Part shown: one piece after another, positions 1-64,000 of the stretch
Layout of the letters: each line of letters opens with the position of its first letter
Position numbering within the stretch: the stretch's first letter is position 1
Assembly: GCA_029339195.1 (NCBI GenBank)
Contig: JAPTJF010000025.1
Coordinates: 124,001-188,000 of the forward strand
Source of the DNA: Micractinium sp. NFX-FRZ
Lineage: Eukaryota > Chlorophyta > Trebouxiophyceae > Chlorellales > Chlorellaceae
DNA length: 64,000 bases
Direction of reading: 5' to 3'
Notes under the pieces: generated by a model
The model's database searches: none
The model's input: only the letters and a program-made list of their open reading frames with translations
Told to the model about the DNA's origin: nothing
Translations under genes and position numbers: made by a program

Positions 1-920
1 GCTTGCACCGCCAGTGCCTCGGCGGCACCCGCAGGAGCGGCGCGCCGCGGCTGGGCAGAGTGGGCTGCAGCGCATCCGCCGCATGCGGTGCAAAGTGTAG
101 TGTTGTTTGGCATCCTTGCTCGCACACTCCAAGGCAGTCTACGTTCGTGCCAACATGGGTGTCTGAGTTGCGGTACAGACCTCTTGGCCCCAGCCTGGCA
201 CCTGGGGGGTGCTGCCGCCACGCCAGGCCTGCGCCAGGCACCGCCTGACTGGCCCTCCACCGCCGCCACCGATCACGGTGCCTTATTAGCGTGCCAATGT
301 GGCGCTCCTGATTGATTGCGGATGACTTCCTGCTCTGTAGAGACGCGTGCCTTGCTGGCGCCAACGGGGAGTTTGCCGACTCGGCAGATGCTGGCGCTCC
401 AAATTTCCAGCTCAGCCTGGCTCAATCGGAGGCCGGAGCTGCCCCACCCCGCCTCAATTCAAAGTGGAGCCACTGGCGGCAGCCCTGCTCGGCAACCCGG
501 CGCGGTCGCGGGCTAGAGTGACCCAGCCTCAGGCCCTGTACACCGGCTTGTCAGTCGACTCCATCGGGGCAACCCTGAACCCTCGGAGCTCGGTGGAAGG
601 CCTTGTACTGCTGCAGGCTGGCCAGCGCTCTAACAGTCACACCGATCCTCTACACGTATATTTTCGCGCTCCCGGAAGTCCTGGCAATGATGTCAGTCGC
701 GGAAATGCCCGCAGCGGCAGCCTGAAGCCGCCGCCTGTTCCGCCGCCTGGAGTGCCTTCGGGCGTCGCTCGTCTGCCATGGTTTTCTTGAATTCCAGGGC
801 GAAGCATGCAGCTAGATCACGGGTGAGTTTGGATATTGGCATTACCTTTTCAACGAGGACACACTGGTGCAAATATATCACGTGTTGAAAGACTCATCGC
901 CGTCCTTTTTTCCGCAGGTC
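1..920. other. Left-edge non-coding stretch and 5' region of the GT61 gene
   Basis: No recognisable protein lies here. The open frames are short, low-complexity and without family resemblance. A plausible 5' UTR intron runs from about 823 (GTGAGT donor) to 917 (pyrimidine-rich tract ending in CGCAG), just upstream of the GT61 start codon at 921. A reading frame entering from the left edge stops at about 103 and could be the tail of a preceding gene, but nothing identifies it. Confidence 0.4.
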
Positions 921-3900
921 ATGCCGTGCATCGTGGCCGCCCTTGCGGCAGCCGTTTGCGCCGGCATGCTCGTCAGCCAGGGCAGCGCCCTCAGCGGTGT
1001 GAACATTCGCGGGGGTGGCTGCGCCTGCGACGGCAGCAAGCGCAGCAGGGAGCCAGCAGCTGCCAGCACGACCCCGCCGTGTGAGTGTGCAGGCTGCGAC
1101 CGTTCCGACCGCGCCAGCGGAGCAGCGGCGGCAGAGGGAGGTAGCAATGGGCAGCGCCTGGGCCAGGATGCGGCAACAGCCGCAGAGCGTGACGCAGCGC
1201 AGGAGGGCCCGGGCAGGAGGCAGGCAGCAGGCGCCCGCACACAGCAGGCGCCCGAGGACGCTGCTGCCGAGGCGCACGGCCTGCTGCGGCAGGCGCCCCA
1301 GCTGGGTGCTGACTCTTTGCGGTGGGCCCCGCTGATCATGGCAGAGTGCCGGCCAGGGGTGCCCCGCCACTGGGCGCCCTGCTTGGCAAACACGGCGGGC
1401 AACGAGGGCGTCACGCATGGCGAGGAGGTAGTCTACCCGCCCTTCAGCATTCCCCAGCCCGGCTTCTTGACAGAGGAGCACGCGCAGTGGTGGCGGGAGG
1501 TGGTGCCGCCCTACGAGCCGCGCCGCGTGTGGCTGCGGGAGGGGCGCGGCCTCTACCCCACACAGTACGGCCAGAACCTGATACTGCAGAACGTCACGTT
1601 CCGGTGCGTGCGCTGTGCTCCGGGGCTGGCGGGGGCAGGGGCGCGGGCATGCAGCGTGCGAAGGGCGCAGGCGACGAGCTGGGCAGGTTCTGGGCAGGTG
1701 CTGGGCAGGTGCCAGCGTGGCATCCCGAACCGAGGTGCCCACCATCTGCACCCAAAGGACATCCCCTGCCTGCCTTCTTGCTTTGCCTCCTCGACCAACA
1801 CGGCTTCACCTACCTCGCCCCCTCCCCTCCCCTCCCCCCTCGCCTGATGCCTCACGCAGCAAGGCACCCATATTTGACGCATGGCTGGACAATGCGTGCA
1901 TGCTGCCCAACACCACGCAGCGTGCGCTCAGGCCTTTGCCGGCGGGCGTGCAGCCGGCGCAGACGCAGCGCACTGTGTGAGTGCTGCTGCCGAGGCTTGC
2001 GGTGCCGCATCCCACGCTTGGCTCGCCGTGCCGCCCTCCACGCCATGTGGGCAAGCTTTGAGGCATGCCTCCTCCGGCTGCCTTTGCCTGCAGGCTCATC
2101 TCCACCCCCGACTCATGGTCCTTTCAACACTTCACGGACAGGGTGAGGGCAGGGTCAGGGGAGGGGTGTGCTGGTGTCGGGAAGGCATGCCGAGGATAGG
2201 GAGTTGGGCGCCCCTCGCGACGCTCTGGTGTAGCATCCCTTCCCTTCCGCAGCGCACCCAGCTGGTGTTCCGCAGTGTGGGTCGCAGCATTCCCTCCCCA
2301 GCGCTTCCAATGAAGTCCCCCCGGAATGCGTGGCGCTAACATGCCCCTTGCCCCGCACACATGGATCCCTGGGTCTTTTTTAGCGCCGCTGCCCACCAGC
2401 TGCGCAGCGGCGCCCAGCTGCAGGAAGGATCCATGAAGCCAGCAGGGCTCCTCCCTTCCCCCTGCTCCCCTCCCCCATGCCCACCCACACCCACACAGCT
2501 CACCCCTTACTCCGCCCCTGGCCCCACCCCACTATTCAGGTAACCAAAGTGCTGTCCCAGACTGAGGCCTGGCGCATGAACGGCACCCGCATCCTGACGG
2601 GGAGGGAGCCCAGTCAGCTCCCCGTCGTCGAGACGTGGTCCATAGTGAAGGCAATACGGGGGCCGCAGGAGGTGAGCGGGCACGGGCGCGCTGTGGTTGG
2701 CCGTCGTGGCTGGACCATGCGTGGTGTGGCGCGCCAGATGGTCTAGTGCAAGTAGGCCCAGCAGGGCTGGCCAGCCCGGGGGAGCATTTAGTGTCTGGCA
2801 AGGACCTTCCAGGATCAGCCCTGCTTACGCCCCTGTGCAGCTGCCCTGTTGCCATTTGTGCGCTTGGACCTTTGCGTCCTGCTGTGCCTGCTGTGCCTGC
2901 TGAGCCCGCTGTGCCCGCCCCACCCCCGCCACATGCCCGCCATCCCGCGGCCTGCCCGCCCGGCCTTCATCACCCATCAAACCCTTCCCTCCATCTCTTT
3001 GCCATCTCTGTGTAGAGCACACAGGCCCGCCAGCCTCTGCAGGCACCCTCACCCGCGGCAGCAAGCACACACGTCCCCTGCCTGTGCCGGTGCAGGTGCT
3101 GCATGGCGCGCCAGTAGCAGCAAGCTTTGCCGAGCTGGTGTTCCCCTGCCGCACCCCACCCATCCACCCCTACCACCACGCCCGCTTCCGCGACTGGCTG
3201 GCCATGCCGCCGCCGGCGCCGCTGGAGCAACGCAAGGTGGTGCTCTTCTTGACGAGAGGGCAGGGGACCCGTCGGGTGCGTGCTGCTGCCGTGTGCGTGT
3301 GTGTATGTGTGTAGTTGCCTGTGCTTTGTATCCGATTTGAGTGTTGTGGCCGTGGTGGCGCCGCCAGAAAGCGGGGGCTGGCCGGTTGGGGCAGGGCCGT
3401 CGCCGGCATGGTAGCGTTCACTCCGTGGCTTCCCCTTCACAAGAGCGTATGGACTCGTCCCCAGCCGCCCAGCATGCCCAGCATGCACGGGCCCGGTGGA
3501 CGGGTGTGCACCCATTGGGCTTTCGGCCCCGCCCAGCCAGGTCACCCGGCCTCTCCCATCATGATCCCCCAGGATCCCCTGTCCTGCCTGCAGCACAAGG
3601 CACGCTGACTGCAGGCCTGTTGTTTGACGATGCAGTCCTGGTGTTAATGCAGCGCACACGCCGGCTTGCTGCACAGCTTGCCTGCCTCTGTGCCGCTCCG
3701 ACCCGCGAGCAGCTGCCCGAGCCCTGGCCCTGGCGCCTTGTTGTTGTTGTTGTGCCCCCCTGCTTGCTGCAGGTCACAAACGAGGAGGGGGTGGTGGCAG
3801 CCATGCAGGGGGTGCTGCAGGAGCGGGGCCGGGGGGAGCAGGTGGTGCTGTTTAACTCGGTGGGTGGGTGGGTGGGTGGAAGCTGTTAAACCAGAAAATA

Positions 3901-5750
3901 GTGCTTGGCACTAGGCTCGTCTTTCCTGCAGCCAACCGTTCCATCAGGCATGGCTGGCAGTGTGTGCCAGGGCTGTGTGCCAGTGTCAGGGCTGTGTGCC
4001 AGGCTCCCAACTGTGTCAGCTGCCAGCCTTGGCCCGTTCTGCGCTCCTCTACTGCCTCTTCTGTGCAGACCTCCTTCGCAGGCATTCTCCCCAGGCGGCA
4101 CATGTGATTGCTCCCCGCCCCGCCCTGCCTCGCCCTGCCCTGCCAGCTAACCGCATACAGGCCCTGTGCCTCCCCAGCTGCTGGTGCATACAGTCGTGTC
4201 AGGCTTGTGCTCCCCTCCCCTCCCCCTCCCCTCCACTTGGCAGAGCAACTACCCCACAATGGCTGACCTGGCGCAGTTCCTGCATAACAACGTGTCAGCC
4301 ATTGTCGGGCCGCATGGCGGCGCGTTTGTGAGTGCGCCGCCGCCGCCGCCACAGCTGCTCGCGCCTGCTCAGCCTGCCGCTTGGCGTGCAGCCGATGCTG
4401 CTGCGCACACTCTGCCGCCAGTGCTGCTGCGCACATATCCCGCCGCTGGTGCTGCTGCGCACATATCCCGCCGCTGGTGCTGCTGCTCGCACACTCTGCC
4501 GCCGTTGTTGCATGCGTTGCTGGTCGCCCTCCCGGCAATGAGTTCAGGACTGCCACCTGGCACTGGCCTGTTGCCACCCTGCTGCCAACGTTGCCGCCTG
4601 CACCGCTGCTTCTTCTCGAGCCAACACATGCGCGCCACATCACAGCGCACAGCTGGCTCTGTCGCTGTGCTGCAGGCAGCCCCTGCGCTGCAGCCAAGTG
4701 CTTGCCAGCTTGTGCTGACGGGCATGCTGCGTCGTGCTGCGCGTGCCGCTGCAGAACAACATCTGGTGGGGGGCTCGGGACACGCTGCTGGTAGAATTCG
4801 TCCCCAAGACCATGCTCACGATTATGATGTGAGTGGTGGGGGCCAGACGGGGGCGCAAGCGGGCGCAACGGGCGGTGTGTGTGTGTGTGGGGGGGGGGGG
4901 GCGGGGGGCAGAAGGGGGCGGAATGCGTGGGAGCCTGTGTTCAGCGGGCAGAATGGAAAACAGCAAACCAAGCGGCGGTGTGTGTTGGTTCTGCCAGGAC
5001 ACAAGGGCGGATGTTGGAGAGCACTTGTGCTGGCAAAGGCGGGGCGTGCCACCTTGCTGGGCGCCAGCCTGGGAGGGGGGTGTAAGGAAGGGGATAAAGT
5101 GGGGATGGGGCCCGCCAGGGCATGGGCCTTGGTGAGCTGTGTGGGCCGGGCTGCATGTAGCGCAAAGCTGCGGCTGGTTAAACAGCAAGGATAGGGAGCA
5201 GAGTATGTGCAGTTGTGTTACCCTTGTACACCTGTGAGCCTGCCTGCCCTTGCTATCGTGACGCTCGCCCTCTGCGTGCCCACAAACAAGCCGCCCGGCC
5301 CGCCCTGCCTGCTTCTGCTCCCCATGCCGCAGGTGGGAGGAGGGCAGCATTCTGGGCATGCGCTACTTTGCAATCCCGGTGCGTGCCTGGCGGGCTGGCG
5401 TGGCAGACAGGGGCAGTGGAAGGGAGGGCAGTGTGGGCGGGGTGGGCGGCAGAATGAGCTCAGTACTGCCACCTTGGCCGGTGCTCCAAGTTCGGCTTGC
5501 AGGCTGTAAGCAAACAGAAGCCCACCAGCGTCCTGCCGCCTGCTGACCTTGCCTGGCATGCGCCCCGCCTGGCCCCTCCCTTGGCGCGCAGTGCAACTCG
5601 ACGGCGCCGCAGCACGAGGTGGCCCCGCCCCCAGACTTGGTCGCACGAGCGCTGCGAGAGAACTTGGGGGTCAAGGCGCCCGCATACGAGCCCCAGCTAC
5701 ACACAGAGTGGAACATGGAGGAGATGCTGCCGACGTCGCAACGCCGGTAG
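921..5750 (+). CDS. GT61-family (DUF563) glycosyltransferase, type II membrane protein
   Basis: Predicted Golgi or ER glycosyltransferase of CAZy family 61; these transfer pentoses or GlcNAc onto glycans, and the substrate cannot be read here. Ten exons: 921-1603, 1860-1976, 2094-2142, 2540-2671, 3096-3275, 3773-3859, 4244-4327, 4755-4828, 5333-5378, 5592-5750 (536 aa, phases consistent). Residues 3-23 form a hydrophobic signal anchor, followed by a low-complexity stem. The exon at 2094 gives SWSFQHFTDR, the usual DUF563 motif. The exon at 4244 ends in AIVGPHGGAF, the family's VGxHGAG-like nucleotide-sugar motif, followed by NNIWWGARDTLLVEFVP. The start was chosen because the anchor begins there directly after a 5' UTR acceptor. 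Introns are 95-500 bp and one carries a minisatellite. Family assignment is firm; donor and acceptor specificity is unknown. Confidence 0.85.
4393..4512 (+). repeat. About 30-bp tandem minisatellite in a GT61 intron
   Basis: Units of about 30 bp built on GCTGCTGCGCACATATCCCG are repeated head to tail, with flanking degenerate units ending in CACACTCTGCCGCC. The array lies inside the intron between exons 4244-4327 and 4755-4828. It does not copy a neighbouring exon. Confidence 0.8.
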
Positions 5751-6206
5751 CGCCCGTGCGGGCAGGGGCGTGACACAACTGGCCTACTGGCCCGCTTCGC
5801 TGGCAGCATTCAACTTGTGCACTGCTATTCATTCAACTGTGAGGAGTCACTCAGATCGTGAAGCCAGGAGCAATGCCAACGGACTCACATCGCTGGGGAG
5901 GCAGGGGAGGATGGTGACGGGCAGGGTGGGACCAGCTACGGTGCTTGTGACTTGCAGTGCCCCTGCCTACGCTGAGAGGCACTACTTGTAGAGGGACTCG
6001 CAGGTGCTTCTTTTGTGCTGTGCTGTGGAAGCCTTTGCAGTGTTGTGGGGTTGCACTTGGGTTCAGCTGCGCCCATGGCTGCGCCGGCGCCTGCGCCAGC
6101 AGGGCACATGCATAAGCCAGACCTTGCGAGCTCGCCCTGCAGCTGTTCAGCTCCCTGATACGCGCCGCTATTTCTGATTTACATACGCGGGGGGGCAAAC
6201 CACGCC
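5751..6206. other. Intergenic: GT61 3' end and DUF3128 promoter
   Basis: This 456-bp spacer separates two genes on the same strand. I see no ORF of interest, no TGTAA motif and no repeat. It should hold the GT61 3' UTR and the promoter of the downstream gene. Confidence 0.5.
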
Positions 6207-7418
6207 ATGAGCGGCGAGCCTTCTACCAGCAGCGCGGCGGCAGCAGTGGCAGGAGCGGACCCTAGCAGCAGCGGTGACTCCGTGAAAGTGGGAGAGGAGC
6301 GCAAGGTGGGACGCCCGCTGCGATGCCCGCCTGTTGGCGACAGGCGGCAACTGCTGGCGGCGGCGGCAGCGGCACCGACCCTCTTTCACGTCCGCTGCCT
6401 CCCCCCTTCCGCCTGCAGGGAAACTGCGTGGTCAAGTTCGATGCCCTCTGGTTCTGCTACTGTGAGCCAGCCCGCCAGCCCGCCAGGCTGTCGCTGCATG
6501 CTTCCGCTGGGCAGCGGAAGCGGCATCCGGGCAGGCAATTTGTCCTGCGGCTTGGACTGCCTGCACGCTCGGTCAGTGCGTCCCAGCTGTCCACCGGCCC
6601 TTGCGGTTCAACCTGCTTCAAATTGCCTGTCGTGCAGCCCCCGCCTACCAGCTCCGAGAGTACTACATCAATGGCACCGTGGACGACTGCTCGCAAAAGT
6701 GGACCGAGTTCTGGGACTGCCTCAAGCGCAAGACGAGCAAGTACAAGGACGAGGTGGGTGCTGGCACAAGAGGTCCCCAATGCTAATATATATATATATA
6801 TATATATCAGGCATCTGTTCCTAGCCAGCGCGGCTTGACCGCGAGGAGCTGGCCCCAGCCCACGCCTGCAAGAACGTAGCCTTTGCTTTTCCCTTTGGCG
6901 GCTGGGGAAGGGAGGGTCACGGTGGGTGTTGAAGGGAGGTAAGGGCAGTGCCAGCGCAGGAGTCGGTGTCCGTCTCCCTGGTGGCGGCGCGCTGTGCGGG
7001 GGGATGGCTCGTGCTGGGGCGGGAGTGGTACCCTTCAAATTCGTCCACGCCCCCGTCTTGATGCGCCGACAAAACCCTACCGGGGCACTTCCTCAGTCAC
7101 CAACCGCCCTGCCCACTTCCCACCCCACCTACCCACGAGCCCACCCTCTGTGCAGGTGCTGGCCGCAGATGCAGGGAACTGTTACCACCCGTAGCCTTCT
7201 GACCACTCTTCCCACTGCACTCCCTGCGTGCCCGCCCACCCTCCGTGCAGGTGTTGGCAGCAGATGCAGAGCAGCGGCACCCCCTGTGGGACATCCGCAC
7301 CCACTCGGAGGCCCAGGAGTTCTGGCAGCGCGAGTTTGGGCACCTGGCTGGGGAGGGCCCGCCGGCAGCGGGCCCAGCAGACGGGGAGCACCACAGCGGG
7401 CGCGCCACGCTGGTGTGA
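6207..7418 (+). CDS. DUF3128 / EMI1-like twin-CX9C protein
   Basis: Small protein of 141 aa in four exons: 6207-6305, 6419-6461, 6638-6753, 7251-7418. The core carries two CX9C pairs, CVVKFDALWFC and CSQKWTEFWDC, 18 residues apart, with the intervening YQLREYYINGT typical of DUF3128. Twin CX9C proteins are generally imported into the mitochondrial intermembrane space by the Mia40 oxidative relay, so that location is inferred. The N terminus is Ser/Ala-rich and probably disordered. The last intron holds a decoy copy of the final acceptor near 7141-7176; its use would truncate the protein within about 12 codons. A TGTAA motif lies 73 bp past the stop. Molecular function in algae is unknown. Confidence 0.85.
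6784..6810 (+). repeat. (TA)n microsatellite
   Basis: A run of about eleven TA dinucleotides at the start of the third intron of the DUF3128 gene, unusual in such GC-rich surroundings. It is simple sequence only. Confidence 0.9.
7139..7176 (+). repeat. Intronic echo of the last DUF3128 acceptor and exon start
   Basis: The segment around 7141-7176 (CTGTGCAG followed by GTGCTGGCCGCAGATGCAG) matches the true junction at 7235-7270 (CCGTGCAG, GTGTTGGCAGCAGATGCAG) at most positions. It keeps the AG acceptor and upstream pyrimidine context. Splicing here would read VLAADAGNCYHP and then stop. Confidence 0.85.
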
Positions 7419-7490
7419 CGGCTTGGGGCTGCTGCCGGCGGTGTAGTTGCCATGTGTGCATGTGCGGAAAGAGCGCATGTGTTGGCTCAA

Positions 7491-7495
7491 TGTAA
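7491..7495 (+). terminator. TGTAA polyadenylation motif for the DUF3128 gene
   Basis: A TGTAA pentamer, the usual chlorophyte polyadenylation signal, lies 73 bp after the TGA at 7416-7418. Assignment is by position and known algal consensus. Confidence 0.6.
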
Positions 7496-8007
7496 TCCCC
7501 CTTCCTTTTCCCTCTTGCTCCGTCCGCTCCTGAAGCGCTCCTGTTGCCGCCGCTGCCCTTCCTGACTGACGCTCCTGACATGCGACCATTTAACGTGACA
7601 GGCTTCGCGACATAACATGAGGAGGGAGGATGGCAGGGAGGTTGGATCACAGGCGCAGACGCAAAAGCGGCCGGGAAGCAAATCGGGGGTATCTCAGCAG
7701 AAAGAATGTCAGCACATTGACGAGCAAGCAGCACGTTGGTTGGGCACTTCAGTGCATCAGCTGAAGGTCCCCCGCGTGTTAGGGTTCATGTGAAGAGCAG
7801 AGGCGCAGTTAGGGTGGGCGGGCTGCTGGGCATCGCTACTACAAGGCATGCATTTGTGGGAGGATTACACAGAGCGGTGGAAAGGACCGGTGTGACTAAG
7901 ATGAAGCCAGCATGGGCGTGCACGGGATCTGCAGCCACTCGAGCACAAGTGCGCACACCCCATGCCAGCCAGCCGGCTCACACAGCCAGCTCTAGCTAAT
8001 CAGTGTT
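7496..8007. other. Convergent intergenic spacer
   Basis: Space between the 3' ends of the DUF3128 gene (+) and the raffinose-synthase gene (-). It contains TTACA at 7865-7869 (TGTAA on the minus strand), about 140 bp past the raffinose-synthase stop. No further coding potential was recognised. Confidence 0.5.
7865..7869 (-). terminator. TGTAA polyadenylation motif for the raffinose-synthase-like gene
   Basis: TGTAA on the minus strand lies about 140 bp downstream of the stop codon at 8008-8010. Position and motif fit a chlorophyte polyadenylation signal. Confidence 0.6.
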
Positions 8008-11000
8008 TCACATTTTAAACTGGATCACGCACTCCACGCTGTCGCCAGCTGGCGCGCCAGCTGGCGCCGTCAGCTCAAAGCGGAGCGCCGCCTGGGCGCC
8101 GTCGTAAATGAACGGCACCGGCTGGCCCGCCAGCGACACGGCCATGGGCTGGTGCGAGGCGTAGCACAGCAGGCTGCCGGCGGCGCCAGCGCCCCGCAGG
8201 CTCAGGGCCGCCCGGGCGGGCTGCACCTCGTAGCCGTCGTCGGAGTGTCCGCCCGCCAGGGAGCAGCTGCAGCGGGGCAGGCACAGCACGCACGTGGCAG
8301 GGCTGCCTGTGGGTTGGATGGTACATCTGGTTGGGGGGTGCTTCCATTTTGGCCTAAGCATCACAAGCACACCGTGGTTTGGACTGCCTGCCACTCCACC
8401 CAGCAGCGCCCACCACTGCCACTGGTGCCACCCCTGCCCACCTGAGCACCGCGCCGCCCGCGTTGAGCAGGGAGGTCAGACCGATGGGCGCAAACAGCAC
8501 GCCGCCTGCCTCGGCCACGGGGCTGAGAGTGAAGATGTCGGAGCCGCCGCCGCCTGCCAGGGTCACCGCCACGCTGTCACCCGCCCCCAGCAGCCTCAGC
8601 TCCTGCCCGGAAGAAGAAGGAAGGCAGATGGCGGCGGCATAAAGTGGCAGCTTCACGAAATGAGGCTCCAAGCGGCAGCGTGAAGCCAACCAGGCGCGTG
8701 CCTCTGCCACATCTGCACGCATACCGCTGAGGTGCTGCGGTGCATCGCCCGCCTCTGCTGCCTGCCACCCCACCGGCCCATGCTCCCCTCCTGCCCTCAC
8801 ATGACATGCATGCACACTTGAACGCACACACAATCCACTTGGGAGTCCCACCTGGGTGCTGTCGATGTACGCAGCATACAGCTCAGCAGCGCCAGCCAGC
8901 GCTGGCACGTCTGCCGGGCCCACCGCTGCTGTGAGCGCGGGGGGCGCCTCCTCGTGGGTATGGAACCGGCGGCGGTGGCGGTCAAAGGCAGAGCCCTGGA
9001 TGTTGAAGGCTGCCACGACACAGGTGTAGTCGTTGGCATTCCAGACCTGGCCGGGGGGTCGCGGCGGTGAGGGCGGGGCGGTGAGGTCATTTGGCGCATG
9101 GATGGGCGGGCGGAAGCGTTTCGGGGAAAGGGATGGTCCAAGGGCAGGCACACGGGCAGGCAGATGCAGAGGCAGCACGTACCGGTGGGCACATGCAAAC
9201 AGCTGAGCGCTACCGCTGCGCGGCTGGGCATGACCGAAACGAGGGCCCCTACCCACCTTGAGTGCGGTGGTGCCATCGCGGCTGACATCAGCGAAGAGGC
9301 ACTCGACCGTGGGGCGGCCTGGCAGGCGGCAGCGCAGCACTGCACGAGGGGATGAAGGCCAACCAGCCAGGCAGGCAGGCAAAAGAGAGTGGGTAGGCAG
9401 CATAAAGCAGCGCCTTGCTCACGCCGTGCCCGCTCGTCCGCAGCGCCCCCTAGCCCACTGGCACCCTGTGCCCACGTGGGTGTCCGACAGGCCTGCCTCC
9501 TCCCGCAGGCAAGCAAGCGCCGGCACCGACTCACCCGACCCGTCGGGCAGCACCAGGCGGCGCAGCAGCGAGAAGTCGTGGCGGCCGGGGCGGTCGGACA
9601 CATACACTGGCCCTCCTGCAGCAATGCCAGGTAGAGCCATACTGATGGAATGAGCATACAGATAGCACAGCAGACGACAATTGGGGTGGCCTAGGCGGTC
9701 GGACACATACACTGGCCCTCCTGCAGCAACGCCAGGTAGAGCCATACTGATGGAATGAGCATACAGAGAGCACAGCAGAGGACAATTGGGGTGGCCGGGG
9801 CGGTCGGACACATACACTGGCCCTCCTGCAGCAGTAAGGACAGGGCAGGGCAGGGCGCTGTTGGGCAGGGCAGGGGGCAGGGCACAGTGAGCGTTCATAG
9901 CACCGCTCACACAGCGCCCAACCAAGTCACGTCGGGTCACTCACCGCTGACGGCGCGGGCAGTGGCGTGCAGCAGCGCCTTCTCGTGCTGGCTGTGGAAC
10001 ATGTCTGTTGTTGTGGATGTGGGGAAGGGACAGGGTGGTGGTGATGGTCAGCAGGGACAGAAAGCCAGGAGGGGCCAGCGGGGGGTGTTTGGGGACAGCT
10101 GGCTTGCAGGATCATGGTGTGCACATCGGACAAGCCCAAGCTGCTCAAGTGGGCCTGATCTTCGTGACATTGCACGCCCTCCTGCCAGGCTCCTGATTAA
10201 GCCAAGACAAGCCTAGCTCAAACCTGCCTTCCCAAGCCTCTCCTCCTCCCGCATGACCCAGCTCAGCTCAGGCCCAACCTAAACCGGTGCTGGCCCTCAC
10301 CCCAGTCAGGGATGACCAGCGCGCCAAAGAAGAGGGAGTTGTAGGAACAGTTGGCAATGTGCGCCTGTGTGCAGGAAACGCGGCACGCAAGGTGTGGAGA
10401 AGTTGTCAGTCACAGGGGTGGGGAGATGAGGTGTGGACAAGGAGGCTCGTGGTGGGCCACACCGGCAAGGAGAGGGCCAGGCAGGGGAGAGTGAGGCGGG
10501 ACGTGCAAACATGCGCGAATCACAGGAGGCTGCTGGTCCCTCTGAGCAAGGCTGACGCCACACTGCACACCGCCCCGGCTGGCCGCTCAACCGGATTTCC
10601 CGCCGGGAGCAGCACACCTGGTGGGAGGCTGGGTTTGTGGGGTAAAAGTCGTCGGACACACGTGCCAGGTTGGTGTCCTCCATGCTGCAGGTAGGGGCAA
10701 GGCAGGGCAGGGCAGGGCAGGCACACAGGGGGGCAGGTGGGCACATAGAACAGGAAAGCAAAGAGCGAGGGAACTGCACGCCCATTACAGCTGCATGCGG
10801 CCAACTGGCAGCCGCCTCGCGTGGCACCCATACACAAGCATAATGTTACGCCTACACTGGCCTCGCCATAAGAGGTTTGTGCGCTCACCGGTAGATGTCC
10901 TCGGTGCTGTGGCACATGCAGTTGATGAGCTGGTTCCCCGGGAAGTGGCGGCGTGCCGAGGCCTCCAGGCTGGCGTGGTACCGTGCCGCCAGCGCGGCCC

Positions 11001-14000
11001 CGCCGCCCTGCCCGGCCCCGCTGCCCAGCAGGCCCGTGGTGCTCTGGACGTCCACCTGGAGGGGCGGGCATGCGAGGGGCATGTGAAGAGAGGGCAAGTG
11101 CAGACAGGGTGGGAAGAGGGGGTGGGCAGATGGGGGCATATGCAGAGGCGGTGGGCAGAGGGGGTGGGCAGGGATGTAGGCATAGGGAAGGTGTGGTGTG
11201 TGAAGAGGGGGTTGGCAGAGATGTGGGCATAGGAGATGGTAAGTGAAGACGGGTGGGCAGATGACGACATGCATAGTGGGTGGGCAGATACGTAGGCATA
11301 GGAGAGGCGTGTGAAGAGGGGGTGGGCAGGGGAGGGACCACGGACATGAGCAGGTGAGGAGGTGCGGCGAGGTGCAGGAAGCTGGCAGGGGACAGCGGGG
11401 AGTGGACACAGCGGCAGCGCAGGGTGTACATCTTTAGCCCATCTTCTCAACTGATCCCATACCTACTAACCCACATGCCCCAGCCTGCCATGGCTGCCCA
11501 CCTTGACTCCGTCGATGCCGCAGCTGGCCAGGTAGGCGTGCATGTCGTTGTGGAGGGCACAAGGGTCCTCCGGCAGGGCCACACCGCTGCAGGGAGAGCG
11601 GCAGTTTGTTGCAGGTGTCATAAGCATGAGGTCATACAGGTGGCAAGAGTCGGTGCGCTGGCGCCTGTTCGCCTGTGCGGATGCAGATTTTGCTCTGGCG
11701 GAGGCATAGGACCAGCACCACCAGCACCAGATTGCATGCAGCAGGAGTGGCCCGACCTGAGCACCGGCTGCACCCACGCCACTGCTGGGTCCACGCCGAG
11801 CATGCCGGTCGTCGGTGTGGGCAGCACCAGGCTGGGCTGCAAGTGGGCAGGCGCACGCAAGCGCGGGTGAGTGCTTCTTAGATTTATGGGGGCATCAAGT
11901 CAGGCAGTTTTGTGCACACGCTGCGGCAGTAACCGCCCGCTCTCCAGTTGCAAGCAAGCTCCAGCCCGCTGCAGCTCCCAAAGAAGCCCCCGCCCCGCCG
12001 CCCTGCCTGACGTCTGCCCCACCTGAGTGCCAAAGACACCCACGCCCCTCCCCTTGTACTGCCCCCTCCCCACCTTGTACCGCTCCATCTCTGCCTCCCC
12101 CAGTCCGATGCCGCCCCAAAAGCCAAACATGGCATGCCATGCAAACACGTAGCGCAGGCCGTGCTGCTGCTTGAGGGCTGCCACCACCGCCGCCAGGTCA
12201 CCACCGCCGCTCTGCACACAGAGGGAGGGAGGCAGGGGCGCTGGGAGTGAGCAAGACCACTATGAGAGTAGGATTTGTGGGCGGACTGAGACTGATCCCA
12301 GGCATCGCGCCCCACCCACCCACTCCAGCTGAAAGTGACAGGCTTCTGCTGCCGGAACAGCAGCAGGTGGCATGTGCTGGCTTTGCTCACGTTGAGGGGC
12401 TGCTCTGGGCCGGCGGTGGGTGTTGAGAACTTGGCGTTGGCGCGGACAGACACCAGGCGGCGGGTGTGGTCTGCAGTGGGTGCGAAGGGGAGTGGGGATG
12501 CAGGTGCGCAGGCCGGGTGCATGAGCGTAAATGCGTGGGCGCTACGGCAACCGAGCCAGTATCAGGCAGGCGGGGGAGCAGCAGGCGGGGGAGCAGCAGG
12601 CAGGGGCGCCCGCTACAGGACATGTTGTGACACGCTCAACTACGCCAAAGCTCGACCCGCCACACCCCTGCATAGCAAAGCTGGTCCCGTCACAACCTAA
12701 GATATGAAAGCTGCCCCGCCTGTGCCCAAACCAGCGTGCCTGAGACGGAGGCGTAGAAGCTCAGCAGCGGGCGGCGCATCAGGCGGGAGGTGGCCAGCGC
12801 CGAGAAGATGCGCATCCGCCAGTGCTGGGCGGGCGTGGCCTCCAGCACTGCGAGCAGTAGGCAGTGGCAGAGTCAATCAACAGGGAGCAGTCGACACTTG
12901 ATATCATTTGACAGCAGGGCAGAGGGCAGGCGGGAGGGGCCGGCCAGGTGGGCACGGTGCACTGGCGGGTTGCACACACACGTGCGGCACAGGGCTCTGG
13001 CCCTGGCAGCCTCCCACGCCGCCACTCAAACCCAGCAGCACCCAGCTCACTCTCTCGGCAGGTGTTGAAGAACGCCGACTCCAGGCGGCGCAAGGATGCG
13101 CCCACCACGCCTGTCAGCGCAGCGTAGGCAGCGCATGCCCAGGCCGCCAGCGTGCCAAGCAGGCCACCACTGGCGCTGCTGCTGGTGGTGCTGCTGCTGC
13201 TGCTCCTGGCAGCGATGCCACTGGTGCCCTCGCGCTGGCCGTCCGCGCCATCCTGCGCTGCTGGCTGTGTTGCTGCCCCTTGCTGTTGCGCTTGCTCTGC
13301 TTGGATCTGGTGCATTGCATGCAGGGTCTCATCCATCTGAGGGGACCAGAAGAGGAGGAAAGGGAGGAGGGAGCGGAAGAAACTGAAGACGCTCCGGACG
13401 AGTGGGTGGTGAAGGACGGGTGAGTGGGTGCTACATGGAAGTGGTCCCCTGGGCACAGGCACAGGCAGGCAGGCGGGCAGACCGGCCAGCATGCCAGCCA
13501 GGACAAGCAGCCCCCCAGCACCCCCCAGGCCTGAGCCGCACAAGTCCCTCACGTGGTTGTCTGGTCCGCTGAGCATCCCTGCTGCCGCCTCCTCCACCTC
13601 GTGCACAGCGCTGCCAATCCCCACGCCTGGCCCGGTGCCTGCAGAGTGCGGGCAGCCCGCCGCGGCTGCAAGGCAGGGTGGGGGGCGGGGATGGTCGTTA
13701 CCAAGGGCGCATCAAGACCCTCTGCCGGGCTGGGCGCTGCGCAGCGGCAGCACTCTGCCATGGCACCAGTGCCTAGCGGCCGACCAAACTCTGCCGTCCA
13801 CATCTGTGCGCTGCCCACCCTGCCAGCTTTGCCTGGCCGGTTTTGGGAGCAGCTCTGGCCCACCAAACTCACCCGCCTGGCGGTACTGCTCGTCCACATC
13901 TGTGCGCTGCCAGCCGTCGTCGATAATCAGCAGCCTGGGGGGCGCCCCTCCCTCCGCCAAGCTCTTCAGCCCCTTCTGGATGCCGGCAGCAGACACCTGC

Positions 14001-15797
14001 AGGCGGGGCCGGGAGGGGAGGCGGGGAAAGCAGCAGGGACAGGCGGCGCAGTCAGCACGCGGAGCAGGTGGCACAAGCTGAAGTGAGAGATGGTCCTGCA
14101 CTGCTGCAGGTGGTCCATCTGTCGGCATAACAGTTCGCCCTGCACCTCCTGCCGAGCCCTCCCGCCCTGCTCTGTGCTCACTCGGGAGTAGAAGGCGTCC
14201 CAGGTGCAAAAGCCAAACACGTCGGCGCTGGGAGGCACCTCCTTTTCGGCGCGCGGCTTGGAGGTGCCTGCACGCCGGGCAGGCGGCGCAACGAGAACAA
14301 CAGTGCGTGCGGCATATCAACACCTGTGGCGCCTGGAGGGAGCCTAGCTGGTGAGGTGGGGCAGCACAAGAGCAGGCAGCAGAGCAGGGCGGGCAGGCAG
14401 GCGGGCAGCCACACAACATTGTCAATACGCTTAATATAAGCTGCACGCAAGTCGTTGGAACACACACTGGCAGCTTGCCTGACAGGCGGGCAGCGGCAGC
14501 CACGGCTCGGTCAATGAGGTCATACGGGTCGTGCCCAGCAGCCACGAGCAGCGCGCTGGGCCAGCTGGCGGCAGCCACGTCAGCGGCGCCGCTCTCGATG
14601 CGCAGCGTCAGGCTGCCAGGGCCTTGGGCGATACTGCAGGGCGGCACGGCGGGGGTGGAGGTGTCGGTTGGAGCACATGCAACAGGGAAATGTCTTCTTG
14701 AAGGCTGAGCGGCTTGCCCATCTGACGCGTGTCGCTGCTCCCGGCCGCGCTTGCACTCGACCCTTGGCCTTGCGTTTTGCCCACCTCAAGACCCGCTGTT
14801 TGCCATGTACCCCGCACCTGCCCGGTCGCAGCGTGGCACGGAAGCTCCCGCCATCGATGAGCGGCAGTAGCAGCGCGTACCCGGCACCAGCGGCCAGCTC
14901 CAGCAGCAGGAACTGCGTCTCCTCTGGCACCTACAGGGTGTCGGAGAGGAGGACCCATGCACGGATGAGATGCTTATGATTCGTGCAGAGCGACATCGGC
15001 ATGGGTACCGGCACCATCTGCTGGGCACGTGGGTCGCTGCTGAGAGCCAAACAAGCGCACAATGGTATTCGCAAGTGCTGGGTGCTGGCCATCCGGGCGT
15101 GGGCTCTGAGGCTCACGAGCAGCGACCATGGCATGCAGCTGGCTTCCTCAACCCCAGGCGTCCAAGCTGTCCTCTTCCTTCTTCTCCTTCAAGCTCCCAC
15201 AGCTGCATGTATGCCCAGCAGCAGTGGCCCCAGAGGCATGCAGGGAAACATGCTTCAGCTGGCGCCCACACACCTTTTGAGTCAACCACGCACCTGGTGC
15301 ATGCTGGCGCCCCAGGCGGGTGTCATCCACCAGAGGGAGGTGCGGCCCAGGGCCAGGAAGCGGGATGCAGAGGTCTGAGTGGCAGGGAGGCAGCGGGTGG
15401 GATGTGGGTGCTGGGCAAATGTGGTCGACCAAGCAATCAATAAAGAGCAGGACTCGTGGGTGCTGGCAGGTCACAACGCGGTAGCTGGGTGCTGACCATG
15501 TGGGTGCTGGCGATGAGGTGAGGAGGCGTCCGTGCAAGGCACCCCCAATGTCCAACCAGCAAGCACCCACCTAAAAGCCATACCCCATTATCGCACCTTG
15601 CCCACACAGAAGTCGGCGCATGCGGTGGGCTGGCTGCCGGGGCCCAGCGCGAGGCCCAGCACCACGCCAACGCCGCCGTCCTCCTGCCGCACACTTGCGC
15701 CCGCAGCCAGCTGCTCCAGCACAACAGCGCCATCGGGTGTGACTAGGCGGTCGCCCTGGTGCTGCACCTCGAGCAGCGCAGGCTTGGCAGCCGCCAT
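8008..15797 (-). CDS. Raffinose synthase / SIP1-like galactosyltransferase (GH36-related)
   Basis: Predicted cytosolic enzyme of the raffinose-synthase (SIP1/RFS) family, which transfers galactose from galactinol to sucrose or hydrolyses alpha-galactosides. Twenty-two exons give 919 aa with consistent phases. In transcript order they begin at 15797, 15374, 14930, 14633, 14267, 13996, 13638, 13336, 12847, 12470, 12211, 11836, 11586, 11055, 10684, 10364, 10004, 9615, 9339, 9046, 8602 and 8266. Family hallmarks are FGFCTWDAFY, LLIIDDGWQ, CGIDGVKVDVQ (predicted nucleophile D543), RVSDDFYPTNPASHQ (acid/base D608 or D609) and IPDWDMFHS. The protein aligns better with the SIP1 branch than with stachyose synthase. 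Between DDGWQ and ANAKFSTP it carries roughly 150 extra residues with a Ser/Thr run and a hydrophobic segment (about 341-364). Two introns use GC donors, after exons ending 14479 and 12740. Exon 18 has three tandem acceptors. Confidence 0.9.
9583..9840 (-). repeat. 105-bp tandem repeat carrying acceptor plus start of raffinose-synthase exon 18
   Basis: Direct copies with period 105 bp (anchors at 9591, 9696, 9801 on + coordinates) each contain an acceptor CTGCAG followed by the codons for GGPVYVSDR. The acceptor-proximal exon bases begin at 9825, 9720 and 9615 in transcript order. Because 105 is a multiple of three and no stop intervenes, any of the three acceptors gives an open frame, adding 70, 35 or 0 residues. 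Only the 9615 copy continues into the conserved HDFSLLRRLVLPDGS. Confidence 0.92.
13783..13818 (-). repeat. Intronic echo of raffinose-synthase exon 6 3' end
   Basis: The block CCGTCCACATCTGTGCGCTG at 13795-13814 repeats the end of exon 6 (13888-13910). Read on the minus strand, GGQRTDVDG echoes the exon's GWQRTDVDE. It lies in the intron just downstream of that exon's donor. Confidence 0.8.
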
Positions 15798-16565
15798 GGC
15801 GGGTGGCGGTCTGCAGAGCGACAGCGCGGGCGGGTGGCGGCGGGTGGCGGGAGGCCGCGCAAGGCAGGCAGTGGGAGAGGCGCGAAGGGGCTGCGGCGGC
15901 GCATATCTTTGGATCTCTGGAGTCCACTGATGATGTGAGCACAGCCCTGTGCAAGCAGTGCAAGCAGGCGCACTCCGGAAGCCAGCTAACGAAACTGGTT
16001 TGCACAAGCCCGCTTTTCCACGGCAAATGGTTAATGCTGCGCACCTACGGCCTCTTACTGAGACGATAGGACCGCTCCAGCTGAGAGAGGGCCTCGTGCA
16101 GCGGCCAGGGTTTTCGCCGGCAGGGCGTAGAAAGGCCTCTGCGGGTTGCGGAATGCTTATGAGCACACACACACACGTTGGTGATCAGGTGCGCGGCAGT
16201 GGCACTTGCTTGTTGCAGTGCTGGGGAGTTGCAGCTGTGAGTTGGCAGCGGCAGCAGCCACAGCACAGCATGCCTCAGCGGCACCTGCATTCTTGGGATG
16301 ACCTCCCACCAATATATCACAATGACACCAACCACCACCGCCATCGGCAGCCGGCTTGCAGCCTGCTTGGTGGCGTTCCCTGTGTTTGGTAAGTTGCGCC
16401 CCACGTGCCATGTGAAAACACTGCTGGGCGGATGCAGGGGCTAGCAAGCAACGTGCTGGCACCATGTCGGAGTTTGAACCTGAGTTGCCCTCCCCACCAT
16501 GCCCTCCACAAGTAAGTGCCATCTGCGCTGGCGCTCAGCTCTGCCGCCGCCGCCGCCGCTGCGCC

Positions 16566-16679
16566 AATTTCTTGCAATCGTGCGTTTGGCCTCTGCCAGT
16601 CGGCGCGTTTGCACGCCTCTGAGCAGCAGCGTACCGAGCAGCAGCCTCCACACCGCCAGCTGTTTAGCCCCGCCTCAGC
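16566..16679 (-). pseudogene. Decayed MYND zinc-finger relic
   Basis: Minus-strand translation gives AGLNSWRCGGCCSVRCCSE followed by ACKRADWQRPNARLQEIG. This aligns without gaps to the MYND finger of the two paralogues at 38-49 kb (AGLKSRRCSACRSVRYCCE, ACSRADWRRHKPACRQL). The late His and final Cys ligands are replaced, and no conserved upstream exons are nearby. The fragment is best read as the remnant of a third family member. It is short, so chance similarity is the alternative, but 30-odd collinear residues make that unlikely. Confidence 0.7.
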
Positions 16680-16788
16680 ACAATGATGCCTGCGGTTGTG
16701 GTTGGTGGCGGGAAGACGAGCAGGCGCCAAAACGCAGTGACGGTCTTGGACGCCGACAGGCAGGCACGGACTCTGTGTTGAGACGTGT

Positions 16789-16793
16789 TTACA
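16789..16793 (-). terminator. Candidate TGTAA polyadenylation motif for the kinase gene
   Basis: The first minus-strand TGTAA I find past the kinase stop lies about 705 bp downstream. That is long but not out of range for algal 3' UTRs. The assignment is tentative. Confidence 0.35.
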
Positions 16794-17497
16794 CAAGAGA
16801 TTGAGAGCCATGCATTTCCTGCAGAAGGGCCGCCCAAGGAGCAGAGCATGGACAGCACAGCTGTGCGAGCAGAACGCAGACGGGAGAGCAGGAGCGCAAA
16901 CATAGCTGAGGGGAGGGAGCTGGAAACATGCTGGGGTTGGGGGGGGGGGGGAGAGGAAGATGAGGGGAGGACGAAGTACTGCCTGGCAGCGCCACGCACA
17001 GTGGGGCGTTCGGCAGCTGGACAGGCCACTAAACAGCGTTGGTGGGGTTGTGGTACAGCGAGAAGAAAGCAGTTGCGGTGGCGGTGTGTGCGTGTGCCTG
17101 GTGTGTGATGGGGGTTTTCAGGTGTAGGTGCTTCAATCGCCTGTTGCTGGTGAGGGCGCGTGGGGGGGAGCGCCGCTGCGTGTGGTTGTGCACGCGGCCG
17201 AGCTAACCCTGCTTTATTGGCTGCGCCCCGGTGCGTGTGAGTGCGCACCCGCGCCGGGGCGCACTGCTGCCTGGGTTTTGGTGGGTGCTACAAAACTGGT
17301 GCTGTGGGTGAGCTGAGGAAGCTGGCGCTGGGGCTGGGGCTGGGCGGCCAGGCGGGCTGGGGTCTGAAGCCCACGGGGCCACCCTGCCCTGCCGTGCCTT
17401 GGCCAAACCGGCATTGAGCAGGCCTGTTGCACGGTTGGGCAGCGGGACGATGCGGCTGCCAAATGTGGGATGCAGCAGGGCGGCCGCATGGTGGGGG

Positions 17498-20400
17498 TTA
17501 GGTGACTGTGCGTCCGTAGGCGATGCCGGCTATGTAGAGGTCCTTGGCCCACTTCTCCTTCACATGCTCTGCACCAGGCAGAGGCAGACGAGTGGAAATC
17601 GTCAGGATGGAGGAACGGAGGAGGGCGAGAAGGTTGCGCGCACGCAGGGAGGCCAAGCCGGGGCGGGGTGTGTGTGAGGGAGGAGGGGCCGGCAACACTG
17701 CAGCAGAGCACATCCTGCCGTTCAGCCTCTCCTCGCACCTCCCTCTTCCTCTTCATCATCCCCAAGGGCCTCTGCAGATGACATCGCTGCATCCCAGCCC
17801 AACAGCACAGCACAGCACAGCGCGGCACAGCGCACCTGAGGGGAAGGTGCTGGTGCGCAGCGTCTCCTGCGTCTCATCCGACATGGCGCGCCGCGGGATG
17901 GAGAGCACCAGGGCGCACTGCACACGGGAGGGGAGGGTGCATGAATTGTATGATGGGTGAAAGGGTTTGGGAGAACACAGGCTAGGATGGACGGCACCAG
18001 GGCACACTGCGCCAGGGGAGAGGGGAGGGGACGATATGGGGTCAGGGCACCGAATCTCTGAGTGGACGCAAAGGCAGAACAGGGCGGGGGTGGGTGCAGC
18101 TCAGCAATCCTAAGCGTCCACCCACAAAGCTAGGCCTCGAGCAGAGCAGCTCCCGTCCGCGGCACTGCTGGCACCAGCGACCCAGCACAGGCAGCACATA
18201 GCCGCCGAGCCCAAAGTCCCCACGCCTGCTCAGCCATGGATGCCAGCGCATTGGTGCAGTACATCTCTGAGCCACCGCCCACACAGCGCACGACATGGCC
18301 CCTGCCACCCCCGCACCTTGCCGGGCAGGGATGCCAGCGCGTGGATGCAGTACGTCCCAGTAACACAGCACACAGCACACACAGCCAACACCACGTGATG
18401 CCTGCCACCCCCGCACCTGGTCGGGCGTGGATGCCAGCGCGGTGATGCGGTACCCCCCGTCCCACCGCTTGTGGATGCCCTCGCTGGGGTACTGGAAGTC
18501 CAGCTCCACCACCTGGTCCAAGTACCCAGCACCCCGGCTCATCACCACGGCCCACTGCAGACAGAAGAGGGGGGGGAGGGGCGCAGGTGCTCACATGAGG
18601 CAGCTGGATAGGTGCAGGGGGGTGCTGACAGCAAGGAGCACCTCTGGTGGAGGTGCAGATTGCTGTGCGGCAAACAAGCGGAGCAAGAGGGGCGGGGCCT
18701 GCCGGGGGAAAGGGGAGAGATGCAGGGTGAAGCAGGGCGTGGCAGGTGCCTCCACCTTGCACACCCAGACGCGCATGCCCCGAAGCCAGAACAGGCGGCG
18801 GCCAGATAGCCAGGTGGGGAGCTGTCTGCGCTTGCACCACCTACAGCACTACAGCACACAGCCCCGGTGGGGAGGCCCACCTGCGTGCCGCTGGTGGCCA
18901 TGGCTGTCACGTGGAACGCCTCCCGCCACTTCTTCTTGATCCACTCAAAGGGGAAGGAGTCTGCGGTGCATGGGGGGCGGAGGGGGCGGGGGGGCGAGCG
19001 GGCGGGTGAGCGGGGGGAGGGGCAAGTCGGTGAGCAGGCAGGTGAGCAGGGAGAGGGCGGCACTCCGGCTGTGGAAGGCGGCAGCCGAGGGCAGGCTCAG
19101 TACGCTGGCGCGGACCAGACTATAATCCGCTCTGTACCGTGGCATGCACACATGTCGATGTGTGCCGTGCTGACGCTCACCTGATACCTTGTAACTCTGC
19201 TGCGTGCGCTTGGTCCCCTCGCGCCCCACCCCAGCCTGAAACCCCCGCTCTTCAGCACGCCTCATCATACCACACCACATGCAAATCCCCGAAACACACG
19301 GGTCACATCATCGTTCTACCAATGCAAACCCCCGAACCACAAGGGTCACATGCATGCCTGCGCCTGCGCCTCACCCGACACCTTGTAGCTCTGCTGCGTG
19401 AACTTGGTGCCCTTGCTCATCACCACCAGGCTACTCATGTTGGTGCTGCCCGCAATGGCTGCAGGGGGCGGGCGGGGGTGGGGGGGCGGGGGAGCGAGCG
19501 GTTGCAGCAGCGGGCAATGTTGGCCGTCTAAGGCAGGCAGGGGCAGCGGGCAGTGAGCGGGCGGTGGCGTGGCGTCCCACTTGCCACGGCACTGGGAACA
19601 TGGAGCAGCTGCTGGCAGGGGGCCGCTGCCACGTGCCCTACGGGAACCCAAACAACACTGCAATCCTGACAAATGCAGGAACCGCAGTCACACTGCTTCA
19701 TGGCCCACCAGCCAGCACAGCCAGAGAAACAAGCTAATGGGCAAGCTAATCCAACTGAATACTGGAAACTGTAATTCACCCCGCCCACCCGTGATGTAGA
19801 AGCCCTTGTCCCACTGCTCCATGATCCAGTCCTTGGGCAGGAAGGAGCGCTGCGCCACGCGGTACACCTGCAGCGGGGGGGAAGCGCCGGGGGGGCGCAG
19901 CGTTCGAGTGATGGTGAGGATGCAGCGAGGTGGCAGGAAGCGCTGCGTCACACGGTACACTATAGCCAGGCCAGCCGCCCGCCCCGCTGCTGGCTGAGGC
20001 ACAGCAACCAGGAAAGCAGGCACAGCAGCAGCCAGGCCGGCCGGCCCCTGCACCCACCCACCTGCTGGCTGAAGCCGGTGCTGTCCTTGCACGAGGCAAG
20101 CAGCACAGCAAGGCCAGATGCCAGCTGCCCCCATCACCCGCCCCCGCCCCCGCCCGCCCACCTGCTGGCTGAAGCCGGTGCCTGCGTCCATGATGATTGC
20201 CCACAGGTCGCCGCAGGCGCAGACGGAGGAGATGTAGAGGCCGTCGTCAAAGCCCTTGGAGACGTGCACATCCAGACGGTGGTTGCTCACGTTGTAGTGG
20301 TAGCTGCAAAGGAACAGGGGCAATCGGGTGGGCGGATCAGGGCTGGTGAGGGCTATATGCTCACAAATGCAAGGGCAGATGCGGGGGAGCAAACCAAGAG

Positions 20401-23400
20401 GTCCAGGAGATGTGCCAGGCGTGCGGGTCGGGTGCAGTGAGAGTTGGTTGGTACCTCGCATCGTGTTGCGGCATCTGGTGACAAGTCAGGTCGGGGATCC
20501 GGGGTAGGGGACCACGGCTGCCTCTCACTGGCACTCCACCTGCATTGTGCCGCGCCCCGCCCCGCCCCGCCCCGCCCGCCCGCCCACCCACCCCGACCCC
20601 CGCTCACCGCTGCTTCATGGGCTGGTGCTTGTTGTAGACGGTGACCCACTGGCTGGCGGGGAAGCCGAGCCGCACCTTCTTGCGCTTGCTGCCGTCCAGC
20701 GCCTCTGCATTCATCTCCTCCAGCTGGCTGCGCCCACGCTTCTGCCCCACCTGCACTTGGCGGCAGGAAAACACACACACACAACAGTTGGGTGGGGTTC
20801 AGGTGGTGAAGTGCCCAGGCGTTCAGCTTGTAGAGCTGGCTGCACCCACGCTTCTGGCCCACCTGCACTTGAGAGAAACAGGGAAGGAAAGAGGGAATGC
20901 ACTGCCCACACCCCCTAACAACTGTTGCTCCGCCAGCGCAGTCCTGGCTCTCGCTGAAGGCCGTCTCCCCCTGCCCACATGAAGCGACCATTCAGTGCCC
21001 GCCCGCGCACCTTGACAGCGTTCTCCACCTGCAGCGGCCGTGACACCCCCGAGGCCCCCAGCAGCGGCTCAAAGAGCGCAATGTAGGCGGGGTACCTGCA
21101 ACGTGAGGAGGGGCGGAAAAGCAAGGCAGGGAGAGAGAGTGAGGTGAGAGGAAGGAGGAGTGCAATGCAGCCGGAGCGCCAGCCGAAGGGGGGAAGGAAA
21201 GGGAGATGCAGGCCCAGGGCGGCGCCGGCGGCGTGCACCCCCCGGCACACCGGAAAGATCTGGACACAGGCTATGCCAGCACGCTCACATTGGCGTCTCG
21301 TCTACTGATTTCCAGGTGCAGCACCTGGGGGCCTCCCTCCCTTCCTCCCCCTACCCCACCCAGGGCATCCCTCCCTCCCTCCCTCTCCCCACCCACCCAG
21401 GGCATCCACCCTCCCTCCCCATGACCACCAAGGGCCTCCCTCCCTGCACCCCGCAGGACCACACCACACAACGCCTGCCGTCCCACCCCGCACTCACAGC
21501 GGCTGCCCCTCAAACTGAGGCCCTCCCTACCCCACAGCACCGAGTGCCTCCTGCACCGCACCCCACAAGGTCGGGCACCACGCCGCCCCACTCACAGCGG
21601 CTCCTCCTCAAACTTCAGGTTCAGCACCGCCTCGGTGAACGTCTTGAACGCGTCCGGCTTGTACCTGGAGGGGGGAGCAGTGGGGGCCGGCATGATTGGG
21701 TGAGCAGGCGAGACGGCAGGGGGGAAGGAACAGCACGCACATGCAAATATACAAGCGCGCACGGCTGTTTACAACTGTTAGGACCCACCCCCACACATTA
21801 TGGAGGCGGGGCGCACACACGAATACACCCAACCACACACGCTCACAACACGCGGACATGCGCATGGCTGTTTCATGATTCATTGTTCACCGCCCCCCCA
21901 CAGGCGGCACGCACACACCACACACTCGACCACACACTCAACCACACACACACACCTGCACAGCGTCTCCGCGCTGGTGGCCATCTTCTTTTTGGCCACC
22001 AGGTATCCCTTGTTGTCCCCCTGGAACCCCTGCCACGGCAGCCGCCCGTTGAGCAGGAAGAGCAGCGTGTAGGCTAGCGACTCGAGGTCGTCGCGGCGGG
22101 AGGGGGTGCGCCCCTGCACAGGAAGGAAATGGTAAGTAGGCGGGAAGCGAGGGTTGGAGTGCACAGGCGGGAGAGCACCGGGCGAACCAGGGGTGCAAGG
22201 TCACCACAACCTGTCGCCTCGCCAGGGGCCTTGCTACCAACACACCATCTCCACCCTCTCCCTGCCCCACTTGCAACAGGCAAGCTGAAAGCGTGCACCA
22301 AGGCACACCACTTGGCCCCATAGAAGGCAGGCGGCCGCTGGCCGTGCTCGACGCGCCCACGCCACCCCCCTGCAACCTGCATTCCCAAACCCAAGCAACT
22401 CCAAACCCACTCACCAGGTGCGCGTGCACCGAGGCGTAGCGGATGGTCCCCCTGAAGTCGTCCGGCCGCTGGTCGTACTTGACGTGCGAGTTGCGCGTGT
22501 CCCGCCACTTCTGCGCCAGCCCAAAGTCCACCAGGTACAGCTTGTTGGAGCGGGGGGTGCCCGGCTGGCCCAGCAGAAAGTTCTCGGGCTTCACGTCGCC
22601 GTGCACGTAGCTGCGGGGGAGAGGAGGGAGGGGGGGGGAGAGGGGAGAGAGAGGGTGGGTGGAGTTAGCTGGACTGGCAGGAAGTGCTCAGGCTTGATGG
22701 TGCCGTGCTCATAGGCGGCGGTCATGACAGGGGACGCGATCAAGTACTGGATTTGTACTGACACTTGCCCGCCGCACCCTGCTGATGCAGCGCCCTCAGG
22801 TTGGCGAGCGCCTCCACCACAAGCCTCCCCAACGCCACGCCATCGGACACGCATGATAAGACACCACCTGTATCAGGACGTTCCACCACCAGAGCGCTCA
22901 AAGCAACGGGTGACATGATGTACAGCAAAGCCAAGACAGCAAAGCTCACCCCTTCTGGTGCAGGTGCTCCAGGATTGTGAGCGCCTCCACCGCTACGCAG
23001 GCCACGTACTGCGCCGTCAGCTGCTGCCCCTCCTGGTTCCAGATGTCCCACAGGCTCGACCCCAGCAGGTCTGCAGGCGAGTGGGAGAGCAGAGGGAGGG
23101 TGGGACGGGTTGGCACACTGGGCAGGGCGTGCCAGAGGATGGTGCCGCGCGCAGGGGGCTCCGTCGGGCAACTCTGCAATGCCACACACACGCTCGCCAG
23201 CACAAACAGCAGCAGCACACACTGGCGGCAGGGTGGATTGGCAGGGCCGGGTGCGCATGCCTCGCGGTGGAAGCTGCAAAGACTAGACTAGACTAGGGCG
23301 GATGGGCGGCAGCGCCGCCCTGCGCTTGCCCGCCGGCAGCCAGGCAGACCGCACCCTGGCGCCACCTGGCACCCCTCCAATGAGGTCTCACCCATGATGA

Positions 23401-24909
23401 GCACGTAGAACTCGCCCTGCTGCCCCTTGTAGTGCACCTTGGGCACGCCATACACCTCGCCAATGCCACTGCAGGCAAGAAGGAGGGGCGAGAGAGCCAG
23501 GGCGGGAGCCACAATGCTCACGGGCTGCTCGCTGGCGGAGGGTTAACGCTGGCAGGCGCGCAGGGCTGCCAGCAGGCGGCAGCACACCCCCGGCTGGTTG
23601 AGCATGCCCCGTGCAAGGCACGCAGGCAGGCGGAATGGGGCAATGCAGGGAAGAGAAGCAGCCCAGCCTCACTTGTACACGGTCCACTCGTAGGGCGGCC
23701 CATTGGGGGTGCAGCCCTTGCTGGTGTTGTGCTCAAACTTGAGGGCAACCTGCAGGGCGAGAGGCGGAGGAGGGCGTCAGAAAGGCAGATCTGAGGAGGC
23801 AGCGCCAGCCATGGGGGGCAGGCATTGTTGGTGCTGTGCTTGTTCTGGAGGGGCGACCTGCGTGCGGGAAGGCAGGCGGGTGGGCGGGCAAGTGGCCAGC
23901 ACCAGTCTGTGGAATGGGGAAGTTCAGGGAACAGAAGCTGCGTCGGAGACCAATGGGGCAACATGCAGTCAAAGTGTGGTGGTATAGAGGCGGGCGGCTG
24001 AGAGCTGGGCCAGCACGGCTGCCGGCGGGAGGAGGCACGGCGGCAGCAGCCCCCGCTGGAGCTGCTGGGGCCATCCCAGGCCCACTCCGCCTCGTCACGC
24101 AGGCTCCCAGGCCAACTCCTGGCACCAGGATTGGGACTGAAATTCATCCGGCACGGAAGAAGGGGAACAACCTGGAAGGCCTGCGGGCGCCAGCCTTCCA
24201 CTGCCCCACCCCGCCCCCACCTCTACAGGCTTCTGGTCCTTGGCTGACCGCGACTTCTGGGAGCGTGTGCCCAGAAACACCTGCAACGTGGGGCGGGGGG
24301 GGACCACCGTTTGTGCGACAGGGGATTTGACAAACTGTATGAAACAGCCACCGAATCGATGCAGTCTGCGCAGTTTGGTGGTGCACAGGCCAATGCAGAA
24401 GGTGGGCAGCCATGGGAAGCCACGGACATGGAGGCCAAGACCGCAGGCAAAACTTGTTCGGCCTGACCTGCCCGAAGCCGCCCTTGCCCAGCCGCCGGCC
24501 GGTGGCGTAGACCGGCGAGTTGGACACCTGGACCTGCAGTGGGGTCAAGACAGCATTGGGGAAAAGCAAGGCCGGGGCAGGGGCGTTGGTAAGTGAAGAT
24601 GCAGAGAGGGGTCTGAAATGGGCAGTAGATGGAAGGTGGGCCGCGTACCGGCTCCGGACACCGAGGGCAGGCGAACGGAAGTAGGGCGGGCGGTGCACCG
24701 CGCTGGACAGCCTGCAGCACAGAAGCCCGGTGCCTACCCACAATGCCTGCTACGGCTGTGGTGTGGGCTCAAGGGCACTGCGGCTGGCGCTCTGCAGCAG
24801 CCCAGTCGGCGGCGGCAAGAACCCTTCGGGCATCGACTGCCACCATCCCTGCCTGGCGGCCTACCTTTGGAGGGTGCACAAGCTCCTCCTCCTTGGCGTC
24901 TGCCCCCAT
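17498..24909 (-). CDS. MUT9-like / EL1-type casein-kinase-I-like protein kinase
   Basis: Homologue of Arabidopsis MLK/PPK kinases, rice EL1/HD16 and Chlamydomonas Mut9p, nuclear Ser/Thr kinases that act on histones and regulators. Eighteen exons give 590 aa with consistent phases. In transcript order they begin at 24909, 24533, 24280, 23749, 23468, 23070, 22610, 22113, 21664, 21095, 20750, 20303, 19867, 19458, 18960, 18554, 17917 and 17568. The kinase domain has the glycine loop [11 protein letters not shown], lysine in VALKFEHN (K61), catalytic [13 protein letters not shown] (D154) and DFG (D177). The C-terminal plant-type domain is complete: [57 protein letters not shown] and the terminal [13 protein letters not shown]. 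The start at 24909 is the first in-frame Met before [12 protein letters not shown]. The land-plant N-terminal extension is largely missing, so a further 5' exon is possible. Many introns carry echoes of adjacent exons. Confidence 0.93.
17983..18026 (-). repeat. Intronic echo of kinase exon 17 start
   Basis: GGATGGACGGCACCAGGGCA at 17985-18004 repeats the exon segment GGATGGAGAGCACCAGGGCG (from about 17897) with few changes. On the minus strand it encodes CALVPSILA against the real CALVLSIPR. It lies upstream of the true acceptor in transcript orientation. Confidence 0.8.
18226..18400 (-). repeat. Two intronic echoes of kinase exon 16 3' end
   Basis: The exon end at about 18417-18453 encodes [12 protein letters not shown] before a GTGCGG donor. 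Two further copies with a period of about 95 bp lie in the following intron at about 18302-18358 ([12 protein letters not shown], donor GTGCGG kept) and 18231-18265 ([12 protein letters not shown]). The flanking CCTGCCACCCCCGCACCT is also copied. Confidence 0.88.
19177..19224 (-). repeat. Intronic echo of kinase exon 14 3' end
   Basis: ACCTTGTAACTCTGCTGCGT near 19186-19205 repeats exon bases ACCTTGTAGCTCTGCTGCGT at 19379-19398. The minus-strand translation [13 protein letters not shown] copies the real [13 protein letters not shown], followed by a GTGAGC donor copy. Confidence 0.88.
19931..19965 (-). repeat. Intronic echo of kinase exon 13 start
   Basis: GGCAGGAAGCGCTGCGTCAC at 19932-19951, continuing into ACGGTACAC, repeats the beginning of exon 13 (19838-19870), encoding [10 protein letters not shown] against the real [11 protein letters not shown]. 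The preceding TATAG retains an AG. Confidence 0.85.
20052..20090 (-). repeat. Intronic echo of kinase exon 12 3' end and donor
   Basis: CCCACCTGCTGGCTGAAGCC at 20058-20077, followed by GGTG, duplicates the exon-12 end and donor at about 20156-20180, nearly identically across about 28 bp. A shorter third copy (GCTGCTGGCTGAGG) lies near 19986-20000. Confidence 0.85.
20826..20874 (-). repeat. Intronic echo of kinase exon 11 acceptor and start
   Basis: AGCTGGCTGCACCCACGCTT at 20834-20853, then CTGGCCCACCTGCACTTG, copies the start of exon 11 (20720-20757) including the CAG acceptor. The minus strand reads [16 protein letters not shown] against the true [14 protein letters not shown]. Confidence 0.9.
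22674..22716 (-). repeat. Intronic echo of kinase exon 7 start (catalytic loop)
   Basis: The minus strand reads [13 protein letters not shown], a degenerate copy of [13 protein letters not shown] from exon 7 (22569-22611). The catalytic Asp and the Asn are altered, so it is a non-functional decoy. It sits in the intron preceding exon 7. Confidence 0.88.
22778..22825 (-). repeat. Intronic echo of kinase exon 6 3' end
   Basis: The minus-strand translation [18 protein letters not shown] copies the exon-6 end [15 protein letters not shown] (22949-22999). It lies in the intron downstream of exon 6, between that exon and the exon-7 echo. Confidence 0.85.
23810..23863 (-). repeat. Intronic echo of kinase exon 4 start
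   Basis: CATTGTTGGTGCTGTGCTTG at 23823-23842, followed by TTCTGGAGGGGCGACCTG, repeats exon-4 bases at 23701-23754 (CCTTGCTGGTGTTGTGCTCA, AACTTGAGGGCAACCTG), including the CAG acceptor context. Confidence 0.82.
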
Positions 24910-26597
24910 TGCTGCCGCTGCCTCCTGTGCCTCCCGCCTCACAAAAGGCCAGTCGCCGCTCGCCGCCCGGGCGCCCTGCAGGCGTAGAGGGGGCGTGGGC
25001 ACTCGGACCGAGCTCCAGGATAGTATGCGGATGTAATGAAGGCGGCCGAGCGACTGGGCGGGCGCCTGGGAGAGCCCAGGGAGCTGGCCAAGGCCGGCCT
25101 GCTTGAACGCTAGCCCGCCACGGCTCACCTGCGCAGCCCCTCGGCTGCTACTGCCTTAGATTGCTGGCCTTGCTCGACAAGGAAGCTGCACGGATGGAAC
25201 GGACGCCCAGACAGAGCTCTGCCTGCCTGCTGGGCCCTCTGCCTGGCGCTCGAAAACGCTTGTGTTGGGAACGCTTCCCAGGTGCTCGGCTGCTTCGATA
25301 GGTATGGCGTGAGCGACAGTCGCGCGCGATGACGCATAGGCTTGCGTTCAGCGCCGCCACCTCACCGCTATGTCGGCGTCAGGCAGTGCACTGGCACTGC
25401 ATCACTGCATCGAGTTGCCCTGGATGCCCAGATCCTGCCCCTTCCTGCTCCTCCAAGCCTGACGGCCTTGCCAATATGCTGAAAGGGCACATCCTCGGGA
25501 AACCTGGGCCCCAAACGCCTGGAACCCACGCTGCCTTGCCCCCTGCCTGGCTCTGCCGCGTGCCGAAGCGTGCAAACATGTGTGCTTATTACAAGAAGAC
25601 GCAGAAGGTCCGGGAACAAGGCGACGGGGGAGGGGGTCGCCTCTGCGAGTGACAAAGGAAGTCGTGCTGTTGGGGACACATGCATGGGCAGCGCGGCGGC
25701 AGCTCAGCAGAAAGAATGGCAAGGTGGGCAGGGTGGCAGAGGAGGCCAGCTGCAACAGCCGCCCGCCCCATCGAGGGCAAACGGCTGGGCACGAAAAACT
25801 GCTGGGACGCTAGGTGCTGTTTCAAGGAGGGCAAGGGGATATGGGTGGCGGGCGGGGCAGGTGAGGACAAAGGGATATGAGTGGCGGGCGGGGCAGGTGA
25901 GGCAGGGGGCGGGAAAGGAGCACGGGGCGGAATCCACGCACACGCGGCGCATTCCAAGGCGAGTGAAAATGCCAGAGGGTGGATGCGGGCGGGGGCGGAT
26001 GTCTGAACACAAAACGCATGTGAAGGGCGAGCCAAAAACGAAGGGATGGAGGGCACGGTGGCTGGCTCCCCCCCCACAAGCTGGGGGGCACTTCAAATCA
26101 AACGCTAAGGTCGAAGTTCTCAAGGGGGATGCATGCAAAGCGATGAAGACGCATGCAAAGTGACGACAAAATGGCCTAACAACACCGCTACAGGGGGAGG
26201 GCAGGGCAGCTGGGACTCCAGCGCTGGGGCGGAGGGGTGATGGCACAAAGGAATAAAATCGGAGGCTGGGCCATCGAGCAGGTTTCAGTGCAAAGGGGAG
26301 GGGGGCAAGGATGGCTTGGCCCTATTGGCAGCAGGCGCAGGGAGGGCGCGCCACATTGGTGCGGGACGAGTTCAAGGTCAGGGCCAGGCCAGGGGGTGGG
26401 GTGAAGAGCTGTGCAGAGGATTTCATAGTGCTACGGATAGCAGTAAGGCAAGGGTGGCGACGGGGGGGCCGTGGGCGCGGCAGCGGCAGTCACACACTGC
26501 TGCAAAGCGTCGCCGTGGCAGCTAGCCGCGCGTGCCATTCCGGCCAGCAACGAGGGCCCCCCAGGCTGGGGGGCGGCTCCATACAGGAGGACGCTGC
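24910..26597. other. Intergenic between ACHT 3' end and kinase promoter
   Basis: About 1.7 kb between two minus-strand genes. No recognisable gene. It holds a short tandem duplication near 25830-25905 (GGGATATG followed by GTGGCGGGCGGGGCAGGTGA, twice). A donor-like junction at about 25135 (CAG then GTGAGC) ends an open frame that could be a 5' kinase exon, but its phase does not fit the first accepted kinase exon. Confidence 0.45.
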
Positions 26598-27845
26598 TCA
26601 GTAGGCGGAGCAGCCGGGGTCGGTGCAGGGCTTGTTTGCCGCAATCTCGGCGCGCAGGTTGGAGACGGTGGCCGTGTTGGCGGAGAAGGAGGCGCGCAGC
26701 TCGCCGTCCAGGAAGAGGTGGAACCAGGGCAGGTGGGTCACCTGCATGCCCTGCCCCAGCTCCCGCATCTCTTCAGTCTCAACATTGACCTGCATGGGCA
26801 CACAAGGCAATGGCGGGGCGGTCAGGGAGGGGACAGTTGAAGGGAGGAGGGGGAAGTGGGGAAGGAGCAGGCAGGCGTGTCGCCTGTTCAGGACTGCTTG
26901 TGCAGCCGTGCACACACTCCGGCTGCTGCTGGTTCCAGTGTGGCGAGCTTCCGCTGATACGTTGCCGGCGTACACCCCGGCAACTGCCTGAAGCCCCCAT
27001 TCCAGAGCCCCGCCCCCCAGCTACCAGCTACCGGCGCCTCAGCAGCCAGCACCTACCTTGATGAAAAGCGTCTCCGGGTTGGAGGCTGCAATCTGCTTAA
27101 ACTTGGGGAACAGGCGGCGGCAGGCGCCGCACGACGGCTTGAAGTAGTCCACCACTACGAGGCGCGCGGGGCCAGCACCCACGATCAGCCGCTTGAACTC
27201 GGATGGCGAGTTGGCACTGACGAGGTTGGCGGGGGCGTCAGCGGTGTCCTGCCACCACGAATTCTCCGCAGCCAGCGCCGCCTGCGCCTGCTCCTGCAGC
27301 TCAAGCTTCCTGTGGAAGCACAGGGGGCGGGGCAGCGTGATGGGTTGGAGGGGGAGGCAGCCAGGGCAGATTGGCCAGGGGGCGTAGGGCTTTCTGGCAA
27401 TACAAGGGGACGCACACAGTGTGGGGAGCGCGACGGGCGCAGTTGACCAGTGTTCAGGTAACGCTCTTGCAAGCAGTGCATGGCCACCAACTGGAGTGGA
27501 TCATAGGGACCCAGACGGAGGCAAGCAGCACGACCCCAGGGGCGCGCTAGGGTACCGGCACGAAGCAATTCTGGACGCCCTAGCCCCGCCACCGCCGCCG
27601 GCGCCCACTGGCACCCCCAAACTCGCTCACTTGCGCTGGCCCTCGCTCATGTCCATGGGGACAATGTTGTTGCTGCCCTGCTGCAGCTTGGCCGCGCTGG
27701 TGGGAGCCTCTGCCGCCTCACGTGTGGCTGTGCCATTGCTGTGGGCGGTCACTGACACTGCGCGCGGCCCGCTGCGCGTGGCTCCTTGCCACCGAGCCAG
27801 CTGCGGCGTGGTGCGGCAGCAGCTCTGCAGGGCTGCGACGCGCAT
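26598..27845 (-). CDS. Atypical Cys-His-rich thioredoxin (ACHT-like), plastid
   Basis: Thioredoxin-fold protein of 219 aa in three exons: 27845-27631, 27309-27057, 26789-26598. The redox site is FKPSCGACRRLFPKF, with CGAC in place of the classical WCGPC, as in plant ACHT proteins. It is preceded by ENSWWQ and LVVVDYFKP and followed by HLPWFHLFLDGELRASFSA, all ACHT landmarks. ACHT proteins in plants receive oxidising equivalents from 2-Cys peroxiredoxin and tune chloroplast targets; the same role is inferred here. The first 40 or so residues are rich in Arg, Ser and Ala and look like a transit peptide. The C terminus ends KPCTDPGCSAY, with two extra cysteines. The Met at 27845 was chosen because it opens the transit-like sequence; the frame stays open further upstream. 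Confidence 0.88.
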
Positions 27846-29050
27846 AGGTGGGAAGGAGACCGACGTGGGGAGCGGCAGAGGGCAAGAAAATGTTCGTGGG
27901 AGGTGTGAGTGGGCTTGGCAAGTGGTAACTTGGCGAGGATTGGCGAGGAATTCGCAGAGAGCCCACGCCTGCTGACTGGACTGGGAGCTGGACACCGCGT
28001 CCCTCTCACGTTGGAAGCCGCTGCTCACGCAGCTTCTTAGCAACTTGCACCGTGTGCCAGACACGCACATGCCTGTGGGTCACGTGACAATAGTTTTGCC
28101 GCAGGCGCCGGTCAAGCCGGTGCTGGCCAGAGGATGCTGGTGCCAGCAGCGGGACGGTGGCGGCACAGCGGCAGTGCGGCCCAGGACCCGCCCACGGTGA
28201 GGGCCGCGTGCGCAAATGCTGTGTGGACGGCTTATTAACTATGCGCCAGCGCTCAGTGCTGCATGTCAACAATACATTCAATCATATATTGCGAGCTGCT
28301 GAAGGCAGGGTGAGCCCGCACCAAGCAGGGGCACTGCAAAGGACGCTGGGATGCGCGCGCAAATTTGTACAGAAAGCAGAAGCGCAGGAATGCACTCAAT
28401 CAATGCGCCCCAAGCCCCTTCCAAGTGCAACGCCAATTGCGCTCACATAGTCTGCCTCCGGGCCGAGGCAAGCATCCACAAGGCAGTGCCAACTCACGTC
28501 ATGGTGCAACTGGTCAGATGCTTGAACCGGCAGAAACTGGGGAGGAAGCGAGACTGGAAGCCGAGACACATGATGAGTGTATCCACTGGGTTGGTTGCTA
28601 GACATGAAGAGGCAGGGCAGGCCATTGCCACGCTTGCTGGGCTGCCGAGCGGTGGGGCGGGGACCACGGAAAGCACAAGGGAGGCGGGCAGGCGCGCACG
28701 GAAATGCGGGTTATCGTTAATGGCACACAGGCCTGTGTGCCATGGCACCCATTGTTGTGGGTCCTTTTTAACGAGCTGTACAGCTGCATGCGATGAGCGG
28801 TCGCGCAAGCAGGCGGGGGCAGTGCCGGCACGGTGCTTGGCCTGCTGGTAGCAGCTGCTTCCTAGCAAGCAACATGAGCAAATGTGCTATCCTGCACAGT
28901 AAGCAGATGCAGTGGGATGCCAGGGACCCAGAAATGCCATGGTTCAATATTCACGGTCGCCGCTGCCCGCGCGCTGAGCGGCGCTGGGCGGCGGGTGAGC
29001 TAAGGCCTGCCTCGCGGCAGTGCATGCATTGTGTGTGTTTTGCCGCCGCG
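27846..29050. promoter_or_regulatory. Divergent promoter region between ACHT and MtnA-MtnK genes
   Basis: About 1.2 kb between the start codons of the minus-strand ACHT gene and the plus-strand MtnA-MtnK gene, so it should contain both promoters and 5' UTRs. Base composition is less GC-rich than the genes. No clear TATA box, repeat or small gene was recognised. Confidence 0.45.
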
Positions 29051-32000
29051 ATGACGCTAGAGGCCATCCGCTTTCAGCACAACGCGGGGACAGCCTCGCT
29101 GCAGCTGCTGGAGCAGCGCAAGCTCCCGCTGGACACCGAGTGGCTGGCGATTGACGGCCCCCAGGCTGCATGGACCGCTATTCGAGACATGACCGTGCGT
29201 GGGGCACCCGCCATTGGTGAGCTGCATAGCCTGGCCCACCACACGGCTGCGCTGCCGCCAGCGCCGCCCACCCGCCGCCGATTTGCTGGCACCCGCCACG
29301 ACAGGGTGCCTGTCGGTCGCAAGCCTGCCGGGTTGGCCCTCAGCAGATTCCCAAGCACCATTTGCGATGTCCGCCTCTGTTTTATGCCCAGCCGCGTGTC
29401 AATTTGCCCGCCCCTTCACCCACCCAGCCGTGGGCTCACCGCCCGGCGCCACGCACGCGCCCTCCCATTCGCCCGCCTGCCCGCAGCCATCGCGGCGGCT
29501 CTGAGCCTGGCAGTTGACCTGGTCAACTGCGGCGCCGGCGCGCAGTTTGACCACGCGGGTGCTGCATCTGCCTATGTGGCACAACAGATGGACTACCTCG
29601 TCACCTCCCGCCCGACAGCTGTCAACCTCAGCATCGCAGCAGAGGCGCTGAAAGCGCTGGCAGCAGCGGCGGCAGCCAAGCCTGGGGCCAGTGCCGTCGG
29701 CGTGACGGCGGCGGTGGTGGATGCCTGCGAGGTGATGCTGCGTGATGACGTGGCTGCCAACAAGGTGGGAGCCTGGGGTGTGAGCTTCCGATTTCAGTCG
29801 GGCTTGGGTGCAGGAGAGTCGCCGGGTTTGGGATGGACGGGGGGTGCCAGGGAGGGTGGAACGGGCTGAGCTCCCGCACAGAAGTTCCTGGGGCTTGGAG
29901 TGTTCTGTTCCTTGTTGCCGCCTGGAGAGGCACCACTGGGGAGCTGAGCTGGTGGCAGTGCAAGGGAGATGGGTCTGTGCCGGGCTGGGCTGCTCTGGCC
30001 GCTGGGCAGGACAAGGGCCTGTGAATCACAGCCGTCCCAGCCTGGTGCACACATCCACTGCTGCAGGCACATGCCCACAGTTGGCCCTACAATACCTCTG
30101 GTTGGATGCCTCACCGCCTGTGCCTGTACTCCCCCCCCACCCTGCACCTCCTGCCTGTGCAGGTCATGGGAGCACACGGCGCAGACGCTCTGCTGGCAGC
30201 TGCGCAGGCGCGCGGCCGGGCCGGCGACGGCCGCTTGCGCGTGCTGACCCACTGCAACACGGGCAGCCTGGCGACCGCAGCATATGGCACAGCGCTGGGC
30301 GTGATTCGCTCGCTGCACGAGCAGGGCAGGCTGGAGCATGCGTACTGCTGCGAGACGCGGCCGTACAACCAGGTAGGATGCGGGGGGAAGCAGGCGGGCA
30401 ACTGGCGCTGTAAGCACAGCGTGCAGGCTGCTGACGCTGGGTTCACAACGTGCAGGCAGCTGCCGCTGGTTAAAACCAGCGTCCAGCTGCCCAGCTGCCC
30501 AGATGGGGTTTGAAGGCAGGCGCGCCGTGCTGCCTGCTGCTGGTCCCTCAGGACTAAAACCTCCGCACCCCTCCTTGTGTGCGTTCTCTTGCTGCCGCTC
30601 GCACTTGCTCTCTGCCTCCTCTCATAACTACCCGCCGCAGCAATCCCGCCCTGCTGCCTCCTCTTTGCCGCTGCTTGTTTCTGCAGGGCGCCCGCCTGAC
30701 TGCCTATGAGTTGGTGCACGACGGCCTGCCCTCCACCCTCATCTGTGACTCTGCTGCCGCTGCCCTGATGGCGGCTGGCAAGGTGGATGCTGTGGTTGTG
30801 GGTGCTGACCGCATCGCCGCCAACGGAGACACGGGTGCGTGCATGCGGGCATGTCGGTGATGCATGCATGTGCATGCGCGTGTGGCGTGTGTGATATGTT
30901 CCTGTGTGTGCTGCTATGAGGGAGAGAGTGGAGATGGGTGCGGGAAGGGTCGGAGCAGGTGCTGCCTCGAGGGTTGTGAAGGCGGCTGCGTGGACGGCTG
31001 CCAATGTCCGCTGCTGGCCTCATCCACCTCCCCTGCCACCTAGTGCCCATGCATCGAGCTTTGCGTGTGACAACCCCTGCTTACTCACATCTCCGGTTGT
31101 TGCTGCCCCCTTTTGTCGCCGCCAACAAGATTGGCACTTTCTGCCACGCCGTGGCGGCGCACCACCACGAAGTGCCTTTCTTCGTGGCAGCTCCCACCCT
31201 TTGCTAATCTCAACTCACATACCCCACCCCCTGCTGCAGCTAACAAGATCGGCACGTTCTGCCACGCCGTGGCGGCGCACCACCACGACGTGCCCTTCTT
31301 TGTGGCCGCGCCCACCACCACCATCGACCCACAGCTGGACCATGGGGGGCTCATACCCATTGAGGAGCGGGATGCAGAGGAGGTGAGGGGTATGGAGGGG
31401 ACAGAAGGGTGCAGTGTTGGGACAGCTTCTGAGGCCAGAATGGCGTAGCTGTGAAGGCTTGCTCATGCCCATTGAGGAGCGGGGCGCGGAGGAGGTGAGG
31501 AGGAGGCACGGTTTGGACTCTGAACAGGGCTTGTGGTGGTGGGAGGGAGGGACTGGCATCCCCATTGAGGGGCGGGATGCAGAGGAGGGGAGGGGTGGAA
31601 GCACGCTCTGGTCCTCTCAACAGGGTGTGGTGGTGGTGGTAGGAGGGAGGGAGCAGGCATCCCTATTGAGGGGCGGGTGAGGATGACGTGAGGATGACGG
31701 GTTGGGAGGTGAGGTAATTGGAGGCAGTCACAGGGCCCCTGGTTTGCCATCAAAATTCAGCAACACTGGCCACCTTGCCTCATCCTGCCACAAGCCTTAG
31801 CCCCTCTGCCCGCTGCTTGCACTCTCCTACACACTCTCCCGCTCTCCTCCACCCCTCACAAACTCCCCTCCTGCAGATCACACATTTCAAGGGGCAGCGT
31901 GTGGCAGCTGAGATTGGCGTGTGGAACCCCAGGTGGGCAGTAGCACTGCTGCTTGTGCTGAATTACGTCTTGCCGAGGAGCGAGGCTGGGTCCATGACAC

Positions 32001-35000
32001 GCAGCATTGGCCAAGGGTTGCTGACGCATTGACAGCGGGGGCGAAGCAGCAGTCGGGGTGCACCTGCCTGCCATGCTGCGCTGCAGCGTCCTGGCCAGCG
32101 GGCTGTGCATGCAATCCGGAGGTGGGAATCAATAAGCATCCGTGCAACCCACCGGGGCATCCCACTGCCTCGCGCACTGCCCCCTCACGCCGCACCTCCC
32201 ACCGGGTTGCGGGTGTGATCGCAGAGCGCCCTCTCATCTGCCAGAGCGCCCTGCCCCCTGCCCTGCACCTCTCCGACCGCCCCTTGCCCACCTCACGCCG
32301 TGCCCTCTCAACCCACCCAACTGTGCAGCTTTGACGTCACTCCCGCCACCCTGATTGAGGGCATCATCACAGAGCGAGGCATGGTGCCCCGCGCAGCAGG
32401 CAGCGCTGCCGGCTTTGCCATCCGGCCCTGGCTCGCCGCTGCAAGCGAGGCAGCCAACGGCTCGGCTGCAGCCAACGGCGGCTCGGCAGCTGCCCGGAAG
32501 CCGGCCACCTGCCCAGGGTTTGAGGCGCTTGACTGCGACGGTGTGAAGGCGTATGTGGCGGCACGCCCGCAGCTGGCCAAGCATGTGGGCGCCCCTGGCA
32601 CCAAGGACAGCTGGCAGGGTGAGTGACGCTGGAGCGCAGGTGGCGCGGTGGCCTGCTGGCCTTGCCCTGCCAGCGGTGCTAGCAGTGCCGCTGCACTGGC
32701 TGAGGCATCCTCTCGCCGCAACTGCATCTATGCGCTCCATGCACGCGCACAGCCTGGCACGCCTTACTCGCTGCCCTGCCCCGCCATCAAGCAGCCCATC
32801 ACGCCGCTTCCCCTCGCTTGCTTCATTCTTCGGCGGCGTTCAACTTTGCCCGCACACTCACCTTCAGGCGTTCAACGACAGCTTCAACTTTGCCTGCACA
32901 CTCACCTCCGGCACACGCCCCAGCCCCTTCCACTCTCCACACTGTGCCAGTCCCTTTTGGCTGTCCCCCCCAATGCCCAATGCACTCTCCTCCCTGTGCC
33001 ATTCCCTTCTGGCTGCCCCCCCCTCGCAGTCAAGCAGCGGCGGTGGCACCAGCAACAACTCAGTCAGTGTGCATCGTCCTGTGAACGCCCTCCTCACTGT
33101 GTCACTCCTGCCTGACTGGCTGCCCCCAACATTGCAGTCAAGGAGCGGCGGCAACTCCAGCTTAATCTTGCTTTGCATCATCCTGTGAACGCCCTCCTCA
33201 CTGTGCTACTCGTGCCTGACTGTCCCCCCGTCTCCGCCCCCCCCCCCCCCCTTGCAGTCAGGGAGGTGGGCGACGGCAACATCAACTTTGTGTACATCGT
33301 GGAGGGACCCGCTGGGCAGCTGTGCGTGAAGCAGGCGCTGCCCTACGTGCGGGTGGTGGGCGAGTCGTGGCCCCTCACGCAGGTGGGATGGGAAGGTGCT
33401 GTGCTGCGCTGTGGGTGTGTTGTGTTGTGGGTGTGCGGTGCGGTTGTGGTGGGCGAGTCGGGCCCCTCACGCAGGTGTGGTGGGAGGGTGCTGTGCTGCG
33501 CTGGGTGTGTGCTGTGCTGTCTGTGATATCATATGATGTGATGCGCTGTGGGTGATCACAGCACTGTGATGCGGTGTGAGGGTGAGGGTGGTGGGCGGGT
33601 CATAGCCCCGCACGCAGGTGTGATGGGACGCCGCTGTGCTGCGCTGTGGATGTGCTGTGTTGTGGGTGTGCGGGTGCACCACCGCCAAACACGAGCAGTT
33701 GCCCCTCTATGGGCCCCTAACTTCTGCTCCCACCCAACGTGTCCAGCTGCCCCAGCCCGCCCCACCCCACCCCACCCGCCTCACCCTCCCTGCCCTGTTC
33801 TCCCCCTCCCTCCCTGCCAGGACCGGGTGCGCATCGAGGCCGAGGCGCTGGCAGCCGAGGCGGCGCACTGCCCGCAGCACGTGCCCGCGCTCTACGCCTT
33901 TGACCCCCGCATGTCCATCATCGCCATGCAGGCAAGTTGGGGTGATTTTACTCCTGCCTTCCTGTTGGTCTCGCAATTATGGCAGGCATTCCCCCCGCAT
34001 GTGTGCACCACCGTGTCGCGCACAGCATGCTGATTGGAGCGCATAGCGCGTGGTTGCCGGAGCTGGTGCAGGGGGGCGCCCGCTGGCACGCGCACCTCTT
34101 TCTTCAGCGCAACAGGCAGAGGTGAAATTTGACTTCTGTGGCCTGCCCGGCGGTCCGCCCCCCGTCTGCAGTACCTGGCCCCTCCACACATCATCGTGCG
34201 CAAGGGCCTGATTGAGGGGCGCATCTACCCCCACCTGGCCGCCCACCTGGCGTCTTTCCTGGCCGAAACGCTCTTCCACACCTCCCTGCTGGCCCTGCCC
34301 AGCGACCAGTTCAGGTATATTGCAAGACAGGAGCGGGGCATACAACCGCGCATGCCGTGCGTCAGATGGCAGGGCCGCTGAGGGCATGGCTGTTGGCGCC
34401 CCTGCTCCTGCCGGCCTACGACCTTGCCCCTGCCGGCCTTCGGCTCTGTGCTGTGCAGCATGCTCGTCTCACACGTGCTGCCGTCGAGTCCCTGCCTCTC
34501 AATCACGTCTGCACAGGCCCAGCTCTGTGTGTATTGCCCCACCGTCGCATGTTCTTGAGCCCACGTATGTTCCTGGAACCTCCTGTGCAGGGCCAACATC
34601 GCTCGGTTCACCAACGTGGAGATGTGCCGGCTCTCAGAGCAGGTACACCTTTGGGGACGGGGGCAGAAGGGGGAGGAGGGTACGGATTGGTATGGCATGG
34701 AAGATTACGAATTGATAGGCGCATAGATGTGGCATGGTGCAGGAGCCAGGCGATCCCAGTGCAGCTGCATGCTAGCAGCAGGCGTGCAAAGGATGGAGGG
34801 CGGGTCAGGCGCCGCCATGCGACCCATTGGACACACGTCGCCCACAGCCACGCCAACAGCAGCCACAGCAGTCACAGCAACCCAGCAGCCAACGCCGCTG
34901 CCCAGCGCCCTCCCTGCACCCTGCACCCTGCACCCTGCACCTGTGCTGTTGTCAACCCCACTTTTCGACTTTTTTTGCTGGTTCCCTCTGCAGGTGATCT

Positions 35001-37289
35001 TCACCGACCCCTACTACCCCGCCCAGCACAACCACCACACCACCCCGCAGCTGGACGCTGACGTGGAGGAGCTGCACGCTGACGTGGCCGCACGCGTGGC
35101 TGCCAGCAAGCTCAAGGTGCGGATGTAGCAGGTCTGATGTGACTGCAGCTAGGGCGCTGGCAGCAAGTCGGCCAGACCCTGCCAGACGTGGCCTGCTCCC
35201 ACTTCCCCCACCTCGCCTCAGCATGTATGCTCGATGCCGCGCCTCCCTCCCTCCCTCCCTGCTACCCTGGGGCAGGCCAAGTTCACGCAGCAGCAACAGG
35301 CGCTGCTGCACGGCGACCTGCACACCGGTTCCATCATGGCAACTGGTGGGTGGGTGCAAGCGGGGTGGTGCAGATGCATGCCTGCGGGTGAATGCATGCT
35401 TGGTTGGGCCTGGTGGTCGTGACCTGCACACTGAACTTGTGATCATTCATGGCCATGGTGGGTGGGAGGCGGTTGGGGGACAGCTTTGCGGCCGCAGCAG
35501 GGGGGAGGGAGGGGAGAGGCAGTGGGGACGCCCTGTGCTAGTGGGCACTTCATCGGCCTCTGCTACGGGAACTGCTTAGCCTGCTGCCCCTTGACTTTTT
35601 CTTTGTTTACTTTCCTGCAGAGGATACCACGTACGTCTTTGACCCGGAATTTGCCTACTACGGACCCATGGCCTTCGACGTGGGCAAGATCCTGGCCAAC
35701 CTGCTGCTCGCCTTCTTTGCCGCCGACGGCCACGCCAGCGGTGAGTGCCGGTACACTGCCTGTGTGTGCCACAGCTGCTCCGGTGTCGGTGTCAAGGGTG
35801 GCCCATGGGCACGCCTGCAGGAGGCGCTCGTAAAAGCACAGCATGCTTAGAGAGTCAGGGTGGGTCGCCCTGCGTCTCACCTTCTCCGCGGCAGATGCAC
35901 ACGCCAGCGGTGCGTGGTTGGCACACAGCACATGGGCCAGCAAGTTGCGCCTGAACAGCATGCAGCGCCGACCGTGTGTCTTAAACAATGCACTGCCAGC
36001 AGTGCCGGCACGCGTACGTGCCTGCCTGCCTGCCCCTGTTGGAGTGCTGCGTCTGGGAGGCGAGGTGGGACAGAGGAGCAACAACCGAGAGAGCGCCCGC
36101 ATGGCAGCGCGCGCCAGCAGGCTCTGTGCGCGCCTCCAGCTGCTGCTTGCTTCTCCAGAGGAAACTTTCCTTGGAAGGTGAAGAGGCACCCACCCAGCCT
36201 GCGCCTTACCCCCGCCCTGTTGGCCCCACCCTGCAGAGGCGCAGCCGCGCACGGAGCAGCGGCGCTGGCTGCTGGCCTGCGTGCGCGAGCTGTGGGCCGC
36301 CTTCCAGGCCCGCTTTGTGCAGCTGTGGGACGAGCACAGCTGCAAGGGGGATGCCTATGCAGCGGCCCTGTTCCATGGGGGGAGCCCAGAGGTGCGCTGC
36401 GGGGTTGTGGGCGGTGGGCAGGGGCACGTGCCGCTGCGAGTGTACACAAGCCCATGCGCCCCTGGATATGGCCCGCAGCGCCCTCTTCCCTGGCCAGGAC
36501 GTGCAGGGCGCAACCGCGCAGCGTGAGGTGCAGCAGCAGCTCATGGAGGAGCTGCAGAGCCGGCTGCCCACCAACACGCCCACCATGCACCCTGCTAACC
36601 AGGCACCATCTGTGCTCCTTTCCTGCCCTCGCAGGGTGTGGCGGCGCAGCAGGAGGCGCAGCAGCAGTTCCTTGGGGAGCTGTGGCAGGACAGCGTGGCC
36701 TTTATGGGTGCCGTCATGGTGCGCCGCATCGTGGGCATTGCACACGTGGCCGACATGGACAGCATTGCAGGTGGGTGGGGCGGAGAGTATTGCTGGTGGA
36801 GGCGGGGGCGGGGGTGGGGTTGAGGTGGGGAGTGGAGGGTTCCGTTGTGGGCCGCGTTGCAGGGGACCGGACGTGAAGCAGGCCCTGCAGGTGGGGGAGG
36901 AGGGAGTGGGTGGTGGTCTGAAGGGGATTGTGCGCGACATGAACGGTCAGCCGCAGAGGGGTCGATAAGGTGTAGTGGACGGGCTGTGCAGATGGGTGGC
37001 AGGCCAAGGTGGGGGTGCGAGGGCGGGGGGGCACATTAGCCCCGACGTGCCGAGTGTGTGCGACGTATATGTGTGTCCACTCAACTTTAGCGACCCCACC
37101 GGGTGCCCCACCCCGCACTGGCCCGCATGTGCTGCAGACAGCGACATGCGCGCAGCCTGCGAGCGGCGCGCGCTGCGCTTTGGCCGGCGGCTGCTGGTGG
37201 AGGGGGGCAGCTTCCCGGGGGCTGACCAGCTGACGCAGGCGGCGGAGGCGGCGCGCCAGGACGGCAAGCAGCCCTTCTTCCCGCTTTGA
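29051..37289 (+). CDS. Bifunctional methionine-salvage protein: MtnA (methylthioribose-1-P isomerase) fused to MtnK (methylthioribose kinase)
   Basis: One 17-exon model of 825 aa joins two enzymes. Exons: 29051-29216, 29487-29764, 30163-30372, 30687-30834, 31240-31382, 31877-31932, 32329-32618, 33258-33382, 33821-33931, 34172-34314, 34591-34642, 34994-35116, 35276-35345, 35621-35740, 36237-36391, 36635-36770, 37138-37289. Residues 1 to about 356 are Mtn[30 protein letters not shown] (Cys179), [20 protein letters not shown] (Asp259). After a low-complexity linker, residues from about 405 are Mtn[27 protein letters not shown] (catalytic D629), [16 protein letters not shown] (D646). The kinase makes MTR-1-phosphate, which the isomerase converts to methylthioribulose-1-phosphate, so the protein covers two consecutive steps. 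The junction intron is phase 1 on both sides and restores WQVREVGDG. The intron after 33931 has a GC donor (CAG/GCAAGT). Several introns carry exon echoes. Confidence 0.9.
31117..31200 (+). repeat. Near-intact decoy copy of MtnA-MtnK exon 5 start
   Basis: Roughly 80 bp encoding [20 protein letters not shown] and then FVAAPT precedes the true exon 5 (31240 onward), which reads the same with one residue changed. At DNA level the copies differ at scattered third positions. The decoy lacks an AG directly before it, and its frame runs into a stop at once (TGC TAA). Confidence 0.92.
31345..31690 (+). repeat. Exon-5 donor junction present in four tandem copies
   Basis: The exon end CCCATTGAGGAGCGGGATGC followed by AGAGGAG and a GTGAGG donor occurs at about 31357-31387. 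It recurs at 31467-31500 (donor kept), 31560-31593 (GTGAGG changed to GGGAGG) and 31660-31682 (shortened). The period is close to 100 bp. Flanking GTGGTGGGAGGGAGG blocks are duplicated as well. Confidence 0.9.
33011..33290 (+). repeat. Exon-8 acceptor junction present in three tandem copies
   Basis: CAG acceptors followed by TCAAGCAGCGGCGGTGGCAC (about 33030), TCAAGGAGCGGCGGCAACTC (about 33138) and the true TCAGGGAGGTGGGCGACGGC (33258) are spaced 105-120 bp apart. The upstream GAACGCCCTCCTCACTGTG is duplicated at about 33083 and 33188. The first two copies are degenerate forms of the exon start. Confidence 0.85.
33346..33652 (+). repeat. Exon-8 donor junction present in three tandem copies
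   Basis: The exon end GTGGTGGGCGAGTCGTGGCC CCTCACGCAG plus donor (33350-33388) is repeated at about 33446-33507 and, more degenerate, at 33588-33652. Each copy is followed by the same GGTGCTGTGCTGCGCTG block. All three keep CACGCAG followed by GTG. Confidence 0.9.
35883..35916 (+). repeat. Intronic echo of MtnA-MtnK exon 14 3' end
   Basis: GCAGATGCACACGCCAGCGG followed by TGCGTG at 35891-35916 repeats the exon-14 end GCCGACGGCCACGCCAGCGG with donor TGAGTG at about 35721-35746. Confidence 0.78.
36480..36562 (+). repeat. Intronic echo of MtnA-MtnK exon 16 acceptor and start
   Basis: The segment reads CCAG then GACGTGCAGGGC and encodes [19 protein letters not shown], a degenerate copy of [20 protein letters not shown] at the start of exon 16 (36635). 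An AG acceptor and upstream CCCTCTTCCCTG are retained. It could be mistaken for a real exon. Confidence 0.85.
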
Positions 37290-37348
37290 GCGCAGCAGGC
37301 GCAGCGGCACAGCAGCAGCCCTTCTCCCCGCTGTGGGCGAAGCAGGCG
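37253..37348 (+). repeat. Duplication across the MtnA-MtnK stop codon
   Basis: The last codons and stop (AGCAGCCCTTCTTCCCGCTT, TGAGCGCAGCAGGCGCAGC) are repeated immediately downstream in the 3' UTR (AGCAGCCCTTCTCCCCGCTG, TGGGCGAAGCAGGCGCAGC). The period is about 50 bp. Confidence 0.85.
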
Positions 37349-38037
37349 CAGCAGTGCGCCGGGCAGGCAGCAGCTTTGGTCCTGTTGTGAGCAGAACCCA
37401 GTGAGTGAACTCGCTGAGAGTTGCTCACCCCGCACCAGGAGCAGCAAGCCCTTGCACGTCGCTCTTGTCACAATGGCGGGAGGGGTAGATATTTTCTCAT
37501 TTCATAGACCATTACGTGCAAGGGCCGCATTTTTGTCGTGCATGCATGGTTGGTATGTGCGTGCAGCCCTGGACTCCTTTTGCTGCATGTGATACAAAGC
37601 AAAGCAGACGGCCAGAGTGTCAAACCTCCAGCTCTGATAGATCGCAAATGTGCCACCAAAGCTGACGAGAGCTGTTGGGGGTACAAACTGCATACACAGC
37701 CGGCTTCTGCTTGTGCGAACCCCTGCCAGGCAGGCTGATCTCCATTGGGCGGCACTGCTACGTGCCTGCTCAACTTCTGACGCACCCGCCTGCGCCGCCC
37801 ATGCGACACGCGGCAGACAGTGTGCGTTGCTGTGCCGCACGCTACAACAGCGTTAGTGGGGCCACCGCGGCCTGTTGATACGCTGCACAAGCCCAGCCAT
37901 GCATGTTGGAGAAGCTTTGGATTGCAATTTAGAAAAGGTATGCAGCTACGCCCAGCTTTCCAACAGCCCCACCCATGCTTGATACCCTTTTTCATCGTTG
38001 CCTTCTGCCTTTGATCCCACACGAGCAGCCGTCCACC
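37290..38037. other. Intergenic between MtnA-MtnK and MYND gene 1
   Basis: About 750 bp between two plus-strand genes, noticeably less GC-rich than coding DNA. Apart from the stop-codon duplication at its left end I see no ORF of interest, no TGTAA and no repeat. Confidence 0.45.
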
Positions 38038-41000
38038 ATGCCCGTTTCGGGCTATCTTGAGGCGCTTCTGCGGACCATGGAGGAGGGGCTACAGCAGGGG
38101 GTGCAGTTGTTGGAAGTGCCAGCGGCAGAGCGTGCCAGGTTTCTGCTGGCGCAGCACAACCAGGCACTGGTCCTAGCGCGACACCTGCAGCAGCTGGGCG
38201 GCCAAGGCGCTGGCGTCGAGGAGCAGAGGCGGGCAGTGAGGTGAGTGGCTACGTTGCCCTCCGGCTGACGCCCGTAATGGGACTCTCTCGGAGACCCCCG
38301 GTGCTCAAATATGCATACAAGAGTGACCCCGGTGCTTTTGCACCATCCGAGCCCGCGCCGCCCGCCCTGCCCGCCTTCCGGCCCACAGGGCCTGCCTGCC
38401 GCTTTGCGGCACCATTGTTACAGCCTCGCGTCAGGCGCTGCAAGTGGAGCGCAGCCGGCCTGGACTCCAGGCCAGCTGCATTGTGATGTTGCAGGCAGCC
38501 ACCGTGCCAGTGTCAGCACTCTGCAGCCTTCTGACCAGCGCTGGCCTGGAGGGCGACGCAGACGCCGCCTACCGCGTGTTCAGCGCTGCCTGCGCGGCTA
38601 GTGTGGCGCTTGGCCCGCTGCCAGCCAGTATGTCGCACTTGCTGAGGACCAGCGGGCAGGGCATGCCTTCACGCGCTGTCGTGAAAATGGCCGCAGAAGT
38701 GCTGAGCTGCCTGGCTGTGACAGCCGGCAATGTTGCGATACGCACCGCCTCTCCTCGGGTCAACCCACGAGTGTTCAGGCTGCTCAGCAGCAGCCAGGCT
38801 AGCCCGGAGATGCTGCTGGGACTCTTTCGCGAGGTGGCACGGGCAGTGTGTGAGCACAGCTGCACGCTTTTGGAGGCAGGTGTGCAGCCAGCTGCTCATT
38901 CCTGCCCAGCTGGCTGCCCACCACTCGACCTGCACTCTGCCAACGCCTGTTGCCCACCAATATGCACACAATACCCAGAGTTTCCAGCACCCACCTTCCC
39001 ACCACACCAACGTGGCTGCCCCAACCCGAATGCACCGATGGTTGCCCGCCCACGCACACTGCTCTGCCCTGCCCTTGCAGACCCCGCGCACGACCCCGGG
39101 CCACCCTTGCTGGTTGCCGTCAGCAAGAGCGTGGCGGCTCTTCCCTCCATGGGGCAGCTGCTCGCCGCTGACCACGCTCTGCAGCTGCTGGACGTCGCGC
39201 TGGCGAGCAGGCAGCAGGCAGGTCGCCAGGTGCTGGCGCCCGAGGAGCAGCACTGGAGCCTGCGCGGCTCTGCATTGCTGCTTTCCCTGGAAGAGATGCA
39301 GCACGCGACTGCGCAGTATGTCGCGGCCGGCAGGGGGCAGGCCCTGCTGCAGCAGCTGGTAGAGCAAGCTGCTTGCCTGGCAGCGCTGCCAGCAGGCCAG
39401 CTGTCGCCAGATGAGGCGCATGACCTGCTGCTGCCTCTTGCCAGCGCAGCTTTCCACCTGATGGCTGCCCACATGGCTGCGGCGATACCGCATGGTCTGT
39501 CGAGAACTGCAGCGGCAGCGGCAGCAGAGGACACGTACGCTCACCTGCCTCAGGCGGTTGTGTCTGGCCACCTGGCGCTGCTGCGCCTGCCGCCCGGGGT
39601 GTACTGCGCTGTACTGCAGCGGCAGCCTGATGACGAGGCAATCCTGCAGGGCGTAGAGGAGCTGATCCAGCTGGCTTGCCTGGTGCCTGGACCCGACTCA
39701 GAGAGGCCAGAGGAGGTGCAGAGGGTGAGTGCCAGCCCTGCTGCCCTGTGCCTGCGCTGGCCGCGAATGTGCATCCTACCTGCCTGACCCCCAAAATTTG
39801 CACCAATATTGAGAGTGGGTTGCCCTTCAAGTCATCACTGCCACTGCTCAACCCTCTTCCGGGCATGCAGGCCTTCCTTGAGATGGGCCGCCGCCACTGC
39901 ACCGAGCTGTGTGCCGCGGGCGAGGCGCTTGCTCGCATGCTGGGCGCCATGCCACAGCAGGCTGGCGCCGCAGGCTACGCCGAAGTGCTTGCTTTAGCTC
40001 TCTGAAAGCAGCCGAGCGGCTGGCACGGTGGGCCGCCACCGCTATCTCTGAATGGGAGGGGCGCCCTGATCCCACATCACGCGGTGACACCGCAAGTGGG
40101 CAGCTTGCTGCGCTGTGCCGCCTGGCCACCACTCAGCTCAAGGCCGTGCATTGCGTGGCGCACAGCCAGCCAGGCGGCAGCCATCACCAGCTTGCCCCAC
40201 TGCTGGGCAGCCCGGTACTGACGATGGAAGCTGCCATCACGCTCCCTGGCCGGATGGCAGAGCAGGAGCAGAGAGAGCACATGGAGTGAGTGCTTGTTGT
40301 GGCTTCAGCTCTGCTGACATGCAGCTTGATCACGCACAGCATGCTCGGCAGCCTGCACGGAAGGCGCACGCACATATTGTACGTCTCATGAAGTGCCTGT
40401 CCGGTCGCCCGCATGCCCGGCGCCTTACCGGGTCCCTGCCCTGCCCCTCTGCAGCGCGGCCCTCCACATGCTATTGCTCTTGGATCAAGCAGGCCGCATG
40501 TACAGGCAGTCCCCACAGGCGCTAGGCAGCACTGTTGCCCTCCTGGCCGGGCCTCTCAAGGAGGCAGCCAACAGCAGCCAGCTGGGCCGCTGGGTGCTGC
40601 TGGCTGCTGGCGATGCTGTGGCCTGGATGCTGGAGGCGGCTGCCACGGCCGCAGAGCTGCCGCCAGAGCAGGTGAGGGGGCTGGTGGACACTAGAGCATG
40701 CATAATGCATCTGACCTCGCGTGTTGGCAGGTAACGCCTGAAGCTTTGAGCACCCGCTCTCGTTGGCACCCCTTGCAGCTGGTGACTGCCAGCATGGGAC
40801 TGGCGGAGCTCCAGCTTTTGATGGCAGCCCTGCAGCAGGGCGGCCCAAGCGGGCAGGCCACAGCCAGCATGCCGAAAGCGCAGCTGACGCGGCGCAGCGG
40901 GCTTTCGAGCTAGCATTGGCGGCTGTGCAAGCCCTGAACAGTCGGGCATTTCTGAGTGCGCCAGGCGCTGCGGAGCTCAGACAGCTGAGGTCACGGGTTG

Positions 41001-41329
41001 CCGCCGCCCCCGGCCAGCTGCGCCAGGCGGCCGCCGCGCTGCAGGCAGTGGCTCAGGAGCTCCGCGCCGCCCCCGCCGCCGAGCATGCCCCCAGCTGGCT
41101 GCTGCAGCAGGAGGCGGCGCTGGGCAGCCGCCGCTGCGCCCACCTGGGGTGCACCAACCTGGGGGGAGCCAGCGAGGCGGGGCTGAAGAGCCGGCGGTGC
41201 AGCGCCTGCCGCTCGGTGCGCTACTGCTGTGAGGCATGCTCACGCGCCGACTGGCGGCGGCACAAGCCTGCTTGCAGGCAGCTGGCAGCAGCACCGGCGG
41301 CGGCGCCAGTGGCAGCACCGGGCAGCTGA
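38038..41329 (+). CDS. MYND-type zinc-finger protein (paralogue 1), two apparent frameshifts
   Basis: Paralogue of the MYND protein at 46.2-49.5 kb. Exons by comparison: 38038-38240, 38389-38879, 39081-39724, 39871-40285, 40455-40671, 40779-41329. The long N-terminal part (CLPLCGTIVTASRQALQVE, SLEEMQHATAQYVAAGRG, VVSGHLALLRLPPGVYC) has no family I recognise beyond its paralogue. The C terminus carries the finger, RCSACRSVRYCCEAC through RADWRRHKPAC, a protein-interaction zinc motif. Exon 4 changes frame near 39985-40005 (AEVL, then a stop in the first frame, continuing as SSLKAAERLARW one frame over), and exon 6 changes frame between about 40840 and 40900. Each break is one base off relative to the intact paralogue. 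This is either an early pseudogene or a pair of sequence errors. Confidence 0.65.
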
Positions 41330-41387
41330 GCGCAAGCACGGGTGGTTGGCAGCGCGGGCATTGGGGGGGAGGCAATCTTATACTGAA

Positions 41388-41392
41388 TGTAA
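41388..41392 (+). terminator. TGTAA polyadenylation motif for MYND gene 1
   Basis: Lies 59 bp after the stop codon of the plus-strand MYND gene. Its presence suggests the gene is or recently was expressed. Confidence 0.6.
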
Positions 41393-41533
41393 GGCCAGCT
41401 CAGCAAGGCCAGCTGGGAGTGAGGCGCTCAGTTGCCAGCTGAGAGTGAGGCGCTCAGTTGCCATGGTACTGGTACCTCTGCCACCCTTTGATGCACTCCG
41501 TTTGCCCATGTTGCCCTGCCAATCGGAGTCGAG

Positions 41534-41538
41534 TTACA
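41534..41538 (-). terminator. TGTAA polyadenylation motif for FTRV
   Basis: Minus-strand TGTAA about 273 bp downstream of the FTRV stop codon at 41811-41813. Confidence 0.5.
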
Positions 41539-41810
41539 AGCGCTCTCGCTAGAAATAATACGTCGAAAAACGATTGCCAAGCGGCGGCATGGCAGGGTGC
41601 ATAAAATGTGGCAGGCCTCGGCGCGCACAACACACACAGCAGAGTACAGTTTTTGGGGTTCAACAGTTCACCGGCGGGGCGGGCATGCGTTTCGGGGGGG
41701 CAGGCAAGCGGGGCGGGCAGGGCGCCGCGGTGCCATGTGTGCCGGCAAGCTGGAATGATTGGCCAGTCCAGTCAAGGTCGGATCAATAACCAGCCCTCAT
41801 CAAAGCTGGC

Positions 41811-42692
41811 TTACAGGGCCTCAATCTCTTCGTGCGCCTGCAAACAAGGGGAGGGGAGGGGGGCACGAGGTGATGAGGAGGCAAGGGAGCCTGGAACCTA
41901 CACAAGAGGGAACACGCCCCTGCGCCAGAACGCCACACGGCCGCAACGGGCATGCCACGCGTTTCAGGTATGACACCTGCCGCCTTGTGCTCGGCTGAGA
42001 AAGCATGCCAGCGGACCCACACTGCCATGCGTCCTCCCCCCCCGCCTGCGCCCGCCGTGCCTGCCCCGGCTCCCAGGCCCCAGCGTTGCCCGGCCCCCCT
42101 CACCAGGTGCGCCACCACCTTGATCTCCTTGCCCTCACCGGTGGGAGGGGCCACCATGAATTGGACCTGCAGGGCACAGCGGGACCACAGCACAGACGGT
42201 CAGGCAGGTGTTGCAAGGCTGCGGCAGCATGGCCAGGCCGGGACGTGGGCAAAAGTGGGGCCGCACTTGCCATGGGAGCAGGGCTGCTCAGAGCAGTGTA
42301 GCTGCCGGCATGTGCACGTTTGGCGCCCCACGAGAACCCAACCCCAGGCAGGATTGCGCCTCAAGCGTGCCCCATCAAACACGCCCGTCATCAAGCTGCG
42401 CAGAGTTACCCACCTTCACAGGCAGGTTGGCGCTCAGCTGGTGCTGCTTGCCGTCGTGGTGCTTGTAATCGCACACGTCGGGCTGCACCACCACGCCCTC
42501 CTTGCCCTCCAGATCCAGACCAGCCTTGTACTTGGGCACGTGGAACACCTTGATGGGGGCCTTGACACGGATGCGCGCGCCCTCCGCCAGCTGCGCCACC
42601 GGCCCCGCGCCGTTGCCGCCAGCGGCCAGGCGCCTGGATTGAGGGCGCGCGCCAGCCGCGAAGGGCCGCTGCAGGGCTGCTGCGTGCTGCAT
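41811..42692 (-). CDS. FTRV: Ferredoxin-thioredoxin reductase, variable (alpha) subunit
   Basis: Small plastid subunit that stabilises the catalytic iron-sulfur subunit of ferredoxin-thioredoxin reductase, which passes photosynthetic electrons to thioredoxins. Three exons (42692-42414, 42166-42104, 41837-41811) give 122 aa. The first 35 or so residues are Arg/Ala/Gly-rich and transit-like. The mature part has the SH3-like fold signature: GARIRVKAPIKVFHVPKYK, GLDLEGKEGVVV, QLSANLPVKVQF and a conserved end EIKVVAHL followed by AHEEIEAL. The last exon is only 27 bp; its acceptor (GTTTGCAG) and phase fit. The gene is head to head with the EF-hand gene (249 bp between start codons) and tail to tail with MYND gene 1. 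The catalytic subunit is not in this window. Confidence 0.88.
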
Positions 42693-42941
42693 CGGTGCAG
42701 GGGCTGGCGACGAGGGAGGGGCGGGAAGGGCGGATAAAGAGCGTGCCGGAGGCCGCTGGCTGTGGTCGTCTGCTGGTGGGCTGCGCTTGATACTGCACCG
42801 ATCGGTTGGAGAGCGTGAATGGCGCTGGGTTGCGATTTCCTAGGGACGCCGGCAAACGCCTGCGTGGCAGCCTCAATTGGAAGGCAGGCGTCCCTGCCTC
42901 CCACCTGCTTTGAGAGCGCCATCTGCAATCGTGCTAAGAAG
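42693..42941. promoter_or_regulatory. Bidirectional promoter region between FTRV and the CML gene
   Basis: Only 249 bp separate the two start codons of these divergent genes, so both promoters must share or abut here. No canonical element was recognised. Confidence 0.5.
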
Positions 42942-45212
42942 ATGGGCAACGTCCTGAAACGCGCCCACGGCGGGCAGTCCGTCAAGCCGCACGCCTCAAA
43001 ACAGCCCTCGCGCACGGCGAGCCAGGCGTCACGTAGCAGCAGCGCCAGCAGGAGCGGGATGGGCCCCAGAATCAGCGGCGGCCTGAGCCGGTTGTCGGCG
43101 GCGGTGCGGCGGAACAGCGCTGCGGCGCAGGCAGCCAACTCCCGGCACCAGCTTGAGGAGCGGCTGGCTGAGGCAATCAAGGTGAGGGCAAGGGAATGCT
43201 TAGAGGTAACCGAAGTTGCGGGGGGATTCCCTGCCACCACGGGGCCAAAAGCTTGATAGGAGGCAGTGCGACGTGCACGGCTCTACCCCACCCGCTGAGA
43301 ACTCCTCCGTTGCCGCTGCATGCGTGAGCCTGCCTCCCAGCCTCTACCTGCCCCTCACAGCTGCATTCCACACCGGCCCACCCTTCTTGTGCAGGCCAAG
43401 GCGGCAGCAGACGCAGCGGCAGGCGGCACTCCGCGCCCCACCGTCACCTTCAACCGCCTCCTCCTGCGCTTTGCCTCCCTGCACGCCGGCTTTGCCGCCT
43501 GCCGCGCCGTCTTCCGCTCCCTCACCGAGAGCGGCGCCCCCGCTGCGGGCACGCCGCGCGAGCTGTCGCTGTCGCAGCTGCGGGAGGCCTGCACCCAACT
43601 GGGCTACCACATGGACGACGACGTCCTGAGCCGCATCTTTGCCAGTGCTGACGTGGACGGCAGCAGCAGCTTGAATGCCGATGAATTTGTGGTGGTGCTG
43701 GCCATCCTGCACATGCTCAAGGTGGGGCCCTGCTTCGGTGTGCACGCTGTGTGTGTTGTGCATGCTGTGCGCTGGGACAGGTTGTGCATGCTTTGGCAGG
43801 CATGCGGGTTTGTGGCAGTGCTGGCCATCCTGCACGCCACAAGCACAGCCCTGGGCACCACTGCAAGCTGGGCATACGCTGACATGCTGCACACGTTGTG
43901 CTTGGCATGCATGCTGACGTGGTGGGCATGCTGTAAGCGCTCGTTTGCCTGTGTGCGCGTACCCGGAGCTTCCCGTCACACCGCCGGCTGCCCATGCGCC
44001 GTTCGCCTGCGTGGCACCCTTGCAACTTGACCAAACCTCGACCCCTGCCCTGCAATGCTCAGAGGATACAGAGCGCATGGGCTCTGCCATCCTGCGCACC
44101 CGAGCCCCTCGTATAGTGTGCGAATTCCCCCTGCTTGACTACACTCCATCTGGCCTGCCTGCAGGGGCCGGAGGACGAGGAGCGCGTGGACCCCGCCATC
44201 CTGCGCACGTGGCGCACGCTGGAGGAGGCGTTCATGTGCTTTGCCAGCAGCAAGGACGGGTACATTGCCAAGGAGGAGCTGATGAGGATGATGCACGAGG
44301 TGGGGCGGTGCTGGCACGCCTTGGCATGGTGGCAAACATGGGTGGCTGCAGCATGGCGGCCTTGGCAGGGGTGGGCTGTTTGGGAAGGTGCAGCGCCAAC
44401 GGGAAGATGGCTGATTGAGCGTGAGGCACACACAAGTGTTGCTAGGATGCACATGCTCTTCAAGGAACGGAGGGGTGTCTCTAGTGTGGGAAGGGTTGAA
44501 AAGGGTGATGCATGGGAGGAGTCGGGGAGGGGTTGAAATGGATGATGCATGGGAGGAGTCGAGGAGGGGGAGGGCAGTGCGGGCGGGCAGGCTCGCAGCA
44601 CCTTGACCCACTGAAAGGTCCCAGCTGCGTCTGGTTGGGTGGCCTACCTATCCTCTGCCCCCGCCAGGCTGCCTGCCTGCCCACCCCCCTCGTTCCCCCC
44701 CCGCCCGGCTGGCCGCAGGGCGCCACCGACGGCGTGCGGCACTCCGCCAGCGGCAGCGGCACCGACCCCATCCAGTCCATCGCGGCCAAGCGCTTTGCTG
44801 AGCTGGACCGAGACGGGCGGGGGCGGGTGTCCTTCCTGGAGGTGGGTGCGGGTGTGTGTGCATGTGGCTGGCTGGCTGGCTGGCCTCCGTGAGTTGGGCA
44901 GGCGGCTTGGAGGATCACGTGTGGGCAGCGGGCGGCACGTGTTCGTTTTCTTGAGGTGTGTGCATGGCTGGGCAGCTGGGTGCCCGCGTGGTTCTGAGCA
45001 GGATGCACGAGTGCAGCAAGGGGCTGGCGATTAGCTGATACCAGCCAGCATCACCAACTGATACCAGCGTGCCTCAGTCCTCCCGTGCTGCACTCACCCT
45101 GCCTGCCGTGTTGCCGCACCTGCCCAGTCCTCCACCTGCCTTGCCCAACCCCTGTGCTCTGCAGTTCCTGTTCTGCCTTGAGGAGTGGGTGGAGGACGCC
45201 GAGGAGCAGTGA
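42942..45212 (+). CDS. CML21/22-like EF-hand calcium-binding protein
   Basis: Calmodulin-like protein of 290 aa in five exons (42942-43181, 43395-43721, 44165-44299, 44719-44841, 45165-45212), all phase 0. It aligns with Arabidopsis CML21/22: FNRLLLRF, ELSLSQLREACTQLGYHMDD, DEFVVVLAILHMLK, KDGYIAKEELMRMM, AAKRFAELDRDGRGRVSFLE and FLFCLEEWVE. EF loops DVDGSSSLNADE and DRDGRGRVSFLE look calcium-competent. The loop in FASSKDGYIAKEE lacks the first acidic ligand, and the first hand is degenerate. The N terminus MGNVLKR fits N-myristoylation and is followed by a Ser/Arg-rich stretch, so membrane attachment is inferred. Compared with land-plant CML21/22, the Ser-rich N-terminal extension is longer. 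Two introns carry echoes of neighbouring exons. Confidence 0.87.
43799..43842 (+). repeat. Intronic echo of CML exon 2 3' end
   Basis: TTTGTGGCAGTGCTGGCCAT, then CCTGCACGCCAC at 43809-43840, repeats the exon end TTTGTGGTGGTGCTGGCCAT, CCTGCACATGC (43685-43716). The copy would read FVAVLAILHA against FVVVLAILHM. Confidence 0.88.
44045..44106 (+). repeat. Intronic echo of CML exon 3 acceptor and start
   Basis: CTCAGAGGATACAGAGCGCA followed by TGGGCTCTGCCATCCTGCGC copies exon 3 (44165 onward): EDTERMGSAILRTRA against the true EDEERVDPAILRTWR. An AG is kept at the equivalent position. Confidence 0.87.
44483..44575 (+). repeat. Short tandem duplication in CML intron 3
   Basis: TGATGCATGGGAGGAGTCG occurs twice (about 44508 and 44542), each preceded by GGTTGAAA. 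The unit resembles the exon-3 end GGATGATGCACGAGG, so it may be another, more decayed junction echo. Confidence 0.5.
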
Positions 45213-46186
45213 GAGGTGGTTTCGAAATGTTGTCTCACTCCCAAAGAGGGAGAGTAGCAAGAAGCCCGTAAGCGCGGCAAGCCGGGGCGGCCCGGCGCTG
45301 CTGGCGCAGAGCACCGCCCACTCCCGCAACGCTTGCTGGCACAGAGCACCGCCCACTCCCGCAATGCTCGCGAACCACCCCCGGCAGCTTGGAACTGCTG
45401 GCTGAGCAACCCGGCCGCACCTTCCCGCCGACCTGACCCGAACCCTGGAACCCTGGAACTCAACGCACCCACCTCCACCACTATGTATCATAATTCCCCG
45501 CACTGACTCGCTACATCCTCCCATTTTCATGCCCACCCTGTGTCTCGCGCCCTCCGCATATCATATGTACCTGTCGCTGCGCTGCTGCCGCCAAAGTGGG
45601 CGTGCTGCCGCAGCACTGCTCCTTTGCGTGGCCCCCACTCCTTGAAACCCCTGCGCTCACCAACCCGTATGCTTCATCTAGAGGCACCCGATAGACACGG
45701 TGCCATGTTCACTCACGCGCACTGGCACCCAACCTGTTTATTACAGTCCTCAAACCCCTTCCCCTCGTCCTCCCCGCCCCACACTTGCCTGCTCCGACCT
45801 TCCTGCCCTCTTTTCAGCGCTTTTGTTTCGTAATCCTCCATTCTGTTGCGCCGCCTTCCATTGCTCTCTCCCACGCGTGTAACTTGATCTCTCGCCCCCG
45901 TGGCACAGCAAGCCGCCCGTTGCAGCGCAGTGAACCATGTGCGCCGCAGCCACTGGTGAGGCTGCTTTGAAGTGGCGCTGTTCGCTGAACAGTTTACACG
46001 TCGCACTTTGCTTTCAAGTTGTGCACAACTGAAGCGCAAATGAGCAGAGAACTACATGTGCTGCGCGTGCCGAGTTACATCTGCCCTCCCCACCCAATGT
46101 GCTACCGGCCTACTGCACATGCGCTACTGATGCCGCCCCTGCTGCCTCTGGCGTAAGCAGCTGGCACGAGCTGTCTGCGCCGGCAC
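45213..46186. other. Convergent spacer between CML and MYND gene 2
   Basis: About 970 bp. It contains TGTAA (+) at 45878-45882, 666 bp past the CML stop, and TTACA (minus-strand TGTAA) at 46075-46079, 108 bp past the MYND 2 stop. A small direct repeat (GAGCACCGCCCACTCCCGCA) occurs twice around 45308-45363. No gene was recognised. Confidence 0.5.
46075..46079 (-). terminator. TGTAA polyadenylation motif for MYND gene 2
   Basis: Minus-strand TGTAA 108 bp downstream of the stop codon at 46187-46189. Confidence 0.6.
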
Positions 46187-49100
46187 TCAGCTCCTCTGCG
46201 CCGCTGCCGTTGCCGTTCCCGCTGCCGCCGCTGCCGCCAGCTGCCTGCACGCATGCTTGTGCCGCCGCCAGTCGGCGCGTGAGCATGCCTCACAGCAGTA
46301 GCGCACCGAGCGGCAGGCGCTGCACCGCCGGCTCTTCAGCCCCGCCTCGCTGGCACCCGCCAGGTTGGTGCACCCCAGGTGGGCGCAGCGGCGGCTGCCC
46401 AGCGCCGCCTCCTGCTGCAGCAGCCAGCTGGGGGCGTGCTCGGTGGCGGGAGCTGCACGGCACTCCTGGGCCACTGCCTGCAGCGCTCCGGCCACCTGGC
46501 GCAGCTGGCCGGGGGCGGCTGCAAATGCTGCCCTATTTCCAGGGAGTTCATGCAGGATAATGCCTGGCAAGACTGTCCCTGTGATAGCCTGAAAGTAGAG
46601 GAGGCCAACCATGCTCTTTGCCGTCCCCAGCACCTCGAATGCTTCTGGGGCTGCCTGCTGCAGGGAGGACAGCAGGGGCTCCAGATCCCGCAGGCCCGGG
46701 ATCACTTGGGCTCTCTGCACGGCACAACGAGTTGCCCACGAAACATTCCGTCAGCACACAGCCGGAGCAATGCCGATGCTAGTGCAGCAGGCAACCCCAT
46801 GGCTTACTGACCTGCACTGCCACCATGCGTGCTTGCTCGGCGTCAACCAGCACGGTTTGCCAGTGCACAAGCATGTCCCGCCCAGCATCTCACAGCATCT
46901 CACCTGCTCCTGTGGCATCTCCATGGCCGCAGCGGCTGCCTCCAATAGCCAGACCACAGCATCCGCAGCAGCAGGCAGCACCCAGCGCCCCAACTGCTCA
47001 CTCCCTGCCGCCGCTGCCAGTGCATTAACCAGCGCGCCAGCAAGAGAGCCAATCATTTGTGGACGCTGCGGCAGCTGCCGTAAAAAGCTGCCTGCTTGGC
47101 CCATGAGCAGCAGTAAGTGCACGGCCATGCTGCAGAAGGGCGGGGCAGGGCGGGCAGTTGTCACTTTCGTCCCAACGATGCCCCATCTTGCAATGATGGT
47201 TCCAGCACCGGTTGTTCTCAGGCTGCCATGCCCCGCGCGCCCTTCCCACACACTTGAGATGGGCTTCCTGCGCTTCCTCAGGCAGTCGCTTGTAAATGTT
47301 GATGGCAGCATACATGCTCAGCACTGAGCGCCCAAGCACCAACGGCGCTTCCTGGTCCTGCTCGACGTGCTCAGGCGCGTTGTTGTGCTCGATCGCCAGC
47401 AGGTGGGCCACCTTGAATTGAGTGGTGGCCAGGCAGCACAGCGCAGCAACCCGCCCCCTGCCGGTATCGGTGTCCGTCGGCGCCTGCTTCCAGTCATCGG
47501 TGCGAGTGAAGGCAGATGCGGCACAGAAAGCCGGCCGCGCCGCTGCTGACAGGGCATCGGTACAGAGCACTCCTGGGCTGCCGGCCACGCCGGCCTGCTG
47601 TGACATGGCGGCCAGCATACGATCCAGCGCCTCAGCAGCAGCGCAGAGCTCGGTGCAGTGGCGGACACCCGTCCGGATGCAGGCCTGCACACTCGTGACA
47701 GGGCAGCAACAGGAGTTGTGCTGCTCAAGCTTGGCCTCAAGCCCACCCTTGAAGCAGGAAATTGACAAGGCAGCTAGCCAAGCATGCAGAGCAGGAAAGC
47801 TGGCTCTGCTGCCATCTCGTGAGCAGGGAGGGGGCAGTGGTAGGGGATGCACACCTGCTGCAGCTCCGGAGGCCCCGTTGAGCCGCTTGCGTACACAAGG
47901 TGACCCAGCTGGACCAGGTTGCTCTTGAACTCCTGCACGGCCGCTGACCTCTCGGGTTGCTGCTGCTGCTGCTGCCGCTGCTGCTGCCGCTGCTGCATGT
48001 TGCAGTACAGGACGGGCAGCACGCGCAGCAGCGCCAGGTGGCCAGACACAACTGGCTCTGGCAGCCGTGGCCAGGCCGCGCACATGTTTGTGAATACATC
48101 GTTTGTCGTGGCCTCATTCAAGTAGGCTGGCAGCATGCTTGCCATAACTATTTTGACGCCCAAGGGAGCCATGGGGAGGGCCATGTGGAACCATTGGTCG
48201 TGCGGCAGCTGGCTGGCACGCGCCGAAGCCAGGCTGGTAGCTTGAGCCACCACTGCTGACAACAGGGGCTGCGCCCTGTCGCCGCAAACGCACCCCGCCA
48301 CCATCTGCTGCATTTCTTCGAGCGACAGCAGCCACGCAATGCCGTGGCGGCGCTGCATCAGCTCCTCGGCTGCCACCTCCTCCTGGTCATGTGCATTGGG
48401 TAAGCGCTGGCTGCATTGCACCGCCATCCGTAAAAGCCGAGCTTGCAGCGTAGTGTCAATGGCGAGCAGGTGCCGCACCGCCGGGAAGCACTCGCAGGCC
48501 TGGCACACGCCAGTGAGTGTTGCAGCCCAGGGGTCGCTGTCGATGCCTGCGGTGTGGTGGGGCAGTATGTCGAACAACGCGGGTGGGTGATTGAAGTTCC
48601 AGCGCTGGAACAAGCCCTGTGAGATGGACAGCGTCAGCCGGCCATCAAACGGCAGTTGAGACAAGAGGCCGGGTCGTTGGCAGGCAAGGATGTTGTACAA
48701 CCACAGCGCGGCCCCCTGCCTTGCACCCCTTCCCATGTCGTACCTGACTCTGGAATAGCGTGGCCGTGCAGGTGCAGTGCATACGCCGCCTGGTAAAACA
48801 ACCCCAGCAGAGGAACTGGGCTGGCCTGGGCGCCGCTGCCACCCAGCAGCGCAGCAACCCGGGGGTTCAGATGCGGAGTTGCCAGCAGCATGCCAGCGTG
48901 CCGTGCTGTAGAGACCATGTCGCTTACGACATGCGCTACCAACTGACCAGCTGTCTCTGCAGGCCACGTGGCAAGCATCTGCCCAAGGCCCTCTGGCAGC
49001 AGTGATGCCAGTGCCACGCTGGCAGCGCAGGCGGCGCTGAGGACGCGGTACGTGGCATCCGCGTCACCCTCCAGGCCGGCGCTGCCAAGCAGGGTGCAGA

Positions 49101-49547
49101 GCGCCGCCGCTGGCGGGCATGCGCCGGCAGCTAGCAGCAGGCAGCTGCCCTGTGACTCGGGTCGGCTGCGCCCCAGCTGCAGCGCCTGCCGAGAGGTCTC
49201 AATAATGGTGCCGCACAGCGGCAGGCAGGCACTGCATGCGAGGGCGGGCAAGGGTCGTTGGTGCTAGGCGTGTTTGCCACGAGCGCGGCTTCCAAGCCAG
49301 TGGCATTGGACTTGGACGGAGAAGCATCTCAAGCTGCCCACCTCACTGAGCGCCTCTGCTCCTCAGTTTCGGTGCACTGGCCTTGCAGCTGCGCCAGGTG
49401 CTCTGAAAGAGCACGTGCTCGATCCATGAGGTCAGAAGGCCGCCCCTGGGCGGCCTGAGGCTCTGAGGAGGCAGCCTGCTGCACGGCCCGCCGCAGCCCC
49501 TCCTCCACCGGGCGCAGCAGCGCCTGCAAGGAGCTGGAGTCAGCCAT
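46187..49547 (-). CDS. MYND-type zinc-finger protein (paralogue 2), intact
   Basis: Six exons (49547-49342, 49231-48744, 48546-47855, 47684-47254, 47129-46904, 46714-46187) give 856 aa with consistent phases. The C-terminal MYND finger (about residues 800-837, RCSACRSVRYCCEAC then RADWRRHKHAC) is a protein-interaction zinc motif. The roughly 750 preceding residues are helical, Ala/Leu-rich and match only the paralogue at 38.0-41.3 kb, sharing ASVALAS/ASVALGP, VVSGHLALLR, RHCTELCAA and GRWVL(P/L)AA. A CAG/CCG tract near 47958-48000 encodes a Gln/Arg run. In the intron after 46904 an open stretch (WQTVLVDAEQARMVAVQ, about 46808-46870) has a good donor but no usable acceptor, and it was left out. 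No function is known for this family; regulatory or scaffold roles are typical of MYND proteins. Confidence 0.82.
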
Positions 49548-50023
49548 GCGTGTAGTGGTGACAAGGCGGAAGCAGCAAAAAGGCAAGCGAGGCTAGGGTG
49601 CGCCATGGCAGCCCCTGTGAGTGGGGCAGCTGGAAAGCTGCTGGGGACAGAACTCATAACAAAGTGCAGGTTGTTTCTACTCTCTGCGCTTCCAGGCTGC
49701 CTTGGAAGGACCTGGTCCCCAGTGAGCAGGGCATCGCACGCGCTGCTGGCGGGGGACCGCCGCCACCACTTGATGGCGGCAGAGCGGAGGAGCAGGCGAG
49801 GGCGGGCGATAAGAAGGCGTGCGGGCACTCTCTCTTACTGTCGCAATGTCTGACACATGCTCACTACCTTGTCTGCTTGGCCCTTGAGATCACGTAGAGT
49901 TACACCATGGGGTTTGGGAGTGCAAGAGGCAACACCCGTGCACAGGGAGGCAGGCACAAAAATCATGCACGCGCCAACTGCCCGAATACAATTGGTCACG
50001 TACGTCACGCTTGCGCTGCACCG
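49548..50023. other. Intergenic between MYND gene 2 promoter and the unknown secretory gene's 3' end
   Basis: About 475 bp between two minus-strand genes. TTACA at 49900-49904 gives a minus-strand TGTAA 120 bp past the stop of the upstream gene. Nothing else was recognised. Confidence 0.5.
49900..49904 (-). terminator. TGTAA polyadenylation motif for the gene at 50.0-53.4 kb
   Basis: Minus-strand TGTAA about 120 bp downstream of the stop codon at 50024-50026. Confidence 0.6.
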
Positions 50024-53000
50024 CTACATCACGACCGCCGCCTCTGCCTCTGTGCTGTTGCCCAGCCCTAGCAGCGAGGCCAGGGCAGCGGGTGCAAAGG
50101 CTACCGTGTCGGAGGCCGCATCTGTGCGCTGCAAATGGAGCGGCACAAACCGCAGCGTGCCACGCTGCGCATCGCCCTTGACCTGCACCGTGGCGGTCCA
50201 CTCCTCATAAGGCCCCAGCCGCTCCCCGGCATGGTTCAAAACCTCCAGAGGGTCCGGGGGGTCTTTTAGTGAAGCCAGCACATCGGCTGCGCTGCGCTTG
50301 CCTGCCGCACCGGGCTTGCCTGCTGCGCTGGCCTTGCCGCCGCTGCCACCTGCCACAGCGCCCGCCGCTGTGTCTGCTGCCCCGCCTGCGCCCTGGCCTC
50401 CCGCCTTCCAGGCTGCTGGCAGCTTGGGGCGCCGTTCAAGCTCCAGCTGCAGCTGAAGCAGTGTGGTGGCCTCTGCCTCTGTTTCCAGCAGCCGCAGCTG
50501 CACGTCGTGCGCCACCCGCATGCCGTGCAGCTGCCCGCCGCTGGCAGGCGCTGCCCGGAAAAGCCGGCTGGACACAATCTGCCGCAGCAGCTTCTCATAT
50601 GACTGCAGAAGAACAGGAGGGGGTGCAGGGAAGGGGCAGGGGGGATGGGGGCAGTGTGGAACGTGGAGTGGGCGGGGTGGGACAGACAGTGGCATGGTGG
50701 GACCATAGACTCTCGAGGCACAGGCAAGCGGCAGGGCCGCATGCCAGCCGTTGCACTAGCAGCACGCCGGCACTTTGGTTGCCGCCACTGGTGCCACACC
50801 AAGCCAGGCTCCATTTGAGTCCGACAGTTGCTGGTACAACCAGTCAGGCTCTGCCCTCCCTCACCTGCAAATGAGACGGGTGCACCAACTTCAGGGGCCA
50901 GGGCCCCGTCAGCACGCCAGGCGCATCAGAGGGCAGCGCCACCGCTCCGCCTGCCGCTGCCGCTGCCCCCGCGCCGGGCTGCGGCCCATCGCGCGGCAGC
51001 AGCTCAATCGCGCCCTCGCTCACACGGCGCACACGCAGGCGGCGGCTGCCCGTGCCGTCGCTGGCAGGGGCGGCCAGCAGGGCGGCACCCCGCGGCGAGA
51101 AGTCGAGCTCAAGTGCCACCAAGCCCAAAGACTGGTCAGGGTGGCTGCTGTTCCAATGCGCCTGCGCGGCCGCCTGCACGCCGGCCAGCAGGTGCAGCAC
51201 GCCCAACGGCTGCTGCTGTGCCATGTCAGCGCTGACGATGCCTGCGGGCAGCGCAGGGCAGCGCACGGCGTGCGGAGCGCGTAGGGAGGGCAGTGAGGCG
51301 TCCAGAGGCAGGGGCAGCCCAGGGGGGGCAGAAGCTGCTGCACAGTCGGCAGTGCTGCCCTCTACAGAAGAGGGCAGACGTGTGGCATTGACCAGCACGC
51401 ACGCTGGCAGGCAGGCAGGCCGGCAGGCAGGTGGGAGGGCGGCCGTTCTGAGGACAAACAGCACAAACACTAACAATTGGCACATGCCAGCTTGGTTACT
51501 TCTGCTTGCAGCCCGCAAAACCCAGAGAGGCTGATGGGGCGGATGTCAACGGCCGCTCGGCGCAGGGAGGCGAGCGGACACAGGGCAAAGCAGAAGGCCT
51601 GCTGCTCACTCTTCCCTTTGCTCACCTGCAAACTCGGAGAGGCCGATGGGAGGCAGGTCCAGGCCCCGGCGCAGGCGCACGGCGCATGCCCCCCGCACCA
51701 CCACCATGGCACCCTCCCGCAGCAGCACGCGCTTCACCACGCCGCTGTCGCTGGCGTGCGGCAGGAAGAGCTGTGGGCAGGCGGAGGGGCGGACAGCAGA
51801 ATGGCGGGTGCTTGTTTTGAACTGAACAGTCCTGGGCTGACAGGGGGCATGCAGGCATCCGCAAACCTGCTGCATCACAAGCAGGCAGGCAGGCAGGCAG
51901 GCAGGCAAGCAGGCGGCAACAGGAGTCGGTGCATGCTGATTGGAACAGCGTCCCACCTGCAGTGCGGTTGGCTGGGTCAGGTACACATCAAGGGGCCCCT
52001 CCAAAGCAAAGTCCGGCAGCAGGCTGCCCCGGCTGACAGGGGCCAGCCAGTTGCGGTCCAGGGCATCCCAGTCATGCCCAGGCAGCAGGCCGCCCTGCAA
52101 AGGGAGGGGTGAGAACGCAAGCTGTGGGAACACACGCAAGCATGGTGCCTGGGTAATGCCGCCGGTGCATGGCCATCAGAGCAGGGGCGGTAGCGAAGAG
52201 GGAGCCGTAGGGGGCGGGGCAGTTGTGAGGTGGGCCGGTTTTGTTGTGAGCAGGGTGAAGATGCGGGCGACAGGCGGCCAGGTGGCGGCGATCCAGGGCT
52301 GGCGCTGTGCCGAGGGGACAGCCGGGGTGCTTGAACGCGGGCCAGAAAGATCGAACACCGCTGAAAAGCTCAATCATGCTCACCAACACTCACCTCAGCT
52401 GAGCCCAAGACATTTGCCAGGCGCTGCCAGTCGGGCTCGCTCTGCGTCAGAGAGGTCACATTTGTGGAGGCCTGCTTTAACGGCATTGCAGCTGGGCAGA
52501 CGCAGGCCAGCAGAACTATGCAGGCAATGCGAGGTGCCCGCACCTACGCAGTCCCCAAATGTGCTCCCTGCTCCCCCCCAACCACCTCGTCCCTCCCTGC
52601 TGCTTCTTTCGCATCCCCTGCCTGGACCAACCACACATGCTTCCTGCCGCTCCGCCCCCTCTACCACACCACATGCATCACTTTGGCGCCACTCAATGGC
52701 AACCCAGATGCTTCAATCACCAACCCCACTTGCACTTGCATAACTCAACCCCACGAGCACCATATTCCTCAACACACGTGCACGCACATCCGCTCAAACC
52801 CCGTGCACCCACCTGCACCATGTACGAATACTTCTGCCCATCCACCTCCAAGCCCAGGGACACGGACTGGCCGTGCCAGATGCGCAGCTCCTGCATCAGT
52901 GCAGCGAAGAGGCGCGGCGATGAGGGAGAATTGAGGCGGTGAGGAGGCTTCCGCAAGGTGTTCAAATCTACAAGCTGGCAGGCAACAAGTGGCGGCCAGC

Positions 53001-53396
53001 AGGCGGGGCTTGAGCCTTGCTGTGCCTGCAGCTGTGAACGATGTTGATTCATTTGATTCTGAACTTGATTGACGTGTTCAAATGCTACTTGAAACTCACA
53101 TCCAAGTCGGCCCCCTTGAGCTCCACGCTGTGCGTGCCGTCCTGCCTCCTCAGCTCCTCCACCACCGCGTCGGCAGCGCTGGCGGTTGCCCGTTCCCACA
53201 GGCGCAGCGCATTCCCCTCCCTGGCCAGGCCGGCCAGCTCCGTGGACAGTGCAGACTGCTTGGCCAGCCCAGACGACGGCGAATCACTGCCTTGCGGGGC
53301 CGCTGCGGCGGCTGTGGCTGCTGCAGCTGCTGTGTCCGCTGCCAGAAGCAGCAGCAGCAGCGCGCACGGAGGCCTGCGCGCTGCTGCAGGCTGCAT
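50024..53396 (-). CDS. Secretory-pathway protein of unknown function (563 aa)
   Basis: Seven exons (53396-53100, 52890-52813, 52471-52394, 52094-51957, 51770-51626, 51241-50865, 50602-50024) give 563 aa with consistent phases. The protein opens with MQPAAARRPPCALLLLLLAA, a clear signal peptide, and has no later membrane segment and no obvious retention signal. Recognisable blocks are LRIWHGQSVSLGLEVDGQ, HDWDALDRNWLAPVSRG, GPLDVYLTQPTALQ, VKRVLLREGAMVVVRGAC, PWPLKLVHPSHLQ and YEKLLRQIVSSRLF, plus a Gly/Ala-rich linker. NVTS and NSSH are possible N-glycosylation sites. I do not recognise the family; the even spread of hydrophobic beta-like segments suggests a folded luminal or extracellular protein. 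It is divergent from the cytosine-deaminase-like gene. The start was chosen for the signal peptide; an in-frame upstream Met exists. Confidence 0.7.
51882..51910 (+). repeat. (GGCA)n microsatellite
   Basis: Seven GGCA-type tetranucleotide repeats in an intron of the unknown secretory gene. Simple sequence. Confidence 0.85.
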
Positions 53397-54290
53397 CCGT
53401 GGCCGCCTGCAGAAGTGGTGGCACAAGCGGTGCGGAGTCGGCGGCACCAAGGCTGTGCCGATTGGGAGGGGCAGCAGGCAAAGACGCCCCAGATCGAGGG
53501 TGCACGAGGCTGAGCTGGTGAATGGCATTGTAGCGAGCACGTGTGCATGAAGAGAGGAAGGGGGATGCAGTAGGGGCAGCAAAGGCCCGGAAGGCACCGT
53601 GAAACGGCGGCGAAGTACACGCGCCGCCAGCCGGCGAGGTGGCAGCAGCCGACAAGCAGAACGGGGGGCGCAACGCTTTGGAGCGATGGGGACGCACCTG
53701 GAGTGTCGCTACAGTGGTCGCCAGCCGGGGGACAGTGTGAGAAACGCGCGTTTGGGGCGCGGGCGGAAGGCAGGGCGCCGGGCGAATGAGGCCCTCTCAA
53801 AGAGTGATCGGATGCATGACTCAATCACTAGAGACACAGAGAAGCGAAGATTGCGAGCTCTCGGGCATCGGCCGTGTGTTGCGCGCTGAGTCTGGCCGTG
53901 CTGTGGCCCCTGCGCCCCACATCCGAGAGCTTCGTCAGCGCCTAGCGCTCTACATTTTGCTAATTAGCAACCTCCCGTTCATCTCCTGAGCACCCCAGAC
54001 CCTCGGGGCAGTTGACGGCTTGCCCTTGGCGTTGGCTCCACCGCGCCCCCACCGCGATCGAGCAACCCTCTTCTGCCTGCCAGCACATTGATTGCTGCGT
54101 GAAGTAAAGCTCACCAGCTCGGCGGTGTTCCGGGAGCTCTCCTCCACTCCTTGTCCAGGCCGGCGGCGGCGCCGACGGCAGCGAGCGTGCTCCGACGCCA
54201 GCAGCCGCTCCAACACCGCCCAACCCAACTCTTGGCAGCTCCCTCGTCAGTCACGGCAGTGTCCTTTAGGACGGCCTTGGGGCTGCGGCC
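53397..54290. promoter_or_regulatory. Divergent promoter region, unknown secretory gene and cytosine-deaminase-like gene
   Basis: About 890 bp between two start codons on opposite strands; both promoters should lie here. The part around 53900-54100 is less GC-rich. No gene or repeat was recognised, and no TATA box was assigned. Confidence 0.45.
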
Positions 54291-57200
54291 ATGACGCAGC
54301 TGCAGCAGCTGCAGGAGCAGGAGGCGGCGCCGCCGGCACGCTGCGTCACGCTGCCCACCGGAGGCACGTACACTCTGGCAAACGCACACGTGCCCACCGG
54401 CTGCATCCAGGGCAGCACCCCAGGCTCTGTGAATGTGTGCGTAGACAACCTAGCGCAGGTGGACATCGAGGTCGTGGGCGGCCGGGTGGCGGCGCTGCGC
54501 CCGGCCTTGGCAGCAGCAGCAGCTGGCGGCCGCGCGGCCCGGCGGGGCAGCACCCACGTTGCTGGCCCCGTGATCGACCTGCGAGGCAAGATGGTGCTGC
54601 CCACCTTTGCCGACCTGCACACGCATATCGGTGAGGCAGCAACGTGGGGACGATAGGGGTGCAGGGCGGCAGGCATTGGCACAGTCGCGCTCCTTTGTGG
54701 GCCGCTCCTGGCGCTGCCAGGCAGGGTGCATGTTGCTGCCAAGGTTCCCTGCTGCTGCTGCTGCTTTAGGTTGCCATGTTGCAATGCCCGCACTCCCCAT
54801 CTCCCGCTCTAACCCCAGCCGTACCTTCCACTCCGCATTCCCTTGTCCACTGCGCCTCGAGCAGACAAGGGGCACACCACAGAACGCAGCCGCAACCCCA
54901 ACGGCAGCCTGAGCGGCGCGGACCGCAGCACGGCTCGGGACGCCGCCTTCTGGGACGAGGCGGACGTCTACCGGCGCATGGACTTTAGCCTGCGCTGCGC
55001 CTACGCCCACGGCACCTCTGCGCTGCGCACCCACCTCATCAACATGACACCCAAGCAGACGCAGCTCACCTGGCCCGTGTTCTCCTGTCTCAAGCAGAAG
55101 TGGGCCGGCAAGGTGTGCAGGCGCTTGGGTGGGCGGGAGGGCAGGGGCTGGTGGCAGGCTGCCTGACAGGCAGGGGGGTGCAGGATGCAGGGTGGGTTGC
55201 GGGCTTCAGGACCAGAGGGGAAGCCTTTTCAGGTTCCTCTGCGTGCTTGCTCAGGCTTGATAGGCTGTGGTCAGCTCTGCGGGCAGCATTGCACTCCTCC
55301 CGCCCCGTCTTGATAGCCTGTGGTCAGCTCTGCAGGCAGCATTGCACTCCTCCCGCCCCGTCTTCCCTACCTGGTTCTACGCCCTGCCAGTTGCCACGCC
55401 ACGGATGCCCCACCCTGCGCCTGACCTCCATGCCTGCGGGCAGTGCCTGTGGCTGCAATGAGGCAGCAGCAGCAGCAGCAGCAGCAGCCGCCCCGCTGGC
55501 TCCTGCTTGCTCAAGTCCCGCTCTCCCTCTCCTGGTTCCCTTCCCGACTGCAGGTCGAGCTGCAGGCGGTCTCACTAGTGGTGCTGTCCTTCTTCAGGGA
55601 CGAGGCAGCAGCCACAGCGCTGGCAGATCTGGTGGCGGCACACGGAGGCATCCTAGGGGCAGCGGTGTGCTGTGCAGAAAAGGGGGGAGACCCCTCCGAT
55701 GACTGGACAACCTGTGAGGCGGACCGGGACGTGCTGCTAGACCGGTGAGCGTAGTTGTGTTGCATCAGATGGGGTTCATGGCAGATGGGCTCAGCCTGGC
55801 AGGGATGGGCAAGTGTGGGCTGGGCTGTTGGGGGGAGGCGGGGAGGAGGGTGGTGACCTGCCGGCTGATGGGACCACTTGCAAGGCCGGCCGAGATGCGC
55901 TGCTGGACCGGCGGGGCGCGGCTGGGCTGCGTGGCGAGTTTGTTCTTGGATGCAGCACCTTGCAACTGGTCATGAAGCATAACCCCCTCAGCTTCTGATT
56001 GGTGGTGTCTGCAGCATCTTCCGGCTGGCAAAGGAGCGCGACCTGGACCTGGACTTCCACACGGACGAAAACGGGAACGAGTTGGCGCGGGGGCTGCGGT
56101 ACGTGGCCCAGAAAGCGGAGCAGTACGACTACCAGGGGCGCGTGGTCTGCGGGCACTGCTGGTGAGTGAGCAAATGGGAGGGCACCTGTTGAGGTGTGGG
56201 GGTGGGGTTGTGCGATGCTGGGAACAAGCGGAAAAAAGCGGAGCATGGTGCTTACGGCTTATTGGGCACTGGGCGCGTCAGCGTGAGTGATAGCAAGGAA
56301 GAGCAGGGGGCAGGGGGCGGGTCCATTGGTTCACCCCTCCCAAGCGCTCGCCGCCTGGGCAGCCCACTGCAGCTCTGCTCCCCCGCCCGCCCTCTCAGCT
56401 GGCAACTGCGCGTTGAGGCACCTTCGCTCCTCCCTTCAAGCAGCTGCTCACATCTCCTCCGGGCTGCCCCTCATGCACCTCCTCTGGGCTCTTCCCCCAC
56501 CCTGTGCCTTGCAGCTCCCTGGCCTTCCAGCCCCCTGCTGAGCTGGCACTGACTCTGGAGGCGGCAAAGCGTGGGGGCGTCACAGTCGTGAGCTTGCCGC
56601 TTGTGAACCAGTGGACACAGGACCGCTCGCACGAGGGAGGGCGGACGCCGCGCTGGCGGGGGGTCACGCTGCTGCACGAGCTGCGGGCGGTGAGCAGGGA
56701 GGGGAGAGGGCAGGGCAGGGGCCAGAAAGGAGGGCAGCTGAGTAGGGGCAGTTGTGTAGGGGCATCATGCTGCCGCGGCAGGTGCGCTGGGTGGCAGAGA
56801 GTGCTGTGGCAGCGGGCTGCTGCGGGATTGTCTCGCCCTTGCCCCACTTTGCTGCTGCAGCCCCCCCTCTTTGGCCGCGCCTCCCTCTCGTCCCGCCCAC
56901 CCTGCGCCCTGGCAGCCGCGCACCGCCCGGCCGCTGCCTGCACCCGTTTTACAATCCCACACCGCTGCCTTTCGTGCCGCTGCCTTTCGTGCACAATGCC
57001 GTGCTCGCCCTCCACCCTGCCCCCCACCCTGCCCCCTCCTCACCCTCCCCCCGCTCAGGCCGGCATCCCCACTGCCATCTCCTCCGACAATGTGCGGGAC
57101 CAGTTCTACGCGTATGGCGACCTGGACTGCCTGGAGGTGTTCACTCAGGTGGGTTGAATGTGGGGGTAGGTTGAGCGCGTCCAGCAGGTGACTCTTTGGG

Positions 57201-58514
57201 GTCTTTCGGGCACGCAGGTTGATGCAGGGGTACGTGTAGTGTGCCTGGCAGGTGGCTCTTAGGGGTCTTTCGGGCATGCAGGTTGATGCAGGGGTACATG
57301 TAGTGTGCCTGGCAGGTGGCTCCAGAGGCACTTCACACGCAGGTGGCTCAAGGGATGTGTTAGTGTCGGGCATGTGGCCCCACCCCCACCCCCACCTCTC
57401 CCACACATGGCGGGCTTGCAAGGTGGGTGGGTTCTGAACCCGGCCCCTGACGTACCTGCCATTCAGACGTGCCTAAGTTGCTGTTTTCAACATGTCCAAC
57501 CATACCTCCCTGCAGAGCTGCCGCATGGCCCACCTGGACAGACCCTACGGCGACTGGCCGCAGGCGGTGACCAGCATCCCAGGTGCGCCTCCTGCCTCCC
57601 CGCCGCGCTCGCGCCGCCTGCCTGCATGCATGCCTGCATGCCCGCCCCCGCTTGTCCACTTACCTGTGCACTCCCTGTGCGCTGCCCCTGCCTGCGCGCG
57701 CCAGTCCCCTCCCGGCCCACCCCTCTTTCCCCCTGCATACTCAACCGACTGTGTGGTCTCCCTCTGCGCCTCACCCGCTTGCTTGCCCTCCCCTCCCCGC
57801 CCTCCCCGCCCTCCCCGCCACCGCTCCTGCAGCCGACGCGATGCACCTGCCGCAGCACGGCCGCATCGGCGTGGGTCTGCCCGCCAACTTTGTGGTCTTC
57901 AGGGGGCGCCGCTACTCCGAGCTGCTGTCCCGCCCGCAGTACGACCGAGTGGTGGTGCGGGACGGCGTACCGCTGGACGTCTTCCCTCCCAGCTATGAGG
58001 AGCTGGACTACGTGCCCGCCGCCATCAAGTCGGGTGGGTGTATGGGTTTGAGTCCAGGGTGAAGGGGAGTGCATGCCGCTGGACACCTTGCCTCCGAGCG
58101 ATGTGTGTGTGTGGTGAAAACAGCGAGGTGTTGCGGGGAGTCTGCCAGCCACCCTCCCACTGGGTGTGCCTCCCACCACCACCGCTCCTCCCATGTTTGA
58201 TTTGAGGTGCAGGCGAGGTGCCGGTTGTGGATGTGAGCTACCAGCCAGATGGGCAGGCCGTGGTGCGGACCTCCATTGGCAGCCCCCTGGGCAAGAAGGG
58301 GTGCGCCCTGAGCAGCGCGGCTGCCGAGGGCGGCGGTGCGACGGCAGCCAATGGCCACCACGGCAGCGGAAGCGTGCTGCTGCCCACCAGCGCCCGCGGC
58401 GGCTACCACCTGCAGCTCCTCCTGCTGCTCTCGTGCTTTGTGGCCGCGCTGGCGACGCTGGCGGGGCCGAGCGCACTCACCGCTGCGCTGGGGCTGCCCT
58501 GGGCGGCCTCTTGA
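54291..58514 (+). CDS. Cytosine-deaminase-like amidohydrolase with C-terminal membrane segment
   Basis: Metal-dependent amidohydrolase of the CodA-like cytosine deaminase group; substrate not proven. Nine exons (54291-54630, 54865-55112, 55554-55744, 56015-56161, 56515-56689, 57059-57148, 57516-57582, 57833-58033, 58213-58514) give 586 aa with consistent phases. Metal and substrate residues: DLHTHIDKGHTTERSRN (H110, H112), LDFHTDENGNE (H275), CGHCCSLA (H307) and TAISSDNVRDQFYAYGD (D377). The N-terminal third builds the usual beta-sandwich start (VIDLRGKMVLPTFADLHTH). Unusually, the last exon adds a tail ending YHLQLLLLLSCFVAALATLA and a second hydrophobic stretch to the stop, a possible tail anchor not expected in this soluble family. 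The start is the first Met in frame before TLPTGGTYTLANAHV. Introns contain two exon echoes and two tandem repeats. Confidence 0.88.
55258..55364 (+). repeat. 53-bp tandem duplication in a deaminase intron
   Basis: The unit TGATAG(G/C)CTGTGGTCAGCTC through CTCCCGCCCCGTCT occurs twice, period 53 bp, with three or four differences, in the intron between exons 2 and 3. Confidence 0.9.
55866..55917 (+). repeat. Intronic echo of deaminase exon 3 3' end
   Basis: GATGGGACCACTTGCAAGGC then CGGCCGAGATGCGCTGCTGG copies the exon end (55697-55744): DGTTCKAGRDALLDR against DDWTTCEADRDVLLDR. Confidence 0.87.
57185..57324 (+). repeat. 64-bp tandem repeat in a deaminase intron
   Basis: Two full units starting at 57185 and 57249 (CAGGTG.CTCTT, GGGTCTTTCGGGC, GCAGGTTGATGCAGGGGTAC) and a partial third at 57313. 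Each unit carries CAGGTG and GCAGGTT, that is, splice-like AG/GT. Confidence 0.9.
58066..58107 (+). repeat. Intronic echo of deaminase exon 8
   Basis: GCATGCCGCTGGACACCTTG then CCTCCGAGCGATG at 58070-58102 resembles exon-8 bases GCGTACCGCTGGACGTCTTC, CCTCCCAGCTATG (57965-57997): MPLDTLPPSD against VPLDVFPPSY. It lies just after the exon's donor. Confidence 0.78.
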
Positions 58515-59267
58515 AGGGGTCCTGTGCCAAGGCCCTTGTGCGCCCCATGCTGCCCCTCTTGCCCGCCTGGCCTGGTCACACACTGCCAGCCACTCTCGCT
58601 GGCACGAGCTCTCTGTTTAGCTCAGCCGGCCTTGAGCTGAGCTGCCTGCTGAGCTGGCCATCGGCCTGCTGCTGTTGGCCAGCTGGGCGGCGGTTGCCTG
58701 CCCACGTGCAGTAAGAGGCACCATGCCTCCCGTGCCGCGTCACCCCTCCCCGCTCTGTCTGTTCCTGTTGCCACCTCAACACACCCCCACTGCATACCCC
58801 CACTGCATCTCGTATCACTTCCCCAGCATCCCCTGTGGCCACGCTGATTCACGCGCATCGGCCATGTGATTCTCTCGCCCTGTACCTGATTCCCTCCCCC
58901 CCTGCTCCACGCCCCACCTCTCTGTTGTGTGCATTTCATGCGTGTGCACCTTGCCTGGCCGCGAGGCAGAGCTGCGACGGCTGTGCCGGTGCGCCGCATT
59001 TCATCCCCCTCCCCTATTGTCTGCCCACCACACCCGCTCACTGTATTGGCGCCGCTGCCAGAACAGCGCGCCGCAGCAGCCTCACCGTCTGTTCTGTACC
59101 CTTTCCCTCCCCTGCTGTACCCCTCACCCCTGTTGCTGCCGCACTGCTGCTGCTGCCGCCGTTGCTCCGCTCCCTCCCCTCCCCTCGTCGCACGCCAGTG
59201 TGGCACCCCTCAGTGTGCTTTCTGTTGTGCATCCTTTTGGGATGTTTTGGGGTACCCGCACCCTCCC

Positions 59268-59272
59268 TGTAA
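59268..59272 (+). terminator. Candidate TGTAA polyadenylation motif for the deaminase-like gene
   Basis: The first plus-strand TGTAA I find downstream of the stop, 754 bp away. Tentative because of the distance. Confidence 0.35.
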
Positions 59273-59632
59273 CATAGCCACGCTGCCGCGGCACGGCAGG
59301 CGGGCAGGCCAGAAGGGAGCGCGCAGCAGGAGAGCGCGAGGCGGCGCGCAGAACGCCCACATCCCGTCGTTGTGGGGACAGGCAGTGGCTCCGCTGCGTC
59401 GAGGCTGCACGGCTCCCTGCTGGTCTTTGCCTCCGAGAGGAGGTGGAGGCAGTTGCGGCATGCCAGGCAGCACCGTTGGCCTTGCCACCACATGGACCCC
59501 TCCATCCTTGGCGCTTGTTGTGGCCCTGCTGTGCCCGCATTCCCACCCGGTCTGCTCTCCTGTGGTTCTGCCCCACCCCCGCTGTCCTCTCGTCTGACCG
59601 TCAAGGCACTGTTGAGGGGAGTCAGGGAGGGG

Positions 59633-59637
59633 TTACA
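59633..59637 (-). terminator. TGTAA polyadenylation motif for the LHC gene
   Basis: Minus-strand TGTAA about 240 bp downstream of the LHC stop codon at 59877-59879. Confidence 0.55.
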
Positions 59638-59876
59638 AAGCCAAAACAGCTACTGCTACACATATGCTTGGTACAGCGGTAGGCAAGGGGACAAGGGGTG
59701 TGCAGGGGGGTTTCTCTTCTCGTGGTTGCGTGTGTGTCGCGGCACGTGCCTCGTACGTTGGAACTGGGCATATGTCGGCAGCAGGGACGCTCTGGCGGGC
59801 GGAGCAACCGGGCACCAACGCGGGGGGCGGCATGTTGCCCCCCTAAAATGAAATGCCCATGAAATGCCACGCCAGC

Positions 59877-62398
59877 TCACGCCAGGCTCTTGGCGTACAG
59901 CGCGTAGAAGTTGCTGCACGAGGGAGGGAGACGAGGGGGCAGGGGGAGAGAGTGGGAGGGGTGAGCACACGGCGCAACACAGCAGGTGAGGCAGCAGGAG
60001 ATCCATGGCGCACCCAGTGGCTGCTCCATTGCACGCGGGCGAAGCAGGCAGCGAGTGCAGCGCACGCCGACAACCAACAGCACGGCACACATCCGGCGCG
60101 GGGCTCACTATTGAGGTGTGCTCCATCAAAAAACAACAAAACAAGAAAGCTCACTAACAGGCCAGGGGTGTCCTCCATCAAAAACAACAAAGACAAAAAA
60201 GAAGCAAAGGCGCTCACTTGGCGGAGGCGTCCTCCAGGTGTGCGTTCAGGTTGGCAATGGGTCCCTGGCCGGTCACGATGGCCTGGACAAAGAAGCCGAG
60301 CATGGAGAGCATGGCGAGGCGGCCGTTCTTGATCTCCTTCACCTTGAGCTCGGCCAGGGTGTCGGGGTCGTCAGCCAGGCCCAGGGGGTCGAAGCTGCCG
60401 CCTGCGGGGGGAAGGGAGGTGCGGGGGAGGGGACGAGGCGCGAGGGGGAGGTGGGTGGATGAGGAGGAGGCGGGCCAGGGAGAGCAAGGCAGGCAGAGCT
60501 CGGGAGGCGAGAGTTGCTTCCACTCGGCGGGGCATGCAACAGCAGCACAGCACGACATCAACAGCACAGCATGGTACAGCAGTACAGCAGGGCTCACCGG
60601 GGTACACGGCAGCAGCAGCAGCAGCACAGCACAGCATGGTACAGCAGGGCAGTACAGGTGCTCACCGGGGTACACGGCATCCAGGTCGACGCCGGCGGGG
60701 CCGCCGTTGACGCGGTAGCCCTCAACGTACGACATCAGGATGACCTGCAGCCGTGGAAACAGAGGAGAAAAGTTCGCTACAACTGCTGGCTCGCGGCGGC
60801 AAGGAGACACAAGGCGGGCGCGTGCACATGCTGGCGTGCACCTTCAAGCTGGCCCCCGCCAGCGCACGCAAGCCTCTTCTCCCAGGCCTGTTCTTGCCCC
60901 CCGCCGCCCGGCCAGGCCGCGCGCGCCCCGGAAAGCAGGCAGCAGGCTCCCACCTGCACGATGAGCGTGGCCACAATGGACTTGGCGTTGATCAGGCCGG
61001 GGATGCCCAGGTACTGGATGCCGTCGTCGCCAAAGATCGAGGCGCCGGCGTTGAACCACGCAACGTGGTTGGTGCCGTCCAGCAGCTCGGGCACCACGCA
61101 GCCCAGCGCGCCAAGCATGGCTGCAGGGGGGGGAGGGGGCGAGGGGGAGGGGGACAGGCGGTCAGCACAGCTTGCTTGGGTCCCGAGCAGCCTCACGCCA
61201 CCTGATTGCTGATGGGCTGCACGGCCGCCAGTCCCACTTTCGAGGGGAAGAAAGGCAGAAAGAAAGAACAAGGCAGCACCCTGGCGGAGCGTGCGCTCAC
61301 CCCAGCGGGCGTGGATGACCTCCACCTCCCGGTAGCGGGCAAAGGTCTGGGGGTCGGCGGACAGGCCAGAGGTGTCCCAGCCGTAGTCACCGGGGAACTC
61401 GCCTGCACATCACAAGAGGATTGTGTGGCGGGAAGGGAAGAGTTGAGGGGGAGGGAGGGGGAGGCGGGGTGCGGGCATGTGTGGCGGGAGGATGGGCAGG
61501 AAGCTGAGCTGGCGGGCGAGGCGGCACTCGAGGGTGCACATGAGCCCAAGCAGCAGGCAGCGGGCCCGCGCCTGATGTCCATTCAATGTGCTGGCGGGAT
61601 GGCTGGTGCCACTGCCGCTGCACGTCACAAAGCCATGTGAGCGGCGGGGCGTAGCGGCACGCACCGGTGAGGTAGGCGGGGGTGATGCGGTCGCTGTAGG
61701 GGCCCAGGAACTTGGGGCGGTCGGGGCCGTACTGCACACACCAAGGGCGGCATGAAAACAGGATTGAAAGGGGTTGAATGGGGAAGGGCTTCAAGGACTG
61801 GTTCATTGGCTGGCAGCAGGGCCGTCGCAGTATGGCGGGCGGCGGCGGACCACCGTAGACCGAGATAAGGGCGGGATAGTGCGGGGATGCGGAGGGCGGG
61901 AGGCGCTGAATCCGCACGGCTGCGCCGCTGACCTCACACCCTGATTGCTGCTGCAATGAAAAAACAACTGCTCCAACTCCCCAGCCAGGGAAACTGCCCG
62001 CAAGCTGCGCAGCGAGGGCGGCGGCTGCTCCCACAGTTGCGTTATGCAGCCGCTGCTCACCCAGCTGATCTTGCTGCCGCTGCTCTTCTTGGTCTTGGAG
62101 GCGGGGGCGGCCTTCTTGACAGTCTTGGACTGGGTGCCCTTCTTGGTGGCAGTGCCGGCCTTGCTCTTGCCAAAGAGGGCCTCGGTGCGCTGCAAGCGAG
62201 AAAGGGGGCGGGAGCAGGGGAGGGGGTGCTGAGGGGTGCAGGGTGCGTCATCCCGCTTGCCTGGGCCCCCTCAACTGCGGCGCTGGCTCGTATCCACTGC
62301 CCATACGCCAACGGAGCCCACAAACGCGGCGGCAGAGGCTGGCAGGCCGCGAGCGAGCACTGCTACTGGCTGCGCACCATGGCCATGGTGGTCGCCAT
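59877..62398 (-). CDS. Light-harvesting complex II chlorophyll a/b-binding protein (LHCBM-like)
   Basis: Thylakoid antenna protein that binds chlorophyll a/b and xanthophylls and feeds photosystem II. Eight exons (62398-62378, 62189-62061, 61731-61665, 61402-61301, 61120-60954, 60744-60666, 60401-60218, 59913-59877) give 261 aa with consistent phases. Landmarks: [12 protein letters not shown] (the WYxxxR trimerisation motif), [13 protein letters not shown], helix [16 protein letters not shown], middle helix [34 protein letters not shown], and helix [21 protein letters not shown]. These fit major LHCII rather than minor CP26 or CP29. The first exon is a 21-bp microexon (MATTMAM), inferred because exon 2 starts at a clean CTTGCAG acceptor with no ATG. 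The N-terminal region is Lys-rich ([14 protein letters not shown]). The C terminus ends [10 protein letters not shown], shorter than the usual ...FVPG tail. Confidence 0.93.
60118..60218 (-). repeat. Duplicated intron segment in the last LHC intron
   Basis: CTCCATCAAAAA followed by ACAACAAA and an A-rich run ending in GCTCACT occurs twice, at about 60119-60156 and 60170-60217. The second copy leads into the true donor (GCGCTCAC read on plus). Confidence 0.75.
60570..60615 (-). repeat. Intronic echo of LHC exon 6 donor junction
   Basis: CTCACCGGGGTACACGGCA at 60593-60611 duplicates the true donor junction at 60661-60679, together with the flanking ATGGTACAGCAG and CAGTACAG blocks (period about 68 bp). 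The copied donor GTGAG is intact. Confidence 0.88.
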
Positions 62399-63577
62399 CT
62401 TTGCTGGGTTTGCTGAACTGAACGACTGGGTGACCACTCCCTGAGTATAGGCTCGGAGAAATGGTGCCTGTGGGGGCTCAGAACGCGGGCTTTCACAGCC
62501 GGCCACGCAGATTCTCTCATCCTCCACGTGGCATTTTCGGGATGAAAGCCTGCTCCGACCCGGCGGCCTGATTTGGTCTGTGGCTCGGGCGACAATCCCT
62601 CTTCTCGGATGTCGGCGCAGTCTCTGCGACACGCCTGGGCGGCTAGCAGCCTGTCCCCACGCGTGTGGGCCCCTGAAGCTCTGCAGCTCCCCTGGTGCCA
62701 GCAGCAGCCTGGCAGGGGTATCTATGCTCAGCACAGGAAGCGTTGCAGGAAGTTGGGGAGGGGTGGCGAGCATGCTGCACAGCTCTGAAACCTAGCAGGG
62801 CAGCAGGGCGGGCGGTGCGGGCAACGGCCGCAAGGTGTGGCTGATCGCCCTATGCCACCTGTCCACTGCGCCTCCTGAGATCCACTGCGCCAGATGTTAT
62901 GATGACTCCAGGAGGCGGCATGCACCCAGCAGGGGTGTTTCTGTGATGGGCACGGGCTCAGCAAAGACGAGCACCCACAATGCTGACTGCCCTGGGGCGT
63001 GCCTCTGCACATAGAGCCTGCGTGATGCCGGCCTGTTCAGACCAACTTGAGAGCGGAGCATGCATGCAACAGCAGTGTGCTGCCTTGTCCGGTGCCCTTC
63101 CGGTTCACTGTCACCTAGTAAGCAGTACTGGGTCAGCAAGAGTGCGTGGCCGGGCAAGCAGTAGCGGTGGGGCGCGCTGCTGTGGCTGTGGCTAGCACAG
63201 CAAGCATTCCCATTGTATGAGACCTTGCCTTCCGCTGTGCTCCCAAGGCTTGGTGCGTGTGTTAGTACAGAGCGGTGCCAGAGGCGGCATGAGGGGAGCG
63301 CGAGAGTGTGGATGAAAGCGAGCAGCAGACAGACAGTGGAGTAGGCCCGAACCAGAACAAAAGAGGTGGTGGCACAGTGCAAGCGTTGTTAGACAGACTT
63401 GGGTTAGGAACAAGTGGTACAGAAGCCGTGTGTGGCAAAGCCCAAGGGGACAGCACGAGGCCAAGCTAGCGCCTAGCTGTCCCGGCTTGGCAGGCGTCGT
63501 GCCTGCAAGGCCGGCTCAGCTTGAGGCGTCAAGGGCGGGCTAGAGCCGCAAGCCTGGGCCAGCTCAGCTCCAGCTGA
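62399..63577. other. Intergenic: LHC promoter and 3' region of the right-edge gene
   Basis: About 1.2 kb. The left portion upstream of the LHC start should contain its promoter; no canonical light-regulatory element could be assigned by eye. Around 62900-63480 GC drops and open frames are unconvincing, fitting a long 3' UTR of the right-edge gene. No TGTAA was found for that gene. Confidence 0.4.
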
Positions 63578-64000
63578 TCAGCTGAAGTCCCGGTCAGGGA
63601 AGAGCAGGGGCGCCACCAGCGTCCAGCAGTAGAGGCCCACAGTCACCCACTGGCTTGCCACCTTGACCCACACGCTCGTCCACCCCACGTTGATGAGGTA
63701 CTGCAGGGGCGGGAGGGAGGGAGGTGTGTTGCAGGAGTGAGGTGGTGAGGTGGAGCACTTAGCAGGGGGCAGAAGAGGGGATTCAAACACGTCCACCCCA
63801 CTTTGATGAGGTACTGCGGAAGAGCGAGGGAGCAGAGAAAGGGCAGGGTGCAGTTCGGGGTGTCCACAAGGGGCGCGGCGGCCAGGGGGCGAGCACGCGG
63901 CTGGAGCGGGTGCTGCTGCTGAGGCGGGCGTGGCTGAGCATTGAACAAGCCGCTGCTTGACCCAATATTCACCACAGCGCCAGCAGCGACGCAGCTCTGC
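63578..64000 (-). CDS. C-terminal exon of a membrane-protein gene, cut by the window edge
   Basis: The last exon (63700-63578, phase 0, acceptor CCCCTGCAG) encodes [34 protein letters not shown] and ends PDRDFS. This is one long hydrophobic, Trp-rich segment with a short charged tail, as at the end of a multi-pass membrane protein. The upstream intron contains an echo of the same acceptor and exon start at 63790-63820 (YLIKVGWT). Sequence from about 63900 to the edge may contain a further exon, but none could be fixed. I do not recognise the family. Confidence 0.6.
63788..63822 (-). repeat. Intronic echo of the right-edge gene's last acceptor
   Basis: CGTCCACCCCACTTTGATGA then GGTACTGCGG at 63790-63819 copies CGTCCACCCCACGTTGATGA, GGTACTGCAG at 63677-63706. 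The minus strand gives GCAG before TACCTCATCAAAGTGGGG, so an AG acceptor is preserved. Confidence 0.9.

Follow-up and report, generated by a model that had tools for sequence, protein, structure and literature searches.

Tandem genomic duplication of exon sequence containing AG/GT is an established route to intron gain (PMC3443670, PMC2891723). The exon-border copies analyzed here, termed echoes, resemble that system in that a short direct duplication takes in exon sequence, yet after splicing the protein bears no trace of it. There, however, a new intron of one unit arises inside an exon, with ends that mirror the flanking exons, whereas here an existing intron grows and the border is copied together with its GT (donor side) or AG (acceptor side).

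Several other systems share single features with the echoes. In human genes, introns derived from tandem arrays are reportedly spliced alternatively; there, too, splice-site regions are copied in tandem within a gene, but the echoes have the look of decayed remnants. Tandem duplication of exons, as in mutually exclusive exons, likewise repeats exon sequence within one gene, whereas an echo comprises only the part of an exon next to one border (20-83 bases in near-border matches) and shows no coding constraint. Introners form families that spread across many genes and, like the echoes, affect many introns of one genome; echoes, in contrast, match their own exon, and exons compared with the introns of other genes give almost nothing. 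The three or four copies at some loci resemble intronic minisatellites, yet border echoes mostly lie at least 85 bp apart and usually consist of one extra copy. No description of exon-border copies in algal introns was found among titles and abstract openings, though the genome papers on Chlorella variabilis and on Micractinium conductrix / C. sorokiniana may mention them.

Occurrence of exon-border copies

The DNA studied is a window of 64,000 nt from Micractinium sp. NFX-FRZ (assembly GCA_029339195.1, contig JAPTJF010000025.1, positions 124,001-188,000); recurrence was assessed in 200 kb drawn from 20 other contigs of the same genome. Gene models were predicted ab initio after training on the present genome. 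In the window they contain 111 introns, 108 of them at least 80 bp long, so that 216 intron sides were compared. At a score of at least 18, with 12 exon bases demanded of real matches and not of controls, copies of the intron's own exon border, in the same orientation, occur in 22 introns belonging to 8 window genes (Table 1). Three predicted exons lying inside copies (31477-31494, 35895-35909 and 36498-36602) were taken out of the models before this count. The controls gave 2 matches in reverse complement and 0 in introns of other genes; the latter control comprises fewer than 216 comparisons because it was skipped whenever the drawn intron belonged to the same gene. The first-pass annotation, which had spoken of at least twenty introns in eight or more genes, is borne out by this count.

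When unedited models and exon sequence alone are used, a match at score 20 or more is present in 15 of 94 introns in the window, where the controls gave none, and in 33 of 300 in the sample, where the reverse-complement and random-intron controls gave 1 match each and the shuffled control 0. At score 18 or more the figures are 15/94 and 46/300, i.e. 61 of 394 introns, which hold 78 matches in total and mostly a single extra copy; the controls for window and sample yield 3 reverse-complement matches and 1 random-intron match. Roughly every sixth or seventh intron bears at least one worn copy of its own exon edge.

An annotation-free scan for near-repeats 25-600 bp apart (score at least 22) found 44 direct pairs in the window, against 1 inverted pair and 0 after local shuffling; at 3000-3575 bp a single direct pair was seen. 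In the 200 kb sample, 199 direct pairs compare with 8 inverted ones, every one of them in L013, with 1 pair after shuffling and with 3 at the longer distance. The echo phenomenon is confirmed in this alga: the copies have the orientation of the exon, as had been stated, and in the alignment of exons with their own introns, which the first-pass annotation had proposed together with shuffled and random-intron controls, the excess of matches is real and the controls are near zero. The position of the copies, downstream of the true donor or upstream of the true acceptor, is a trivial outcome of searching inside the intron only.

Table 1. Exon-border copies in the window (positions within the 64,000 nt).
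Type	Copy	Source	Strand	Gene	Intron	Score	Identity
acceptor-side	7141..7192	7236-7287	+	g1	6754-7250	30	0.79
acceptor-side	9665..9735	9560-9630	-	g2 (raffinose synthase-like)	9616-9944	48	0.89
acceptor-side, second	9770..9833	9560-9623	-	g2	9616-9944	46	0.86
donor-side	13791..13815	13886-13911	-	g2	13639-13872	22	
donor-side	18302..18369	18402-18468	-	g3 (MUT9/CK1-like kinase)	17918-18416	40	0.82
donor-side, second	18218..18278	18409-18468	-	g3	17918-18416	27	0.75
acceptor-side	17985..18020	17896-17930	-	g3	17918-18416	22	0.86
donor-side	19176..19237	19370-19432	-	g3	18961-19374	37	0.82
donor-side	20053..20081	20153-20181	-	g3	19868-20161	27	0.97
donor-side, weaker	19975..20000	20150-20175	-	g3	19868-20161	20	
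acceptor-side	19932..19960	19836-19867	-	g3	19868-20161	20	0.93
acceptor-side	20810..20871	20698-20759	-	g3	20751-21010	38	0.81
donor-side	21488..21516	21586-21614	-	g3	21096-21595	23	
donor-side	22291..22356	22422-22487	-	g3	22114-22414	28	0.71
donor-side	22777..22818	22950-22991	-	g3	22611-22949	22	
acceptor-side (copy reads [10 protein letters not shown])	22668..22721	22564-22619 (exon start, [10 protein letters not shown])	-	g3	22611-22949	24	0.76
acceptor-side	23813..23869	23706-23762	-	g3	23750-24220	24	
acceptor-side	31118..31198	31236-31316	+	g7 (MtnA-MtnK fusion)	30835-31239	63	0.89
donor-side, echo 1	31461..31500	31349-31388	+	g7	31383-31876	32	0.90
donor-side, echo 2	31557..31596	31352-31391	+	g7	31383-31876	34	0.93
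donor-side, echo 3	31658..31693	31352-31388	+	g7	31383-31876	19	0.81
acceptor-side	33016..33056	33244-33286	+	g7	32619-33257	21	
acceptor-side	33123..33179	33243-33298	+	g7	32619-33257	19	0.70
donor-side	33438..33489	33347-33397	+	g7	33383-33820	37	0.94
donor-side, second	33582..33628	33347-33393	+	g7	33383-33820	35	0.87
donor-side	35869..35916	35700-35747	+	g7	35741-36236	26	
acceptor-side	36503..36554	36631-36682	+	g7	36392-36634	28	
donor-side	43809..43835	43686-43712	+	g12 (EF-hand)	43722-44164	23	
acceptor-side	44044..44099	44154-44208	+	g12	43722-44164	26	0.76
donor-side	51499..51566	51611-51675	-	g15	51242-51625	22	0.71
donor-side	55847..55911	55681-55745	+	g16 (amidohydrolase)	55745-56014	27	0.71
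weak; ends 36 bp short of border	58065..58103	57959-57997 (inside exon 57833-58033)	+	g16	58034-58212	21	
donor-side, weak; 14 exon bases	60581..60611	60651-60679	-	g17 (LHC)	60402-60665	23	

Three or four copies, as noted earlier for some loci, occur at 9560-9833 and 31349-31693; a TRF array at 9583-9833 covers the acceptor-side echoes of g2. Protein-level likeness persists as well, e.g. over ten letters between the exon and the copy near 22668-22721 (minus strand). The last two entries of Table 1 are the weakest cases in the window.

Geometry and origin of the copies

Of the 78 matches, 44 are donor-side and 34 acceptor-side; in 29 of the former and 27 of the latter, homology comes to 5 bp or less from the border. 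The distance from copy to copy has a median of about 118 bp with quartiles of about 104-139, so the period of 65-110 bp first proposed has to be revised upwards; only 3 of 66 near-border copies lie closer than 85 bp. Observed distances cluster at 85-135 bp. We dropped the idea of a fixed period, since a falling spectrum of duplication lengths combined with a 45-nt intron filter gives a median of 127-134 against the observed 118. In 5 of 66 copies the true site is left with less than 40 nt of intron; in a donor-side simulation this share is 34-68% unfiltered and 2-4% with the 45-nt filter. Repeats of short period (25-84 bp) are present in introns of the same genome: in band counts, 51 of 77 intron-only cases lie below 85 bp, against 10 of 80 border cases (36 against 7 distinct introns). 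At 85 bp or more, border cases number 70 and intron-internal cases 26, a ratio of 2.69 (56 and 19 distinct introns). Echoes were found in 0 of 47 introns of 80-150 bp and in 21 of 52 introns of at least 400 bp; introns with an echo exceed the others in length by about 100 bp (median 342 vs 245 bp), in agreement with the suggested intron growth.

The copies probably result from ordinary short tandem duplication across a border, retained where the outer site works and followed by decay. Orientation, distances, neutral decay and recurrence on other contigs support the recurrent local duplication that the first-pass annotation had favored. According to this model, tandem duplications of tens to a few hundred bp would recur in genes of this Micractinium-like alga, and a gene whose splice border is spanned by the duplicated unit would survive if the spliceosome stays with the outer copy, which is the first of the donors or the last of the acceptors. 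The inner one, together with its GT or AG, would then become part of the intron, a non-coding echo of the exon end that decays neutrally. A duplication would survive only where about 40 nt or more of intron still adjoin the outer site; together with some 20 exon bases needed for recognition, this minimum would give distances of about 85-135 bp, and no special ruler is required. We infer one DNA event per copy pair, selection at splicing as the filter, and use of the outer site, which homologous proteins back for g3 and g7 only.

Duplication might instead be biased towards borders. If borders were true hot spots, with duplication coupled to them or to splicing or transcription (e.g. through R-loops or pausing), border-spanning duplications would arise several-fold more often than intron-internal ones and almost never between genes, introns would grow chiefly by border copying, and decoys would be renewed. 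We consider this unlikely. The ratio of 70:26 does exceed simulations with moderate or uniform ages, which give 0.86-1.41 to 1, and none of up to 171 pieces of predicted intergenic DNA contains a local repeat at a distance of at least 85 and a score of at least 18, whereas 437 introns give 47 band counts. Yet the intron-internal repeats exist in the numbers given above, and predicted intergenic DNA is short and includes UTRs and promoters, while the gene model may call repeat-rich DNA intron. Furthermore, old ages (0.25-0.30 changes per site) yield, under unbiased duplication, a border:internal ratio of 1.35-6.15 and an intron half visible in 0.15-0.53 of cases, ranges that include the observed 2.69 and 0.29; for unbiased duplication to fit, old ages must be assumed. 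A tenfold hot spot was rejected, as the count per intron and the simulations leave an excess of about two- to threefold, or none if ages are old; the tenfold estimate was inflated because clusters had been labelled by their best pair only.

Two paralogous kinase genes have an echo at the same border, which is in line with a hot spot. The in-genome paralogue of g3 (on C33; L024-L026 cover part of it) contains a single echo at score 16 or more, compared with 8 echo introns in g3, and this echo shares its border with g3 echo 22777..22818 at a different distance. It matches its own exon with a score of 27 and the window exon with 15, while for the g3 echo the two exons score about equally (22 and 20); the two introns that carry these echoes show no mutual match above background (13). 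Orthology of the two echoes is not favored, and their origin is likely independent.

In the simulations, placement is uniform, changes are independent and indels follow settings chosen by the authors; no single age setting matches every measure. Several measures count against the favored model. Only 20 of 70 border cases have a recognizable intron half of the unit, a share that moderate or uniform ages put at 0.39-0.77. In a matched test the proportion is 36% of 56, against 54-73% with indels near the observed level and 37-50% only with heavier indels; by identity class, 39/17/60% are observed and 66/85/97% simulated. Old-age settings that fit give an exon identity of 0.78-0.83 and an aligned length of 51-56, compared with 0.84 and 39 observed. 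Near-identical echoes make up 2%, against 12-16% expected under a constant rate.

Decay and splice-site potential

The copies behave as neutral debris without coding constraint: differences from the exon are equally distributed over codon positions 1, 2 and 3 (194/1125, 204/1128 and 215/1130 in 78 matches). Fourfold sites (129/621) differ hardly more than second positions, with a GC3 of 0.90, which requires strong synonymous constraint in the exons. An error-prone birth of copies, at which the equal codon positions hint, is not needed if synonymous sites are constrained. Near-border copies often keep their dinucleotide, as had been claimed – GT in 19 of 29 donor-side and AG in 19 of 27 acceptor-side copies, together 38 of 56 – and, given 18% divergence, this equals the neutral expectation of 0.82 squared.

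Many copies nevertheless look like usable splice sites and may form a natural set of putative decoys. The site score reaches the 10th percentile of true sites in 16 of 29 donor and 15 of 27 acceptor copies, a level attained by 0.54% (donors) and 0.36% (acceptors) of random intron positions; decoy sites, as first suggested, are thus present in the sequence. These 31 of 56 near-border echoes, together with intron halves more decayed than simple models predict, would suit the view that echoes are kept by selection, either as regulated alternative exons or as decoys that tune splicing. So would the MtnA echo, which differs from the aligned exon part at third codon positions only (7/7). This case, one of two flagged among 78 matches, fails correction for that number. 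Multiples of three are not preferred among the distances (remainders 0, 1 and 2 in 10, 13 and 12 of 35 high-complexity border clusters, 86-132 bp; a 3-mer complexity filter was dropped as too strict, and another was used for the cluster work). With the equal codon positions and the neutral retention of GT and AG also against it, selection is a very unlikely reason for the persistence of echoes.

Gene models and homologous proteins

The gene models are ab initio, and short exons and micro-exons are unreliable. The echoes might be attributed to wrong gene models, chance similarity or falsely duplicated haplotypes; this is highly improbable, as controls are near zero, the divergence of about 18% is far above haplotype expectation, and the annotation-free counts are independent of gene models. 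Whole-gene searches of the genome with g3 and g7 (common words skipped) found no allelic contig of either gene; beyond the paralogue there were short matches only, including a 33-bp simple repeat found at many places. Moreover, g3 is 96% identical to a Micractinium protein and colinear with it save one extra predicted exon and single-residue gaps, and colinearity with the spliced g3 model also holds for the kinase proteins of relatives.

The g7 product matches solved MtnA and MtnK except for inserts derived from echoes. Micro-exon 31477-31494, within echo 31461..31500, adds 6 residues relative to 4ldq; micro-exon 35895-35909, within echo 35869..35916, adds 5 relative to 2pyw; and exon 36498-36602, which overlaps echo 36503..36554, places 47 query residues between two aligned blocks whose separation in 2pyw is 7 residues. 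Judging by these solved homologues, the three copies were apparently called exons wrongly. The segment copied at 31118..31198 occurs a single time in solved MtnA homologues.

That the introns were themselves gained by duplication of AG/GT exon sequence, with echoes as relics, is scarcely conceivable despite the precedent of that route, since 0 of 394 introns have the expected signature – an intron end resembling the upstream exon end, or an intron start resembling the downstream exon start (score at least 16, 60-base ends; random control also 0) – and echoes retain GT on the donor and AG on the acceptor side; the intron gain first considered is accordingly not supported.

Significance

Each echo represents a natural experiment on splice-site choice, in which two similar sites lie about 110-120 nt apart and one is apparently ignored. 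The shortage of cases with less than 40 nt gauges, from sequence alone, how much neighboring intron a working site requires. The copies lengthen introns and can mislead gene finders: because many of them look like usable sites, they would provide a set of decoys and at the same time a risk of gene misprediction. As the predictor placed three echo-derived exons in a single gene, the protein sets of such algae may hold spurious insertions.

Sequence base and gene models

The assembly comprises 66.07 Mb in 838 contigs. Our analysis covers the window (C25:124001-188000; GC content about 65%) and a sample of 10-kb stretches, one per contig from C1 to C20; "genome-wide" refers to these 200 kb out of 66 Mb. 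Gene models were predicted ab initio with a self-trained hidden Markov gene finder, whose signals after convergence are realistic (donor CAG/GTGAG, acceptor TGCAG/G); the last training round included 490 introns with a median of 248 bp, and the final set contains 487. Window models with recognisable proteins (Pfam) are raffinose synthase, an MtnA-MtnK fusion (g7), amidohydrolase, EF-hand and LHC; a further one is a MUT9/CK1-like kinase (g3). The protein nearest to g3 stems from Micractinium sp. CCAP 211/92 (identity 94% in one comparison and 96% in the alignment), Micractinium being a genus within the Chlorellaceae. Aligned with four green-algal relatives, the kinase model is colinear apart from a few short gaps and one extra predicted exon, which is probably false. 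In g7, two predicted micro-exons form clean inserts of 6 and 5 residues relative to solved homologues; the third predicted exon in question falls within a stretch of 47 residues where the homologue has 7; all three are inside or overlap echoes, i.e. degenerate same-orientation copies of an exon border within its own intron.

Coordinates of individual features (window positions unless a contig is named)
Position	Feature	Observation
17739-17771	Extra predicted exon of g3	Adds 11 residues absent in the four relatives; outside every echo found
17802-17834	33-bp stretch of 10-bp repeats (CAGCACAGCG)	About 30 further matches in the genome
29051-37289	g7, one predicted gene	Methylthioribose-1-phosphate isomerase (MtnA) fused to methylthioribose kinase (MtnK)
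31118-31198	MtnA echo	
31236-31316	Exon matched by the MtnA echo	
32329-32618	Predicted exon of g7	Seems to contain the last part of MtnA and the first part of MtnK
38810-40913	Predicted gene	Related to the next, in opposite orientation; common stretches, e.g. RHCTELCAA.EAL
46110-48145	Predicted gene	Cysteine-rich tail at its end, which we take to be MYND-like
G000:C11:50001-60000	Sample stretch L013	Contains every one of the sample's 8 inverted local repeats (score ≥22)

Border echoes compared with chance

When gene models are left aside, near-repeats spaced by 25-600 bp with a score of at least 22 are almost exclusively direct: 44 direct, 1 inverted and 0 shuffled in the window, and 199, 8 and 1, respectively, in the 200-kb sample. 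For the echo test, exon ends (up to 100 bases) were aligned to their own intron in the 394 of 487 introns within the length limits. At a score of at least 20, echoes are present in 15/94 window introns and 33/300 sample introns; the first-pass annotation had proposed this comparison with shuffled and random-intron controls, and these controls, like the reverse complement, yield no more than 1 on either side in each group. At a score of at least 18, 78 matches are found in 61 of the 394 introns (donor side: 44 matches in 40 introns; acceptor side: 34 in 28), whereas the reverse-complement control hits 3 introns and the control using another gene's intron hits 1. In the window, border-spanning queries recover 22 echo introns in 8 genes after removal of the three false g7 exons, in agreement with the earlier count of at least twenty introns in at least eight genes.

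Anatomy and decay

The exon homology extends to within 5 bp of the border in 29/44 donor-side and 27/34 acceptor-side matches. Among these near-border copies, GT is kept in 19/29 and AG in 19/27. On either side, the median copy-to-copy distance is about 118 bp; according to band counts, distances below 85 bp occur in 10/80 border cases versus 51/77 intron-only cases. Short-period (25-84 bp) intron-internal repeats, mostly of low complexity, form a second class, seen in 36/378 introns from the window and the sample. Introns with an echo are longer (342 vs 245 bp), and the echo rate climbs with intron length: it is 0/47 for introns of 80-150 bp and 21/52 for those of 400 bp or more.

Echoes differ from their exons at 613/3383 positions (18%), equally across codon positions 1, 2 and 3 (194/1125, 204/1128 and 215/1130). 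The overall GT/AG retention, 38/56 (68%), is the value obtained by multiplying two bases at 82% identity each. No sign of coding use is visible, nor of selection favouring or opposing a decoy signal. Of the near-border echoes, 31/56 reach at least the 10th percentile of true splice-site scores, a level attained by about 0.5% of randomly chosen intron positions. In the MtnA echo, the differences from the exon are confined to third codon positions (7/7 in the aligned exon part), as a young or briefly constrained copy would; this is not significant once the 78 matches are allowed for.

Origin of the echoes

An accepted mechanism by which introns are gained is tandem genomic duplication (PMC3443670, PMC2891723). 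Its signature occurs in 0/394 introns of window and sample, which argues against the suggested gain of introns through duplication of AG/GT-containing exon sequence. Tandem exon duplication copies whole exons, whereas the near-border copies take 20-83 exon bases. A literature search, judged by titles and the opening lines of abstracts, gave no account of border echoes in algal genomes; an earlier mention is possible.

The best explanation is a tandem duplication across the border, after which the outer splice site would stay in use and the inner copy decay neutrally. When random duplications across the donor are simulated and all survive, 34-68% of detected echoes leave less than 40 nt of intron between true site and copy, the spread reflecting the length spectrum assumed; observed are 5/66, both sides pooled. 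With a requirement of 45 nt, the simulated share drops to 2-4%, and together with a falling length spectrum this filter brings simulated distances close to the apparent period. On the simplest reading, the outer site would have to retain its own intron-side module to win.

We also considered whether duplication itself is biased by a link to borders or to transcription. Between predicted genes, the window and the sample contain 0 local direct repeats (distance ≥85, score ≥18) in up to 171 pieces, while introns contain many; we therefore keep such a bias as a live, if rather improbable, alternative. It would also accommodate the 70 border versus 26 internal cases, since unbiased duplication of moderate or uniform age gives 0.86-1.41 border cases per internal case; the intron half is visible in 29% of border cases, compared with 39-77% in these simulations, and direct tests of that half show the same trend. 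However, the simulations span both observed values (ratio 1.35-6.15, intron half 0.15-0.53) when the events are made older (0.25-0.30 changes per site), albeit with slightly too low exon identity and too long alignments. Unbiased duplication can thus suffice in these models, provided that most events are old. This agrees with the scarcity of near-identical echoes (2% vs 12-16% expected under a constant rate), which would equally result if the assembly had collapsed young copies.

Recurrence in the kinase genes

In g3, 8 introns carry echoes. Exon stretches of a kinase paralogue on contig C33 are 74-92% identical to g3, and one of its covered introns carries an echo; the border of this echo is shared with a g3 echo, but the distance differs. 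The C33 echo scores 27 against its own exon and 15 against the window exon, the g3 echo fits both alike (22 and 20), and there is no match between the two introns (13). Without proving it, these sequence comparisons suggest that the echoes arose after the kinase genes split, and that one border may be struck more than once.
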